DNA from: Diadema setosum
Lineage: Eukaryota > Echinodermata > Echinoidea > Diadematoida > Diadematidae
Direction: 5' to 3'
Length of the DNA: 64,000 bases
NCBI GenBank assembly: GCA_033980235.1
Contig: CM067067.1
Location: forward strand, 6,980,789 to 7,044,788
The translations under genes and the position numbers were made by a program. The notes under the pieces were generated by a model, which saw only the letters and a list, made by a program, of their open reading frames with translations, was not told the DNA's origin and ran no database searches. Positions 1 through 64,000 of this stretch are shown in pieces; the first letter of the stretch is position 1; each line of letters starts with the position of its first letter.

Positions 1-501
1 TTTTCATAATGAATTCTTCTCGATTCACGATAAATAGTGCCATAATTAATTAAAGCTACATCGATCTTGGAAACCACATTATCTGGGGTAACTTCCTCTA
101 CCATGTTTTCATTTTTTTTTTTTACCATGCACTGGTAATTTTTCCTAAGGTAAAATGAAATTTGTTTTTGTCGTAGTATAGGCCTACCACTCTTTCCTTT
201 GGTTGCAGATTTATCAAAAGTTTCTTATATGCTTAATCTACAGCTTATCCTTAAAGTGGCGACACACGTTGGGTGATTTTAATATAATGTTTTGGTTTCT
301 AAATGCCATTTTTGTATTGTCCATCATTCTGTGCTGATTTGATGGATTCTGCCAATCCGATGTCAAATTTTGCCATTATCATGATTATAAAATACGCAGT
401 GTATACAATACACAGTTGTCAATCTAAACATGATGACGACATTGTGATTCTGCAGTCGACCTTCTCCATGGAGTTTATGGGAGAAGACTTCATTTACCAA
501 C

Positions 502-654
502 CTGTTTCAGAACGTCAACCACTTCAGGTTTGCCCATCTTGGTTTGACCCAGAACCTGGATGTTAAAGGCTGCGATGTTTGCCGAACCGAGGGCTGACCA
601 CGCCATTGACGTGGTCAGGAGGAGGACGAGATAGGCGGGGCGGATGATTGCCAT
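502..654 (-). CDS. DNase I-like secreted nuclease, first coding exon (gene continues off left edge)
   Basis: Minus-strand exon of 51 codons from an ATG at 654. Residues 1-24 form a signal peptide with a hydrophobic core. The mature part begins NIAAFNIQVLGQTKMGKPEV, which matches the N-terminus of the DNase I family (an IAAFNIQ-type strand followed by a G-T-K-M stretch, carrying an Asn of the metal/active site). The exon ends at a CAG|GTTGGT donor at 502/501 in phase 0, where the open frame would soon stop if read through. DNase I-family enzymes are metal-dependent endonucleases, usually secreted. No second exon is visible in bases 1-500, so the rest should lie left of the window. An in-frame upstream extension to 837 exists, but the signal peptide favours the ATG at 654. 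Confidence 0.8.
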
Positions 655-2787
655 GACGACTTGACAATTTTGTGAGAGCCCAGTATTGCGTGATATATAC
701 ATGCCTGATACGAACTCTTTCGTAGAGGTATACGGGAGAAGACAACAAGGAATCAAAATATTCATTTCATTAATTTTTACCGCGTTGTTGTGCTTTTGGC
801 TTATTGGTTTATTTTCCCTTCTGGCTAAAATAAACATTTTGTAAGTATTTGGTTAATTACAATGAAGGAAAATTAGATTCCCTGATAAACCGCGTTTCCT
901 ACAAGACTTTTAAAGAGTCTTAAAAGAATGAACAGTGAACTGTATAACAGTTGGTGCGTATGCCATATAGGATGAAGCCTGACGTATTCTCATTCTGCTC
1001 TTTCGGCGAGGAAGAAACTTCAGAAATATTACATCTCCCTATTCTAAACACGATTGAATAACTCGTCTCAAACTTAAGACGAATTGTGAGAGATTGTTCA
1101 TTAAACTAACAAGTCCGAAAAACCACGTATCTCTAATTTGGAGCTGTACCGCCTTTATCATAATGTTCACATTTTATTGTAATAGTATTTATGAAGCAGA
1201 ATACAATTTTCTCTTTTAAGTTAACCTTATTTTGATTATATGTGTAATGTTATTTCTTTTGCAAGCTTGTCAGTTGTATCTTGGTCACTCCATTTGTAAA
1301 GGCTCCTTAAATTGACAAAATGTTGGAAGATTGAAGTAGATATCTTTTTTTGTGTGTATTTTTCCCGATTTTGCACAGATCTAATGAATGCAACCAGCTC
1401 CATATAGTCTTTCTCCAATATAAATATACGAAATTAAATTCAGATTTACAAACTTAATGATCGCAGATGATAATATCTGCAGCAAAAGTACTCCAAAGCA
1501 TGGTGTTTTAAACGCCCATCCTATCAACTCTCCGTCTGATGGAGTATTAAGTCTATAAATTCGTTATCCCACATCCTAATACAGTCAAATCATCACGGGT
1601 AACGTCACGGCTAATACAGAGAAGAACAAATTGTCGACGGCTGACTTACCGACTTGCCAATTGGTTCTGCTCGTCTTTGATGAGACGGACTCGACTCAAA
1701 TATGCACCCTTTTTATATAGCATCAGGCCTTATCAAACTTAATCACATTTTCCTGTCTCTAATGCATTATACACACATTGACATATTATCATGTCAAGCG
1801 CTGAAAAATAAAATGGTATTGCTCGTCAAGGCGACAGCTGCCTCCTCGTTCCCTCTCTTTGCCCCCCCCCACCCCTCACCCCTCCCCCTCTCTCTCTGTA
1901 TTTCGAGATCAGTATGAAAATCAAGTAATAAAGATGCAGTTACAATCAGACAATCATTACGATCATAATACTAAGATGACCATGAAGGAAATTTCTTATC
2001 GCGTATGACATGCAGTACGATTTCTGACAAAATTAAAGCTCTATATAAAATATTGCGTTACATTACAAATTGTATACACAATTAAAGTCCGCTATGATTA
2101 CTTAAGATAGTGATTACAACTTAAAAAGGAACAGTGAAATTATACTTGTCGCAGTGAAAAAAAAGTTTATAAGGCATGAATAATGGGCCACAACTAGGAA
2201 ACGAAAAAAGAGAGTGCAATAATCACTACAGCTGTACATTCGAACTGATCTTTAAACGTTCGCGACCATCTTCAGGAGAGTATGCATTATGGTACATGTT
2301 TTGTTTTGTTTTTTTTTTTTTTAGTTCCCCCTCCCAACGCGGTAAGATATTTATCAGGCGATAGCATAAAACAAAAAACAAATGCAAATATTTGTCTTAC
2401 AAAATGCTGTTATCATTAGAAATTGCTCTCTCGTGAAAAACATGTGGATTTGATAATCTAACAAGCTTTTTAAGATGACCGTATTGTATAAAACAGTCGA
2501 TTATCATCCCCGATGCGCGAGTCCCTCATAATGGAAATGTCTAGCACATTGCTCTTTGCGCTTATTTGGCAATCGTTCTGTAATGAAATTAAGATGTTAC
2601 GCATGTGGTTGTATCACAGATGTGTGTAATATATACATTTTTTTTTTTAGGCGCACACAGTCAGTTATTAATTATTGTATCACTGTATCACATGTATTTT
2701 TTCTTCTTCTTTTGTGACTGGTTGTGTTTTTGCGTTGTCCTAATGTTATTGTGTTTTCTAGTCTTTGATAATGAAAATGATAAAGAT

Positions 2788-2950
2788 ATGGGGGGTGTTT
2801 CATCAACGCTTTGCAGCGCCGACCACTGTCGGCGCTGACCAATTTCAGCAAAATCCTTGGTTTTGATTGGCTGAGATGCTCTAGTCACTGACTGTTACTA
2901 TGGTGATTCAATTTGTCAGCGCCGACAAACGTTGATGAAACACCCCCATG
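2788..2950. mobile_element. Short foldback MITE with near-perfect terminal inverted repeats
   Basis: The left end GGGGGTGTTTCATCAACG (2791-2808) is repeated inverted at 2930-2947. Inside, the GTCGGCGCTGAC/GTCAGCGCCGAC stems add further self-complementarity. The element is about 160 bp and non-coding. Family not recognised. Confidence 0.75.
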
Positions 2951-3110
2951 GTCTAATTTACCCAGGGAAGCCTCTTCAGTGTTGCTACTGCTCTACCAGA
3001 GGGCCCTGCTATTCTTATTACCCTAGCATTGCCAGGTACCCATTTATACACCTGGGTCGAGAGGGACATAGTGGGAAAAAACATCTTGTCCAAGGGCGTC
3101 GGGAGTCTTA
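2951..3110 (-). repeat. SINE fragment (same family as 20010-20295 and 58640-58980)
   Basis: Shares TTTACCCAGGGAAGCCTCTT, the GAGGGCCCTGC block and the ACATCTTGTCCAAGG block with the two fuller copies. The tRNA-like head is missing here and is followed by a (TA)n tract. The fullest copy shows the tRNA-like part on the minus strand, so this fragment is assigned the same strand. Confidence 0.65.
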
Positions 3111-3121
3111 TCTATATACTA

Positions 3122-3171
<50 letters not shown>

Positions 3172-3384
3172 CTAAGTTGTAAGAACACGTTTTTGTCATG
3201 TGCTACTAATATCATGCTTACGTGTGCCATGTGGGTCTACTGTGTATGTATGTGGTAGGCCTAATTATACCGAATATAAGATTATGATTATGTAATTTCA
3301 TTGCAGATCACACGAAGGGCCGAGGACCAAAATTTAAAAGAAGGGGCTTCGAACAATACAACTAGGTCATCTCTTGTCACTACA

Positions 3385-3445
<61 letters not shown>

Positions 3446-3727
3446 TATATACCGGGCGTCCCCATAAAAGTGGAACGGTGGATTTTCAGTACCTTGCGTT
3501 CTGAAAGTGATATATTTTTTGACATCTTTAAAAAGAGCGTCTACCGCAGAAGACAGTGATACCAAAATCATTAAATTTGGTTAGGAACTTTTTATTCTAC
3601 GCCCAATTCTGTAAATGCAGTCATTTTCGAATTATTTTCGCCGGATTTTTGCAACGTATGAGCAAAGAATTTTGGTGCAACACGCGTTCCATACGGTGTA
3701 TTGTGTAAGTCCGTTGATGCATGTCAA

Positions 3728-4530
3728 CAGAGGTTTTTTTTTTTTTTTTAAATTCTTTATTCGAATTTCGTTCAATTTCATATCACAGAAACAGAAACGT
3801 TCGCAGAAACAAAAACAAGGCATTATACAAAAACAAACTGCATTATACACAAACATTGTATAAAATAATGTCATAAAATGCAGTAACACAAACATTGTGC
3901 AAACTAATGTCAAACTTACATTATAAATCTTTTAACAAGTGAAACGAAATCCGCATTTTTTTAAACACATATTCTCGCAAAATCCCGCAAAACGGGGACA
4001 TAATAAATAATTTGCTGAAAAGAAAACGGAGCATATTCTATCGCTAAGAAAAAAAATAAAGAAATCGAGGCAATTTGCGAGAAACACAAACGAACATGGA
4101 CACGCACACACACACACATCCACACAAACGCCAACATGCACCCCCACCCCTATGCCTTCAGCCCTCAGGTTTCATTCACACTTGAATAACTTTGACGTGT
4201 AGATTGCCATTTGTTCACATAGAAGCAATAGAGAGAGGAAAAACCGATAACGATGTGACAATAACTCTCAGATACGACAAAAACAAGACAGAAAAAGAAA
4301 AAAAAAAACATTTCCCAGTTCTTCTAAATTCAATTTCTGAATAATAATTTGCCACAATTCCTACACTTTAATACACTCCCAAAATAAAAGTGAATATGTC
4401 TCAGTGCTCTTTTTGCAGAAAGAACAAAGATCATCCGAAACAAACCCAAATCTCAACAGATTAACTTTTGTATAAAATTCCCTAAGCTTTGGGATAAGAG
4501 TTGTGACTCAGGGTCGGAGAACAGAGATAC
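3728..4530 (-). mobile_element. L1-like LINE 3' relic
   Basis: Read on the minus strand, about 4400-4490 translates to a conserved LINE ORF2 C-terminal stretch (KVNLLRFGFVSDDLCSFCKK followed by a T-E-T-Y segment), the zinc-finger-like region found after reverse transcriptase in L1/Tx1 elements. The element ends at a poly-T run at about 3728-3745, that is, a poly-A tail on the minus strand. It is 5' truncated and degenerate. Confidence 0.6.
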
Positions 4531-4532
4531 AG

Positions 4533-4577
<45 letters not shown>

Positions 4578-5879
4578 TTTTTTCCTGGCCTGCGCCCCAA
4601 AACACGTTGTTATGATATTGAACAGTAATTCAGAATTAAATCATGTCAATCCAAGAACTCGTAACACGACTGGTTGTTTTTACATATTCATTGGACTTGT
4701 ATTGCACAGTGCTGTGCTGCTGTATGTTTTTGACCCCGAGGTCATTATGTAGGCCCTATAGTGTGGGACATCATGTTAAAATGATGCTGTACTGTTCAGC
4801 TCATTCCTACAGAAAAACTATCTTCAATGAAACACTAAAAGATATTGTCAGTCATTTGGTGGGTTTGTTTGTTTGTTTGTTTGTTTGTGATAGAGGGTAC
4901 CAAAACAGTATTTTATGCAATCTTATTTCATAAAAGATTATGTACCACTCATGCAAATTCATAAAGCAAATCTTCTTTTTTTCCTTCTCAGTACCCAGGT
5001 GAGCAGTAAGCCTATCACCCCAACAAATATTACAAACCCTTCATCGTCACAACGTACTACATCTTAGGCCCTTAAATCAAATGGTTGATGTACTGATCAT
5101 TTCATAGGATTGGTTTATCACATTTTTAAGTTTGCATGGAATGTTTGACAACGTGGCTTCCAATACCCTTAAGACATAAGCAATGCATTAACATATGTAA
5201 ATTAACATGATGAACAGTTCACACAATAATGATTATTGCTGAATGGTATGATTTCAATGGTATAGACTTAGATTCCAAGTACAAAGAAAGCAAGAAGATT
5301 TACATCAGAATAGGCTGTATACCATGTATTTTTAAAAAGTTTAAATCAGTGTATATAAACTATGCGCAGAGGGTTGTGTGCTGAACACTTCACATCAGCT
5401 GCACTCAACTGTAAACACCAGACTATGTATGAACATGATCTACTGTTGAATGCTCACTGCGATGATATAAATAACACAAAAGAGTCTCAATGGCTTTCAT
5501 ATTACATTTTTTTTCTTTCTTCCAGACTGTCTCAACGTGCATTGTATCGGGTGCATACAGTCAACCGTGAAACTACAATGTCAATGGTATGTCATACGCC
5601 TTAGCATTTATTCGGGATAAAAGGGGTTTTAACAAACGAGCAAAATATGGGTGCAGCCCATATAGTCGTTGAGTAGTTCGCTTACTAACACACAGTGTTT
5701 CTAGAGAAGAATCCATCCTGTCTCGAAAAAAGTACATTCTGGGATTTGTTCGACCATCGCTCCTTTATGAGAAACTGCGATAATTGTGATCATTTCACAG
5801 GCCTGTCAGATATATGACGACAAAAACGTATATTCACCTTGTTTGAAAATTTAACTGTACCAATCTTCGAATCTCCGAA

Positions 5880-5952
5880 ATGGATAACAGATACAACCTC
5901 GTTCTGTTAATAACATTGGCCTCTTCCGTGTTTTGTGGTGGCGATACAAAAG
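5880..5952 (+). CDS. Receptor exon 1: signal peptide
   Basis: ATG at 5880 opens 24 codons ([20 protein letters not shown], then GDTK) with a classic signal-peptide pattern: a polar N-terminus, hydrophobic [12 protein letters not shown], then small residues. It ends in a near-consensus donor (AAAAG|GTAAGT) in phase 1, matching the phase-1 acceptor of the first Ig exon at 17814. The exon could instead serve another spliced gene, but no competing downstream exon was seen in the 12-kb intron. Confidence 0.6.
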
Positions 5953-8900
5953 GTAAGTTTATACACATTTCAACATGCGCTCACCAAAGTTGACCGCTGT
6001 CAACTTCAACTTATAAAGTTGGACAAGCAGCAACAAAGCCAACCAGGGTATTTTTGTTTTAATAAAAATAACGATTATGTCATGTTAGGCTGGGAAAATG
6101 GACATTTCTGGATTTGTTTTGATACGGTGATTGGATGTCGAGATAGGGTCGTGCAACAAAACTGACAAGGCAAGCGCAAATGAATGTAAAAGTCAAGGAG
6201 TAGTAGTGTGCAGGAAGTTGTGTAATTTGAATCTTCACTTTCGATTTTATATCAAATTTTGTGTTTCACTTCAGGACCCAAACTAGGTGGGGTTGCAAGG
6301 AAGTGACCCCCCCCCCCACAAACAAGGTTCGCTGAAACTGGATTGATTCGTTTCCTTTATGTGACCAAAACGATGATTTTTTTTTCTTTATTGATATTTT
6401 TAACTCAAATATATATTTACTATTTAAAATTTTGCTCCTCCTTCAAAGTGCATCTCACATTGTTTAATGTCGATGAATTTGATTTAACAAAGTTTGGCAA
6501 ATCTTGTTAGAGGTTTTTGTTATTTAATTAAGTATCATAAATTTGTCAAATAAACTTCATCGTATGAATCAGCTAGGGCCGAATGCATAAAACAAGCAAT
6601 TGCTTGTAAGCAATTGCTTCAAGCAAAAGCAGAAGCTCGTCTAGCAAAAGGTCTAGCTCAAGCAATTGCTCAAATCCATATGCATAATCTTTTGCTTATG
6701 CCAATACCTTTTGCTTGTCCCGCACAAGCAATTGCTTGCGTTTTCAACAAAAGGGATGTCACGCCTGTGCGAACACAAGAACAAAGGCGAGAGTGGCAGC
6801 ATGTATTTGAAAGGGCATGTGTGTGTGGAAACATTTCCTGACATAGCAGAAGAACTATGAAATGCACACACAGACACATACACACACATCTATACACACA
6901 CACACGTAATACTGGCTGATTCCCATCACTGCAGCTTACAGCAGCCCGGATCTGCCAGATCGCACGTGGAGAGAGGTCTCCTCGCTCTCCACCGAAGTCA
7001 GACATCCTACCTGTTTTTCATCACATTTTGCGTGCTAACCACCGGACATTCTCGTTGTTGAAATGAAAAAGTTTCTTACACTACTTATGAGTAGTTTCTT
7101 GTAGATTTATACCACTCCTTCACAAGTGTGGTCTTTCTTTCATAAATATGAAAATGATACTTAAAAGGGAACTTTCCGGTTCAAGCAAAAGCTCAAGCTC
7201 ATTTTACAGAGCTTGGAAAATCGTAAGCAATTGCTAGCAAGAACTAGCAAATGGTATGTTTTATGCATACGTTTTTAAGCAAATGCTTGGTCTCTAAGCA
7301 ATTGCTTGCGGACAGCAAGCAATAGCTTGTGCTTGCTAGCAAAAGCTTCTGCTTGCAAGCAATTGCTTGTTTTTATGCATACGGATTCGAGTAAAAGGCT
7401 AGCACAAACAATTGCTAGCGTTTATGCATTCGGCCCATTATAACGTTTAAGAAATAAATGACATGAACTGTACAGCCTTGTAATGCAGTATTGCGCATCG
7501 CATAAATAGATGTATCGTCCAATCGTGTTTCTTTGTCATTACTGATATATGTATCCAAACATAATTATTTTAGTGGTTAATATTGGCCGGTATTTTTTTT
7601 TTTTTTGTCAAGTCACTGTTGAATTTGGTATTAATATTATGAGGTAATAATGATCATCTATATCGCTAACATTAGTCATGATTAATGACTTAAAATTTTC
7701 TAACAATGGCTGGATTATAATCTATTAATTCATCATGACTTGAGTCATTACAGTTTGGGCATCCACTCAGAAGGATCATATTATTTTTATTGAAATTTGG
7801 ATCCAAATATGTCAATTAGCTCCCGCGTTGACCAAATCAATTATAGCAGACACGCGAAAAAAATGGCCTGCACCATGTGCTGGTCGTCTCTCGCTAGCCG
7901 TGACGGCCTTTCGCTGGCCGGGACCTGGATGGTCACTCGACAACATGCTGTAAGGTTCGGTATCTTTAGTCCTACACTATGTGCCTTTGGATTTTCCTGT
8001 GAACCAACTACTAACAAGCCTACACCAAATGGATACGTACCATCAACATTATTTTTTTGTTCTTTCTTTTAGGGTTAACTTGACTTAATCTAGATACCAA
8101 ATATCTGTGCTGCTGGAATCAAACAATAATTATACCAGATTGCCCCTTAGCCTAGCAGCCCCTTAGTTATGCCAGGTATTTGCCAGTGTCAAATTGTCGG
8201 TGTTCTGGTACTAGTATTATTTTCATGTTAGCACGCGTAAGTAGCCCCAGCAGCTCTTGCACAGGTGCCTGCAGCTTGGGCTTGGTGAAAAGGTGAAAAG
8301 GAACACCCGGTCCATCATCAACGTCGTATTTACCCAGTTCGTCTTCAATCTTTTCTTCAAAATCTATCTTCCGTATCTATTGAATTCAGTCCAAATATAA
8401 GTAAGTCTGATAAGAAAGAGTAAAATATTACAAGTTCAACGGTATAAATTTGATCGAAATCGGATGAAAAAATAAGGAAGTTATGACAATATGAATATGC
8501 AAATGACAAAGTGAGCATGTCATTCCTCACAACTTACCGTATAGTTTGTACATAAAATTTTGATATTTTCAGTTTATACAAACGCAATTATGCCCGAGGC
8601 TAAAATCCTCATAAGTGATTACTATTCTGAAGTTATTCAACTAGGAATAACGTCATATTTCACACTTCAATGACAGGACACGATCAATGGAAAATTGTGA
8701 GGGTATGACATGGTTAGCTCACTCATTTGCATATTCATACCCACTGTACATGACCTGTTTTGGAGAAATTATCAAAATTTCAAAATTTCATAACTTCCTT
8801 ATTTTTCATCCAATTTCAGTCAACCTTTTATACCGTTGAACACGTACAATTTTACTCTTTTTAAGCAGATTATTACATTTATATTTGGACTGGATTTCCT

Positions 8901-11900
8901 CTTTAAGGCAGATTTAGAGAGGGCTGCCTCAACCGTTTGTGCCCTTCAAATTTTATTTCTCTCTCTCTTTTCTTGTTTGATCTGCGGATAGCACTACAAA
9001 TCCTATTTCATTACCACTGCATTGATAAACATCTACACCATGTTAATGACAAATGAATATCATCTTTAATTCAATTTCCATTTCAACTGTTTTAATACTT
9101 CTCATGTCATGTTACATAAAATAATGGCACAGATCTGAGTACCTTATTGTCAATAATGAATAAACAAAACAATACGCATAATTTACACATTATTAAACGA
9201 GGGAAAATAGAAAATACGATTTAGGCTGTTTAATATTAAAAGTGGCATGACGGGACCGAAATTAATTCTAGCGTGTTTGGCTGTAGTCCTAAGGCACGCA
9301 TAATTTCAATGTCATGTCAATAAGAAAACGGACAAGCGGATGAGAAGTTCAAACTAGACCAATTATCATACGAAATAAAGGAAACTGGGAATGCCTATAC
9401 AGGGTGGCCCAGAAAGGACGGAACACCTATGATCTTTAATTTCAGCAATATACAGTGAGAACTGAGAATATTACTGTGTCGGCTTATGAACGAATTAAAA
9501 CGGGTATCTCATCGGGCTTGAAACTAGTTCGCGACTGCAAATTTTGCTAGTTGTAGAGATGTCTTCGCTAGCCTACGACTCTGAGACGTCTATTGTGAAA
9601 TTACAGTGTCTCCAAGCAGTCGCAAGAAATTAAGACACGATTTAACAATGTGGCTGACTGATTTTAAAATTTCTCAATTTGAGCTGTCTGACCTGTATAA
9701 TTATGTTCAGATGAATAAAAACTACAAAGAAAATCAAGCAAAATGAAGATCATAAATTTAATCACAAACCGACACAGCAATATTTTCAGTTCTCACTGTA
9801 TTTATCAATGTACACTTAATTAAACGTACGGACTTTATTCCTAAACCACTCATTACTCACATCACTGCCAATCATACCTTTGAATAAACCTCGCTATTTT
9901 CCATCTTTTTTTTTTTTTTTTATTTAGCATCTCAATGAGCCCAACAGGTCGTCTCATTCATCACAATGGTAACGGACAATGACAATCTCACTGTCCGCCC
10001 CACATTCCACACATTGTGAACGCTAGTACTTCTATGGCAAGCCGAATTCTCGCTGGTCTCGCTGGTTTCGGTATCTCTGAGAGTGCAAAATGGTCACATT
10101 TTGAAAATTGTAAGGGTTGACCAAATGGTCCTAAAATCATAACGCATTAACCAAAATTAGAGAACTTGGTATTATTCTATTGAAAAAAAGAATGTCCTTT
10201 CCAATAGTATGCAAAATAATGACATATATATTTGTAACAATATAGCTGAAATGAAAGATCATAGGTGTTCCGTTCTTTCCGGGCCACCCTGTATAATAAA
10301 AGACTGAACTAAAAAGCAACCATTGTCGTTTTTTGAACTTTGTAATTTTCTTTGGTATGCACAAGAAGGTCAGTAAGGTAATACGCGATCCGACTTGAAG
10401 AAAAATGGTGAAGGAAAACAATTTCAATTATTTTTTTATATGTTTTCATATTGTGTGTGTTGATCAAGTTACTTCTGGATTTAATTTCCAAACAACTTTT
10501 CAGGATATCCAGGTAGCTGATAAAAGTAATGCTGTTGAGATTATGGATTTAGGAACGCCTTTTTCGAAACGCTGAAGAAACTGCTATTTTATTTCTCTTG
10601 TAAATAAATGATTAACCAAAAGTTTGTAACATTTTACCGTATATTTTGTTTGCCGACGATACAACCATATTTTATGTCTCAAGATGATATTGATTCTCAA
10701 AAGATGTTTTTAACAATAAAAAATCAATATGCTACCAATATGGCCGCAAATGAATAAATCATTAATTGGTATATCAAAAACTAATTTCATAATATATATC
10801 AAGAAGAAAAAAGGAATGTTCCATTGGCACTTAATTTATTAAAATAGGTGGTTCCCTAATCATGCAGGTTTCTTGAAATTTCTTGGAGTTTATGTAGACA
10901 ATAAACTGAATTGGTCAAATCATTTTGATTTTGTTTGTAATGTAATAAATTACCCAAAAATATTGGTGTAATATATAACCTTAGCTTTCTGACAAAGTCT
11001 GTTTTGAAATCAATTTATAATGCTATTATGTTACCTTATTTGTATTCTGGCATTATTGTTTAGGGTAATGCTCATGAATGTCATATCAAAAGACTTTTAG
11101 TACTTAAATGTCGTGCAAAACGAATTAATTTCCATGCCTCTTTCCTTGCCCATGCCGCACCACTTGAATGATATATATATATATATAAAGATCAAGAGGG
11201 AAATTGTATGTATTTATGTATTTTATTCTTACCAATGACTCTTAGATTTGATCACTTGCATAATCAAACTCATTACTATAGTACGCGAGTGAATGTTACC
11301 TATTATAGCTCTATCTCGCGTACTGCTTTTTATCAACAATTTATCATTTACAGCGGTCCTATCCTACGTCAATCTCTCCCATGGAAAAAAAATCCTCAAT
11401 AATTAAACCCAAACTCAATGAAGTCTAGAGTATAATTTCTTATCCCTTATGTTATGAGACATCTTGTGTTTTGTTATTTGTCATTGCGTGCTTTGATTGC
11501 ATTGTCTATCTTTTTATCTTCCCCTTACGTTTTACGTGCCTCGAACGCATACTTAAATTTACTGAATATTTCTATAGGTCAGCGGGAAAAAAAGGGACAT
11601 TTCCTTTCTGGCTGCTGCATAGCATAGTATACCTTTTTTACACTACTTAACTGTTTATGTTTATAATTGTATTTTAATGTCGATGTATGTTTTTGTTTTT
11701 AATATCTTCTTTGCTCTGGTTAAATAAAGAAACTTGAAAATTTGAACTTGAATATAGGAGTTAAAATACCACGCTGCTAAATACGGAGCAATCGAGCGAA
11801 AAAGAAAGAGGAAGCTGAGAAGGATATTTTTCCCCACCTCAGCATCACCAGACGCGTTTCTAGGGAGATGATACAAGCATAAAAAAGACAAAAATATCCG

Positions 11901-13835
11901 GTTTGAAACGCATTTATAGCTCGCATCCCCCTACTCCAACAGCTGCCAACTGTATCACTCGTAAATGTAATAACAACGCTGAATGTTATATCGACCCTAA
12001 ATGTAGTACATATTAACCCTAAATATGATAACAACCCTAACTGTAATACACTTTGACGCTAAATGTAATAATCGAGTCATCCCCAAATGTAATACAATGT
12101 ACATTTTAACCCAAACTTTAATATCGATGCTAAATGTAATAATTTTAACCCTAAATGTAATATCCACCCTAAATGTAATACGTCTTAACCCTAAGTGTTA
12201 TAACAACCCTAAATCTAATACATTTTAACGCAAATTGTCATAACGACCCTAAATGTAATGCATGTCAAACCTAAATGTAATATCCACCCTCAATGTAAAC
12301 ATCTTTACCCTAAATGCAATACGTCTTAACCCTAAATGTGATAACAACCCTAAATGTAATACATTTTAACGCTTAATGTAATAACGACCCTAAATGATTT
12401 TTTTGCCAGGCATCCGATGTACTATCCTTTATCCATTTTGCTGACGATACCAGTGTATTTTTTGCCCACAATGATGTTAATTTTCTTGTTCAAAAAGTCA
12501 ATACTGAATTACAAAAAGTGAATAATTGGGTAAGAGCCAATAAATTATCATTGAATACCCAAAAAACGAAATATATGATTTTTAGTAATACTGTTGACAT
12601 TTTGAGTACAGCTATAGTTTTGAATGATTTTCATTTAGAACAAGTTTCACATTTTAAATTCCTTGGAATTATTGTTGACGACAAACTTTCCTGGAAGTTA
12701 CATATTGATTATATATCCAACATAATCTCACGTAATATAGGTGTTATAAATAGAATGAAATTGTATATCCCACAAAAATCATTACTTATGTTATATTCGT
12801 CACTGATATTGCAATATCTTAACTAGAAATTTCGTGCTCGGCGGGTCGCGCAGCCGAGCACATGTATCCCCCGAACCCACAGCATCAAGAAGCATACCCT
12901 ATTGGATTTACCTTTTCATGAATACAGATGGAACAAGCGAGGGCGCCATCACCAAAAACAATAATCCTCTTCATCTTACCATAATACACCTTCATGCCAA
13001 ATTTGAAGATGATCGAAGAAGAACTGCAGCCAGTAGAGCGCTCACAAGCAGACCCTATTGAATTTACCTTTTCATGTATAAAGACGGAACAAGCAAGGGC
13101 ACCATCACCAAAAACAATAATCCTCTTCATCTTACCATATTACACCTTCATGTCAAAATTTGAAAATGATCGAAGAACTGCAGCCAGTAGAGCGCTCACA
13201 AGCAGACCCTATTGGATTTACCTTTTCATGTATAAAGACGGAACAAGCGAGGGCGCCATCACCAAAAACAATAGGCGTCTTCGTCTAACCATAATACACC
13301 TTCATGCCAACTTTGAAGATGATCGAAGAAGAACTGCAGCCGGTAGAGCGCTCACAAGCAGACCCTATTGGATTTACCTTTTCATGTATACAGACGGAAC
13401 AAGCGAGGGCGCCATCACCAAAAACAATAGGCGTCTTCGTCTAACCATAATACACCTTCATGCCAACTTTGAAGATGATCGGAAAAGAAACGCAGCCGGT
13501 AGAGCGCTCACAAGCAGACCCTATTGGATTTACCTTTTCATGTATACAGACGGAACAAGCGAGGGCGCCATCACCAAAAACAGTAGGCTTCTTTGTCTAA
13601 CCATAATACACCTTCATGCCAACTTTGAAGATGATCGGAAAAGAAACGCAGCCGGTAGAGCGCTCACAAGCAGACCCTATTGGATTTACCTTTTCGTGTA
13701 TACAGACGGAACAAGCGAGGGCGCCATCACCAAAAACAATAGGCTTCTTCGTCTAACCATAATACACCTTCATGCCAACTTTGAAGATGATCGGAAAAGA
13801 AAAGCAGCTGGTAGAGCGCTCACAAGGAAATCTCT

Positions 13836-13866
<31 letters not shown>

Positions 13867-16800
13867 ACGCGGCGCGACGAGGCCAAATCCATAGTATCCT
13901 CCGAACTCTGTTCGGGGGATACAATTATGGTGTTTTAGTTTGGGGCAACACTCACCAGAACCTACTGGATAGAGTGTTCCTTCTACAAAAGAAAGCTCTC
14001 CGTGTCATCAGTTATCCTTTCATACCCTCCCACTCAAATATGTTATTTGCCGCAAATAAGCTGCTAAAAATTAAAGATTTGTATTTATTTAATTTGGGGC
14101 AATTTATGTATACGTACAGCAACAACTCACTCCCCTCCATTTTCGATTCTATGTTTCAAAGAAATCAATCATTCCATGACTATCCCACTCGACGTTCCAA
14201 TGAATTTCACTTACCTCTCTTACGAACGATTCTTGCTAAGAACACACTTATTTATACTGGCCCAACGTATTGAAATTTTCTGAATAATGACATAAGAAAT
14301 TCACCTTCTATATTTTCATTTAAAAGGAGATTAAAGTTGTTTCTATTGCAATGTTATGTTCCTACAGAAGTGAATCAGCCTGATGGCTCATTTTAATTTT
14401 TTCCGAAGAATTTGATTACCAATAATATACTCTCACATATTTTCTTGTCCCTGTTGTCCTGAGACTCTTACTGAGTAGATTCAATTCTACTTGTAGTACC
14501 TCCGCATCTATTTCTCTCTATTTTTCCATATTTATGTATCCCTTCCTCGCATCCCAATATTTTTTCGACATAGTTCTGTCGAGGATCGCTGGATCTGTTT
14601 TTCCTTTCTGTCCGCTGTATTGTCTTCCTATTATGCCAACCTTTTCTCGTTCTGTCTTGTATTGAAGTCCCCTTTCATAAATTTTGTCGTCTCAGTCTCG
14701 TTTAATGTTCATTCGCCTGTGTATGTATGTCTGTCCGTTACTCTGTCTTCTTATTGGGCTTCCAGACCTTTTTTTTTAATCTGACTTTATTCCCGATCTT
14801 TTTTCCCTTTTTGCATCAGTTCATTTTCTATTGACTTTCTGTACCTGAGGGGCCCACATTCTACAAGCATTGCCTTTTTAGTGGGTCCCTCCATTTTTCG
14901 ATATTTTGTGTAATGTTATATCGTCTATATCACTTCAGTCAATTTTCATTACAACATTATTTGTTACCCCAAGGTTCCACAATTATGTTCTCTTTTCAAT
15001 TTTACTTTGTTTTGATTATGTAACCTTATTCTCTGTTACCAATGAAAGTGAAATGTTTATGTTCTTTTCGAAAAATGAAATAAAGTTTGAATTGAATTGA
15101 ATTGAATGTGTACATGTCAAACGTAATGTAATGTCGACCCTAGATGTAATACATTTTAACGCTAAATGAAATAACGACCCTAAATGTATACATGTCCAAC
15201 CTAATGTATTATCGACCCTAGATGTAATACATTTTAACGCTAATATACATTTTAACTTTAAATGTAATAACGACCCTAAATGTAATACATCTTAGCCCTA
15301 AATGTTTCTTAATTATATGTAGCATGATTTGTCTTGTAACATTTTCCTTGACAACACAATAGATACTAAAGGTAAACCTCTCAGTTTAATTTGAATAGAC
15401 AATAACAACTCTCCTGCAAAGCGCATTCAAGATACTATCTTGCACTTTTTGTTCGAATATTATCAATAAAATCAAAACTTGTTTACCTATACACAAACAC
15501 CATTATTGCTAAATTAGACTTTATTTCTACATGAGGACGGAGTGGGATACGTCAATGGAAAACACGCATTCATCGTAATTAGATCAAATTCTACTTTTAC
15601 CAAGAAAAACCCCCAAATAAAGTATTATCTGTAACGTTTCTTCGAGATCATACACTGATGTAATATTTTGTGAAAAAACAGAAAAAGACTCGCTGAAAAT
15701 TAGTTATGATTACAATGGTGTCAGTGTATAGGCCTACATAAATAGAACATTAAGATTTAACCAAAGTTTTTGATATCAAATTGAGATTATCTATGAACTC
15801 ACTATAAACCTTCTATCCACCAAATGTAAACTACCTTGAATACGTGCAGTTTGTACACAAAACCAATTTTCCTTTCTATGGTGGCTTTGCATGGGATTTC
15901 CCGGATATTAACACAAAAAATGACAGACAATAGAAACATTCCTTTGATAATTCATTGCCAAATATCATCTGACTCTCATCATATCACTAGTTGATCCACT
16001 CATACGCAAATTGCCTCTCTGTTTACTCAAAGTTTATTAGATCCATGAGACAGATTTTAATTCTATTACCTTTATCGCACAATCACACAAACATTTTGCA
16101 TTCCAATCGTCATTCTGTGCTCATGATTGTTTACAGTTTTAAAAAAAAATTATGTTTACGGTTATTATATTTAGGGCCGTTGTCAGATTTAAAATGTATT
16201 ACATTTCTGGTTTAGCTGTATTACATTTAGGATCGTTATTACATATAAGGTTAAGCTCTGTTACATTTAGGGTGAATATTTATACAGTTATTATAAGGTT
16301 AAGATGTATTACATTTAGGGTGGATGTTACATATAGGGTTGACATGTATTACATTTAGTGTTGTTATTACATTTAGGGTTGTCTCCGGTTTTAACATTTA
16401 GGGTTAAAATGTATAGCATTTAGCGTCAAAATGTATTACATTTAGTGTTAAGGTGTATGACAATGAGGGTCGATATTAGCTTTGTTATTACATATAGGGG
16501 TTTTACACCAATTACACATCTCGAATTATCGGGTGAAACTGCGCAATGCCTCTGCACAGTGACAAGGCCTCCATCTCAACTCACGATAGACAGACAGAGA
16601 TGATAAACGCACCGTCTTGAGAAACGCGTTCCGAAAGGCCTTTACAAAAATGTTTTGATATTTGGTATTGAAATGTGCTTTTAACATGAAAAAGATGATA
16701 AACGTAAGCAAGGTTATGTGAATTATATGCTCGCAGTAAGGAATAGTGGTATGAAGTAGCTGTAACAGAAAAAAATAGTCCATTGTACTTTGCCAATACG

Positions 16801-19800
16801 AAATCTTGTGCACTAATTTGTGCATCGATTTGTCAAAATTCACCTAAAATCTACACAGAGGCGACTGTGTGTGGTGTTCTGCCATAATACCACTCGTTAC
16901 ATAGGCAGTGGGAAACCGGGTGAACTTTGAGCTTAGCACGTCTTGTGCAGAAAGATGCATTCGCATTCAGTAGGTGGGGGCGGCGTGACAATGACTAAAC
17001 AATGTTATAAATGATAGTCCACAGTATACAATGTGCTTGTAAACACCAATGCGAAGTACAGCATGGGCACACTGCTCCATTCTGCTAGTGCGTTATGTTT
17101 TGTAGTGGCGCATATAATTTTTTTTTTCTTGGTCATGTCGAACTAACAAATAATTTAAGAGTGCGCTGACGCGTCACGATTACGGTACACTTACGGATTG
17201 TTGAGGTATATCGGATATTCCTATTCATTGCAACGATATACTTGCAGGATTTTAATTTTTGTCTTTTATTTATCAACCTTTTTCGTCATGCTTCCTCTTT
17301 GGAGTGCACGGTTGTACTTCCCTGGTGATAAACAGGAAGCTTTTTAACAGCAAATAAAGTGTATTGTATATATGTGGTGGTTTTGAATTAGTGGGATTAG
17401 TTGCAAATTATGAATCATTCGTAACTCCGAAAGTTCGTTAATCAGAAAATGAAATTGGGTCCTTTAATCCGATCATAAATGTGATATTTTTCTTAAGCTT
17501 CCCGATTCCGAAAGTTGGTTCATTAGAAAATGAAATCAGGTTTGTTATTCCAAGTGTTCGATAGTTCATCTGAAAATTATATCAGTTTCTTTTTTTCACA
17601 GGGTTCATTTATACGAAAAAGAAAGAAGGTTCGATATACAGAAGATTATTTCCATTAAAAATGAAATATGGTCAATTAATAATCACCATGTCAATGTCAT
17701 GGCATCAATAAGGAAGCTGCACAATTGGGTAAAAAAAAAAAAAAAAAAAGCTGTAGGTACAAATAGTCATCCATACATGCATTGCACTCTTCTTGCATTT
17801 TTTATTTGTATAGCCTCTGTAGTGGGCACTGTCCCTTATGTTCGAGGATGGAAAGGAAGAGACATCCGACTGCCGTGTGACATCCAGGGGGAGCCTGTGT
17901 TTGTTAAATGGGTCAAGGAGAGCATCTCACCTCAGCAGACAAGGTCGATAAAGGCTCAGTCCATCGAAGGGACGAGAGAGAGCTTGGAGGAACGTTTTGA
18001 CATCGACAAGGATTTCAGCCTCGTTATCAGTAACTTAGAGGTGGCAGATGAGGGTCGGTACTATTGCCAAATGGGGCAAAGCAATTTGGAAATTTTCGAG
18101 ACCTCCACCCTATTAACGGTTAGCTGTAAGTAACTCCTTGTCATCAGGATGACATTGTAGTTAAATCTTTGAATTTAGGGAAATCACAAGAACGTTAAAA
18201 AAAAATGTTCTTCGGACGGTAATGGGTATGGGAAGGTAATGGGATTAGGGAGAAATTGCAGGGGACTTGTCAGCAATCTTTTTTGACACGGCATCTCAGC
18301 GATTAATGTATAATGATGAGTTAATAATCATTTTGTTTTGTTTCGGGGGAGGGAGTGTTGGTCTGCTCCAGTAATTCTACTTTTCTGAAAATCATTCGCA
18401 ATCTCGAGGTCAACAGTTCAACAAGGCAAATACGTGTAAGCTGTCTACGATCGATCGAACTGTAGGTATGGCAGTAAACTCATTCAACGCCACTGCTTCG
18501 CACTTAAATGTACTATAACATGCATTTTCGGCACTGAGATGTAAACGTTTCTATTTTGAAATTTACCTTGCATTTGCGCATTGTAAAGTTATAAAAAAAA
18601 TGTCATTTTTCTGACTGATATTTGGTCAACTTGGTCTCAGTGCCAATTATTTATCATAAACATATGAAACAAAGTTTTATAAAGCATATGGATGATAAAT
18701 CCACTGTTTCTTTTCGCCCTGGGCGAATACACTCAGAAAATAAGAAGGTAATTTTACGCATGAGTGAACACATTCATTTTTCACGTCCAAAGCACAAAAT
18801 TAAAAATTGCAAAAATGAACAAGTTGTCATTCATACGTATGTGCTCTTCCATGCAACAATTACAGCAAAAGACAAGCCAAAACAATAAAAAAAGAATACT
18901 AATCAAGTCTCAAAAATCATTTTATGATCACTACAATAAATTTGTAGCCCGAAACATAAGGATTGGCAAAAAAATGATAGCGAAAATTAAGAATCTTCTG
19001 TCGGATCCAAATTCAAATGGCATGAAAGAGGCAATATAAACACAAAATGGCAGAAATTTTAAGTGTTCTTTCAAAATAAGAAATTTGAAAACAATATTTG
19101 GTTCTTGAATTTGTCTCATGAATCCTTAAATCCCTAATCTAAATGATGAAATAAAGAAAGTCTGTCCATTTTATCACCTTTGCGGCTTACTGTCCGTGTC
19201 TTTTCAAGTTAGATTCGACAGAAAACTCTTATTTTTCCCTTTTAGTTTCCCACTTTACTTGTGTTTGAGGACATAAAGAGAAACAAGGGGACGAAAAGTT
19301 AGTTTTGCTATTTCATTCATGTCTCTCATTTTGTTAAATTTGGTCTTTTGTTTTCATTGCTTTCATGAAGGGCGTTTGCAAATGGACGACAAAGTGTCAA
19401 TTTTTGAAATTTTTACTTTTGTGTCTAGAAAGACAAAAATCAATGTGTTCACTCATGCATAAAATTTCTCTTTGTATGAAGCTACCAGGTTGATAACCAA
19501 TTAAATAATCTTTAATATGGTATATGACACAATGATTTTGATCAAAATCTTCTATGAAAACTATATGCTGAAAAAATGTTTACTTTCTTTTTTCTTTTCC
19601 TTTTTTTTTTGCTGAGTGTAGTTTTAACCTACAGCCCTTCGAAGCGATCAATGATTATGATTATAGTAGTATAATGTTTTGCAATTGATTTACATGTACG
19701 GGAAGAAACACATGCATCTGATGGTGGCTTTGTCTGCAAAATTGTGTGTTATATATAAGCTAACAACCATTGAATTTTTACCTTTTTTTTTGCATGTTCA

Positions 19801-20009
19801 GAGAGACCGCTTCATTTATTATTATCCCCTCACCTGAGTGACGCCTATCACGTTCCCCGTACTCATACTACCTTTGAAAAGAAAGCGTTTATTTACTGGA
19901 CCCAAATACCGGAATGACATCCCTCAACATATCATTTCTACCTTATTCACCTTCATACGCAAGTTAAAACAGTATAGAGGATGCACCCTACCAGGCTTTT
20001 ATTTTTTTG

Positions 20010-20067
<58 letters not shown>

Positions 20068-23000
20068 TAATAGTAATAATAATAATAAGGTTTTATTTAC
20101 CCAGGGTAGCCTCTTCAGTGTTGCCACTGCTCTACCAGAGACCCTGCCATTATTATTACCCTAGCGTTGCCAGGTACCCATTTATACACGAGGGACATGG
20201 TGGGAAAAACATCTTGTCTAATAACGTAAGCGTCTAACTCGGGTCCTCCGATCGGGATTCGGGAGTCGTATCCAATATGCCACAGCGCCCCTCCCCCCTT
20301 CCAAAAAAAAAAAGAAAAAAAAGAAGAAGTTTTAGTTATTTCATGAATAGTTGACTTTCAGATTATAGTTCTCAGATTTCATGGTTACTAATCTCCCTTG
20401 TCATTTATTAGCCCCTGAGGGTGTGTCAGTTCATCTTTGCCTTCCATTATGAGTATTGAATGATCCCGCATTGTATTATTTTGTCACTATACTATTTATA
20501 ATTCAATGTTTTTCTTGTCCGGTACAACTTTTAAAATCAACATCACTCTTTTTAATACGCACTGATTTCTGAGTAACAATTTGACATTACATTCTTTTTT
20601 TTTTAAACATGACGAAATTTGTATTGTTTGGTCCAAATTATTGTACATGTTTATAGATTAGTTTCTTCTTTATATTGATTTTGGTACTGGAATGAGATAA
20701 ACATATCCATCCTCCGTAATAACGCCACCCCTATATGATTTTCGGGACCTAGAGTGTCACAAGCGTTATAGCTTTTATGTAGGCCCCATCATATTCAGAT
20801 TGATATTTCTGCTATTTCCTTGTTATATCTTATTATCATGATATAAACATGAACATTTGTCTTCAGTATGTTATGTCCCCCCCCCCCTCTTCGATCAATA
20901 GACATGCTTGTATACATTTTATAGTATTCTTGTTGTATGACTGAAAATTATTTTGTAATTTCTTTGAGAAAGTGGAAAAATGAAACAAATTGAACTGAAC
21001 TGAATCTGGAGTTACACAAACAAGAAAATGGTGGCAACAAAAATAATGTTTCTTCTCCAATGTATAAAAAAATCGAAAACAAACAAGCAAAAACACTGTT
21101 TAAACCTGAACCCCATTGAAGATGATATCATAGATCTGTCATATATATTTTCTTTTCTAGGTATGCGTGGCAGGTTTATCATCTTCTGAGCATAATTTAC
21201 GCTATACTCTCATTTCCGTACAGCAAACCATATCTTAAAAATATGACTGCGTCAGTTGACTTGTCGAGCAAATATTTGAATTTGTAAATACCGCGATTTT
21301 CATTTCATGATTATTTTTCTGTTCTCCTAGCTATGACAACACAGCATAAAATCGAGGAATGCGTCGATAACAGCCAGTCCCATCAGAGCCGTTGCACATA
21401 CAAACCTCCCTTCAACACACCTTCCCTTAACCTTACATGTGTTGTGAGCGGATTCATACCTAACATTTCGATGTCGTGGACCGATGAGTTTGGAAAGAGA
21501 CTAGATTCAACACTTTCGCGACAGACCAAACTAGATAATGACACTTACAAGAGAGTCGAGACAATCACTCTTCCATCTAAACATGGGACAGAGCAAATCT
21601 TCATGTGCATAGCTACCGGTGACTCGCTGAATGGAACGTCGACCAAAGATATCACTCTTCTGCCTTTATCAGGTTTTTTTTTAAAGAGTTGCCATTTATT
21701 TTGTTGGTGCATCGTCTTTTGTCTAATCACAGTAAGCTAGTTTCTGCCGACAATATCGAAATGTTTCTAAAAAAAATGATGAAAGAAAACTGTCAATGCG
21801 GTTTTAGATTGTACTTTACCACGGGAATTTTATTCTGAGTGGAGGGTTTGAAGAAAAGAATTTTCTTTACGACACAATCAAGCATCAGGATTAGTATGGA
21901 GAAACATACATTCAAGAAAGTAAATGAATTTTGCCAAATAAAGACAATGGCTTGCAAGACAAGTGTTTCAGTTTTTCGCGATGTGTCTCTGGAGAAAGGG
22001 AATTGCAACAATGCGTATAACGCCTATAACCTAATAGTAAAATATGTCACATCCACTACGCAAAACGAAAAAGAAAAAAAAAACGGTTTTGTAAACTCAT
22101 TGCTTTTAATTTTTATCAATAGGTTTCGTGTTGTCTAAATGTAACTATGAATGAATGACGCCTTTTCGCTGTATTTTCATATTAAGTTTCAGGAAAGCGT
22201 GATAATCTTGGACTCATCATTGGACTAGGTGTAGGCCTGCTTGTTGTCGTGTCCTGTATAATTTCTCTTGTTGGAAAGTTTCTGCAAAATTACTACCCGG
22301 ACCTCCTCCCACAAGAAGGTGTTAATTTGTGATTTTAATTTTTTTTTTTACTGTTTTATTAAATTGTTTAAATTATCCTTGAAGGTCAGTAAAAATGGAG
22401 CGGGCTAGGATGAATCTTACAACAATACTCTGTCCAGTCGTATTCATATCATCGAAATTGTGCTAAATAACCATTTTCTGCACAACAATTCCGTCAGAGA
22501 CTTAAACTAAATGCAGACAATGGCAATGTAACGTTATGATAATAATTCTGGTATCCATCAGAAAGTAATAAAGAACAAAAAATCCCGTTCCATAATGACA
22601 GTATTTATTATTATTATTATTATTATTAATAATTATAATAATAATAATAATAACAATAATAATAATAGTAATACTAGTAATAATAATACTATTAATAATA
22701 ATAACACATATGTGACCGTGCACCTCAAAACGAACATAAAGTCGCACACACTGATTTTGCGTGAGGACTGGAAATAAGTAAAATGGGTCAACCTAACCGA
22801 ACTTGACTTTTTCATATTTTCTGAAAGAGCGGGTCTTCTTTTACATTATGCTAAAATTTGGTATCATAAAACGGGCAGGAAAGTGTGTGTGTGTGTTTTT
22901 TTTTAGCAGTTTATCTCAAACATTTTTGGTAGAATAGTGTGATTAGGTGTGTCTTTAGAATCCCTTTTTCTTTTCTGAAAAACCTTGTCCACACTTTTCA

Positions 23001-23411
23001 CTTTCAACTCTAATAACTTTTGAAAGGATAGTGCTACTGCTTTGAAAGTTGGCATTAATTATGGACAGAATGTGTTAATGAGGCACGCTTAATTTCAGTT
23101 TAATTTGATAATCCCTTCATTGTTGTTACCCTGGTGGTTTACTTCCTGTTTTTTGTCCCATTCATCGCACAGCCAGCACGGTCTGGTAAAGATTAAAGCG
23201 CTTCAATAGACACTGTACTTCAGAGCCTCTTTTCTCAGTTCACACTTTTCCCGAGTTTGTGCTTTTTTTCCAATATTTAGATAGGTTAGGAGAGTCCATT
23301 TGATTTGAGTTATACATCATTTTAAAGCTTAAAGTCTGCTCTTTCAGAATATGGTCTTAACTAAAAATTCATGTCTGGCGACTTTTTGTTTGTTTTGAGG
23401 TGCAGGGTCTA

Positions 23412-23446
<35 letters not shown>

Positions 23447-23451
23447 GTATT

Positions 23452-23486
<35 letters not shown>

Positions 23487-23487
23487 T

Positions 23488-23534
<47 letters not shown>

Positions 23535-26500
23535 TCAAGGCAAAATGACCTAAGCGCCATTTTCGAACATCTCAACTAAGTCCATCATCAGATACAGCAA
23601 AATAAAACCTTTTCCAGTAGTGCCTCACTTGTGACATAGTAATGAATTTTATTTTCTTTGTGTGTGTGTGAGTGTTGGTTTTTTTTTTTTTTTTTGCAGC
23701 TTTAATCACAAATATCTCAACTAACAAGAATGGGGTTGGCTCGTTTTGCGATAAAACTCTTCATATATTTAATCAATCTTTCATAATCCATTCTTAACTT
23801 CTATTCATAATTGTGTTATTGCTCTTCTGTTTCAGTGTATGTCATGTCGTGATTGTATATCATAGTTGATTGTTACAAGCAACATTAGTGCCTAACGGCA
23901 GGCCTGCAAGTATATACGCGAGACAGGAAGCTAACAATAGATTATCACAAAATATCCGTTGCTGATCCTATGTTCCACATGTTGTTCCACATGCAGGATG
24001 TGGATGGAATCCCTGCTGGCGAAGACCACGCGAACTAGAGGGAACTGATGGGGAAAGAGAACTAATGATGGGTATGAGAAACATTTAGATGTAATCATAA
24101 CCTTTTCTTTCCTTAGTTCGAGCAGTCGTTTTACTTTTGGTACGCTGAATGGTAATGAGAAGTGATAAATTTAGAATTTTGTGTCAAATAGTTGTCGGTA
24201 TTTTTTTCTTTGTTTTTTTTTTTCCTCTTTTTTTGTGCGCCTGAATAGTATTGTCGCGTATCCACGTATATATTCAACGTAATATAAGTAACAAAATTAA
24301 TGCAAATGAATAAGATATGTCATAAAGCACCCTCATTTGCTTGCTTGATGGACAAATCCTTTTTTGCCTGTAAAGATATTCATTTCTAGTAGATAGGGGA
24401 GTCGTTTTGACAGTCCAAATTGCGCAATTGATTGCACCATCAGTTGTATTACGTAACAGGAGCTATATTAGGTAAATGATGACATCATTTCTTGCGTAAC
24501 GGATGACCTCATCGATTGCACCATAGGGTGACATCATGGCCGCGTTTATATCATGATTCATCGATTGCAACGCATGGCGCAAGAAAATATTAATGATAGA
24601 TATCCGCACATGTCGCAACATGTCGTGACATAGTATGAGATCATATCAATTACGTGGTTGTTTTTGGGTGTATGAGATAATCGATTGCAACGTGGATGAA
24701 ATGACGCTGCATCACCACATGGCGCAACATAACGTGACGGGTGTATGAGATAATCGATTGCAACGTGGCTGGAATGACGCTGCATCACCACATGGCGCAA
24801 CATAGCGTGACGGGCGTGGGCAAACATAGTGACAACATGAGGTCCAATAATTCGGCGTGATAGGAGAGCTCGCAGCAGCGCCGTTTGATGATATGATGAG
24901 GATATAGCAGCATCCCTATAGCCGGTGCGTTGAAGAGAGTGAGCGATGTGAGTGAGAGTGAGGGAGTGAGAGGTCAAAAGCCATTAACGAGGTCGGTTGG
25001 GTCTGCTTCGGTCTCTGTGCGACGGGAGAGGGAGAGAGAGGGAGAGAGGATTGGTAACGAGGTCAGCTGTGCCTGCTGCGGGTGCGGAGAGAGAGTGTGA
25101 GAGAACTGGGACAGTCGCGTGCCGTCTGTGTCAAGAGGTCAATCGATGCACCGGACGCGTGTGTTAGGATGACTAAGTGGTTAAGAGCACGAACACACTG
25201 CATTTATACAATACTTGCTTAAGAATTACTTACAGCGTAATGAAAACATTAAAGAAATCACTATCGACCCTTACACGTAATAGCCTGCTGAGAGAGTATA
25301 TCGTTGTCGATTCTTTCTTGAAAGTGTGGTGGCTCTTAAAAGAGCCTTTTTTTTTCACGTTCAACTCTACGAATTGAACGTGATTGAAACAGGGGTGCTC
25401 ATGGTGAGCGTCACCCCTCCAGAAAGTGTAAGCTCTGCCACCCCCCGGTGGACCGTCACGAAGAAGGACCGGCGTTCTTCGTCGGGCGGCGGTGGCGGTG
25501 GTGGTGGTGGTGCCTGCATCTCCCGTACTGGTGCCGGCGGAGGCGGCGATCGTCTTGTATGGGGTTCTTCTTTAACCACGACGCTCATTTTGCAGGAGCT
25601 GGAATTATGTTTCAACCTGCCAGTACCGGCTCTATTTATAACCCTTTTCGAACATGGAAATAAGTCTGGACGAGAAAAAGTGTGGTATCGGCAGTAAACG
25701 AAAAGGCGCCAAAATGAAAGGAGACGACAAAAGCATCAGTCCCGCTACTGACTTTTTGCCAAATGCTTAGTAAGCAGGGAAAGCAGTTGAAGAGAAAATC
25801 TCGGAGTTTGCAAATCGTATATCCCAATGGAATTGTTAGTCAGGTTATGTCTTAGACGTGCGTAAGTGCTCGGGAGTCTGGACGAGAAAAAAAAAAACTC
25901 GGTATCGGCAGTAAACGAAAAGGCGCCAAAATGAAAGGAGACGACAAAAGCGTCAGTCCCGCTCCTGACTTTTTGCCAAATGCTTAGTAAGCAGGGAAAG
26001 CAGTTGAAGAGAAAATCTCGGAATTTGCAAATCGTATATCCCAATGGAATTGTAAACCAGGTTATGTCTTAGACGTGCGTAAGTGCTCGGGAGTCTGGAC
26101 GAGAGGAACGTGGTACAGGCGGTAACCCCCCCCCCCCCCCCCCCAAGGAAAAAAAAAAAACCAACAGCAACAAACAACAAACAAACAAAAAGAGTGAGCC
26201 AAAATTATACCACACGACAAAAGTGTCCACCCACTTACCTTCTGCCAAATGCTTAGTAAGCAGGAAAAAGCGAGTGAAGAGAAAATATCGGAGTTTGCAA
26301 ATCTAATTCCCCAACAGAATTGTCAGCTACGCTATGAGTCAGAAGCTTTTATTGAACATTGCAATCGTCTAAAATTAGTTGTGCACATTGTCCGAAAATG
26401 GCAGCACACAGCGTGGCTTTGAACAACCGTTTTGCAAGGTACAACGAGCAAGGAACGAATGGAAAGAACTTTTGAAACATATTGTGCACAGCACAACGAT

Positions 26501-26562
26501 ATTTAAAAAAAAAAAAGCCAAACATTATCTAGATGTAAGTAAAAACAAAAAGGGGGAGTAAT

Positions 26563-26597
<35 letters not shown>

Positions 26598-26717
26598 ACG
26601 CACAAGCACGCAGACATTGCAACATATGTCGCAATGAGCAGGCAGAAGAGCGCTTTCTAGCCCTAAGTGAAAAAAAAAAGGAAGGAACAATTAGAGTAGC
26701 CTCATGATGCAACGTTT

Positions 26718-26748
<31 letters not shown>

Positions 26749-29700
26749 TATAAAGAATATGTCGAAGCTATTGCCCGGAAATGGTGCAATGCAAAGAGAT
26801 TCTGCCGGTGCAATAGCGATCGGCTATATATACGAGGTTTTTAGAGGGGATAAATCACAGTTCTTATGGGAACATTGCTATCAGCACCGGCAAATCATTC
26901 TTCCCTGAATACGCAAATCATGCATGAACCAGAGAGTGCTAAGTTTTCTCCCTCTGCCAGCGAGGTGGCAGGCCAGCACCTCCCCAACCGAGACCGGTTT
27001 CAGACACATTCTCCGCAGATGTACGGGTCCTTGCTTCCAGCACCGCGGTATGGCGAGGAGGATGCGGATGATGAGCAGGTGGTGCCCACGTACGCAGATG
27101 ATGTATCTCGGCCAGAAAGCGGGGTGCCGGAAGAGGGTGAGAACCCCCTATACATACACGAAAATGCCGACTATCCTCATCCGAACAGCCCTGAAGCAAT
27201 GGCTATTTTCCCTCAAGGGGAACACGGGTATTCGCTCGGAGAAAGGGGACGCTTCGCTGTTGTTCAAACTTTGGGGTTTGGTGTTTACGTTTCCATAAGA
27301 GAGTACTATCAGAGAATGAATTCCAACGGTATACTACAGTGGTACCCAACCAAAAAAGGAATTCATCTCAGGGGTGACGAATGGAAAGATCTGATAATGA
27401 ACATCACGGCAATTGATGGGAAAGTGCGGGAAATGGAGAAGAGACACAAAGCTCAATTTAAAAAACTGGAGGAGAGATTTGTCAAGAAGAGGAGCTCAGT
27501 CCAATTCCACCCTATGAATAGACCTGCCAAGAGAATCACCCCTGCCTCTCTCCCCCCTGTCTCTCTTCACGGCAAAGCGCATTCATTGTAGCAGCTGCGT
27601 CAGAAAAGGAAAATGGCGTGAACGTGACAATGACAATTTTACATCGTTCATTTCGATTGCAGATGGAGAGACGGAGCAGGAGGATGATCAGAAACTTTTG
27701 GAGGACCGTTGCAGAGCCGTCGGTCTTTTCGTCATCTTCATCGCGGTTGAAGTGATGAACACTAAAGTACCCTGCACTGGTTGTGAGGAAGATTTTCCTT
27801 CGCAAGTGGATCACCTATGCTTAAATTATGGGGATGGTTTCGAAGATGAGGAACATGAAAGAGAAGAGTATGTCCGTCAAGCCGTGTGTAAACTAGAAAA
27901 TTGCTTTGAGAACATGGAGAAAGACGCGCTGCTTGAAAGGTGGAAAGAGGTCGCTGTGCTGAAAGACGTGTGCCCTGCCAGGACGCCGGCATACTTTAAC
28001 AACGACTTTATTGGACAGCTTGCTGAAAAAGTGTTGGACTTGTTTTTGACAGAACCGCGCTTGTGCATTGAATTATACGAAACTGGAAACTTGAAACACA
28101 CTCCCGAATTACGAAAACATGTTCGCAAACTCATTTTAGGAACCGTGTTTGATTGCGGGGGATTGTGAACTCGCAAAGAAAATTATTGAAACGCACTTTT
28201 TTTTTTGTTACGTGCGCTGTGTTTGCATAACCAACACAAACATCTTCCTGCATAACAAAATATAAAATGTTTATACCGCGTCCGATGTAATTATGTGTTA
28301 GATAGAAGGCAATAAACAAATACGGGGGGGGGGGGGGGGGGGTTGTATAAATGAAAGGCGACGGGAAATCTTAAATGAGATATTTTGGTAGTATTGGAAT
28401 ACTTTACTCTGTAGTGCGCATTTATTTTTTTTTGTTAATTTTTTGGCTTTTAGATGCATGATACAATGGCTATGACATAATGCCTCGTTGTAACTGATGA
28501 CAAAATAGAAAAAAAACGATTGTACATACCGTTTTATGATGTGTTACGCTGTAAATAGCAAATGTGTCAGGGGGTTTATCGCCTGAGGGCGCTCTGTATT
28601 CTTTTGTGAGCGGAATATTGATCTCGCTTGTAATCCGCAGAAGGGTTACCGGCAGTTAACAATTTTTGCGACACGTTGTACGTACGATTAAATGCGAAAT
28701 ACAATTCATTTATGCCAGTGTCTTCATCATGTCTTTTATTTTATATACCTTTTATGCGTGCCACGGTGTGATGTCGAAATGAAAGAAAGAAGCGAGAGCT
28801 GATGGAAGTTTGAGACGTGATTGTATCGCTTAAATCGTGCATGAAGTGAGACAACTGCTTGGTGATGCTTATATTATGTTTTGCGGGAATTTCATGGTAA
28901 TCTTCATTCGAAATCATAATACTAATCATAATACAGACATTTACAACCAGCAACATATTCATTATAGTGCGCTCAAGTTACTCGCAATAATGATTATGAG
29001 CACATACACAATCTGATGGTTACATTACATAAAGTTCCTACTACCGCAACACGTCCCTCTTCAAGGAAAAAAAAAAAGACACCAAATTTGCATTTTTAGT
29101 TTTTCTTTTGAAGTCACTGTAGTGTCACAATCCTTTATTAATGAGTGTGTGTAAACGTGTCGGGGCGAAATATGGTTCATAACGGCGAGCATATATAATC
29201 TTGTTTGCACTGGATAGGCTCATCATTTGCAGTTATGGACGTGACCATTAAAACACCGTTTAGGATGATTTTGGCCGGACCTTCAATGTCCGGCAAGACT
29301 ACGTTGATTAGGAAATTGCTAGAGAATGGTGAAATTATGTTCGACCGACAGTTTGTCAAAATTCTTTGGTGTTATGGACAATATCAGGGAGAAACTTTTG
29401 CAAAAATAAAGAGCGAAGTTCCAAATGTAGAATTTCACAAAGGATTGCCCGAAGACATTCACACACATTTTGACACGTCTCGGCCTAATCTGCTGATACT
29501 CGATGATCTAATGGCAGATGCGTCGAGAGACGAGCGCGTCACTAAACTCTTTACAGTTTACTCCCATCACCTCAAGGCCTCCGTAGCCCTCTTAACACAA
29601 AATCTCTATCACAGGGGATCTCAAAGTCGCAGCATAAGCTTAAATGCCGATATTTTGATTCTCACCAAAAACACAAGAGACAGATCGCAGATTCAATACT

Positions 29701-32700
29701 TGGCCCGCCAGCTGGCGCCAGACAGACCCAAATTTATTCAAGAGAGCTATCAAGACGCCACATCCAGCCCCTATGGTTACCTGTTCTTAGACTTGAAACC
29801 TGAAACACCCGAGCAACTGCGAGTGAGGAGCGGTATTTTTCCGGGAGAATTGCACGTTGCTTACTTGAGGAAATGAATATAAAGAGGGATGCAGACAACC
29901 GTACCACTCAGTTTGTAAATCAGACATTGTAAGGCAAACGTCTCAACATGACCAAACTGCTAGAGAGAAATGCTCCATTCCTGGAAGTGTTAGCACGTGG
30001 GACCCGGAAGCAAAAGCATGCTATACTCAAAGGGGCGGGAGACGATCTTTGTCGGTGTTTGGCCGAAATATGTCACAACGTCTTACACGGATGCCTCAAC
30101 CTGACATCCCGAGAAACAAGCAAATTGAAAAAACACAAAGCAGAAATCAGAGCTCTGGGAGATCGGAAAGTGTCGTTGACAAAGAAAAAGAAAATTGTGC
30201 GACAGAAAGGAGGTTTCCTACCGTTGCTGGCAGCTCCCATTTTGGGGATTCTGGGCGACCTCGTCGTCGGAGGGATTAAAAAAGCTGTGGCGAGAGGGAA
30301 GCGTCGAAGAGCAGCTGCAAGACATAAGAGGGGCATGAAGAATAAAAAGTAGCTCAGTATCGCCGGTAGCCAGTGCAGACAGAGGTATGAATAACGCCAA
30401 GAAAATGGTCCTTGTGCCCCAGGAAATTGCACAGCAATTTTCACAATCCCACCATTCTACACAGCAACCTACGTATCAAGGTTTGGACAACCTGGACGCG
30501 CAAATGCAAGCCATTTTGAGACGGGGTGATATGCCTCTCGATCAAAAAGTTAAGCTCTATCAGCAAGCTCTACTGGGATACATAAATCTACATCAGAAAT
30601 TAAACCAGCCCATTGCAGTCACCGTTCAAGACGTCGAAAATGCACACACTCATAATCAAGAACTACAATCACTCCCCAAATGGGAAGATGAAGTCATGGA
30701 AGGGATCAGCAAATCCCTCCGAGGAAAGGGCAAACGTCTCGTACGGCTCATTCAAACAGAAGGAGGATCCGAGCTTACCTTTAATCATAAAGGAGAATTG
30801 TTAAAAAATGGCGCGCTCGTGCCAGGCACACACGCGCTAGATCTCATTAAAGACGTGCTGTCTAAATCGCGGGCGGGAAAGACACGCCCACGAGGATGGA
30901 GGGAATTTGCTCTGGCACTGTCTCATCTCAATCCGCCCCGCGATTTGATAGCTGATGGCGCCAGCTGGGAAATGATGCATCCAGAGTCACTACACGAAGA
31001 AGAGAAATTATCCGGCCCAACGCCAAGAAAGTCAATGAGAGGAAAGCATAAAAGAGAGAAGACAACGTGGGACTGGATCAGTCAGTATCCCGATTAGATA
31101 AGAAGAAGCTGAAGAAGAAGGCGACATCCACTATTTGCAAATAAAACATCGGGGTGAGAGAGAAATTTAGAGCGTAAGAAGAAAAAGAAGATGCCTCGTT
31201 TGCCATTCCCCACTTTCCATCTCCAGCTTCGAAGGCTGAGGTGCAACTTTGCTTGTTGTAGAGGGACAATTAGCATAAGAGGTACAGATCATGTCGACGG
31301 AAAAGGAGCTGAGCAAAATTTATCACGACGTAAAACACCCTGGAAGTTTTGGAGGTGTCGAAAATCTGTACCAAGCTGCCAAAAGAGACGGGATAAAGGT
31401 CACGAGAGGTCAAGTCAAGGAATTTCTCCAGAGTCGTCCGACATACACCAAGCACAAGCCCCTCCGAAGGAGATTTCGCCGCAATAGAGTGTACTCTCAC
31501 GGTATTGATTTCATCTGGCAGATCGACCTAGTAGATCTGTCCCGTTTCTCCAGATTTAATAAAGGTTACAAATTTATTCTCACCGTGATTGACGTTTTCA
31601 GTAAATATGCCTGGACGGTTCCTCTGAAGAATAAAACCGGCGTTACTCTGGTCAAGGCATTCAAGCATATTCTCAAAGATGGGCGATACCCATACAAGGT
31701 GCATGCGGACCAGGGCACGGAATTTACGAACAGAAATTTTCAAGCCTTGTTGAAAGAGAATGACATTAGCTTCTACACGACGCACAATGAAACTCACGCT
31801 TCCATCGTTGAGCGCTTTAATCGCACGATAAAGACGCGCATATTTCGCTATTTCACAGACAGGAATACCAAGCGGTACATTGACGTATTGCAAGACTTTG
31901 TCAACACATATAATAAAAGAAAGCACAGTAGCATCGCGATGGCGCCCAGTGAAGTCACGGATGAGACAGAATTGAAGGTGTGGAACACGCTATATGGCAA
32001 TCGCGGTACAAAGACAAGCTCAGGTAAACGCTACAAATTTAAAGTTGGGGATCATGTCAGAATTTCAATGCTCGCCCGACCCTTCAAAAAAGGTTACCTG
32101 CAGGGATGGACCGACGAAATCTTCAAGATCATAAAGCGTCTACCTCGCGTCCCTCCAGTGTATCGCGTGTCAGATCTCATGGACGAAGAGTTGCATGGAA
32201 CTTTCTACGCCGAAGAGCTACAGAAAGTTCGTGTTGAAGAGGACGAATACTTTCCCATTGAGAAAATTCTGAAAACAAGAAAGCGCCAGGGCGTCAAAGA
32301 ATACTACGTCAAGTATCTGAATTGGCCTGAAAAGTTCTCCGCCTGGACAGCGGACGTGAAGCGCTTAAGGGGCCCGTTGTGAGGCCTGCTGTTTTATAAG
32401 GAGAAGTAACGTATATCGAGTATCAGTTTGTCAAAATGTCTGGTACTGCGACCAACCAGGACTCCTTTTTTCTCACCCTCCCGTCGAATAGTAGCATGGG
32501 AGAATTTCCGGACAATACTCTTACGCACTTCAAAGTGAAACTACCACACCCCGTGCATCTATCCGGTGAATATGAATGCGCTCTCGTCGATGCAACTTTT
32601 CCTACTTCGTGGTACAACCTCGTCACTACGGACGAGCATCCGACAAAATCATCTGTCATATACAGAGAAGGGGATCATGTGTTTGAAAAGAAACTTAAAG

Positions 32701-35700
32701 AGGGCTACTACCCTACCATCAGATCGCTCATCAACGAAATCAGGCCGCAAGGCGAGGAGCGTGCAGCGCTTGCCGAAGGGTGCCAGATAACTGTTATGGA
32801 ACGTGCTGAAAAAATCATGTTTGATTTTCACGAAGGATGCCAACTGATCCTGAATGGAAGAATCGCACGCATGTTCGGATTTGAAAGCGACTACAAAGAG
32901 ATAACTGGTAGAGTGATCCCACCTCGAACCTTCAGTCTCAACACCATTGATAACCTGTTTATTTACACGGATATTTTAGAGCATGAAATTGTCGGTGACA
33001 GTCGGGCGCCTCTACTCCGAGTTGTGAATGTCGAAAATCGCGGGGGCGTGCAAATATCAGTGCAGTATGACAGCCCGCATTACAAACGAGTTCAAACCAA
33101 AGTGTTTGACACGGTCGAGATAGATATAAGAGACGGAACGGGGGAATCTATCCCATTTACACGGGGGACGCTCATCCTAACGCTTCATTTCAAAAGGAGG
33201 GCACCCAGTTATTTATGAGCAAAAATGGCTAAACGAGGAAAAACAGCGAGAAAACAGCGCGGGCACAAACGGCGATCGCACAAGAAGAAGAAGAAGTTAG
33301 GAGCTACTATGCTCAGGGCCATAAGACTTGTCAGACGAATAGAAGGCAACAAAAGACATAGAGCATCGAGACGTCGTCAACATCGCAAACATCCGATATA
33401 AATGAGAGCGAATCACCCCTTAAACGTCAGTCGTCTTTCTGCTCGCGAAATCAACACAATGGAGCTAGTTTCACCCGCAGAATACACGGACTATCATGGA
33501 TGGCGGCAAAGAGGGCGTGGACTTCCTGTGTTTAAAGGCGCGCCTTATCAGAGGGGACACGGATTTGGAGGTATTCTATCGAGTTTGTTCCGGTTGGCAA
33601 TACCTGCAGGGAGGGCTGCTATCACGAGCGGAGTCAGGGCACTTCCTAAACTCGGCAAGATTGGCGGGAAAGCTCTCGCCAAAACCGCCCTGAAAAGAGC
33701 CCTTCCCGCCATTAGAAAGAATGCGCCTAAATTAGCAAGAGAAGCCGTGAATGCCGGCATAGAGTCGGGAATTCAATTTGCTGTGGATAAACTGGCTAAA
33801 AAGAAGAAGGCGACTCGGAAGAGAAAGCACCGTGACGCCGGTGAGACGGTGAGAAGAAAAATTGCCAGAAGAGAATCCATAAAAAGCTCGCGCAGATCGC
33901 ATGCACGTCACAGTCGGAAAAAAGCAGTGAAGCGTCACACATCCTCATCTAAGCAGAAGTTTGACGATATTTTTGATTAGACAGCATGGGACTCGTGCAT
34001 GAAAACAGCTGTCCGTGCACAACCAGCGCTCTCGACCTGTTCACGGTCCCACCTACGCAGCTGACGGTGGAAGATGGGTATGCTGTAGACTATCACCCCA
34101 TTGCAAACATAGACAGCGGACCCATTGAATTCTTCGTGTCAGGGAGCGGTTCGGAGTACATCGACCTTGCCAAGACATATCTACAAGTGAAGGCGAAAGT
34201 CGTCAAGTCAAATGGAACGGATCTGGCAGCTACGGATAAAGTTGCCCCTGTCAACCTTTTCATGCAGGCACTTTTCAGCCAGGTGGATATCAGTCTGAAC
34301 GAAAAAATCATCACACCCTCAATGCCGACTTATCCGTATCGCGCATACGCTGACGTCATGCTCAACTATGGCCCGGCGGCACTGAAGTCTCTGTACACGA
34401 TGAGCCTCTTTCATCGGGACACTCCGGGCAAACTTGACGTCACGGAACCGGAGCCAGACGCGGACGATGCTGAAGAAAACGAGGGGCTGAATGCTAGGTA
34501 TCACTATGTGAAAAATTCGGCCTTGATCGACATGATTTCACCGATACACGCAGACCTTTTCTTTCAGCCCAGGTATCTCATCAATGGAGTAGACCTTCGT
34601 GTAAAATTAATTCGCCACAAGGACGCGTTCAGCCTCATGACAAACACTCCGGCATCTGGCTATCGCGTCAAAATTGAAAACTGCACGCTGTTTGTGAGAA
34701 AAATCAAAGTTTCCCCCTCAACAGCCCTAACTCACGAGAGGGCGTTGGAGAAAGCAACGGCCAAATATCCCATCGATCGTGTAGTCACAAAGGTGATTTC
34801 GGTTCCAGCGGGGCAGATGTCTCTCCAGCAAGACCACGTGTTTCTGGGTCAACTGCCGAAGAAAGTGATCGTCGCCATGGTCGATAATCGGGCTTTCAAC
34901 GGGAATTACGGAAAGAACCCCTTCAACTTTCAACACTTCAACACCAACTACTTGGCCCTAGATGTAGACGGCAAACTCGTGCCCAGCAAGCCATTTCAGC
35001 CAGATTTCGAAGGGACAAAGGGGGAACAGTACATGCGAGAATACTACACGCTATTCTCCGAGCTTAATAAGCTTGAAGCACAGCCAGAACTCTACATTTC
35101 GAGGGACGACTATGCCAAAGGTTTTACCCTGTTTGCATTCGATCTGTCCCCAACTGGGAATTCCGAAGGAAGTTTCGCTCTCCGGAAAAACGGGAATCTC
35201 CGCCTGGACATCCACTTTAAGGACCCCCTACCGAGTGCCATCAACATTCTCGTCATCGGCACGTTCGAAAACGTGATAGAAATTGACAGAGCTAGAAACA
35301 TCTTGTACGATTTCAGCGTTTGAAAATGTACAGCAAAGACATTGACAGAGCGCTTCGCAACGATAAGAGGACTTCGCCGGTCTTTGCAGGTGTTTACCCG
35401 TCCGACATGCTGCCCATGGGCAAAATAACCTACCCCTCGGCATTTGTTGTCAACCTGGATAGCAGGCATCAAAAAGGCTCGCACTGGATTGCTATTTTCT
35501 TCGACAAGTCTGGTAAGAGCGAGGTGTTTGACAGTTATGGAAAACGCCCTCTACCGCCCGCTATTACAACCTTTCTTCGTCGCCATACCCTCAGCGGTAA
35601 TGCTCGTCACAACACTACGCAGTTGCAGAGTTTCTTCTCCACCGTGTGTGGCGCTTATGCCATATTCTACATCATGCATCGAACTCGGGGAATACCAATG

Positions 35701-36782
35701 GAACGAATCATCGACATGTTTGATAAAAAGGACAGGGGATACAACGATCGCCATGTTCAGCAATTTGTGGAAAGGCATACCAGTCGCCGTTACCCGCTCT
35801 TGGACCCTAGCCTTGTACAGGAACAGTTTGCACGTGCCTTTTATGGGAGACGATGAATTATTTAACGTATATTAGAAGAATTATTTTGAAACAGTTATTT
35901 GTGAAACGATTAGTTTGCAACGTCATTTAAAGTTGGTACGTTGTAGCATTGAGTATTCAGAAATTTAATCGCTGTTTCGTGATAAGCAGGATATCGTTTT
36001 ATTTTTTTTTATTTTTTTTTTTATGACAAGGTAAAGCACTAACGCATAACTGTTCTTATCTTTCTGATTTTTATGTAACGTTAGCATTCAGAAGAGAATG
36101 TCTCTAGCCGATATTGGACCTACTTATAGTTTGCAGGAGTAAAAAAAAAAACAAACAAACAAACAAAAAAAAAAAACAAAAAAATAACAACAATGAAAGT
36201 CGGAAAAAAAGTAGCGTACCACTATATTGTATGTCCATCTATTACTCATTCGTAAGAGCAATCCGCGTTGTTTCGAGCTCTGTATTTGTATCAATAAAAA
36301 AAAGAAAAAACTGCAGAAGGAATTTTGTACCTAGTGTAGTTTGTAATTTTGTCGTAAGCAAATAAAAATCAATAGTTTAAGTTCGATATGTTTCTTTCAA
36401 TAATGTAAGACATATCATCTTTGTCTGATATATTTTTTTTTTTGAGAAGCGTAGGTTGTAAGGAGAAAAAAAATGGTTTTTAACGTTACCTTTTATTTTG
36501 TTGTAAGCGAATAAAAAAAAATCCTAGATCTTCCTTTTGTATTAGAATCTCGATTACTGTTGCGGTCTAATGATCCTCGTTGTTCTTCATTTTCTTTTTT
36601 TTTTTTACTGTTAAGTGAAAAGCTGTTAAAGAAATTTTGTGTCTAACATAATTCAATAAAGGCGATTGGTTCGCTTATCATTCTGTAAGATTTGTGAGAA
36701 AGAGTCGTTATTGCATTTGTGTCTTCACGCGATCTTACATTATGTCGGATAATCTCATGTCGTGTCATGCCTTAACAGCTAA

Positions 36783-36816
<34 letters not shown>

Positions 36817-39800
36817 AAACAAACACACACACACACACTCAAACACACACACACACACGCAAACAAACACATACACACACATTCAAACAAACACACACAC
36901 ACACGCAAACCAACACATACACACACATTCAAACAAACACACACACACACAAACACACACACGCACACACAAACATATCCGTTTGCAATGTAACTGAACA
37001 ATAGCCCCATAGATGCGTCATTTATGAGCATCATCATTTCACTTCCAAAAACACGAGCGAATTCTATTCTGCAATTGTAAACACAAATCAAACGCATAAT
37101 TCGTAGCACATCTGATACTTTAATGCTTCAATGGGCGTATAACTTCAAAACGTTCTGATTTTTTTTTTTAATTTCTTACAAACACTCGATGGTTGTAACA
37201 ATGAGCGTATGGTGTGAACATCATACATTTCAAATAAGCCTCGGCAATAATACAACGTCTATACACATTCATTGACATATACTGGAGAACCCCGTGCGTT
37301 TAAAACGAGTTCACAGGTAGCACAAGGTTTTGCGGAGTTAATGAAAACCATGATAGTTTTTATATTAAACTCCTATTTTCGTCACTTTTACAGACTCTTT
37401 ACCAGATGGCGCTGCACAAACCAGTGGAGATAAATGAATCATATTTTCTCAAAAGTGCCTACATGTTTGACTGAGACCTTGACGGTCTTTACCTCTAGTT
37501 TTTTACACATTTTACGCGTCAACAAATTACTTTTACCATCATATGCATCGATTCGTGATTTTTCGCGGCATTCGTACACAAGAGAATACAGAGATAACAT
37601 AAATGAAAAAGAGAATACAGAGATTTAATACAAGGAAAATACCGTGTAAGAGGATACCCCCAAGAAACTCATTAGTTATACGAGGAAAGATAAGAGAATA
37701 TGTTGATAATTCATCCTTGAACTTAACCTTAATGAAAGAACAAACTATTCAGCAATTCAAACTATAATTCAAAGACAATATACTTTGCCCGAATCAATGG
37801 TCAATGCAGACGTATTGTATTATATCAAACATTGCCGTTGCCTCTGATTTAACTCAATTAATATCCATACGGTAGTGTGTTGTAGTCATCTAATTTCACG
37901 CGTTTATCAAACACCACGCGATGAATTTTTTCTTCCGCTCTTGTTATTAATTCTCCCTTGCTGGTTCGCGCAATGCGTCTTGGGTTGGTAACGACGTTGG
38001 GCTCTAACTGGACCCCACGCACCATAGATTTAAGACTATCAAAGTTCACAACTCGCTCGTTTCTCAAATTTAGAGTGATACCCCGGACTTTGCACACGGT
38101 CGAGTAGTTACCACTCTTCCCCTCATACACCCTGTAAGCATAGTTTTTGCTACCGCCCGAACAAAATTCTTCGATGTAACTGCCATCTCCATGACAGAGC
38201 AGTTCGTCGGTCATATCGCCTAAGAAATTTCCCGTCTGCACTTTCGGGGCGCCCTCTCTGTCGATGTATATGACGGAGTCGGTGTCATAGTACAACACGC
38301 GATCTTGCAAGAGGTCCAAGTAACTGTAGAGTTTTAGCCTGGCCTGCGCTGTCGTGTAAGCGGCAAGCACTACGTTGGTATTATTGAGGGTGGTTTCGAA
38401 CTCTGCTTCCGGGGCGTGGACTACCTTCGCGACGAGATCCGTCGGAAACTCAACGCGTATAATCTCTCGGGTGTCATCGGTGAGGCGCTCGAAGAAGGGT
38501 CCTGGCTGTGTGAAGTACTCGGCTCTGGCTAGATTACTGCGCTGTCCCATTTTGCCCCACATGCAGTTGAGTGCTGCCTTTCCCACAGCTCGCAATCCTG
38601 TATATAACAAATAAAAAAAGAAACAATCGATCAAAATAATGTCCCATTCCTAACAGATAATTGGTCGCAATAATATCTTAATATCATTATGATAACATTA
38701 TGTAACGTGTTTTTGGTTTGTATAAGTTTTTCTTTATTTCAAAAACTTTTCAATGCCACTAACAATTCATCACTCTCACCTGGGTTGTGTTTGATGCGCT
38801 CAGGATCCAGTTCCACGCCTTCCTTCTCCAGGTACTCCCTCACATAGCGCTCCCGGTTAGTGCGAACATCTTCAGGCATCGGAGCACCTTCTTCCTCTCC
38901 AGCAAAGCAGCAATCGCTGGGCCAGCCGCTCGCTTCTTGTTTCACCTTTAAGAACGTGTTGATGTAACCAGAAAACAATCCACCCGTCTTGGTCTTTGGA
39001 TCATATTGCGCGATGTTATGAAAATGCCACACTTCAAACATTTTCCCGAGCTTGTATCCCTTGGTCAATGCATACTTGACTTCTTCCGTCACCCAGGTCC
39101 CTTCTAGCATCCTCTCCCCATCAGCGTGTGTACAGGGCGTTTGCTGCTTTTCGATCGCGCACGTTCTGCATAACGTGAACATGAGCTTTGAGGCGACACC
39201 TGGGGGGCGGTAGGGAATAACAGGGTGATACAGCTTCCTAGGTGGAATTAGCTGACACTTGATCAAGCCTTCGTACTCTGCAATATCTTTGAAGTTCTCG
39301 GTTATGATTTCGGGATGTCCTGTGGGATACTTGCCGACCTTGTTGACCCAGGGATAAAGACTGCACACGTCTACATATGCAATTTTTTCCCCTTCGCCGA
39401 CTCTGTGATACAGTCGTGAAGCTCCTGTCCTCCCCCCGTAAAACCCCTCTCGCGGATTGAGAGGTGCTCTGACACCCCCTTTAAAGTCTCTGTAGAAGCG
39501 TGACATGTCCGGGTCCTCTCTGAGATTTTGATCAAATTCATGCTCCCAGATTACAATCACTTCGTATCCAGCTTTCTCGATTGTTTTTTGCCGCTCCACC
39601 GTCTTCTGATAGACGCTCTCGACCGACTCGTCGCTTCCTGGCACAGCAAGATCTCGCCGTCTAAAACATGTCGGACAGCCATGCCAGAGGCACCCGTTAA
39701 ATTCGTATACGGTCTTCTCGTGCAATCCATCTGCAAAATAGTTGCCTATTCGCACTTCACCTCCGTTCATTGCGTGTCTGATGTTGATGCCTTTTGTATG

Positions 39801-42800
39801 AGCGATCCATTTGAGCCAGCACAAGGCTTTCACGGAATGATTGTGGTTTAGGTTGTACCCCTGGGGCGGCACCAAACCGATGGTTTCATGACGAAGAAAT
39901 CGTGTGCGAAATACTCGGCTACAAGCAGAGGCAATTGTGACGTCATCTTTAAACGGGTCGACACCGGATGCCTCGATGAATGCCCTACGAAACGTCATGC
40001 AGCCTCTCATCAAAATGTCCACGTCACTATGGCAATATCCCATCATTTCCACCTCCAGGTCATAGTCAGTATTTTCATGTTTGGCGTACCATTCTTCAAA
40101 CTGTTTTCTCGCGTCGCTTCCTTTCATGCTTTCTGGATCAAAATAAATCTTGTCAGGAATGGGTCCGCGATAACCTTCGTTCGATTTTGTGTTAAAGAGA
40201 TGAGGGAAGTACCCCTTCCTCAATTCCTTCAAACCAAACGTTTTAGGAAATTTGGCCAGTGGCATGGCTAGAAAACTGAGGGAATCGATCAGCGTCACGT
40301 TTTTGTATTCGAGCTTTAGAATTTTTACTCCGTTTTCTATCACGTTAGGTGCTATACCCTGTTCTAGTAGATATTCTTTGATGAACAGCGCATCGTAGCC
40401 TCTGGCATTATGCGCAATTGCCCGTCTTCCCGTATGGATTGTGTCAGAAAAAAGCCACTGGCTAAATTCGTTTCTACACGTGTCACCTTTAAAGGTCCAT
40501 TCTCTCTTCTCGCAGATGTTACACAACTTGTTTTCGGCCTCCCAACACAGTGCACAAACCCGGTATGCAATACACAAATTTGGCACATGCTTGTATATGA
40601 CCCCTAGTTTGTTTTCGGCAATGGCCTCATCTTGTCGGCATTCAAAGTCATAGAATATGTAGGCCGGGATGGATTCCCGGCACTTTTTCATCCACGATTT
40701 ACACATTTTGGTCCGAGATATTATGGCGGTTGACGGATTGGATACTGATTCTAACTTCACCAACAGCTCTCCGAGCATTTCATGTCTTTTTTCCAAGGAA
40801 GCATATTTTTTTTGTAACTCCTCGTATGGCGCATCTTCCGCGGGCGTCTGACAATCTCCGTCAGTCGTCGAGCATCCGATAAATTTGTCAACCGCGTTTA
40901 TCAGACTTTGAAGATCTTGCTGGACGAGTGGAAGCATGTAGCACAAGTGCTGTTCGTCACGATGTATTTCAGCCTTACATTGGCGGCAGTATCGCATACC
41001 GCAGACATGTTTTTTCTTCGTTCCATCCTTGGTACGATCAATTGTGACGTCACAATCCTTGCATTTGTATACTCTGGCGCATACGCTCACGCCCTCTGAG
41101 GCATTGCTTCCTTTCCCCACGCGTTTATGGTTCTCAAAACAAGTCGCATTTTTAAAGTATCTGCGACAGTCGGGACAATGCACCCATTCGGTTATTTCGC
41201 AAGGTCCCATGCGGCAGCAGCCACAACCCGATCCAGAGCACACGTGACGCTTTTTGACGGAATATCCCTTCAAGCAGTTACCGCAAAACCCATTCTTTTC
41301 CAAGAAGGCTGGCATAGAAGTGATCGTCGCATAGTGTTCGTCGTAATGATACAGAAACAATTGTCTAGTCTTATGCGGCCCGGCATAAAGTATTTCGTTG
41401 AATGTGTCCTTGGAGTATACGACTATTTGATAGTCGGGCAAGGCAGCCTGAAATAATTTCAACTCATCAATGCCGCAAGCCTTCTCCACGGAAACCCCGG
41501 AAATGTCGTGGAGACGGGTGGCCGCTTCTTTCTGAGTCTTCTCTACGTTAATCATGCTTTTGTAATACCGCGCAGCTTCTGTGTCGTTCGACTTGTCGGC
41601 GTGAGCCAGGGCCACGGCTAAAGCGCGGGCACAACACATACTGTCTCGGTTCTTGATACGTACAAAGCAACGTTTTCTCTTCAACCAATTTTGAAAGTCA
41701 GTTCTTGCCACGTTCCACTTCCCCTTTCCAGCAGGCATGGATATGTGGAGAAAGGATAACTCAAATCCATTTTCGTCGGTGAGAAATCCGGCGTTGGATT
41801 GAAGTACGCCCTCTACGGCTAGCATGACTCGTTCGATTGAAAACTGATCATTTCTCATGACTGGTATCCAAATCGGGGCTCTCAACCCCCCGCCATCAAT
41901 GATCATACCAATTCTGTCGTGCGGCTGAACTCCGTCGCGCATCAGTGTGAAAATGCTGTCAAACAAGGCATGAACCACTTCGTAGGCATCATGATCGCGT
42001 AATAGACTGTATAGGGGGTACACGAGAATCTGATAGTCTATAGCTTCGGATCTAAACCGTCCGACTTTGCGTGCCTTGTGAGCAGCGACACGATAAAATC
42101 TACGCACGTTTTCTTCGTCCAGTGGGATCCTCTCGTGATGGTTAGCATCATCCAAAGCCGCTAGATTCGGATCAAACATGTCTCCATTAATGTCATTATC
42201 ATCTCGCTGGTCAGAGCTGCCATCGAGAGCATCTAAATTACTATCGACCATCTCTCCGCCTACCTCCTCATTTGAAGACTCCTCTTCTCGCCGGTTGCTA
42301 TCGAGTTCTTCCGTGTTGCTGTCAAACATATTAACATCATCTGTATCATCGCAGCTGGACCCACTCTCTCTGCTATCCCGTCTCCTCTCCACCTCTTCTG
42401 CTCTGGCTTGCCGCTGCCTCTCCCTCGCTCTTCGCCTTCTTTCCCGAAGGAGACGAAATAACGCTTCCTCCTCTTTACTCCACTGATTCATCTCTGAGTT
42501 TTTGCAGATAACTATTACGTTTCTTTTCTTCCCACTTCTCCCACACTCTTTCCCAGTGCCTCCAAAATTCCGAACCTCCGTAAGGTTCTCTCCACAGTGC
42601 AAATAATATTAGCACAGATACCAGCATCATACGCCACTATCTGCCCCGAAGGATGTAGCTACAATAACTTAACCACCGTCGCAATTAGGAAATGATAAAG
42701 TATCGCTCTCCCCTATCCCCTTTTATAGCCCGTTTCTCCCTTTGATAACCATTAACACTTACATTAAAACATATTTCTCAGCGTTACGCGATACTCGCCA

Positions 42801-45800
42801 TTGCGCCACCTGTATGCAACAGCGTTCCCAGGAAGTAAACAAGTCAGTCGGCAATTTCCCACGTCCTCGCCGTGACCTCGCTAACTCCCGATGACTCACG
42901 CTCTAAGTTCAGACGACACGCGTCCGGTGCAACGATTGACCTCTTGACACAGACGGCACGCGACTGTCCCAGTTCTCTCACACTCTCTCTCCGCACCCGC
43001 AGCAGGCACAGCTGACCTCGTTACCAATCCTCTCTCCCTCTCTCTCCCTCTCCCGTCGCACAGAGACCGAAGCAGACCCAACCGACCTCGTTAATGGCTT
43101 TTGACCTCTCACTCCCTCACTCTCACTCACATCGCTCACTCTCTTCAATGCACCGGCTATATTAGGATGCTGCTATATCCTCATCATAATCATCAAACGG
43201 CGCTGCTGCGAGCTACCCTATCACGCCGAATTATTGGACCTCATGTTGTCACTATGTATGCCCACGTCCGTCACGTTATGTTGCGCCATGTGGTGATGCA
43301 GCGTCATTCCAGCCACGTTGCAATCGATTATCTCATACACCCGTCACGTTATGTTGCGCCATGTGGTGATGCAGCGTCATTTCATCCACGTTGCAATCGA
43401 TTATCTCATACACCCAAAAACAACCACGTAATTGATATGATCTCATACTATGTCACGACATGTTGCGACATGTGCGGATATCTATCATTAATATTTTCTT
43501 GCGCCATGCGTTGCAATCGATGAATCATGATATAAACGCGGCCATGATGTCACCCTATGGTGCAATCGATGAGGTCATCCGTTACGCAAGAAATGATGTC
43601 ATCATTTACCTAATATAGCTCCTGTTACGTAATACAACTGATGGTGCAATCAATTGCGCAATTTGGACTGTCAAAACGACTCCCCTATCTACTATTTCTG
43701 ACTCTCGTTTCATTTATAAAACGTGACGTGATGAATGTACGTTTGAAAGGATACAACGATGCTTCACTATGAGGTGGATAAGATTAAATGCGGTTTAAGA
43801 TTTGTCATCATGACATCACTGAGTGGCTCAGTATCTTCTACGGTGAAATTATCCACTACATAACCCATTGCCTACGGGAGTGCTGCAGACGTTGTAGTTT
43901 ATGGAAATTGCAAATTTTACTAGAGAATGGGTTGACTGTCGCAGACTCTATCTTACGTTCTGAAATTACCAATTACCAAATATCAATTAGAGCAAAACAA
44001 AAGTTAAATGCAGATGTTTGTAACTCTGTCTACAGCTCCCTCCCCCTCCCTCTCCCTCTCTCCTTTTGTCTTCCACTCTCCCCCCCTCTCGTTCTCTCTC
44101 GCTACACGTATACATTATAAAATGTCTCTGTGTCCTTTTTGCCTTTGTCTTTCCAAGAACCATTTCCAAGGCCATTGGATCAAGTAGTACAGAAATGCAT
44201 AAACGACCTGAAGGAGTATTACCACGAGTCACGACGCGAGGTCACAATGGATCCACTTAACTTTGAGGAACGTGTTAACTTGGATGAAGTTTACACACAT
44301 TTGAGTCTAATGGTCAAAAGTGGCATAAGTAAAACGCCAATAACGTACGAGGATCTATTGGTCAATTATGTGAGTGGACCGCTTTCAAAACACATTCTAA
44401 TCGAGGGTGAGGGAGGTGTCGGTAAGACAACGCTTTGCGATAAGATCGCCTGGGACTGGTGCCAGGGGGAGATTCTCCAGGATCTGGACATGGTTGTCGT
44501 AATTCCTCTTCGATATGTTAGTGCGAGTAAAAGTATCGGTGGTATAATACAAAAATATTTGTCTGATTCAAGCTCAGCAACACCAGACAAGATAGACGAC
44601 TATATTTCATCAAATCTAAGTAAAATTCTTCTTGTATTTGATGGTTTCGACGAGTTTGACGGAAAAATAGAAGACAGGAGTAGCAAGGAGATTATTCGCA
44701 TTTTAACATTAGCGCAATATGAGTCATGCAGGGTAATTGTGACGTCAAGGCCGTGGATAACACGTGAATTCAAGATGAACAAGAGTCTTGCCAGAGCTTA
44801 CACTTTTATAAACATCGAAGGATTTGACAAGGAGAATTTGTCCGCTTATATTAGAAGGTACTTTCTGATTAGAGAGAAGAACGTTTTTGCAGAAAGCTTG
44901 ATCACCTTTATGGAAGAAAATGATGTCATCTGCTCCATTGTGGCCCCGTTTCCAATTTACTGTGCCATGCTTTGCCTCATGTGGAATGAATACAATGAAA
45001 AGAAAAGAGAAGAAATGAAACAAATGCAAACGTACTCTGTGATCTTTAGAGAAATTATCTTGCTTTTGAAAAAACACTACGCAGCAAAAGTATGGGAACG
45101 TGAACAGAGTCGTAAAGCTGATGAGTATTTTAATGTAGCTGGCAGGGCAATTCAAGCCATAAGTGAAATAGCCCTGACGGGTTTGTTTCAAAAGAATCTT
45201 TCATTCCCTGAAGAACAATTCAAAGAATGTCAAGATGCCATGGAAACCTGCTTTCGAGTCGGGGTTTTGACAAAAGAAAAAGATGTCACCGGAGGGGAGC
45301 ATCAGTGCGACGTCAACAATCAAACCCCTGTTTCATCAACGGTTTCGTTCCCCCACAAACTGTTCCAAGAATATGTTGCAGGGATACATGTTGCACATCT
45401 ATACGCTATTGATCGTACTAAATACGAACAGCTGAAAGACAAACTTCTCTCTCGATATCTGGAGTTCCGCTACGTTCTCTACTTTGCCTCAGCTTCAGGG
45501 AAAGAACTCGGTCTTGATATCATCAAGGGATTGGTAAAGTGTACCGAGCGTTATTTCTGCGTGAACGTTACGCTTGAATGTCATACTGAAGAGGCCGCTA
45601 GAGCAGTGGGAGATACATGGAAAGACTATACAATAACACCAACGTCATATATTGCGCCAGAACATACAACTTCAGGTATTGTGTTCATGGTGCACTGCAA
45701 CCAAGTGGTGAGTGGCGTTGTTCGAATATCGACGTAAAAGTCCTAGAAAGACTACTTGAAACGTCATTGTTATTTCGAGTTTCTTATCTTTATTTTCTTT

Positions 45801-48800
45801 CTTCATCCTCCCCTGTATTAATTGTCTTTTTAAAGCCCTAACCGGATCATTGTGAATTGTTCTCATATATTGAGATAACGATTTATTTTTCCCTCTGCTG
45901 ACTGTACAGGTGTCAATTAAAAATGAAATGGCATGTGAGGTAATTCGAAGCTGATGTCATCCGTTTGTTATAAGCCCGTATAATATGTCATTTCGAGACC
46001 ATTGTTTAATCACAAAAACTTGATTGAACCAAACAATACTTTTGTCTTCAGAGAATGACTAGATTCCATCGGGAGAGGCAAGTTCAATGATGTAGGGCCT
46101 ATATTCATTGTGATTTTTTTTTTCGATCGTCAAAGAGTTCTCACACTCTCGAGGCAAGACGCCATATTTTGCAATGCATTCTGATTGAGTACATGCATTT
46201 AGGGTACCCACTAACTTGTTGATTTTTTTTTTACCCCAACAGGGTATTTATTGCCTCCATAATTCAACATTTTATATCACATTATACAAAAAGTGGAAAA
46301 AGAAAATACACGGAGCTTAAGACATTCTTGAGATTAAAAAAACAAAAAACCACGAACTATTTACTCAATATACTTCATTTGCTTTGGTAAATTATCATGT
46401 GTTTTCTTACTATTCAGATCTTCCTCTATTCTTTTACAAATTTCTCCTTCAAACAAATGTTGCAAATTAGTTTCACGACATTCTTTTCCGGTTTTATTTC
46501 TTAACAGTCTATATTCATAAATACACCAAAAGGCAATTGTCAAAAACAAATCTAATTCATTCTCCTTATGGGCTTTTAACAGATGCATTCCTGTTATCTC
46601 AAAATCAACATTATATATAATTTTGATTATAACTGTTAGATACGAAAAGAAAATCTTATTTAATCTACACTCAATAAACGCATGTAGATTATCTTTATCT
46701 ACACCGCAGTGCTCAAATTTTCCATCTCTTTTGATATGCCATCTGAACAATTTCTTTTTAACTGGTAGTAAATTATACAAAATCTTAAAATCAACTTCTC
46801 TCAATTTGTTTTCTTTACAATAACACAAGTTTCTTTTGAATATATTCATCCAGTCAAATGATGAGTCGAATATCTTTTCCCAGTGTATACAACATCTGTT
46901 ACTGTCGGGACAATGTGTACACAACAGTTTGTAAAACTGTTTGGCTGAAACATCTTGAATACTTCTTTTCTGCTTTCTCATTCCTATTCTTATTTTAGGA
47001 ATTTCTAATGACCTATTATGAAACTTTATACATGATTCCGTATAATTGCTTATCCATGCTTTTGGGATAGTCTGGCGTAATAAGATATAATAAAAAATCA
47101 ATGCTTACTTTTCTGGCGTTTAAGTTGAGACAGAATTTCTGGAATGGATATAAAATGACCATTCTTGAAAATGTCTTTAAAAATACAATTCCACTGTAAT
47201 ACCAACCATCGTAAAATAAAGTATTTTTATGAAAAGTTACATTTTTAGTATGCCATAAGATTTTATATTGTACTCCATGTACCATGGGTTGATATTTTAA
47301 ACAAATATTATTCTTTATCATTAACAAAGCTTCTAATATTTCATTGTAAAACAATGGGAGTTGAATTTTACTTATCATTTTCATATTAAAGCAATCCAAA
47401 TTGGAATGTAGTAACAATTCTAATCCACCAAAAAGTTACACCAATAAAAACACATTCTACTCCATGTTCCTTTCTTTGCACCTATAGTGCGTCCAAGCCA
47501 TCTCAATCGGAAGCTGAGTTTTTGCTTGGAAAGGTCGATCATGTTAACGCCTCCTTTTTCAAACTCTTTAATCATAATAGTTCGTTTCACCTTTTGAGTT
47601 TTTGCTTGCCAAATGAAAGTGTATAACAAATTATTCAATCTTTTCAATATTTTCTAAGGAATTGTTTCAACCGTAAGTATATGAACTATCTGACTTAAAG
47701 CTAAGGTCTTTACAATAATCAATCTACCAAAAAGAGTAAGTTTGCTTTTTCTCCAGTTGTCCAAAAGTCTTTGCAATTTCGTAAGTTTGTTTTCCCAAAT
47801 CAAAGCTCGTGCTTTATCCATATCAGGTGAAACATAAAACCCTAAGCACTTTGTGGGTGTGTCTGTCCACACTAAATCAAGATCGTCAAGTGACCATTTT
47901 GACTTGGCAGCTCCCAGCCACATAACTGATGTTTTGTTCTTATTCAAATTTGGTCCTGCTACATTTCCAAATATTTCCAACTCTTCACTTACTATTTCTA
48001 ATGATTGTTTATCTGAAACAAAGAATAATGTGTCATCTGCATATTGTAATAATTTTACTTCAAAATTTTCATCCATCTTTAGAACAGAAATACCATTTAT
48101 ACATTTATCATTTTCTTATTCGGGTCGACATAAATTCTGCAGCAAGCACAAAAAGTAAAGCTGAAAGTGGACATCCTTGTCTAATGCCTCTTTGTATTAT
48201 GAAAGACTCAGATATCCAGCCATTTGCTAACACCGAGCTGCGAATATCTGTATACAGTATTTTTTTGTCCATGTCTGAAAAATATTACCAAAATTGAATT
48301 TGTTTAAACACAGCAACATAAAATCAAAATCAATTACATCAAAAGCTTTTGAAAAATCTGCCATCATTATTGCACCATCGATTCCTTTTCTTTTCATGTA
48401 TTCACTAATATCGATTGTCATTCGAATATTTTTTGTTTTTGTTTTAAAGAATAATTTATTCTTCATCAATGGGAAACATAACATACAAACAAATTTATAC
48501 AAAATTCTCTGGACCAATTTCATAATCCTTTACATCAATAAATACAAAATTTATACCAAAACTTTACACTCTGATACATTTTTTTTTCACAATCCATATA
48601 CACAATCCATATATAGACGTCACTTCTTTTCTAGTTTTACACTACTAATCCCTCATTCTCTTAACAATTTTATTCTTTCATTACATTATAAATTCTATTA
48701 ACTAAATCACTTACCAAAAAAAAATAATTTCTTTTCAGCTTTCATTCAATCCAACCTAAAATATCAATATCCATTGATTGAAGTTTATTGTAAAAAAAAA

Positions 48801-51800
48801 ACAGCCCCCTCCCTCGCACCCCCGACCACTCTATACCCCCGTCCATTCTCCCTCTTACTATCCCACCCCCATCCCCCTCCCCCTTCCAAAACCCCCATCA
48901 CAACAAAACCTCAAAGGCAACTGAAACCTATGTGTCCTGACTTACATTATAAGACATATTACAATCTCTTCCCAACTCAACTGTTGCAAATCAACATATT
49001 CAAAAAAAAAAAGCTACATTTTCCCCAAACTTTACTAGCAAATTCACATGTATAAAATATATGTTTATACGTCTCTTCCTCTTTATGACAAAAAGAACAT
49101 GAATTATCATTTACGAACTTAAACTGAAATAATTGATGATTTGTGTACACTATTCCATGCAATAATCTATATTGAAAATCCCTCAAAACAGAACTGAAAG
49201 TGCTACTTCTTATCCTACTAAAAGTACATTTTATATCTTTATTAGAAAACTCACAAAAATATAAATCTCTCATTTTTTCTATCACCAAAGAATCATCACT
49301 TACTTTCTTCACTAATTCAACATAAATGTCTTTAGAGGTAATCTTTTCCAAAGGAATTTCCTACCCATTTCTTATAAAAATCATTTCATCAACACTTGTA
49401 TTCTTCTCTACCTCTGTGTTCTCTGTGTTCCTTTTCCAACCAATTGGAAGCGCTTCATATATCTTCTGAATACTCAAAATATTTAGATAATTAAATCCTT
49501 TATTATAAAAATATTCAACAGAAAATAATTTACCATTCCTATCCATTATATGTTCCAATCTAAAACATTTTTTCAAAAACAAATTTTCATCAAAACTGCA
49601 TTTTCCCTCAATACGAATCATTTTATTATTAAACAATACTTCCTTCCTTATTTGATTATGATCATTAAAATTATATTAAAAGCGGATAATCGATTTTTGA
49701 TATAACCAGTTTGATCTTCGTTTACAATTTCCCTAATCACTGATTGCAAGCGCGTGTGGCTAAAACTGCGGCAATTATCTTGTTGTCGCAGTTCAATAGT
49801 GTAATTGGTCTCCGATTTTCTAAATGTCGCTGATCTATTTTTTTTTAATAAATCAGTGTTACGAGTCCATTTTTTTTTTGAATTTCAGACATTTCTTTCA
49901 TTTTGAAACAATCATTAAAAAAAATTCAACAATAAAAATTGAGTTTCATCCCAAAAAGTTTGATAAAATTCTATAGGTATACCATCAGAACCGGGTGATT
50001 TGTTTGTATTCATTGAAAAAAGGCACGTTTGCATTCAGCAATTATTGTTAGCAGACGGTCGCATTTGTTTTTTCCCTCTTCAATCAATGTAGGAATTTGA
50101 ACTGAATTGATATACTGATTTTGCTTATTTTCATCAATATTAGATTTCTTGTATAACAGTGAATAAAATTCACTACTTCTTGCAGTATTTCTGTTTGCTC
50201 AGTTAAACATCTGTCTTTTTCTATTATCTGGTTTGTCTCTTTTCTTTCTGATTTATATTTTTCTAAGCCTAGAAAATATTTCGTACACTTTTCCCCTTTT
50301 TCATCCACCTAACTCTTGCTCTAACAGCTGCGCCTCTACATTCTCTTTCATTAACCTGTTCAAGTTTTTTCTTATTACATATATATATATTTTTTTACTC
50401 TTTCCGTATCTTTACATCACTGTCTACATCAATCATTCCCTGAAGTTCACTGAAGTTTTGTTCTAAGTATACTTTTGCTTCTTTCTTTCTTGAAGCTATA
50501 TCTTTGCAGAACTTTTGCGTGAACTCACGTACTTATATCTTTATGAGTTCCCATACCTGTGTAAAAGAAAAACATGTATTACCTGAAATACTTCTGATGA
50601 AAGATTTAATTTTTTGTTGATATACTTCATCTTTTGATATGTCTGTATTCATTTTCCGACACCCTGGACCTTTAGAAATATTTGAAATCTTTAACTTAAG
50701 GGAAATAGCATTATGATCAGATTTATAACATGGTCTATATCATTTGACAAAACCTTTGCTTGCGCACTTTTACTGACTAACCAGTAGTCAAGTCTTGATG
50801 CTACATTTAATGACAAATCTCCCCACCTACAATAAGATGGACTTCATTTTTTGAAGTATTAATAACTCAACCATTTATCAATTTTCATAAAGAAACTTTC
50901 TCTTTTCATCTTTTTAGCCGGTGCATAAACATTTACTACGATTACATCATAACCGTCTAACTTAGCATCTAAAAGTAGAGTCCTTCCATCATTTTATTTT
51001 ATTTTATTTTATTTATTTCTATGTCAAATCATTATCTATAAGAATCGCCACACCACAAGAGTGATTGGTACCATGAGAAGAGAAACATTTGCCTCTCCAT
51101 TCACTTTGGGTAATTGTTTCCATATCTTTTGTCCAGTATGTTTCTTGCAAAAACATTATGTTAACTTTTTGCTGTTTACACCATTTATATATCTGAATTC
51201 GTTTAAGTTTGTTCCTTAATCCTCTCACATTCAGACTAAGCAAATGACATAAAGAAGAAGTCATTTGGGAAGTGAATGCTTTCATCTTTTTTTCGCGGTT
51301 TTCTTCTTGGGTTTCTGCTTTCTTTTAGATGTCTGGTTCACTTTACCACGCACTCTTCCTGTTTCTGGAGACTCTGCCGAGAAATCAGACTGGTGCCGAG
51401 TGATGTTGTCTTCCTCGCACTCTGAATATTCACCTGATTCAGACTCGTCTTCTTCAGAGCAGGCACTGTTGTCTGCTGAGTGTTGGTCGCTTATACCCCC
51501 ATCTCACTAGACGGCGATTCCGCTATGATCATCAAAAATGGACAAAGCGCGGCGGATCGTGGCTTGATCGCTTTAGATCTTCTCCGTCGTATCTTGAGCG
51601 GTTCAGAAGCGCGGAGGGTCGCCATCATCGCCATGGTCGGCGACCTCGCTACGGAAGTTTTGAACATGTCCAAAACTTCCGTAGCGAGGTCGCCGTGGTT
51701 TTAGAGCGTATCACAATCGCCTCACGAGCGCATTAAAAGCGACACATTCGTAACTCTGACGGGGTAGCAACGCGTTAATCGTTACTCGAACGCTGCTCAA

Positions 51801-54800
51801 GCGCATCGAAAGCGGCCCCATCGCCCATGAAAATAACCACTCTTAAGGTATTACGTACAAGAACTAGCCATGAACGAAAGAAAGTGATGCCCAAAACAGG
51901 AAGGTGGACATGGAGAAAAGCGTATAAAATTCATTTTCCACGTACACTCTGTACGAATCTACTCTGTTTATTACATTGTTTGTTTGTCATATACCATTTG
52001 CAAGTCAATGAAAGTGAATTTGATTGTATTTTTTTCAAATATATCTTCCTAAAATTGTCTCATTGTAGGATACGATTTGTAGTTTGCTCGTAAGCCAGTT
52101 CTTTAATATCATATACACATTTTACCCTTTTCATTGAACGGATGACTTAACTAATAGTGCAATTTCACATCAGGTTCTAACTGGTGTGTTCTAGAATGCT
52201 AAGATGTAAGGGTAAAGCCATATTTTGCATATCCATGTTGGTTTGACACTGACATCTGCCTGAAGACATTCAATCACGAAACCCATTTTATACCCCGATC
52301 GCTTGAGATCGGAGCATGAGCCCGGCGTAAACGTATCACTGTCGCTCCGATCGTATCACTGTTGTAGTGAGGTCTTAATAAGCGTACGAATATCGCAATA
52401 TGATCGCTTTGATCGCAGAAGCAGCGCGTCTCGTCGGCTTGGAAAAGCGGCAAAAACGTGGCAGCGTCGCAGCTTTATCGCGGCACTATCGCCTACAGCG
52501 CAGGTTGAGTGTAGAGAAACCGTAGTGCAATTGCCTCGGAGGCCAAAAATGGAGACGGACGGCGATCGCGCCACGATTTGTTAAATCGTCACAGATCGTT
52601 ATGGTCGCCATGGTCGCCTTCCTAGTGAGATGGGGGCCCTAGTACGCTGGTCTCAGCTGGCTTTCCATTGTTTTCGCGAATAGCGTCGCTGTGTTGTTGT
52701 CTAGCTTGCTCGATGAATTGCGTAATTTTTTGATTGCTGCTGATTGGACGGTTTTGGGGGTGCGGTCTGATCAGCTGTCTGGGACCTCTGTTCAGCGGGA
52801 CGAAACGCAGCGCCGGATTCCGGCTGTTGGAGGTTCGCTGCATCCGAAGAGCGCATGTTGTTGCTGTTCTCGTGATCTCTCCGTGGACCAGCATGGTGTC
52901 GGTATGGAGACGTAGAAGATGCTGCTCTGCTGCTACTCCGTGTTCTCCGGGGGAGGCTGTTGCTTCTTCGATGGGTCAGGTGAATTTGCGGATGTTTCTC
53001 GGCAGGAGGGAAGTCTGTCTCATACCAGTCCCATGATGGAGCATTATCTGCTTGGCGGCCTTCGTGGCGACGTCTTGGGTCTTCTGTTTGAGACCATCGA
53101 GAGGGCTGTCTCGTTCCTGATTGTTGATTGGCTGGAGAGGTGGGTGTGTCGTGGGTTGGGCAGTCAGCTTCGACGTGACCGGTTTGTTTACAACTCCGAC
53201 ACGCGATCTCATTCATACATGCTGAGCGCAGGTGTCCAGGCTTCAGGCATCTCGAACATATCTTGTTCGTTTTGTTTGGGTCTGGCTGTCCAACATGGAA
53301 GATCCTTCCCTTGAAAGGCCCAAAGGTGATTGTTCGTGGGAGAGGTGACGCCATGGGTTCTACATAGACCACACGATCTCCAGTCAAACACTCTGTCAGT
53401 TTCCCATCCACTCTTAGTTTCTGATAGTACATTTTCCCCGTTATTTTGCATTTTCTCCTCTCTAGCTCATCGGTTATCATGTTCTCATGAACTGACAGCG
53501 GTATGTCTTTTACGACAAGACGCAGTGTTTCCTCTCTGCCATCCGGAAGGAAAGGATTCAAGTCATACACACACACATTGACACTACGAATGTTCAGGCC
53601 ATTAGTGATGAGTTTGATACGAGCATCTTTATCCATAATGTACAAGCGCCAAAGTCCCCCAATTCTCTGAATTCCTTCGATTTCACTTGAGGTATAACGT
53701 GAAGGAGACATTTGAACAGTACATCTGCGTACACGTTTTTCCCATTAAAGTCTGGAATATCCTTGCTCTTGAGAAAAACTGGCTTACCTCTGTTCGGCTC
53801 TTGACTTTCGCCAGTCATTGCTGAATTCGACACACTGGTCGCCATTTTCAGGCATTTCTTAAAGTCTTATTGTAGAAATCGTCCAGCATCCACTGTTCTT
53901 AGTCTAAATAGCACGATTTTCCTGGCTCAATTGCTTCAAAAGGTGTTTCTAGATCAAAAGTTATATATATATCATTCACTTTCACTCACAAACAGTAAAA
54001 TCAGGGAGATTTTCTGACTCCGTCAAAGTAGTCGTGACTGCTCCGATGAAGCGAAAATAGCGCCCTCACTAACTTGTTGATGAATAAGCCAGTTCGTAGT
54101 TCCACTTTGCGCATGAGCAGAAAAAGGTCATTTTTACCAAGAGGCAAGTTGGTTTTTAAATTCACTGAGATAAGCATCTGTCATACAATGATTATTCATG
54201 CAATCCTTGTAAATGTTGCTTGCCAGTATATCCACCTGACAGCAAACCTGGTATTTGGCAATAAGAATAAAACAGTTTTTTAATGCGTTCAATGAAAAAC
54301 AATGAAATGGATGCTTCCCCGACGGTTGATTGACGGACCATTCCGGTCACCTGGTCTATGCAAGTTCATTCATTGTTTGAACACGAATTCCATGAATTAG
54401 GCCTATTACGTCGGGCAAGCTTACCGGTACCCATAATGTCTCTTTGAAAACGATTGAAATGCCTAACCAACCGAGAAAAAAGAAAGGTCATTTGTACCAA
54501 CGTGCCCATGAGCTAATTACGAACTGGCTTATTCATGTCTACACCTTCAGCTCAGACTAATGTAAAAGAAATTTAACAATCGTTCTTTCATTCTCAATCG
54601 TTTCATTCCTGAATGACGTTATTAAAGATATAAATTGAATGGGGACCATCATTTTCTCGGAAAACCCTAGCCATACAACTGCGTGTGCACTTTCGGCCTT
54701 CCACTTTAATCAATCATTACTGGTCACTCTATCAATCAATGTTCGTGCCCATCAGAAATCGTTACGGATTAAGAAAGCCAACTGCGGAAGAACTGTGTCC

Positions 54801-57800
54801 CTTGACCTCGCGGAGGGAATGTGTTCCAGCCGTGTACTGCGCAAAGTGATAATAACGGACTCAAAATTTCACACGGACTTCTACAAGATCGTCGGAGACA
54901 AAGCTTCCACCTGTCAGGTATACGATAGCGCCATAACAGTGCATTGTGCTGTAAAGACTTAACTTGAACAGTTCGGGAGTGCACAATTTATGTTGGAAAG
55001 TTTTGTTTTATGAAAGCTCGGTTTTGCACCTTGAAACAACTCCATGCAAATTATTGCCTTATTCGTTTCTTTCTTTCTTGTCTCTTTTTCTTACCATAAG
55101 TCAATTCAGTTGCAATTCTCCGCGATAGGTTCATGTTTTTTTTTTTGTTTTTTTATTGTTCCATATTCCACATTTCAAGAAATACATAAAACATAAACAT
55201 CACAATACAAAAGCCTGGATGAATTGTCAAGTACAGTTTATAAGACAATAAAACATGTGAAATATGAGGAATCTACATAGAAGCATTGCTTGTAGGGTGT
55301 AGATTCCCAGATGCGGATGTGAGATTATTTCTTACTTGGTATATGTAATTAAAGGAATGACAATTTGTGAATTGGAGAAACATAAACGCCAAAAAGTAAA
55401 AAGAAAAAGAAAAAAACAAAGAAAACAATGTCCGCGGCACAAGACTTCTTGAGAGTTGCGTGATCACCCGAGCGAGGTACAAGTCAGATGCAGTGTACAA
55501 TAGCAGAGATACCAAATGTGTACAAAGGAAGTTCAGGAGATGATACAGAAATCACGAGCGAGGCACATGTTACATAATCGATAATGTCAGTAATGTGAAG
55601 TATGATCAGAGAATGTCGAGGAGGATTGAAGAATAGCTATAGATATGAATTCAGAAAAACTAGTTTAAGTTTATGCTTAAATGAATAGAGAGACTGGGAT
55701 TGGATTATTTCTCTATCCAACTCATTCCAAAATTTAGGTCCTGTAGTGGTTATTGTTTTTAAAGCAGATACGGTCCGTACAGGAGAAAGATGAAAAGAAT
55801 CTTTTTGTCTAGTAAGGTAAGAATGAACTTCAGAATTTTTGACGAACATCGAAGAAAACACATCAGGGAGACCACCTGAGTTTAACTGATACATAAATGA
55901 CCCGATATTGAAATGATATAAATCCTGGATTTTGAGTGTTCTGCTGGAAAAGAATAAGACATTAGTGTGTTCCAAAAATGTGGCGAAGTTAATTATCCGT
56001 ATAGCTCTTTTCTGTATCAGTAATAAAGAATTGAGTCTAGTTGTACAGCAGTTTCCCCATGCCAGGATTCCATAACCTATATAAGGCAAAAATAGAGTAG
56101 AATACAATGAATGGAGAACATGTTTAGGAAAATACTGTTTTAACTTATACATAACACCTACATTTTTGGACAGTAATTTACGCAATGAATCAACATGAAC
56201 TTTCCATGTCAACTTACAATCAATATAAAGACCAAGGAATTTTATATATTCCACCTGGTTCAATTCCACGTCGTTAACAACCAACTTACCCGGTAAAATA
56301 TTGATTATATTGCTAAAAACCATAAATTTTGTCTTGGTCAAATTCAATGACAATTTATTAGCCTGAATCCACTTAGATACTGATTTTAATTCAGTATTAA
56401 TGGTATTCAGTAAAACATGAGGGTTTCGATTTGAATAAAAATGCTGGTGTCATCGGCAAAAAGTAGAAAATAGAGCAGAGAGGACGAACTGCGAAAGTCA
56501 TTCATATAAAGAATAAACAACAAAGGACCTAAAAGGGATCCTTGCGGTACCCCACAAGTTATAGGCTGTGAGCTGGACACATGGCCATTCAAACTAACAA
56601 ATTGAGTTCTTCCAGTAAGGTAACTTCTAAACCACTCCAAGGCCCTTCCACGAATCCCATAGTGATGTAATTTGTACAATAATATTTCATGGTTGATTGT
56701 GTCAAAGGCCTTGGAGTAGTCAAGAAAGATACCTACTGTGTGACACTTGGCATCGATCGCTTTGATAATTTGTCTAGCATGAGTAAAATAGCATGAATTG
56801 TGGAATGCTTTTTACGAAATCCAAATTGATTATCATCTATTACATTACAGTCGTTTAAGAATCGGAATACACGTGTGTACACAATCTTTTCAAGTAATTT
56901 AGAAAAAGAACTTAATAACGATATTGGTCGATAATTTCCCAGTTCGTCCTCTCGGCCCTTTTTATATATCGGGATAACTTTAGTGATTTTCATCCTAGTA
57001 GGCACTACACCGTTCAGTAATGACAAATTAAATATATGGGCGAGGGGTACAACAATCTCATGTACAACATATTTCAGAAGATAATTAGAAATTCCATCAT
57101 AACCAGTACTTTTTTTTTTGGCTTTAAGATTATTTACAATGTCAACAATTTCAGAATCTAATACAGGCATAAAAAACAAAGATTGATTATTGCGATGACT
57201 TAAATACGTAGAAAACGGTATGTCCGTTTCCGGAATAACATCAGCTAAATTAGATCCAACCTTCACAAAATATGAGTTAACCGCTTCAGAGATTTCATTA
57301 TCATCTCTTTACTCGATGTCATTTAAACAAATCTTATGGATATCCGATTTATTTCGTTTCTTCTGAAGAACATCATTAATGACTTTCCACGTGAATTTAA
57401 TGTCCTTCTCATGGAGAAGAAACAGTGAAGAAAAATATTTCTTTTTGCCTCACGCAACACAGAAGTAAGAACATTACGATAACTAGTATATTTGCTTTTA
57501 GCAGCATCAGTTTTGTGAGACTTGAATATATAAAAAAGCTTATTTTTCCTATTGATAGACCTCAACAAAGATTTCGATATCCAGGGGGATCGTGGTATCT
57601 TTTTATAATTTGATCTAGATTGTGATCTTATTGGAAAATGAAAAGAGAAAAGAGGAGCGATCAGATCAACAAACTTATCATATGCATCATTAGGCTCATT
57701 CGCATTGAGAACCACTGACCAATCAACATTTAACAGGCTTTCCTTAAATCTTATAATATTTTGTTCAGACATAACACGATCTGTAGAATTCATTTCCCAA

Positions 57801-60800
57801 GTTGCAGGTTTAAAACGATTTAGTGTAAATGGACTGGAAGCAAACACTGGGAAATGATCAGACATATCCGAAACTATTATACCTTGATCAGTTGGATAAT
57901 GAATATTAGTGAATATATTATCAATAATTGTATACGCTGAATCAAATATTCTGGTAGGTTTAGTTATACACGGCGTAAAAGCATATGAAAAAATAGTGTC
58001 CACAAAATCCTGGCAGCAGGGCTTTTCGTGATACTGCAGTAAATCAAGATTGAAATCCCCCATTAAAAAACAATGTTTATTATGCAAAGACTCAGAATTC
58101 AATACGGAATTCAGTACATCAAAAAAAGCAGTATGATTACAGTTTGGTGGTCTATAAATCTCACCAATCAAAATATTCTTTCCAGCTGGTATGTCGATTT
58201 CAATAAAAATGCTTTAAAAATCTTCAGTCATATGACATAAATTCTGAATCAAATTAAAATTGAATCCTTTCTGAACATAAAGAGCCACACCCCCTCCATG
58301 TTTATTTACTCTATTATTAAACACAAGAGAATATCCATTCAAATGAACTAGGGGAAATGACACGTCAGACAGCCACGTTTCGCACAAACCTATAACAGGA
58401 AAATCCACAATCATGTGGATCATGAACATCACTTTGTTTTGTTTCTTCTTGTTTTCTGCAACACAAATTGTAAGAATCTGTTTTATATCGTGACATGAGA
58501 TACATAAACAACCATTAATTGGCCTGGATGTGGGAAAAAGAAGAGAGACTTAACTGACTGTGTGTAGGCCTACTTCGGCAGTCTAGGTTGATGCGACTGA
58601 TGCAAATTATATTGTACACACTCTTTATGTGGTCTCAGTAAATAATTATGATGATGATTATAATGACAATTATTATCATGATAATAATAATAACAACATT
58701 AATCAATTATAATAACAATGATATTAACAATATTAACAACAATAACACTCAGGTCTTCTTTATCCAGGGTAGCCTCTTCAGTGTTGCCACTGCTCTGCCA
58801 GAGGGCCCTGCCATTATTATTACCCTAGCGTTCTAGGCACCCATTTAACACATTTGGGTCGAGAGGGACATGTTATGCCTAAAAACATCTTGTCCAAGGA
58901 CGTAAGGACTGGGTGGGAATCGAACCCGCGTCCTCCGATTTGGAAGCCGGGGGTCTAATCCACTACGCCACAGCGCCCCCACATGTGCTTTGTTTATTAC
59001 TATAAATGTTGTACCATCATTTATGAAGTTCCAAATAGAAACAAACACAAACAAAGAAAATGACAGTAACTCTGTTAGGTGACTTGTAATATCAAAATAA
59101 GTGTAGCGGGACGAAGGTATAGATGTTAAGTGTTAGGTGAAAATGAAAGTAAATCAATAACTTTTCTTTGTTTTAATCTTGAAATCTTTATTAACTCTTT
59201 GGAACTACTATACTGATGGTGCTTATTGCCAACAAATGCCCGTACATATCACGATGGATACTTGTTCAGTGCTTCTGCCTCAACAATGGCCATGTGTAGG
59301 GTCTACTTTATATAAATCAATCATGATTACTTTATTTCATTAATCCGATTCGTGTTACTCCTTGATTTTTTTTTTATTTGTACAGATTCAAGATTTGGAG
59401 TTGTCTTTTACCAGCTGGGATGATGGCTCTCATTTTCAATCCTCGATGGGGGGTGACTTGGCCAAATGGGTATTCACTATGCCAAATCTTTCGAGCTTCC
59501 GTGTGACATGCCCCTACCTGGACGGTGCATTTCTCTCAACAGCGGCCGCCTCAGCAGCATCATGTCAGGTATACACCTTGCACTATACATGATTTACATT
59601 TAGCGACTATTATTATCATTTGTGTGTATGTGTGTGTGTGTGTCTGTGTGTCCAAATATTCTCTGTTTCTAGGTTACTCATTTCGTTTATTATTTAGTCT
59701 GCCGACCGTCACTGATTGGGTTGTACTTCCTTTTATATATATATGGCTCCTGCGAGTACAGTGCACTCCCGTTATAACGAGCACGGTTATAACGAAATTC
59801 CACTTATAACGAAGTAAAAGTTCAGACCGTAACCTTATCCGCTCTATGTATTTCTATTGTTTATCTGTTCGGTTATAACGAAATTTCGATATTTTCTGAA
59901 ATAATATCTGAAACAAGAGAGAGAGAGAGGGAGGGATAGAGTAAACATTTCAATGTGGGGAATTGTTTGATCATCCTCCTGTGATGATGCGTGTAACTGT
60001 TCCATGGCACATTCCCGGTCTCCACTTTTACATTAACTTTAATATCAGTACTGATAAGGAAAGATGGATTCTTCAGATTTCACCATTTTTGCCCGACATT
60101 TCTGTTGGTTAATTTCGTATTCTACAGATACAAAACCTGACGTTTATCACTGACAATTGGAACACCAATGCAGCAGAATATGCGTCGTCTGTGGAAAAAG
60201 ATTTCGCTGTGTGTTTGTGTACTATGCCACGTCTTTCAAGCTTCAGTTTCGAATGCAACTTCTTGCCAGCAGATGATTTCTTCTCAACAGCCGCAAAACT
60301 GGCCCAATCCTGCAAGGTATGTCACTTTTAACTGTGCACAGTGAAAAGATGTATCAAAGTATCTCTCCCTATCTCTCTCTCACACTACATATGTATTTTC
60401 CTATTTTCCTATATGTTATGTATTATGTACGATGGCTGCATGCAAATCAAGCAATGCTTAAGCTGTAGCCCTTCTGTTTAATTCATTGCATCGATGATAT
60501 GTTTTGTTGTACATTGTAAATGCAATGAAGAGACTGTATTGCTCTATCATTATCCTAAAGGCAATGAAAAAAAAAACTTACTTTGTTAACAATGTTTATG
60601 TACAATATATACATTGTACATGTATGGCACCAACATATATAATACAAATGTATGTATCTGCATGAGCAATGATATAATGCAGGAAGCAATAAATGAAATC
60701 GAATCAAATTAAATCAAATCAAATCAAATCAAATCAAATCAAGTCAAATCAAATCAAATCAAGTCAAATCTAATGATATAGCTTCCTTCTGAAAACATTG

Positions 60801-62442
60801 ACCGTCATGGTGCATCATTTGGCTTTAGAGGTAAATCGTTTGTTTCGTCGCTAGTGAGCTTCGTCAGGTACATTTTAGCATTTTTGTCCAAATACCGTCG
60901 GAACAAGTAAATGCATCACTCCCTGTTCTTTTGAATACAGGTCAATTTTTTACATAGCTTATAAAGCATGAATAGGTCACATATACGATTAAAGTATTGG
61001 TTCCTATGAAGTATATGGCCTATAAGTAGAGTTCAGGTTTGCTATAATTTAAAAAAACGTCTCAGACTAGTTTTGCATAGTGTCCTTAATACTATAGGCG
61101 AAAACATAAAAAAGGACAATGGTGCTTTTCCTGTCTACTTGTATAGTATATCAGTTGCTGTGATTTTTTTTTTTTTTTTTGGGGGGGGGGGAGGGAGGGG
61201 TAGCATAAAAAATCCAATCCTGCTTGAATATCATATACTTGGAATCACAAAGCAAGCACTTTACGGGTAACCTCTTTAAAAAACAGTAATAGGCAATGAA
61301 TATATTCATCTACGTCACTAATTTGCATAAAATCAACAGGAAAGAAAATGGGGTCGCTAATTTCAAAACCAATCGAACGTTGCACGGACCGATATAACGT
61401 GAGGAATCAAAATAGATGAAATGGGTCGAAATAATCTGATAACCCCTTCATAATCCTTATTGTGGACTTTAACATCTTTTGTTTTATCTTAGCTTAGGAT
61501 TAATGTTTGAACTTTCATTTCAACCTCATAATTTTTCATATTAAGAAACCCTAATCCAAGTTGACACCAATCAAACCAAACCCCCTCCCCCAAAAAAGAA
61601 ACAACAACAAAATCAAAACGTTTACTCCAAACTTTATATAATGGTCAGAAAGCTTTAGTCACAGCTGCTAAATGCCCGAAGCTGACCAGGAGAAGCCCCC
61701 ATAATACTTTGATGGAAGTACCGAAGATGTAAAGTAATTTTGCAATGTGTTAATCAGACAGTCCTCGATTTTTCTATCCCTTTTCCACCTGTAATGCCTG
61801 ATTTGTGTCTTCTGTCACGTCTATGGCCCTGTTTCCGATTTGATTTTCATTCAATCATTAATTCATCGTGTGAAGGGAGACCACAGTAGCAGAATGACCC
61901 CTTTTTTATAATAATTATGTCATACTACTCATTCTTTTCAGGATTCACGATTAGAAACGATTATTGACCAGTCATTTAATAAATGATATTTTGCTGCTGC
62001 AATAGTTTCAAACAGTCCTGCTGCATAGAATTCTCGATGCTAATGCCTCATATCGTTCTTGTGCCATTTTTAGGAGAGTAATGCTTTTTCTCTATAAAGA
62101 AATGTCTTTTTTTTTCAATGAGTCGATGGATTTTATCACTTACAAAAGTAATAAAAATACGTGACAAGGACAGGCCGGATATAAGATGTTTGCTTGAAAG
62201 TGTATGTATATTTGTTTGTGTTTCTCTGTTTGTTTGTTTGTTGTTGTTGTTGTTGTTTTTTTTTTTTATAGATCCGTGATCTCTCGGTGGTGATTGACAG
62301 GGATCGGATTTCAGAGCCAGGAGCAGCAAACTTTGCTGAATTTCTGTGCCGTATGCCCCTTCTTGAACGTGCCTGTTTCACATGTGATACCCTCCCTAAG
62401 ACATTCTTCGCGAACATTTCTTCAGGGGACATAAGCTGTAGA
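5880..62442 (+). CDS. Gene model: Ig-Ig-TM-NACHT-LRR receptor (10 exons seen, 3' end outside window)
   Basis: Proposed joined exons: 5880-5952, 17814-18125, 21331-21672, 22193-22318, 23997-24071, 44158-45707, 54756-54917, 59386-59568, 60128-60316, 62272-62442. Every junction has GT/AG borders. The first five introns are phase 1 and the rest phase 0, so one frame of about 1,061 residues stays open. The order is signal peptide (1-20), IgV-like (25-128), Ig (129-242), TM (248-269), short tail, NACHT (Walker A 393-400, Walker B near 467-476), then LRR-like repeats from about 820. This is a type I membrane protein with a cytoplasmic NLR-like module, presumably an immune sensor (inference). The largest intron holds a whole Polinton. 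The last exon ends with a GTGAGT donor, so more exons follow. Joining of exon 1 to the Ig exon across 11.9 kb is the least certain step. Confidence 0.7.
6576..7436. mobile_element. MITE with GGGCCGAATGCATAAA ends and many AGCAATTGCT palindromes
   Basis: The left end GGGCCGAATGCATAAA (6576-6591) is matched inverted at 7421-7436. Just inside both ends, and again around 6650-6740 and 7210-7370, the sequence repeats AAGCAATTGCTT and near variants such as AGCAAAAGCT. No transposase ORF is present. The element is non-autonomous; superfamily not recognised. Confidence 0.7.
8387..8892. mobile_element. Long-TIR MITE (CAGTCCAAATATAA ends)
   Basis: CAGTCCAAATATAA at the left is mirrored by TTATATTTGGACTG at the right, with slight divergence. 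Further matching blocks (TAAGGAAGTTATGA / TCATAACTTCCTTA; AATATGCAAATGA / TCATTTGCATATT) make the arms well over 100 bp. No coding capacity. Confidence 0.75.
9400..10291. mobile_element. Mariner/Tc1-like non-autonomous element
   Basis: The ends CAGGGTGGCCCAGAAAGGAC (9400) and GTTCTTTCCGGGCCACCCTG (ending 10291) are inverted repeats extending about 50 bp, through a shared ATGATCTTTAATTTCAGC-like stretch. TA dinucleotides flank both ends (9398-9399 and 10292-10293), as expected for TA-targeting elements. Internal second-level inverted segments (AACTGAGAATATTACTGTGTC near 9465 and its mirror near 9765) are visible. No intact transposase. Confidence 0.75.
10640..11400 (+). mobile_element. Degenerate LINE reverse-transcriptase relic
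   Basis: Plus-strand translation gives [14 protein letters not shown] (the catalytic A/F-A-D-D motif region), then [20 protein letters not shown] and a GN-H-like segment. All are typical of the C-terminal half of CR1/Jockey-type RTs, interrupted by stops and frameshifts. No tail or TSD identified. Confidence 0.65.
11960..12395 (+). repeat. Satellite array of ACCCTAAATGTAATA-type units, block 1
   Basis: Degenerate units of about 15-20 bp such as AACCCTAAATGTAATA, ACGACCCTAAATGTAATAC and TTTTAACGCTAAATG recur more than 20 times. Although it contains CCCTAA, the period is not 6 and this is not telomeric sequence. The same units resume at 15113 after a LINE insertion. Confidence 0.8.
12397..15108 (+). 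mobile_element. 5'-truncated CR1/Jockey-like LINE inserted in the satellite array
   Basis: The coding relic starts with [16 protein letters not shown], continues as the open stretch 12518-12826 ([20 protein letters not shown] region) and resumes at 13926-14273 after a foreign insert. The join point is mid-RT, at a short motif (Y-G-x-L-V-W-G) typical of this region. After about 0.8 kb of 3' UTR it ends at an AATAAAG signal and a (TTGAA)n tail (about 15088-15108), then satellite units resume. The internal stop after the TYW-like region marks it as dead. Confidence 0.75.
12824..13925. mobile_element. Helentron/HINE (pearl/Tsp-like) element with about six 156-bp tandem repeats
   Basis: Inserted within the LINE RT. 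The left end has a hairpin (GTGCTCGGC ... GCCGAGCAC, 12834-12861) and TGTATCCCCCGAAC (12863-12876). The right end has the inverted copy GTTCGGGGGATACA (13910-13923), itself the arm of a terminal hairpin beginning GTATCCTCCGAAC (13894). The core holds about six units of 154-156 bp starting at 12899, 13055, 13209, 13365, 13521 and 13677, then a (CGG)n tract at 13836-13864. This layout (short subterminal inverted repeats, hairpins, central minisatellite) matches what is described for pearl elements in bivalves, Tsp in sea urchin and HINEs. It encodes no protein. Confidence 0.7.
15113..15310 (+). repeat. Satellite array, block 2 (same orientation as block 1)
   Basis: Units such as CGACCCTAAATGTA and TTTTAACGCTAAATG continue directly after the LINE tail. 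Blocks 1 and 2 were therefore one array before the LINE inserted. Confidence 0.75.
16185..16500 (-). repeat. Satellite array, block 3 (opposite orientation)
   Basis: TATTACATTTAGGGTTG-type units are the reverse complement of blocks 1 and 2. Separated from block 2 by about 0.9 kb of unremarkable AT-rich DNA. Confidence 0.75.
17814..18125 (+). CDS. Receptor exon 2: IgV-like domain
   Basis: The exon encodes one full V-type Ig domain (model residues 25-128). It has the first Cys in RDIRLPC (C46), the core Trp in VKWVKE (W57), and the hallmark D-E-G-R-Y-Y-C (C109) after a [10 protein letters not shown] strand. Phases are 1-1, the usual shuffling phase for Ig exons. The acceptor is TTTTTTATTTGTATAG|CC, the donor T|GTAAGT. 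Alternative: an ATG at 17778 reads through the pyrimidine tract as [17 protein letters not shown], which also looks like a signal peptide. A separate promoter could start here, but a poly-A run and splice consensus favour splicing from upstream. Likely role: ligand or pathogen recognition outside the cell (inference). Confidence 0.85.
18126..21330 (+). other. Receptor intron 2
   Basis: About 3.2 kb. It contains an (AAT)n tract and SINE copy (20010-20295); the rest is AT-rich, with short open frames (for example 18622-19039) lacking any recognisable domain. No host exon seen. Confidence 0.6.
20010..20295 (-). repeat. tRNA-derived SINE copy with (TTA)n tail
   Basis: On the minus strand it runs from a degraded tRNA-like head near 20290 (GGGTCCTCCGATC region) through the conserved body to an (AAT/ATT)n tail at 20010-20090. 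It is more diverged in the head than the copy at 58640-58980. Confidence 0.7.
21331..21672 (+). CDS. Receptor exon 3: second Ig domain (C1-like features)
   Basis: Phase 1-1 exon of 114 codons (residues 129-242). The core is [18 protein letters not shown] (C165, W178) and later [10 protein letters not shown] (C221), with a C-to-C spacing of 56 typical of constant-type domains. The stretch [10 protein letters not shown] resembles the C1-set consensus around the FxP turn. It lacks the D-x-G-x-Y-x-C of V/I sets. Two extra cysteines (C139, C150) precede the domain and may form a local disulphide. Potential N-glycosylation sites are NLT, NIS and NGT. The acceptor is TGTTCTCCTAG|CT; the donor CAG|GTTTTT is weak but in phase. 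Reading on would append a second hydrophobic stretch ([17 protein letters not shown]) before a stop at 21740, so intron retention could give a different membrane tail. Confidence 0.8.
21673..22192 (+). other. Receptor intron 3
   Basis: About 0.5 kb. Besides the possible retained-intron tail up to 21740, nothing recognisable is seen. It ends in ATTAAGTTTCAG|GA. Confidence 0.6.
22193..22318 (+). CDS. Receptor exon 4: transmembrane segment
   Basis: Exactly 126 bp, phase 1-1. It encodes KRDN followed by [20 protein letters not shown] and LVG, then K-F and a Tyr-containing tail ([11 protein letters not shown]). The 22-residue hydrophobic run with Gly/small residues (248-269) is a single-pass helix with a charged residue on each side. 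Acceptor TTAAGTTTCAG|GA, donor GAAG|GTGTTA. This short exon fixes the topology: Ig domains outside, NACHT inside. Confidence 0.8.
22319..23996 (+). other. Receptor intron 4
   Basis: About 1.7 kb. Contains an (ATT)n/(AAT)n palindromic tract (about 22602-22705), interrupted (TA)n tracts (about 23409-23530) and a poly-T run (23677-23696). No gene seen. Confidence 0.6.
23997..24071 (+). CDS. Receptor exon 5: short cytoplasmic linker
   Basis: A 75-bp phase 1-1 exon: [20 protein letters not shown] then ELMM. The acceptor CCACATGCAG|GA and donor ATGG|GTATGA are good. The Cys/Trp/Arg-rich start just after the TM fits a juxtamembrane segment. The next exon is 20 kb away because the Polinton lies between. 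As a very short exon it is supported by phase and splice sites rather than by homology. Confidence 0.6.
24382..24387. repeat. Polinton target-site duplication, left copy (ATTTCT)
   Basis: ATTTCT directly precedes the left terminus AGTAGATAGGGGA. The same six bases directly follow the right terminus. Six-bp duplications are the hallmark of Polinton integration. Confidence 0.95.
24388..25162 (+). repeat. Polinton left terminal inverted repeat
   Basis: Starts AGTAGATAGGGGAGTCG and ends ACCGGACGCGTGT. Matches the right TIR with a few substitutions and two short indels. It contains two tandem 72-bp units (about 24669-24812) with TATGAGATAATCGATTGCAA. Several ATCGATTGCA motifs are scattered along it. 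A GAGAGAGGGAGAG purine tract is near 25030. Confidence 0.95.
25312..25346 (-). terminator. Histone-type mRNA 3' end signal: stem-loop plus downstream element
   Basis: On the minus strand the stem-loop GGCTCTTTTAAGAGCC (25346-25331) is followed by ACCACACTTT and then CAAGAAAGA (25320-25312). The stem-loop fits the known replication-dependent histone consensus GGYYYUUHUHARRRCC at all 16 positions. ACCA and CAAGAAAGA at this spacing match the sea-urchin histone downstream (U7) element. It lies 21 nt past the stop codon of the 73-residue leftward gene. No poly-A signal is needed for such an end. Function in this element is inference. Confidence 0.85.
25367..25588 (-). CDS. Small leftward Polinton protein, proline-rich, unknown function
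   Basis: 73 residues from the ATG at 25588 to TAG. The N-terminus [14 protein letters not shown] is followed by two proline tracts (SPPPPAP and a nine-proline run before DEERR), then a beta-prone C-terminal half ([14 protein letters not shown] ... [14 protein letters not shown]). A TATAAATA box lies 45 nt upstream, the same spacing as for other genes of the element. A histone-type 3' end lies 21 nt downstream. Both flanking signals argue that it is real, although the protein resembles no histone and I do not recognise it. The overlapping plus-strand frame (25326-25697) is a shadow. Confidence 0.6.
   Translation of the reverse strand: MSVVVKEEPHTRRSPPPPAPVREMQAPPPPPPPPPDEERRSFFVTVHRGVAELTLSGGVTLTMSTPVSITFNS
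25633..25640 (-). promoter_or_regulatory. TATA box of the leftward small gene
   Basis: TATAAATA on the minus strand, 45 nt before the ATG at 25588. Spacing matches the TATA-ATG distances at 26825, 29192 and 32395. Confidence 0.65.
25664..26345. repeat. Three direct repeats of about 212-217 bp between divergent Polinton promoters
   Basis: Copies start at GTCTGGACGAGA: 25664, 25876 and 26093. The third is diverged and interrupted by an 18-bp C run (26127-26144). Each good copy has TTTGCAAAT (25807, 26024) followed by CCCAATGG (CCAAT box at 25824, 26041). Short minus frames in each copy are shadows. The location between a leftward and a rightward TATA gene suggests a regulatory or replication region. 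Confidence 0.8.
26346..26824. other. Non-coding stretch before the first rightward Polinton gene
   Basis: Contains a (CA)n tract (about 26562-26605) and a short poly-A/(TA)n tract (about 26716-26751). No gene recognised. It ends at the TATA box of the 26866 gene. Confidence 0.6.
26825..26832 (+). promoter_or_regulatory. TATA box (TATATATA) of the 241-residue gene
   Basis: TATATATA in GGCTATATATACGAGG, 41 nt before the ATG at 26866. Confidence 0.65.
26866..27591 (+). CDS. Polinton protein of unknown function (241 aa)
   Basis: ATG at 26866, TAG at 27591. The first 90 residues are low-complexity and acidic ([14 protein letters not shown]). A more ordered middle ([20 protein letters not shown], about 132-151) leads to [20 protein letters not shown], then a helical, charged, coiled-coil-like stretch ([20 protein letters not shown]) and a basic tail. 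The [11 protein letters not shown] segment has the look of a PC4/ssDNA-binding-type strand pattern, but I cannot assign it. First gene of the rightward series; a 164-nt gap separates it from the next ATG. Confidence 0.75.
   Translation: MGTLLSAPANHSSLNTQIMHEPESAKFSPSASEVAGQHLPNRDRFQTHSPQMYGSLLPAPRYGEEDADDEQVVPTYADDVSRPESGVPEEGENPLYIHENADYPHPNSPEAMAIFPQGEHGYSLGERGRFAVVQTLGFGVYVSIREYYQRMNSNGILQWYPTKKGIHLRGDEWKDLIMNITAIDGKVREMEKRHKAQFKKLEERFVKKRSSVQFHPMNRPAKRITPASLPPVSLHGKAHSL
27755..28168 (+). CDS. Small Polinton protein with a Cys/His cluster, unknown function (137 aa)
   Basis: The first ATG in this frame is at 27755; the frame is open upstream to 27698 without ATG. The start [20 protein letters not shown] then LC gives a C-x2-C-x10-H-x2-C arrangement that could bind zinc. 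The rest is mainly helical and acidic-to-neutral, ending in [18 protein letters not shown] do not recognise the family. Position between the 241-residue gene and the ATPase suggests an early or accessory role, but nothing proves it. Confidence 0.65.
   Translation: MNTKVPCTGCEEDFPSQVDHLCLNYGDGFEDEEHEREEYVRQAVCKLENCFENMEKDALLERWKEVAVLKDVCPARTPAYFNNDFIGQLAEKVLDLFLTEPRLCIELYETGNLKHTPELRKHVRKLILGTVFDCGGL
28169..29191. other. Non-coding gap in the Polinton
   Basis: About 1 kb without a supportable gene. Contains a G run (28324-28342), AATAAA-like signals at about 28311 and AT-rich DNA. The minus frame 28741-28962 has no recognisable features. Confidence 0.55.
29192..29198 (+). promoter_or_regulatory. 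TATA box (TATATAA) of the ATPase gene
   Basis: TATATAA in GCATATATAATCTTG, 43 nt before the ATG at 29235. Confidence 0.65.
29235..29876 (+). CDS. Packaging ATPase (FtsK/HerA, A32-like)
   Basis: 213 residues from the ATG at 29235; an upstream extension to 29205 has no ATG. Walker A is GPSMSGKT (15-22) and Walker B is LLILDD (86-91). It is followed by [19 protein letters not shown], the sensor-like T-Q-N typical of Polinton and NCLDV genome-packaging ATPases. The C-terminal [15 protein letters not shown] segment is also usual. The enzyme is expected to pump element DNA into the capsid. Length is normal for the family and no break is seen. Its TGA overlaps the region of the next gene's TATA box. 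Confidence 0.95.
   Translation: MDVTIKTPFRMILAGPSMSGKTTLIRKLLENGEIMFDRQFVKILWCYGQYQGETFAKIKSEVPNVEFHKGLPEDIHTHFDTSRPNLLILDDLMADASRDERVTKLFTVYSHHLKASVALLTQNLYHRGSQSRSISLNADILILTKNTRDRSQIQYLARQLAPDRPKFIQESYQDATSSPYGYLFLDLKPETPEQLRVRSGIFPGELHVAYLRK
29878..29884 (+). promoter_or_regulatory. TATA-like box (TATAAAG) before the 134-residue gene
   Basis: TATAAAG immediately after the ATPase stop, 63 nt before the ATG at 29948. Confidence 0.5.
29948..30352 (+). CDS. Small basic Polinton protein with a Gly-rich hydrophobic segment (134 aa)
   Basis: An N-terminal helical region holds an [14 protein letters not shown] motif (38-51), then a Lys-rich stretch ([17 protein letters not shown]), then [20 protein letters not shown] and [11 protein letters not shown], ending in an [14 protein letters not shown] tail. 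I recall small ORFs of this type (an E-I-C-N-V-L-G start and a K-G-G-F-L-P-L-L hydrophobic patch) as common in animal Polintons. The hydrophobic Gly/Pro patch followed by a polybasic tail would suit a membrane-active or core virion peptide; that is inference. Confidence 0.8.
   Translation: MTKLLERNAPFLEVLARGTRKQKHAILKGAGDDLCRCLAEICHNVLHGCLNLTSRETSKLKKHKAEIRALGDRKVSLTKKKKIVRQKGGFLPLLAAPILGILGDLVVGGIKKAVARGKRRRAAARHKRGMKNKK
30387..31097 (+). CDS. Conserved-type Polinton protein, unknown function (236 aa)
   Basis: ATG at 30387, 34 nt after the previous stop. The N-terminus [14 protein letters not shown] and the helical [20 protein letters not shown] then [12 protein letters not shown] block are features I associate with the Polinton protein lying just before the integrase. 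The middle part ([13 protein letters not shown] ... [20 protein letters not shown] ... [12 protein letters not shown]) is followed by a basic, disordered C-terminus. The pattern GAL(V)PGTHALDLI looks conserved. Probably structural or DNA-binding; no catalytic motif is visible. Confidence 0.75.
   Translation: MNNAKKMVLVPQEIAQQFSQSHHSTQQPTYQGLDNLDAQMQAILRRGDMPLDQKVKLYQQALLGYINLHQKLNQPIAVTVQDVENAHTHNQELQSLPKWEDEVMEGISKSLRGKGKRLVRLIQTEGGSELTFNHKGELLKNGALVPGTHALDLIKDVLSKSRAGKTRPRGWREFALALSHLNPPRDLIADGASWEMMHPESLHEEEKLSGPTPRKSMRGKHKREKTTWDWISQYPD
31291..32382 (+). CDS. Integrase with C-terminal chromodomain-like region
   Basis: 363 residues. The retrovirus-type catalytic core has D79 (WQIDLVDLS), D140 (HADQGTEF) and E174 (SIVERFNRT), with 33 residues between the last two. 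Before it is a short N-terminal region without a clear HHCC finger (only H12/H16 and no paired cysteines seen). After the core is an SH3-like segment ([11 protein letters not shown], 249-259) and a chromodomain-like end ([20 protein letters not shown] through WPEKFSAW, 320-352). It inserts the linear element DNA, giving the 6-bp duplication seen here. No disruption. Confidence 0.95.
   Translation: MSTEKELSKIYHDVKHPGSFGGVENLYQAAKRDGIKVTRGQVKEFLQSRPTYTKHKPLRRRFRRNRVYSHGIDFIWQIDLVDLSRFSRFNKGYKFILTVIDVFSKYAWTVPLKNKTGVTLVKAFKHILKDGRYPYKVHADQGTEFTNRNFQALLKENDISFYTTHNETHASIVERFNRTIKTRIFRYFTDRNTKRYIDVLQDFVNTYNKRKHSSIAMAPSEVTDETELKVWNTLYGNRGTKTSSGKRYKFKVGDHVRISMLARPFKKGYLQGWTDEIFKIIKRLPRVPPVYRVSDLMDEELHGTFYAEELQKVRVEEDEYFPIEKILKTRKRQGVKEYYVKYLNWPEKFSAWTADVKRLRGPL
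32395..32400 (+). promoter_or_regulatory. TATA-like box (TATAAG) of the minor capsid gene
   Basis: TTTTATAAGGAG, 36 nt before the ATG at 32436 and 13 nt after the integrase stop. Confidence 0.5.
32436..33218 (+). CDS. Minor capsid protein (penton-like single jelly roll)
   Basis: 260 residues. The start ([20 protein letters not shown]) is followed by [20 protein letters not shown] and a L-V-D-A-T-F-P-x-W-Y-N segment, the typical opening of Polinton minor capsid proteins. Alternating beta strands continue to the C-terminal [12 protein letters not shown]. The protein is expected at the capsid vertices. First gene of a very tightly packed cluster (6-nt gap to the next). Confidence 0.9.
   Translation: MSGTATNQDSFFLTLPSNSSMGEFPDNTLTHFKVKLPHPVHLSGEYECALVDATFPTSWYNLVTTDEHPTKSSVIYREGDHVFEKKLKEGYYPTIRSLINEIRPQGEERAALAEGCQITVMERAEKIMFDFHEGCQLILNGRIARMFGFESDYKEITGRVIPPRTFSLNTIDNLFIYTDILEHEIVGDSRAPLLRVVNVENRGGVQISVQYDSPHYKRVQTKVFDTVEIDIRDGTGESIPFTRGTLILTLHFKRRAPSYL
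33225..33401 (+). CDS. Very basic 58-residue protein, core/condensing type
   Basis: ATG at 33225 just after the mCP stop, TAA at 33399-33401. The sequence begins [20 protein letters not shown], followed by KKKK, then [15 protein letters not shown] and an Arg/His-rich end ([15 protein letters not shown]). More than 40 percent of residues are Lys, Arg or His. It resembles in character the small DNA-condensing core peptides of adenoviruses; no direct homology is claimed. Its stop is followed by the next ATG with no gap. Confidence 0.7.
   Translation: MAKRGKTARKQRGHKRRSHKKKKKLGATMLRAIRLVRRIEGNKRHRASRRRQHRKHPI
33402..33980 (+). CDS. Basic virion-core or membrane-lytic type protein (192 aa)
   Basis: The start can be the ATG at 33402 (adjacent to the previous TAA) or the in-frame ATG at 33462 ([14 protein letters not shown]). 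Key region [20 protein letters not shown] is followed by [13 protein letters not shown], a Gly-rich turn and an amphipathic segment that I recall as recurrent in the gene just before the Polinton MCP. Then come Ala/Lys-rich helices ([17 protein letters not shown]) and a long basic tail ending [10 protein letters not shown]. Character is like adenovirus pVI/pX-type minor proteins (inference). Confidence 0.8.
   Translation: MRANHPLNVSRLSAREINTMELVSPAEYTDYHGWRQRGRGLPVFKGAPYQRGHGFGGILSSLFRLAIPAGRAAITSGVRALPKLGKIGGKALAKTALKRALPAIRKNAPKLAREAVNAGIESGIQFAVDKLAKKKKATRKRKHRDAGETVRRKIARRESIKSSRRSHARHSRKKAVKRHTSSSKQKFDDIFD
33986..35323 (+). CDS. Major capsid protein (double jelly roll, hexon-like)
   Basis: 445 residues, the usual length for Polinton MCPs. 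N-terminal [20 protein letters not shown] and [20 protein letters not shown] are typical openings of the first jelly roll. [20 protein letters not shown] and [14 protein letters not shown] follow. The second half has the [20 protein letters not shown] strand pair and ends with [20 protein letters not shown]. Forms trimeric capsomers. Intact; its TGA is 2 nt from the protease ATG. Confidence 0.95.
   Translation: MGLVHENSCPCTTSALDLFTVPPTQLTVEDGYAVDYHPIANIDSGPIEFFVSGSGSEYIDLAKTYLQVKAKVVKSNGTDLAATDKVAPVNLFMQALFSQVDISLNEKIITPSMPTYPYRAYADVMLNYGPAALKSLYTMSLFHRDTPGKLDVTEPEPDADDAEENEGLNARYHYVKNSALIDMISPIHADLFFQPRYLINGVDLRVKLIRHKDAFSLMTNTPASGYRVKIENCTLFVRKIKVSPSTALTHERALEKATAKYPIDRVVTKVISVPAGQMSLQQDHVFLGQLPKKVIVAMVDNRAFNGNYGKNPFNFQHFNTNYLALDVDGKLVPSKPFQPDFEGTKGEQYMREYYTLFSELNKLEAQPELYISRDDYAKGFTLFAFDLSPTGNSEGSFALRKNGNLRLDIHFKDPLPSAINILVIGTFENVIEIDRARNILYDFSV
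35326..35856 (+). CDS. Adenain-like cysteine protease (maturation protease)
   Basis: 176 residues from the ATG at 35326. The catalytic set is visible in order: H53 ([10 protein letters not shown]), D69 (EVFDSYG), Q101 and C108 ([14 protein letters not shown]); the Gln-Cys spacing of 7 is as in the adenovirus protease family. The role is cleavage of precursor capsid/core proteins. It ends the rightward cluster. The start is set by the first ATG after the MCP stop. Confidence 0.93.
   Translation: MYSKDIDRALRNDKRTSPVFAGVYPSDMLPMGKITYPSAFVVNLDSRHQKGSHWIAIFFDKSGKSEVFDSYGKRPLPPAITTFLRRHTLSGNARHNTTQLQSFFSTVCGAYAIFYIMHRTRGIPMERIIDMFDKKDRGYNDRHVQQFVERHTSRRYPLLDPSLVQEQFARAFYGRR
35857..37857. other. 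Convergent 3' region between protease and polymerase genes
   Basis: AT-rich, no gene. Several AATAAA poly-A signals on the plus strand (about 36288, 36360, 36509, 36654) follow one another, as if serving multiple rightward transcripts. A long interrupted (CA)n tract lies at about 36784-36975. The open frames over it are repeat artefacts. Confidence 0.6.
37858..42491 (-). CDS. Protein-primed family B DNA polymerase (pPolB), two exons
   Basis: ATG at 42491. Exon 1 is 42491-38780 and exon 2 is 38597-37858, giving 1,483 residues in frame. Residues 1-130 are acidic and low-complexity. A Cys (about 286) and His (about 386) with [14 protein letters not shown] and DEHYATI motifs look like an OTU-type fold. 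A Cys-rich zinc cluster follows (about 403-517). Exonuclease motifs are YDFE (615), HNARGYD (694) and YCHSDVD (819). [13 protein letters not shown] lies near 931. Polymerase motif A DVCSLYP begins at 1041; motif [13 protein letters not shown] spans the splice region and starts at 1244; motif C YDTDS has D1342. All catalytic residues are present. This is the replicase of the element. Confidence 0.95.
38598..38779 (-). other. Intron (182 nt) in the polymerase gene
   Basis: The donor CCCAG|GTGAGAG at 38780/38779 and acceptor TATATACAG|GATTG at 38598/38597 are strong. Removal in phase 1 restores a Gly codon just before polymerase motif B. Without splicing the protein stops after ALKSF and lacks motifs B and C. 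Confidence 0.9.
42721..42727 (-). promoter_or_regulatory. TATA box (TATAAAA) of the polymerase gene
   Basis: Minus strand GGGCTATAAAAGGGG, about 230 nt before the ATG at 42491, implying a longer leader than in the rightward genes. Confidence 0.65.
42916..43693 (-). repeat. Polinton right terminal inverted repeat
   Basis: Inverse copy of 24388-25162; 778 bp against 775 bp, explained by two small indels near 43170-43195. Includes the same pair of 72-bp units. Ends TCCCCTATCTACT. Confidence 0.95.
43694..43699. repeat. Polinton target-site duplication, right copy (ATTTCT)
   Basis: Identical to 24382-24387. Confidence 0.95.
44158..45707 (+). CDS. Receptor exon 6: NACHT NTPase domain and helical region
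   Basis: Acceptor TCTTTCCAAG|AA in phase 1, matching exon 5. The pre-NACHT segment has [18 protein letters not shown] and ITYEDLL, common in invertebrate and fish NLR-type proteins. Walker A is GEGGVGKT (model 393-400). Walker B is [14 protein letters not shown] (D471, D474). The sensor is VTSRPW (R507). Winged-helix-like [12 protein letters not shown] follows near 719. No death, CARD or PYD effector domain precedes it; the TM exon takes that place. It ends in phase 0 at CAAGTG|GTGAGT. Reading on gives a stop at 45735. An alternative donor at 45675/45676 (TCAG|GTATTG) is phase 1 and would not fit the LRR exons. Confidence 0.92.
48440..49680 (-). mobile_element. Second L1-like LINE 3' fragment nested in the first
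   Basis: The host LINE RT breaks off after [10 protein letters not shown] near 49690 and resumes at [19 protein letters not shown] near 48440. Between them are C-terminal ORF2 pieces of another copy (49636-49361; 49351-48977 with [20 protein letters not shown]), same orientation, followed by its 3' UTR. Boundaries are approximate. Confidence 0.7.
51496..52636. mobile_element. Foldback/MITE element inserted between LINE ORF1 and ORF2
   Basis: The ends CCCCCATCTCACTAG (51496) and CTAGTGAGATGGGGG (ending 52636) are exact inverses. Subterminal GGCGAT-rich and TGGTCGCCATGGTCG-like motifs are also mirrored. A perfect 24-bp-arm hairpin lies at 51639-51694. No transposase. A C/G run at each end blurs the TSD. 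Confidence 0.75.
54756..54917 (+). CDS. Receptor exon 7: first LRR-like repeat
   Basis: 54 codons, phase 0-0. The acceptor GTGCCCATCAG|AAA has a weak pyrimidine tract; the donor is TGTCAG|GTATAC. Encodes [20 protein letters not shown] then [15 protein letters not shown] and ends KASTCQ. Together with the end of the NACHT exon (FMVHCNQV) it forms the L-x-x-C-x-x-V-x-S-L-x-I pattern found at the start of LRR arrays in invertebrate NLRs. The final S/T-C-Q and donor match the following LRR exons. Confidence 0.7.
55135..58560 (-). mobile_element. CR1/Jockey-like LINE, degenerate
   Basis: Minus-strand pieces in order: endonuclease N-part 58432-58214 (GLCETWLSD ... [11 protein letters not shown]), endonuclease C-part 58171-57323 ([28 protein letters not shown]), RT 57266-56733 ([38 protein letters not shown]), 56679-56407 ([22 protein letters not shown]) and 56353-55637 ([11 protein letters not shown]). 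Ends at a poly-T run about 55137-55160. Broken by several shifts and stops. Confidence 0.88.
58640..58980 (-). repeat. tRNA-Gly-derived SINE, fullest copy
   Basis: The minus-strand head (58980 leftward) has a tRNA-like region with a B box (GGTTCGATTCC type) and an anticodon-loop-like CTTCCAA, as in tRNA-Gly(TCC). The family body follows, then an A/T-rich trinucleotide tail at 58640-58750. Not a functional tRNA: the acceptor and A-box parts are degraded. Confidence 0.75.
59386..59568 (+). CDS. Receptor exon 8: LRR-like repeat
   Basis: 61 codons, phase 0-0. Acceptor ATTTGTACAG|ATT, donor TGTCAG|GTATAC. Encodes [14 protein letters not shown] ... [20 protein letters not shown] and ends SAASCQ. 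The MP-x-L-S-S-F core recurs in the next exon. Confidence 0.82.
59569..60127 (+). other. Receptor intron 8
   Basis: About 0.6 kb. Includes a (TG)n tract (59620-59650) and, at 59759-59895, a pogo/Tigger-like terminal sequence (CAGTGCACTCCCGTTATAAC with repeated GTTATAACGAAAT). Confidence 0.55.
60128..60316 (+). CDS. Receptor exon 9: LRR-like repeat
   Basis: 63 codons, phase 0-0. Acceptor TATTCTACAG|ATA, donor TGCAAG|GTATGT. Encodes [20 protein letters not shown] ... [20 protein letters not shown] and ends LAQSCK. Closely parallels exon 8. Confidence 0.85.
60317..62271 (+). other. Receptor intron 9
   Basis: About 2 kb. Holds an (AATCA)n tract (about 60706-60772), a poly-T/poly-G run (61166-61190) and a (TTG)n/poly-T tract before the acceptor (62228-62270). 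No exon seen. Confidence 0.6.
62272..62442 (+). CDS. Receptor exon 10: LRR-like repeat (last visible)
   Basis: 57 codons, phase 0-0. Acceptor TTTTTTATAG|ATC, donor TGTAGA|GTGAGT. Encodes [14 protein letters not shown] ... [20 protein letters not shown] and ends GDISCR. The good donor shows the gene goes on past the window or further right. Confidence 0.82.
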
Positions 62443-63713
62443 GTGAGTATGCACTTTCCGATTTTTGTACTAGTATGTTAAAAAGGGAACAGAGTTGTTA
62501 CCTTGGTAGGTCTTTTTTTTATCTTTCAATTTTTATTAAACAACATCAAACAAAATTACAGAAGTCAAAAACATGATTATACAAATAAAAATAAACAAGG
62601 AAAAAAAATAAGATAAAGCAGCATACAAAAACCAATAATGTCAATAATAAATTACTAAACAATATACATTGTATCAAGTAAAACAGTGTTATAACGAGGT
62701 TTTAGGAACATATTTTTACAATTAACCCTTTGCTTCATCAGATCCGTAGTCTATCAAGATACAGAAACAAACAATAAAAAAGGACCAACAAAATATGTGG
62801 CACATCCGGGACTCCGGATTCGACTACATAAACAAATTAAAAATCCAGTCTCAATTTTCGAAAATGTAAAGCAAGCTTACCCTTTTTCTTTGCCAAAAAA
62901 TACTCTAAATCCTTGTTGGTCTTAAGACAAGCTTTCAATCCCATGAACTTTGGGGTAGTACCCTGAAATTTACAAGTATGAATATAATATTTTACAAGAA
63001 GAAAAATATAAGTTAAAAATTTATCCTCATTCATACCAAACATATTTTCAAACTCTGAAACAATTCTGTTTGTACCTTCTTTCTGATTAATAATACTAAT
63101 AACCTCATTCCAAATTGATTTTACTTTATCACAGTGAAGAAATAAATGAACAATCGTCTGTGGCATCTTGTTACACAAAGAACAATTTGGCGAATCTTTT
63201 CTTTTAATCTTAAACAAAAAATCATTCAACGCAATTGCTTTATGGAAAATTTCAAAATAAAAGGAGCGAAGCCGTGAATCAATAGTACACTTAAAATTCC
63301 TCAAGTGGATTTTCTCCCAATTCAAATTTTCAAGGACCACACCTAATCCTTCCCAAAAAGTGATACAGTTTTCAGGAAAACACTCATCAACCATGATAGA
63401 ATATGCGTATCATAGGCACTTTTAGGGTTTGTACAAGCTTATCAACAATTTTTTTCATAAATATCAAAATCATGTACGTTAGGTCCATCCAACCAAGGAG
63501 AAGGAATGTTCTTCAGCAAGAAATTACACTTTCTTCTATCGTGAGGAGAAATTAGTAGGTCTTGAAAACGACACAGCGGTTATACTGTAAAAGGTTTTTT
63601 TTTTTGACGAAAAAAAGGGTTTTTTTTTTTTTTTTTATATCCGTCTTTCCCGAAAGAGGATAACTGAACTTATTCTGTTATTCTGGTGCCTGACATAGTA
63701 AAGTGCTGACTCG

Positions 63714-63756
<43 letters not shown>

Positions 63757-64000
63757 AAAACGAAAACAGAGTATCTTTACTTTAACGGCAATTTTATACC
63801 CGGTACGTTCTGAAATTGCACGTTCCTCTCCGCTGTTGCAGTTCGCACAATAAATATTCTTGTCAAAGCTTTTAAAAAAAAAATCAAAGGAGCTAATTTA
63901 AAAAGAAAAATGCAATTATCTGTGTTATTCCTCAACAGGGAAACATAAAGCAATGAATCCTTGCCGCAATTTATCACCATGGGAAAATAAAATCAGTTTA
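62443..64000 (+). other. Receptor intron 10 (to window end)
   Basis: Contains an antisense L1-like LINE 3' fragment (62510-63570), poly-T runs (63597-63636) and a (CA)n tract (63716-63758). No further exon identified. Confidence 0.5.
62510..63570 (-). mobile_element. L1-like LINE 3' fragment
   Basis: The minus-strand open stretch 63394-62837 encodes an ORF2 C-terminus with a zinc-finger-like NCSLCNKMPQTIVHLFLHC segment, followed by a 3' UTR ending at poly-T near 62512. 5' truncated. Confidence 0.75.

Follow-up and report, generated by a model that had tools for sequence, protein, structure and literature searches.

A predicted Ig-TM-NACHT surface receptor gene of the sea urchin Diadema setosum, with a Polinton in its longest intron and possible C-terminal LRRs

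Background

In the textbook view, NLRs are cytosolic sensors. In the sea cucumber Apostichopus japonicus, a protein named AjNLRC4 was described in 2021 with an Ig-like domain, an Ig domain, a transmembrane (TM) segment and a NACHT module, and was placed at the coelomocyte membrane (PMC8699970). The published account reports that its Ig domains bound microbes and polysaccharides and mediated formation of a dimer, that its inner part bound beta-actin and that its knock-down reduced phagocytosis (PMC8699970); another report has the Ig part binding caspase-1, upstream of MLKL cleavage (PMC11932488). A further protein of the same species, AjNLR-new, is presented as a membrane protein of 1197 residues with Ig, TM and NACHT parts (PMC13133943). 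From another sea cucumber, Chiridota heheva, six NLRs with other domains including the V-set have been listed, and its authors state that they found no V-set in the NLRs of sea urchins (PMC8913654). More distantly, NLRs with predicted TM domains are mentioned for the sponge Dysidea avara, with a citation to Amphimedon (PMC12909245), and in the description of a ctenophore genome the V-set and NACHT are counted as separate domains, with no combination given in the sections that deal with them (PMC11797021).

Here we analyze a window of 64,000 nucleotides of Diadema setosum (contig CM067067.1, positions 6,980,789 to 7,044,788), within which we find a predicted gene with an N-terminal Ig ectodomain, a putative membrane span between the Ig domains and NACHT, a NACHT module C-terminal of that span and no death-fold domain recognized by Pfam. 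The preliminary description of this DNA had known of no standard named family with this order of domains, a statement overtaken by the Ig-TM-NACHT receptors published in sea cucumbers since 2021, namely AjNLRC4 and AjNLR-new, with which the present gene belongs by architecture, as compared from the published descriptions. We propose that the locus is a single gene for a type I single-pass NLR with a signal peptide, two Ig domains, one TM segment, a linker, a complete NACHT and probably degenerate LRRs, a reading to which we give a probability of roughly 0.8. What the locus chiefly adds is the Polinton behind its giant intron, the possible LRRs and a doubt over the second membrane span reported for AjNLRC4.

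Results and discussion

Nine exons in one open frame

Nine plus-strand exons between 5880 and 62442 (Table 1) splice into a single stop-free frame of 1007 codons, with the predicted order of signal peptide, Ig V-set, second Ig domain, TM segment, linker, NACHT and three related LRR-like exons. The first six (5880 to 45707) give 826 residues without a stop, and the three LRR-like exons lengthen this frame to 1007 residues. The exons lie at the positions first proposed for them: an AG acceptor precedes every exon but the first, a GT donor follows all nine and the frame stays open throughout. The five phase-1 junctions that had been described recur in the spliced model, and three of the four phase-0 junctions are likewise joined; the remaining one would use the donor at 62442, for which the joined model contains no partner exon. 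Scored with splice-site matrices, the eight acceptors fell within the best 0.2-8% of AG sites overall and seven of the nine donors within the best 0.06-9% of GT sites; the other two donors, those of the second Ig exon (21672, top 28%) and the TM exon (22318, top 13%), were weaker. A tblastn search with the 1007-residue model recovered no further copy below E 2 in the window, besides its own exons and cross-matches among the LRR-like ones.

Table 1. Exons of the proposed receptor gene and mobile elements in the window
Feature	Coordinates	Strand	Remarks
Candidate first coding exon, signal peptide	5880..5952	+	donor CAAAAG/gtaagt, phase 1; least secure exon
Ig V-set exon (Ig1)	17814..18125	+	phase 1-1; Pfam V-set 2e-13 for 17777-18124
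Second Ig exon (Ig2), C1/C2-set-like	21331..21672	+	phase 1-1; weak donor
Transmembrane exon	22193..22318	+	phase 1-1; 19-residue hydrophobic core
Cytoplasmic linker exon	23997..24071	+	phase 1-1; spliced model
Polinton/Maverick	24388..43693	.	terminal inverted repeats, target duplication and Pfam frames; 19.3 kb
Polinton DNA polymerase B	38739..42608	-	Pfam DNA_pol_B_2 4.5e-35
Polinton retroviral-like integrase			Pfam rve 3.4e-14; chromodomain match slightly under cut-off
Polinton A32-like ATPase			Pfam Pox_A32 3.1e-8
Polinton adenain-like protease			Pfam Peptidase_C5 1.2e-4
NACHT exon	44158..45707	+	acceptor phase 1; donor CAAGTG/gtgagt, phase 0; Pfam NACHT 2.6e-21
LINE-type ORFs	52701-53744, 57323-58213	-	Pfam zinc-knuckle and endonuclease matches
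LINE-type ORFs	47654-49360, 62837-63409	-	by eye only
LRR-like exon 1 (possible LRR)	59386..59568	+	phase 0-0
LRR-like exon 2 (possible LRR)	60128..60316	+	phase 0-0
LRR-like exon 3 (possible LRR)	62272..62442	+	phase 0-0; frame still open at donor

The Ig-TM-NACHT core of this model is solid; its extreme 5' end is not, because the signal-peptide exon has look-alikes and an alternative start lies closer to the first Ig exon. The candidate exon is located 12 kb upstream of Ig1 and is one of eight plus-strand rows, beside six on the minus strand, that pass a loose filter for signal-peptide exons, among which its donor is the best (7.7 versus 4.4 for the next). The alternative is an ATG at 17777, in frame with the Ig1 exon and 37 bases ahead of its acceptor, which could begin an alternative first exon and supply another signal peptide.

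The window has the character of eukaryotic DNA, with a GC content of 33-48% in 4-kb steps; its introns are long, and a number of mobile elements are present. LINE-type ORFs flank the NACHT and LRR-like exons and also occupy the space separating them, and a 156-bp tandem repeat of six copies with 94% matches (12890-13826) adjoins what by eye appear to be reverse-transcriptase fragments.

Ectodomain and membrane topology

While Ig1 is a clear V-set domain, Ig2 is marginal in Pfam, its scores for C1-set (22.2 bits) and C2-set_2 (21.6) lying just above the cut-off of 21 that applies to each. Compared with PDB sequences, the ectodomain finds mainly antibody chains among the best 60 of 3971 matches (top 2.8e-9). 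An AlphaFold (AF2) model of the Ig2 exon by itself reached a pLDDT of 73.5 and a pTM of 0.62; with Foldseek it had no match at E<=0.001, and the best 50 of 528 matches included no clear Ig domain, and hence the predicted topology is probably wrong and the model adds no support for Ig2. A six-frame motif scan of the window for more Ig exons gave Ig1 only, with a pattern that is blind to Ig2-like exons. The spliced protein has 13 N-glycosylation sequons, four of them in Ig2, nine after the TM segment and none in Ig1; those in Ig2 agree with an extracellular position, a weak point given the sequons elsewhere.

The hydropathy maximum of the whole protein falls in the TM exon (residues 251-269, KD19 2.84), the call being one of hydropathy and not of a trained TM predictor. 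Among open phase 1-1 AG..GT stretches of 90-180 bp with equal hydropathy and splice scores no lower than the exon's own, thresholds thus set from the exon itself, it is the only one on the plus strand and there is none on the minus strand. Basic residues flank the segment on both sides, and its orientation is therefore taken from the signal peptide and from analogy. Eight residues past the 19-residue core, at 277, stands a YPDL motif; single short motifs frequently arise by chance, and this one is a possible uptake signal.

A second, lower hydrophobic segment is found at residues 566-584 (2.21; the next after that reaches 1.36), 178-196 residues past the point where the NACHT match in Pfam begins. 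HMMER aligns this stretch behind NACHT with part of NLRP2 and of NLRP3, which are soluble proteins. For AjNLRC4, the publication gives a second TM segment at 776-795 and a NACHT start at 600 (PMC8699970), which by our computation from these published numbers places that segment 176-195 residues past the NACHT start. Based on this shared position and on the alignment with soluble NLRP2 and NLRP3 we infer that the stretch behind NACHT, in both the present protein and AjNLRC4, may be a conserved helix following the nucleotide-binding domain and not a membrane span, as judged from sequence, and we accordingly favour a single-pass topology for both.

The NACHT module and the C-terminal exons

Of the 44 PDB sequences that the NACHT exon matches at E<=0.01, NLRP2 (3.5e-9) and NLRP3 (5.1e-9) are the best. 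The exon retains intact Walker A, Walker B and VTSRPW motifs, as well as one further motif of 11 residues. No CARD or other death-fold domain was recovered at E<=1 in a Pfam search of the Ig, TM-linker and NACHT exons, and a search of NCBIfam gave nothing useful. AlphaFold of the NACHT exon alone returned a mean pLDDT of 37.7, and this model was discarded.

In the usual order of NLRs, NACHT is followed by LRRs. Pfam gave no match to LRR families at E<=0.1 for the three exons downstream of NACHT. These are related to each other: in tblastn searches of the window with the protein, the first matches the second at E 1e-5, the second and third are 41% and 25% identical to the first, and 11 of 63 columns are invariant in all three (I, L, A, M, P, L, C, L, F, S, C). 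A profile of the three finds three PDB sequences at E<=10, all of them NAIP5 (E 0.097-0.2), aligning best around residues 1136-1178, which we take to belong to its LRR part. As the top single stretch reaches an independent E-value of only 7.1, this match is a hint rather than a proof. We consider it likely that the three exons code for degenerate LRRs of the NAIP/NLRC4 type. Past 62442, the ORF list of the window yielded no 3' end for this gene.

A Polinton in the linker-NACHT intron

The intron between the linker and NACHT exons contains a Polinton with terminal inverted repeats identical at 500 of 505 positions, including the first 417, and a 6-bp target duplication, ATTTCT, immediately outside each end. 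Its GC content is 45%, against 34-37% in the flanks. Four of the seven frames tested gave Pfam matches above cut-off (Table 1) and the other three matched nothing above cut-off. Among the latter, in the search for major and minor capsid proteins, are the frames 33977-35320 and 32400-33215; the former (33977-35323 with its stop, plus strand, 448 residues), which has no relatives in viral_contigs, is presumably the major capsid protein, by its place and size. Beyond the polymerase frame, and separated from it by 89 bases, comes a further ORF on the minus strand (37858-38649), which by eye looks like its continuation, maybe via a small intron. The near-identical terminal inverted repeats suggest that the insertion is recent.

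Within the Polinton we also observed a histone-type mRNA 3' end on the minus strand (25308-25351; Rfam RF00032, 37.3 bits with a cut-off of 34, E 2.7e-7). The stem starts about 20 bases past the stop codon of a small ORF on the same strand (within 25735-25367), which is proline-rich and by eye not histone-like; it is followed by CAAGAAAGA, which we take to be a sea-urchin U7 target, and TATAAATA stands upstream of the ATG of the small ORF. Such an end could put a gene of a transposon or virus on the S-phase route of histone mRNAs. A literature search on this point, judged partly by title, found nothing relevant. A stem-loop pattern match in one contig of viral_contigs (L001) lies in GC-rich sequence, lacks a visible histone context and was set aside as chance.

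Alternative gene models

The preliminary description had read Ig domains outside the cell, a single membrane span and a NACHT in the cytoplasm as parts of one gene, and this is supported by the open frame, the domains and the length of the intron once it is emptied of the Polinton. The same DNA could instead hold two adjacent genes, a membrane receptor with Ig domains and a short tail that ends with the linker exon and an NLR that begins with the NACHT exon: the linker frame, if left unspliced, stops after five further residues (...MMGMRNI*), an ATTAAA lies in the intron at 43783, and the two exons are 20 kb apart with a mobile element between them. This distance, however, is mostly a young insertion, for without the Polinton and one copy of ATTTCT the present 20-kb intron shrinks to 775 bp; the linker and NACHT exons were thus formerly neighbours, which favours one gene, and we rejected the gap as a sign of two. 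The join that had seemed to need proof most is in this way the best explained. Moreover, AATAAA and ATTAAA are both absent from 24072-24387 and AATAAA from the whole non-Polinton intron, the NACHT exon begins with an acceptor of matching phase and has its first in-frame ATG only at 44247, and in A. japonicus the same order of parts is described as one membrane protein (PMC8699970). We therefore regard two genes as improbable. That the Polinton itself supplied a part of the receptor was considered and rejected. Its recent arrival, 19.3 kb within an intron, might alternatively have silenced the gene and left a pseudogene; but all nine exons are open, the NACHT motifs are intact and an intronic insertion can be removed by splicing, and to this we attach very little weight.

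The single gene could also end soon after NACHT, as in AjNLRC4, with the exons at 59-62 kb forming part of a different gene or of an additional isoform. Unspliced at 45707, the frame meets a TAA at 45735-45737, the tenth codon beyond the donor, and ATTAAA (45916) and AATAAA (46673) occur downstream; the intron from NACHT to the first LRR-like exon measures 13.7 kb and carries opposite-strand LINE-type ORFs, Pfam recognizes no LRR in the exons in question, and AjNLRC4 is itself reported without one (PMC8699970). Nevertheless, the donor at 45707 ranks among the best 0.24% of GT sites, the three LRR-like exons are phase-compatible with it and mutually related, their profile matches, weakly, NAIP5 and nothing else in PDB, and NLRs usually carry LRRs after NACHT. 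On balance an end soon after NACHT appears rather unlikely, and we retain the gene model that extends to the LRR-like exons; an isoform reading through the donor at 45707 would end without them.

Proposed mode of action

By analogy with the sea-cucumber receptors, the outer Ig domains, with the V-set first, would contact microbial surfaces and a bound ligand would cluster the receptor. It may then be internalised, perhaps aided by the YPDL beside the membrane, and the NACHT part might power cytoskeletal uptake of microbes and possibly link to caspases and cell death. Oligomerisation through NACHT, as the preliminary description had it, is a hypothesis; the dimer reported for AjNLRC4 forms through the Ig domains. 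The Polinton would be a recent passenger, which expanded an intron of 775 bp into one of 20 kb. A chain that combines an antibody-like ectodomain with a complete NACHT, and perhaps LRRs, would join phagocytic recognition to NLR signalling.

More speculatively, the surface Ig-NLRs as a group might be full-length NLRs made single-pass, in which case the second TM segment given for AjNLRC4 and the inverted topology given for AjNLR-new would be mispredictions. Under this tentative and somewhat doubtful proposal the second segment of AjNLRC4 would be the helix behind NACHT and the error in AjNLR-new would concern the signal peptide, contrary to its authors' staining. Were it true, the Ig domains would sense outside, the LRRs would sense or autoinhibit inside and NACHT would cluster at the plasma membrane, amounting to an AND-gate of outer and inner signals.

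Comparison with known systems

The present gene model contributes an exon-intron structure for a class of receptors that, in the open-licence literature searched, is characterised in two sea-cucumber proteins, with no gene structure given in the passages that describe them. With AjNLRC4, cited under accession MN607598 in PMC11932488, it has in common the N-terminal Ig domains, the TM segment, the intracellular NACHT and, as far as the published descriptions go, the absence of a CARD (PMC8699970, PMC11932488). The ectodomain reported for AjNLRC4 has 482 residues, whereas that of the present protein has 250, and the reported AjNLRC4 has a second TM segment (776-795) and no LRR, in contrast to the one clear TM segment and three LRR-like exons found here. 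The shorter ectodomain and the LRR-like exons likely set the sea-urchin gene apart; the latter also raise the prospect that LRRs of Ig-TM-NACHT receptors have escaped notice, and the helix-like stretch behind NACHT gives reason to doubt the two-span topology of AjNLRC4. The topology reported for AjNLR-new is inverted, with NACHT outside and Ig inside, between two predicted TM segments (PMC13133943), whereas the signal peptide and single TM segment of the present gene predict the usual orientation.

The V-set NLRs of C. heheva, compared here by the domains listed for them, share the V-set with the sea-urchin gene. In sponges, the passages of the Dysidea report that concern Ig domains mention them with TIR and not with NACHT (PMC12909245). 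Canonical NLRs such as NLRP3 and NAIP/NLRC4 have in common with the present protein a NACHT with intact motifs and perhaps, through NAIP, the LRRs; they are cytosolic and carry an N-terminal death-fold effector domain, whereas the D. setosum protein, in which no such domain was found, is predicted to lie at the cell surface.
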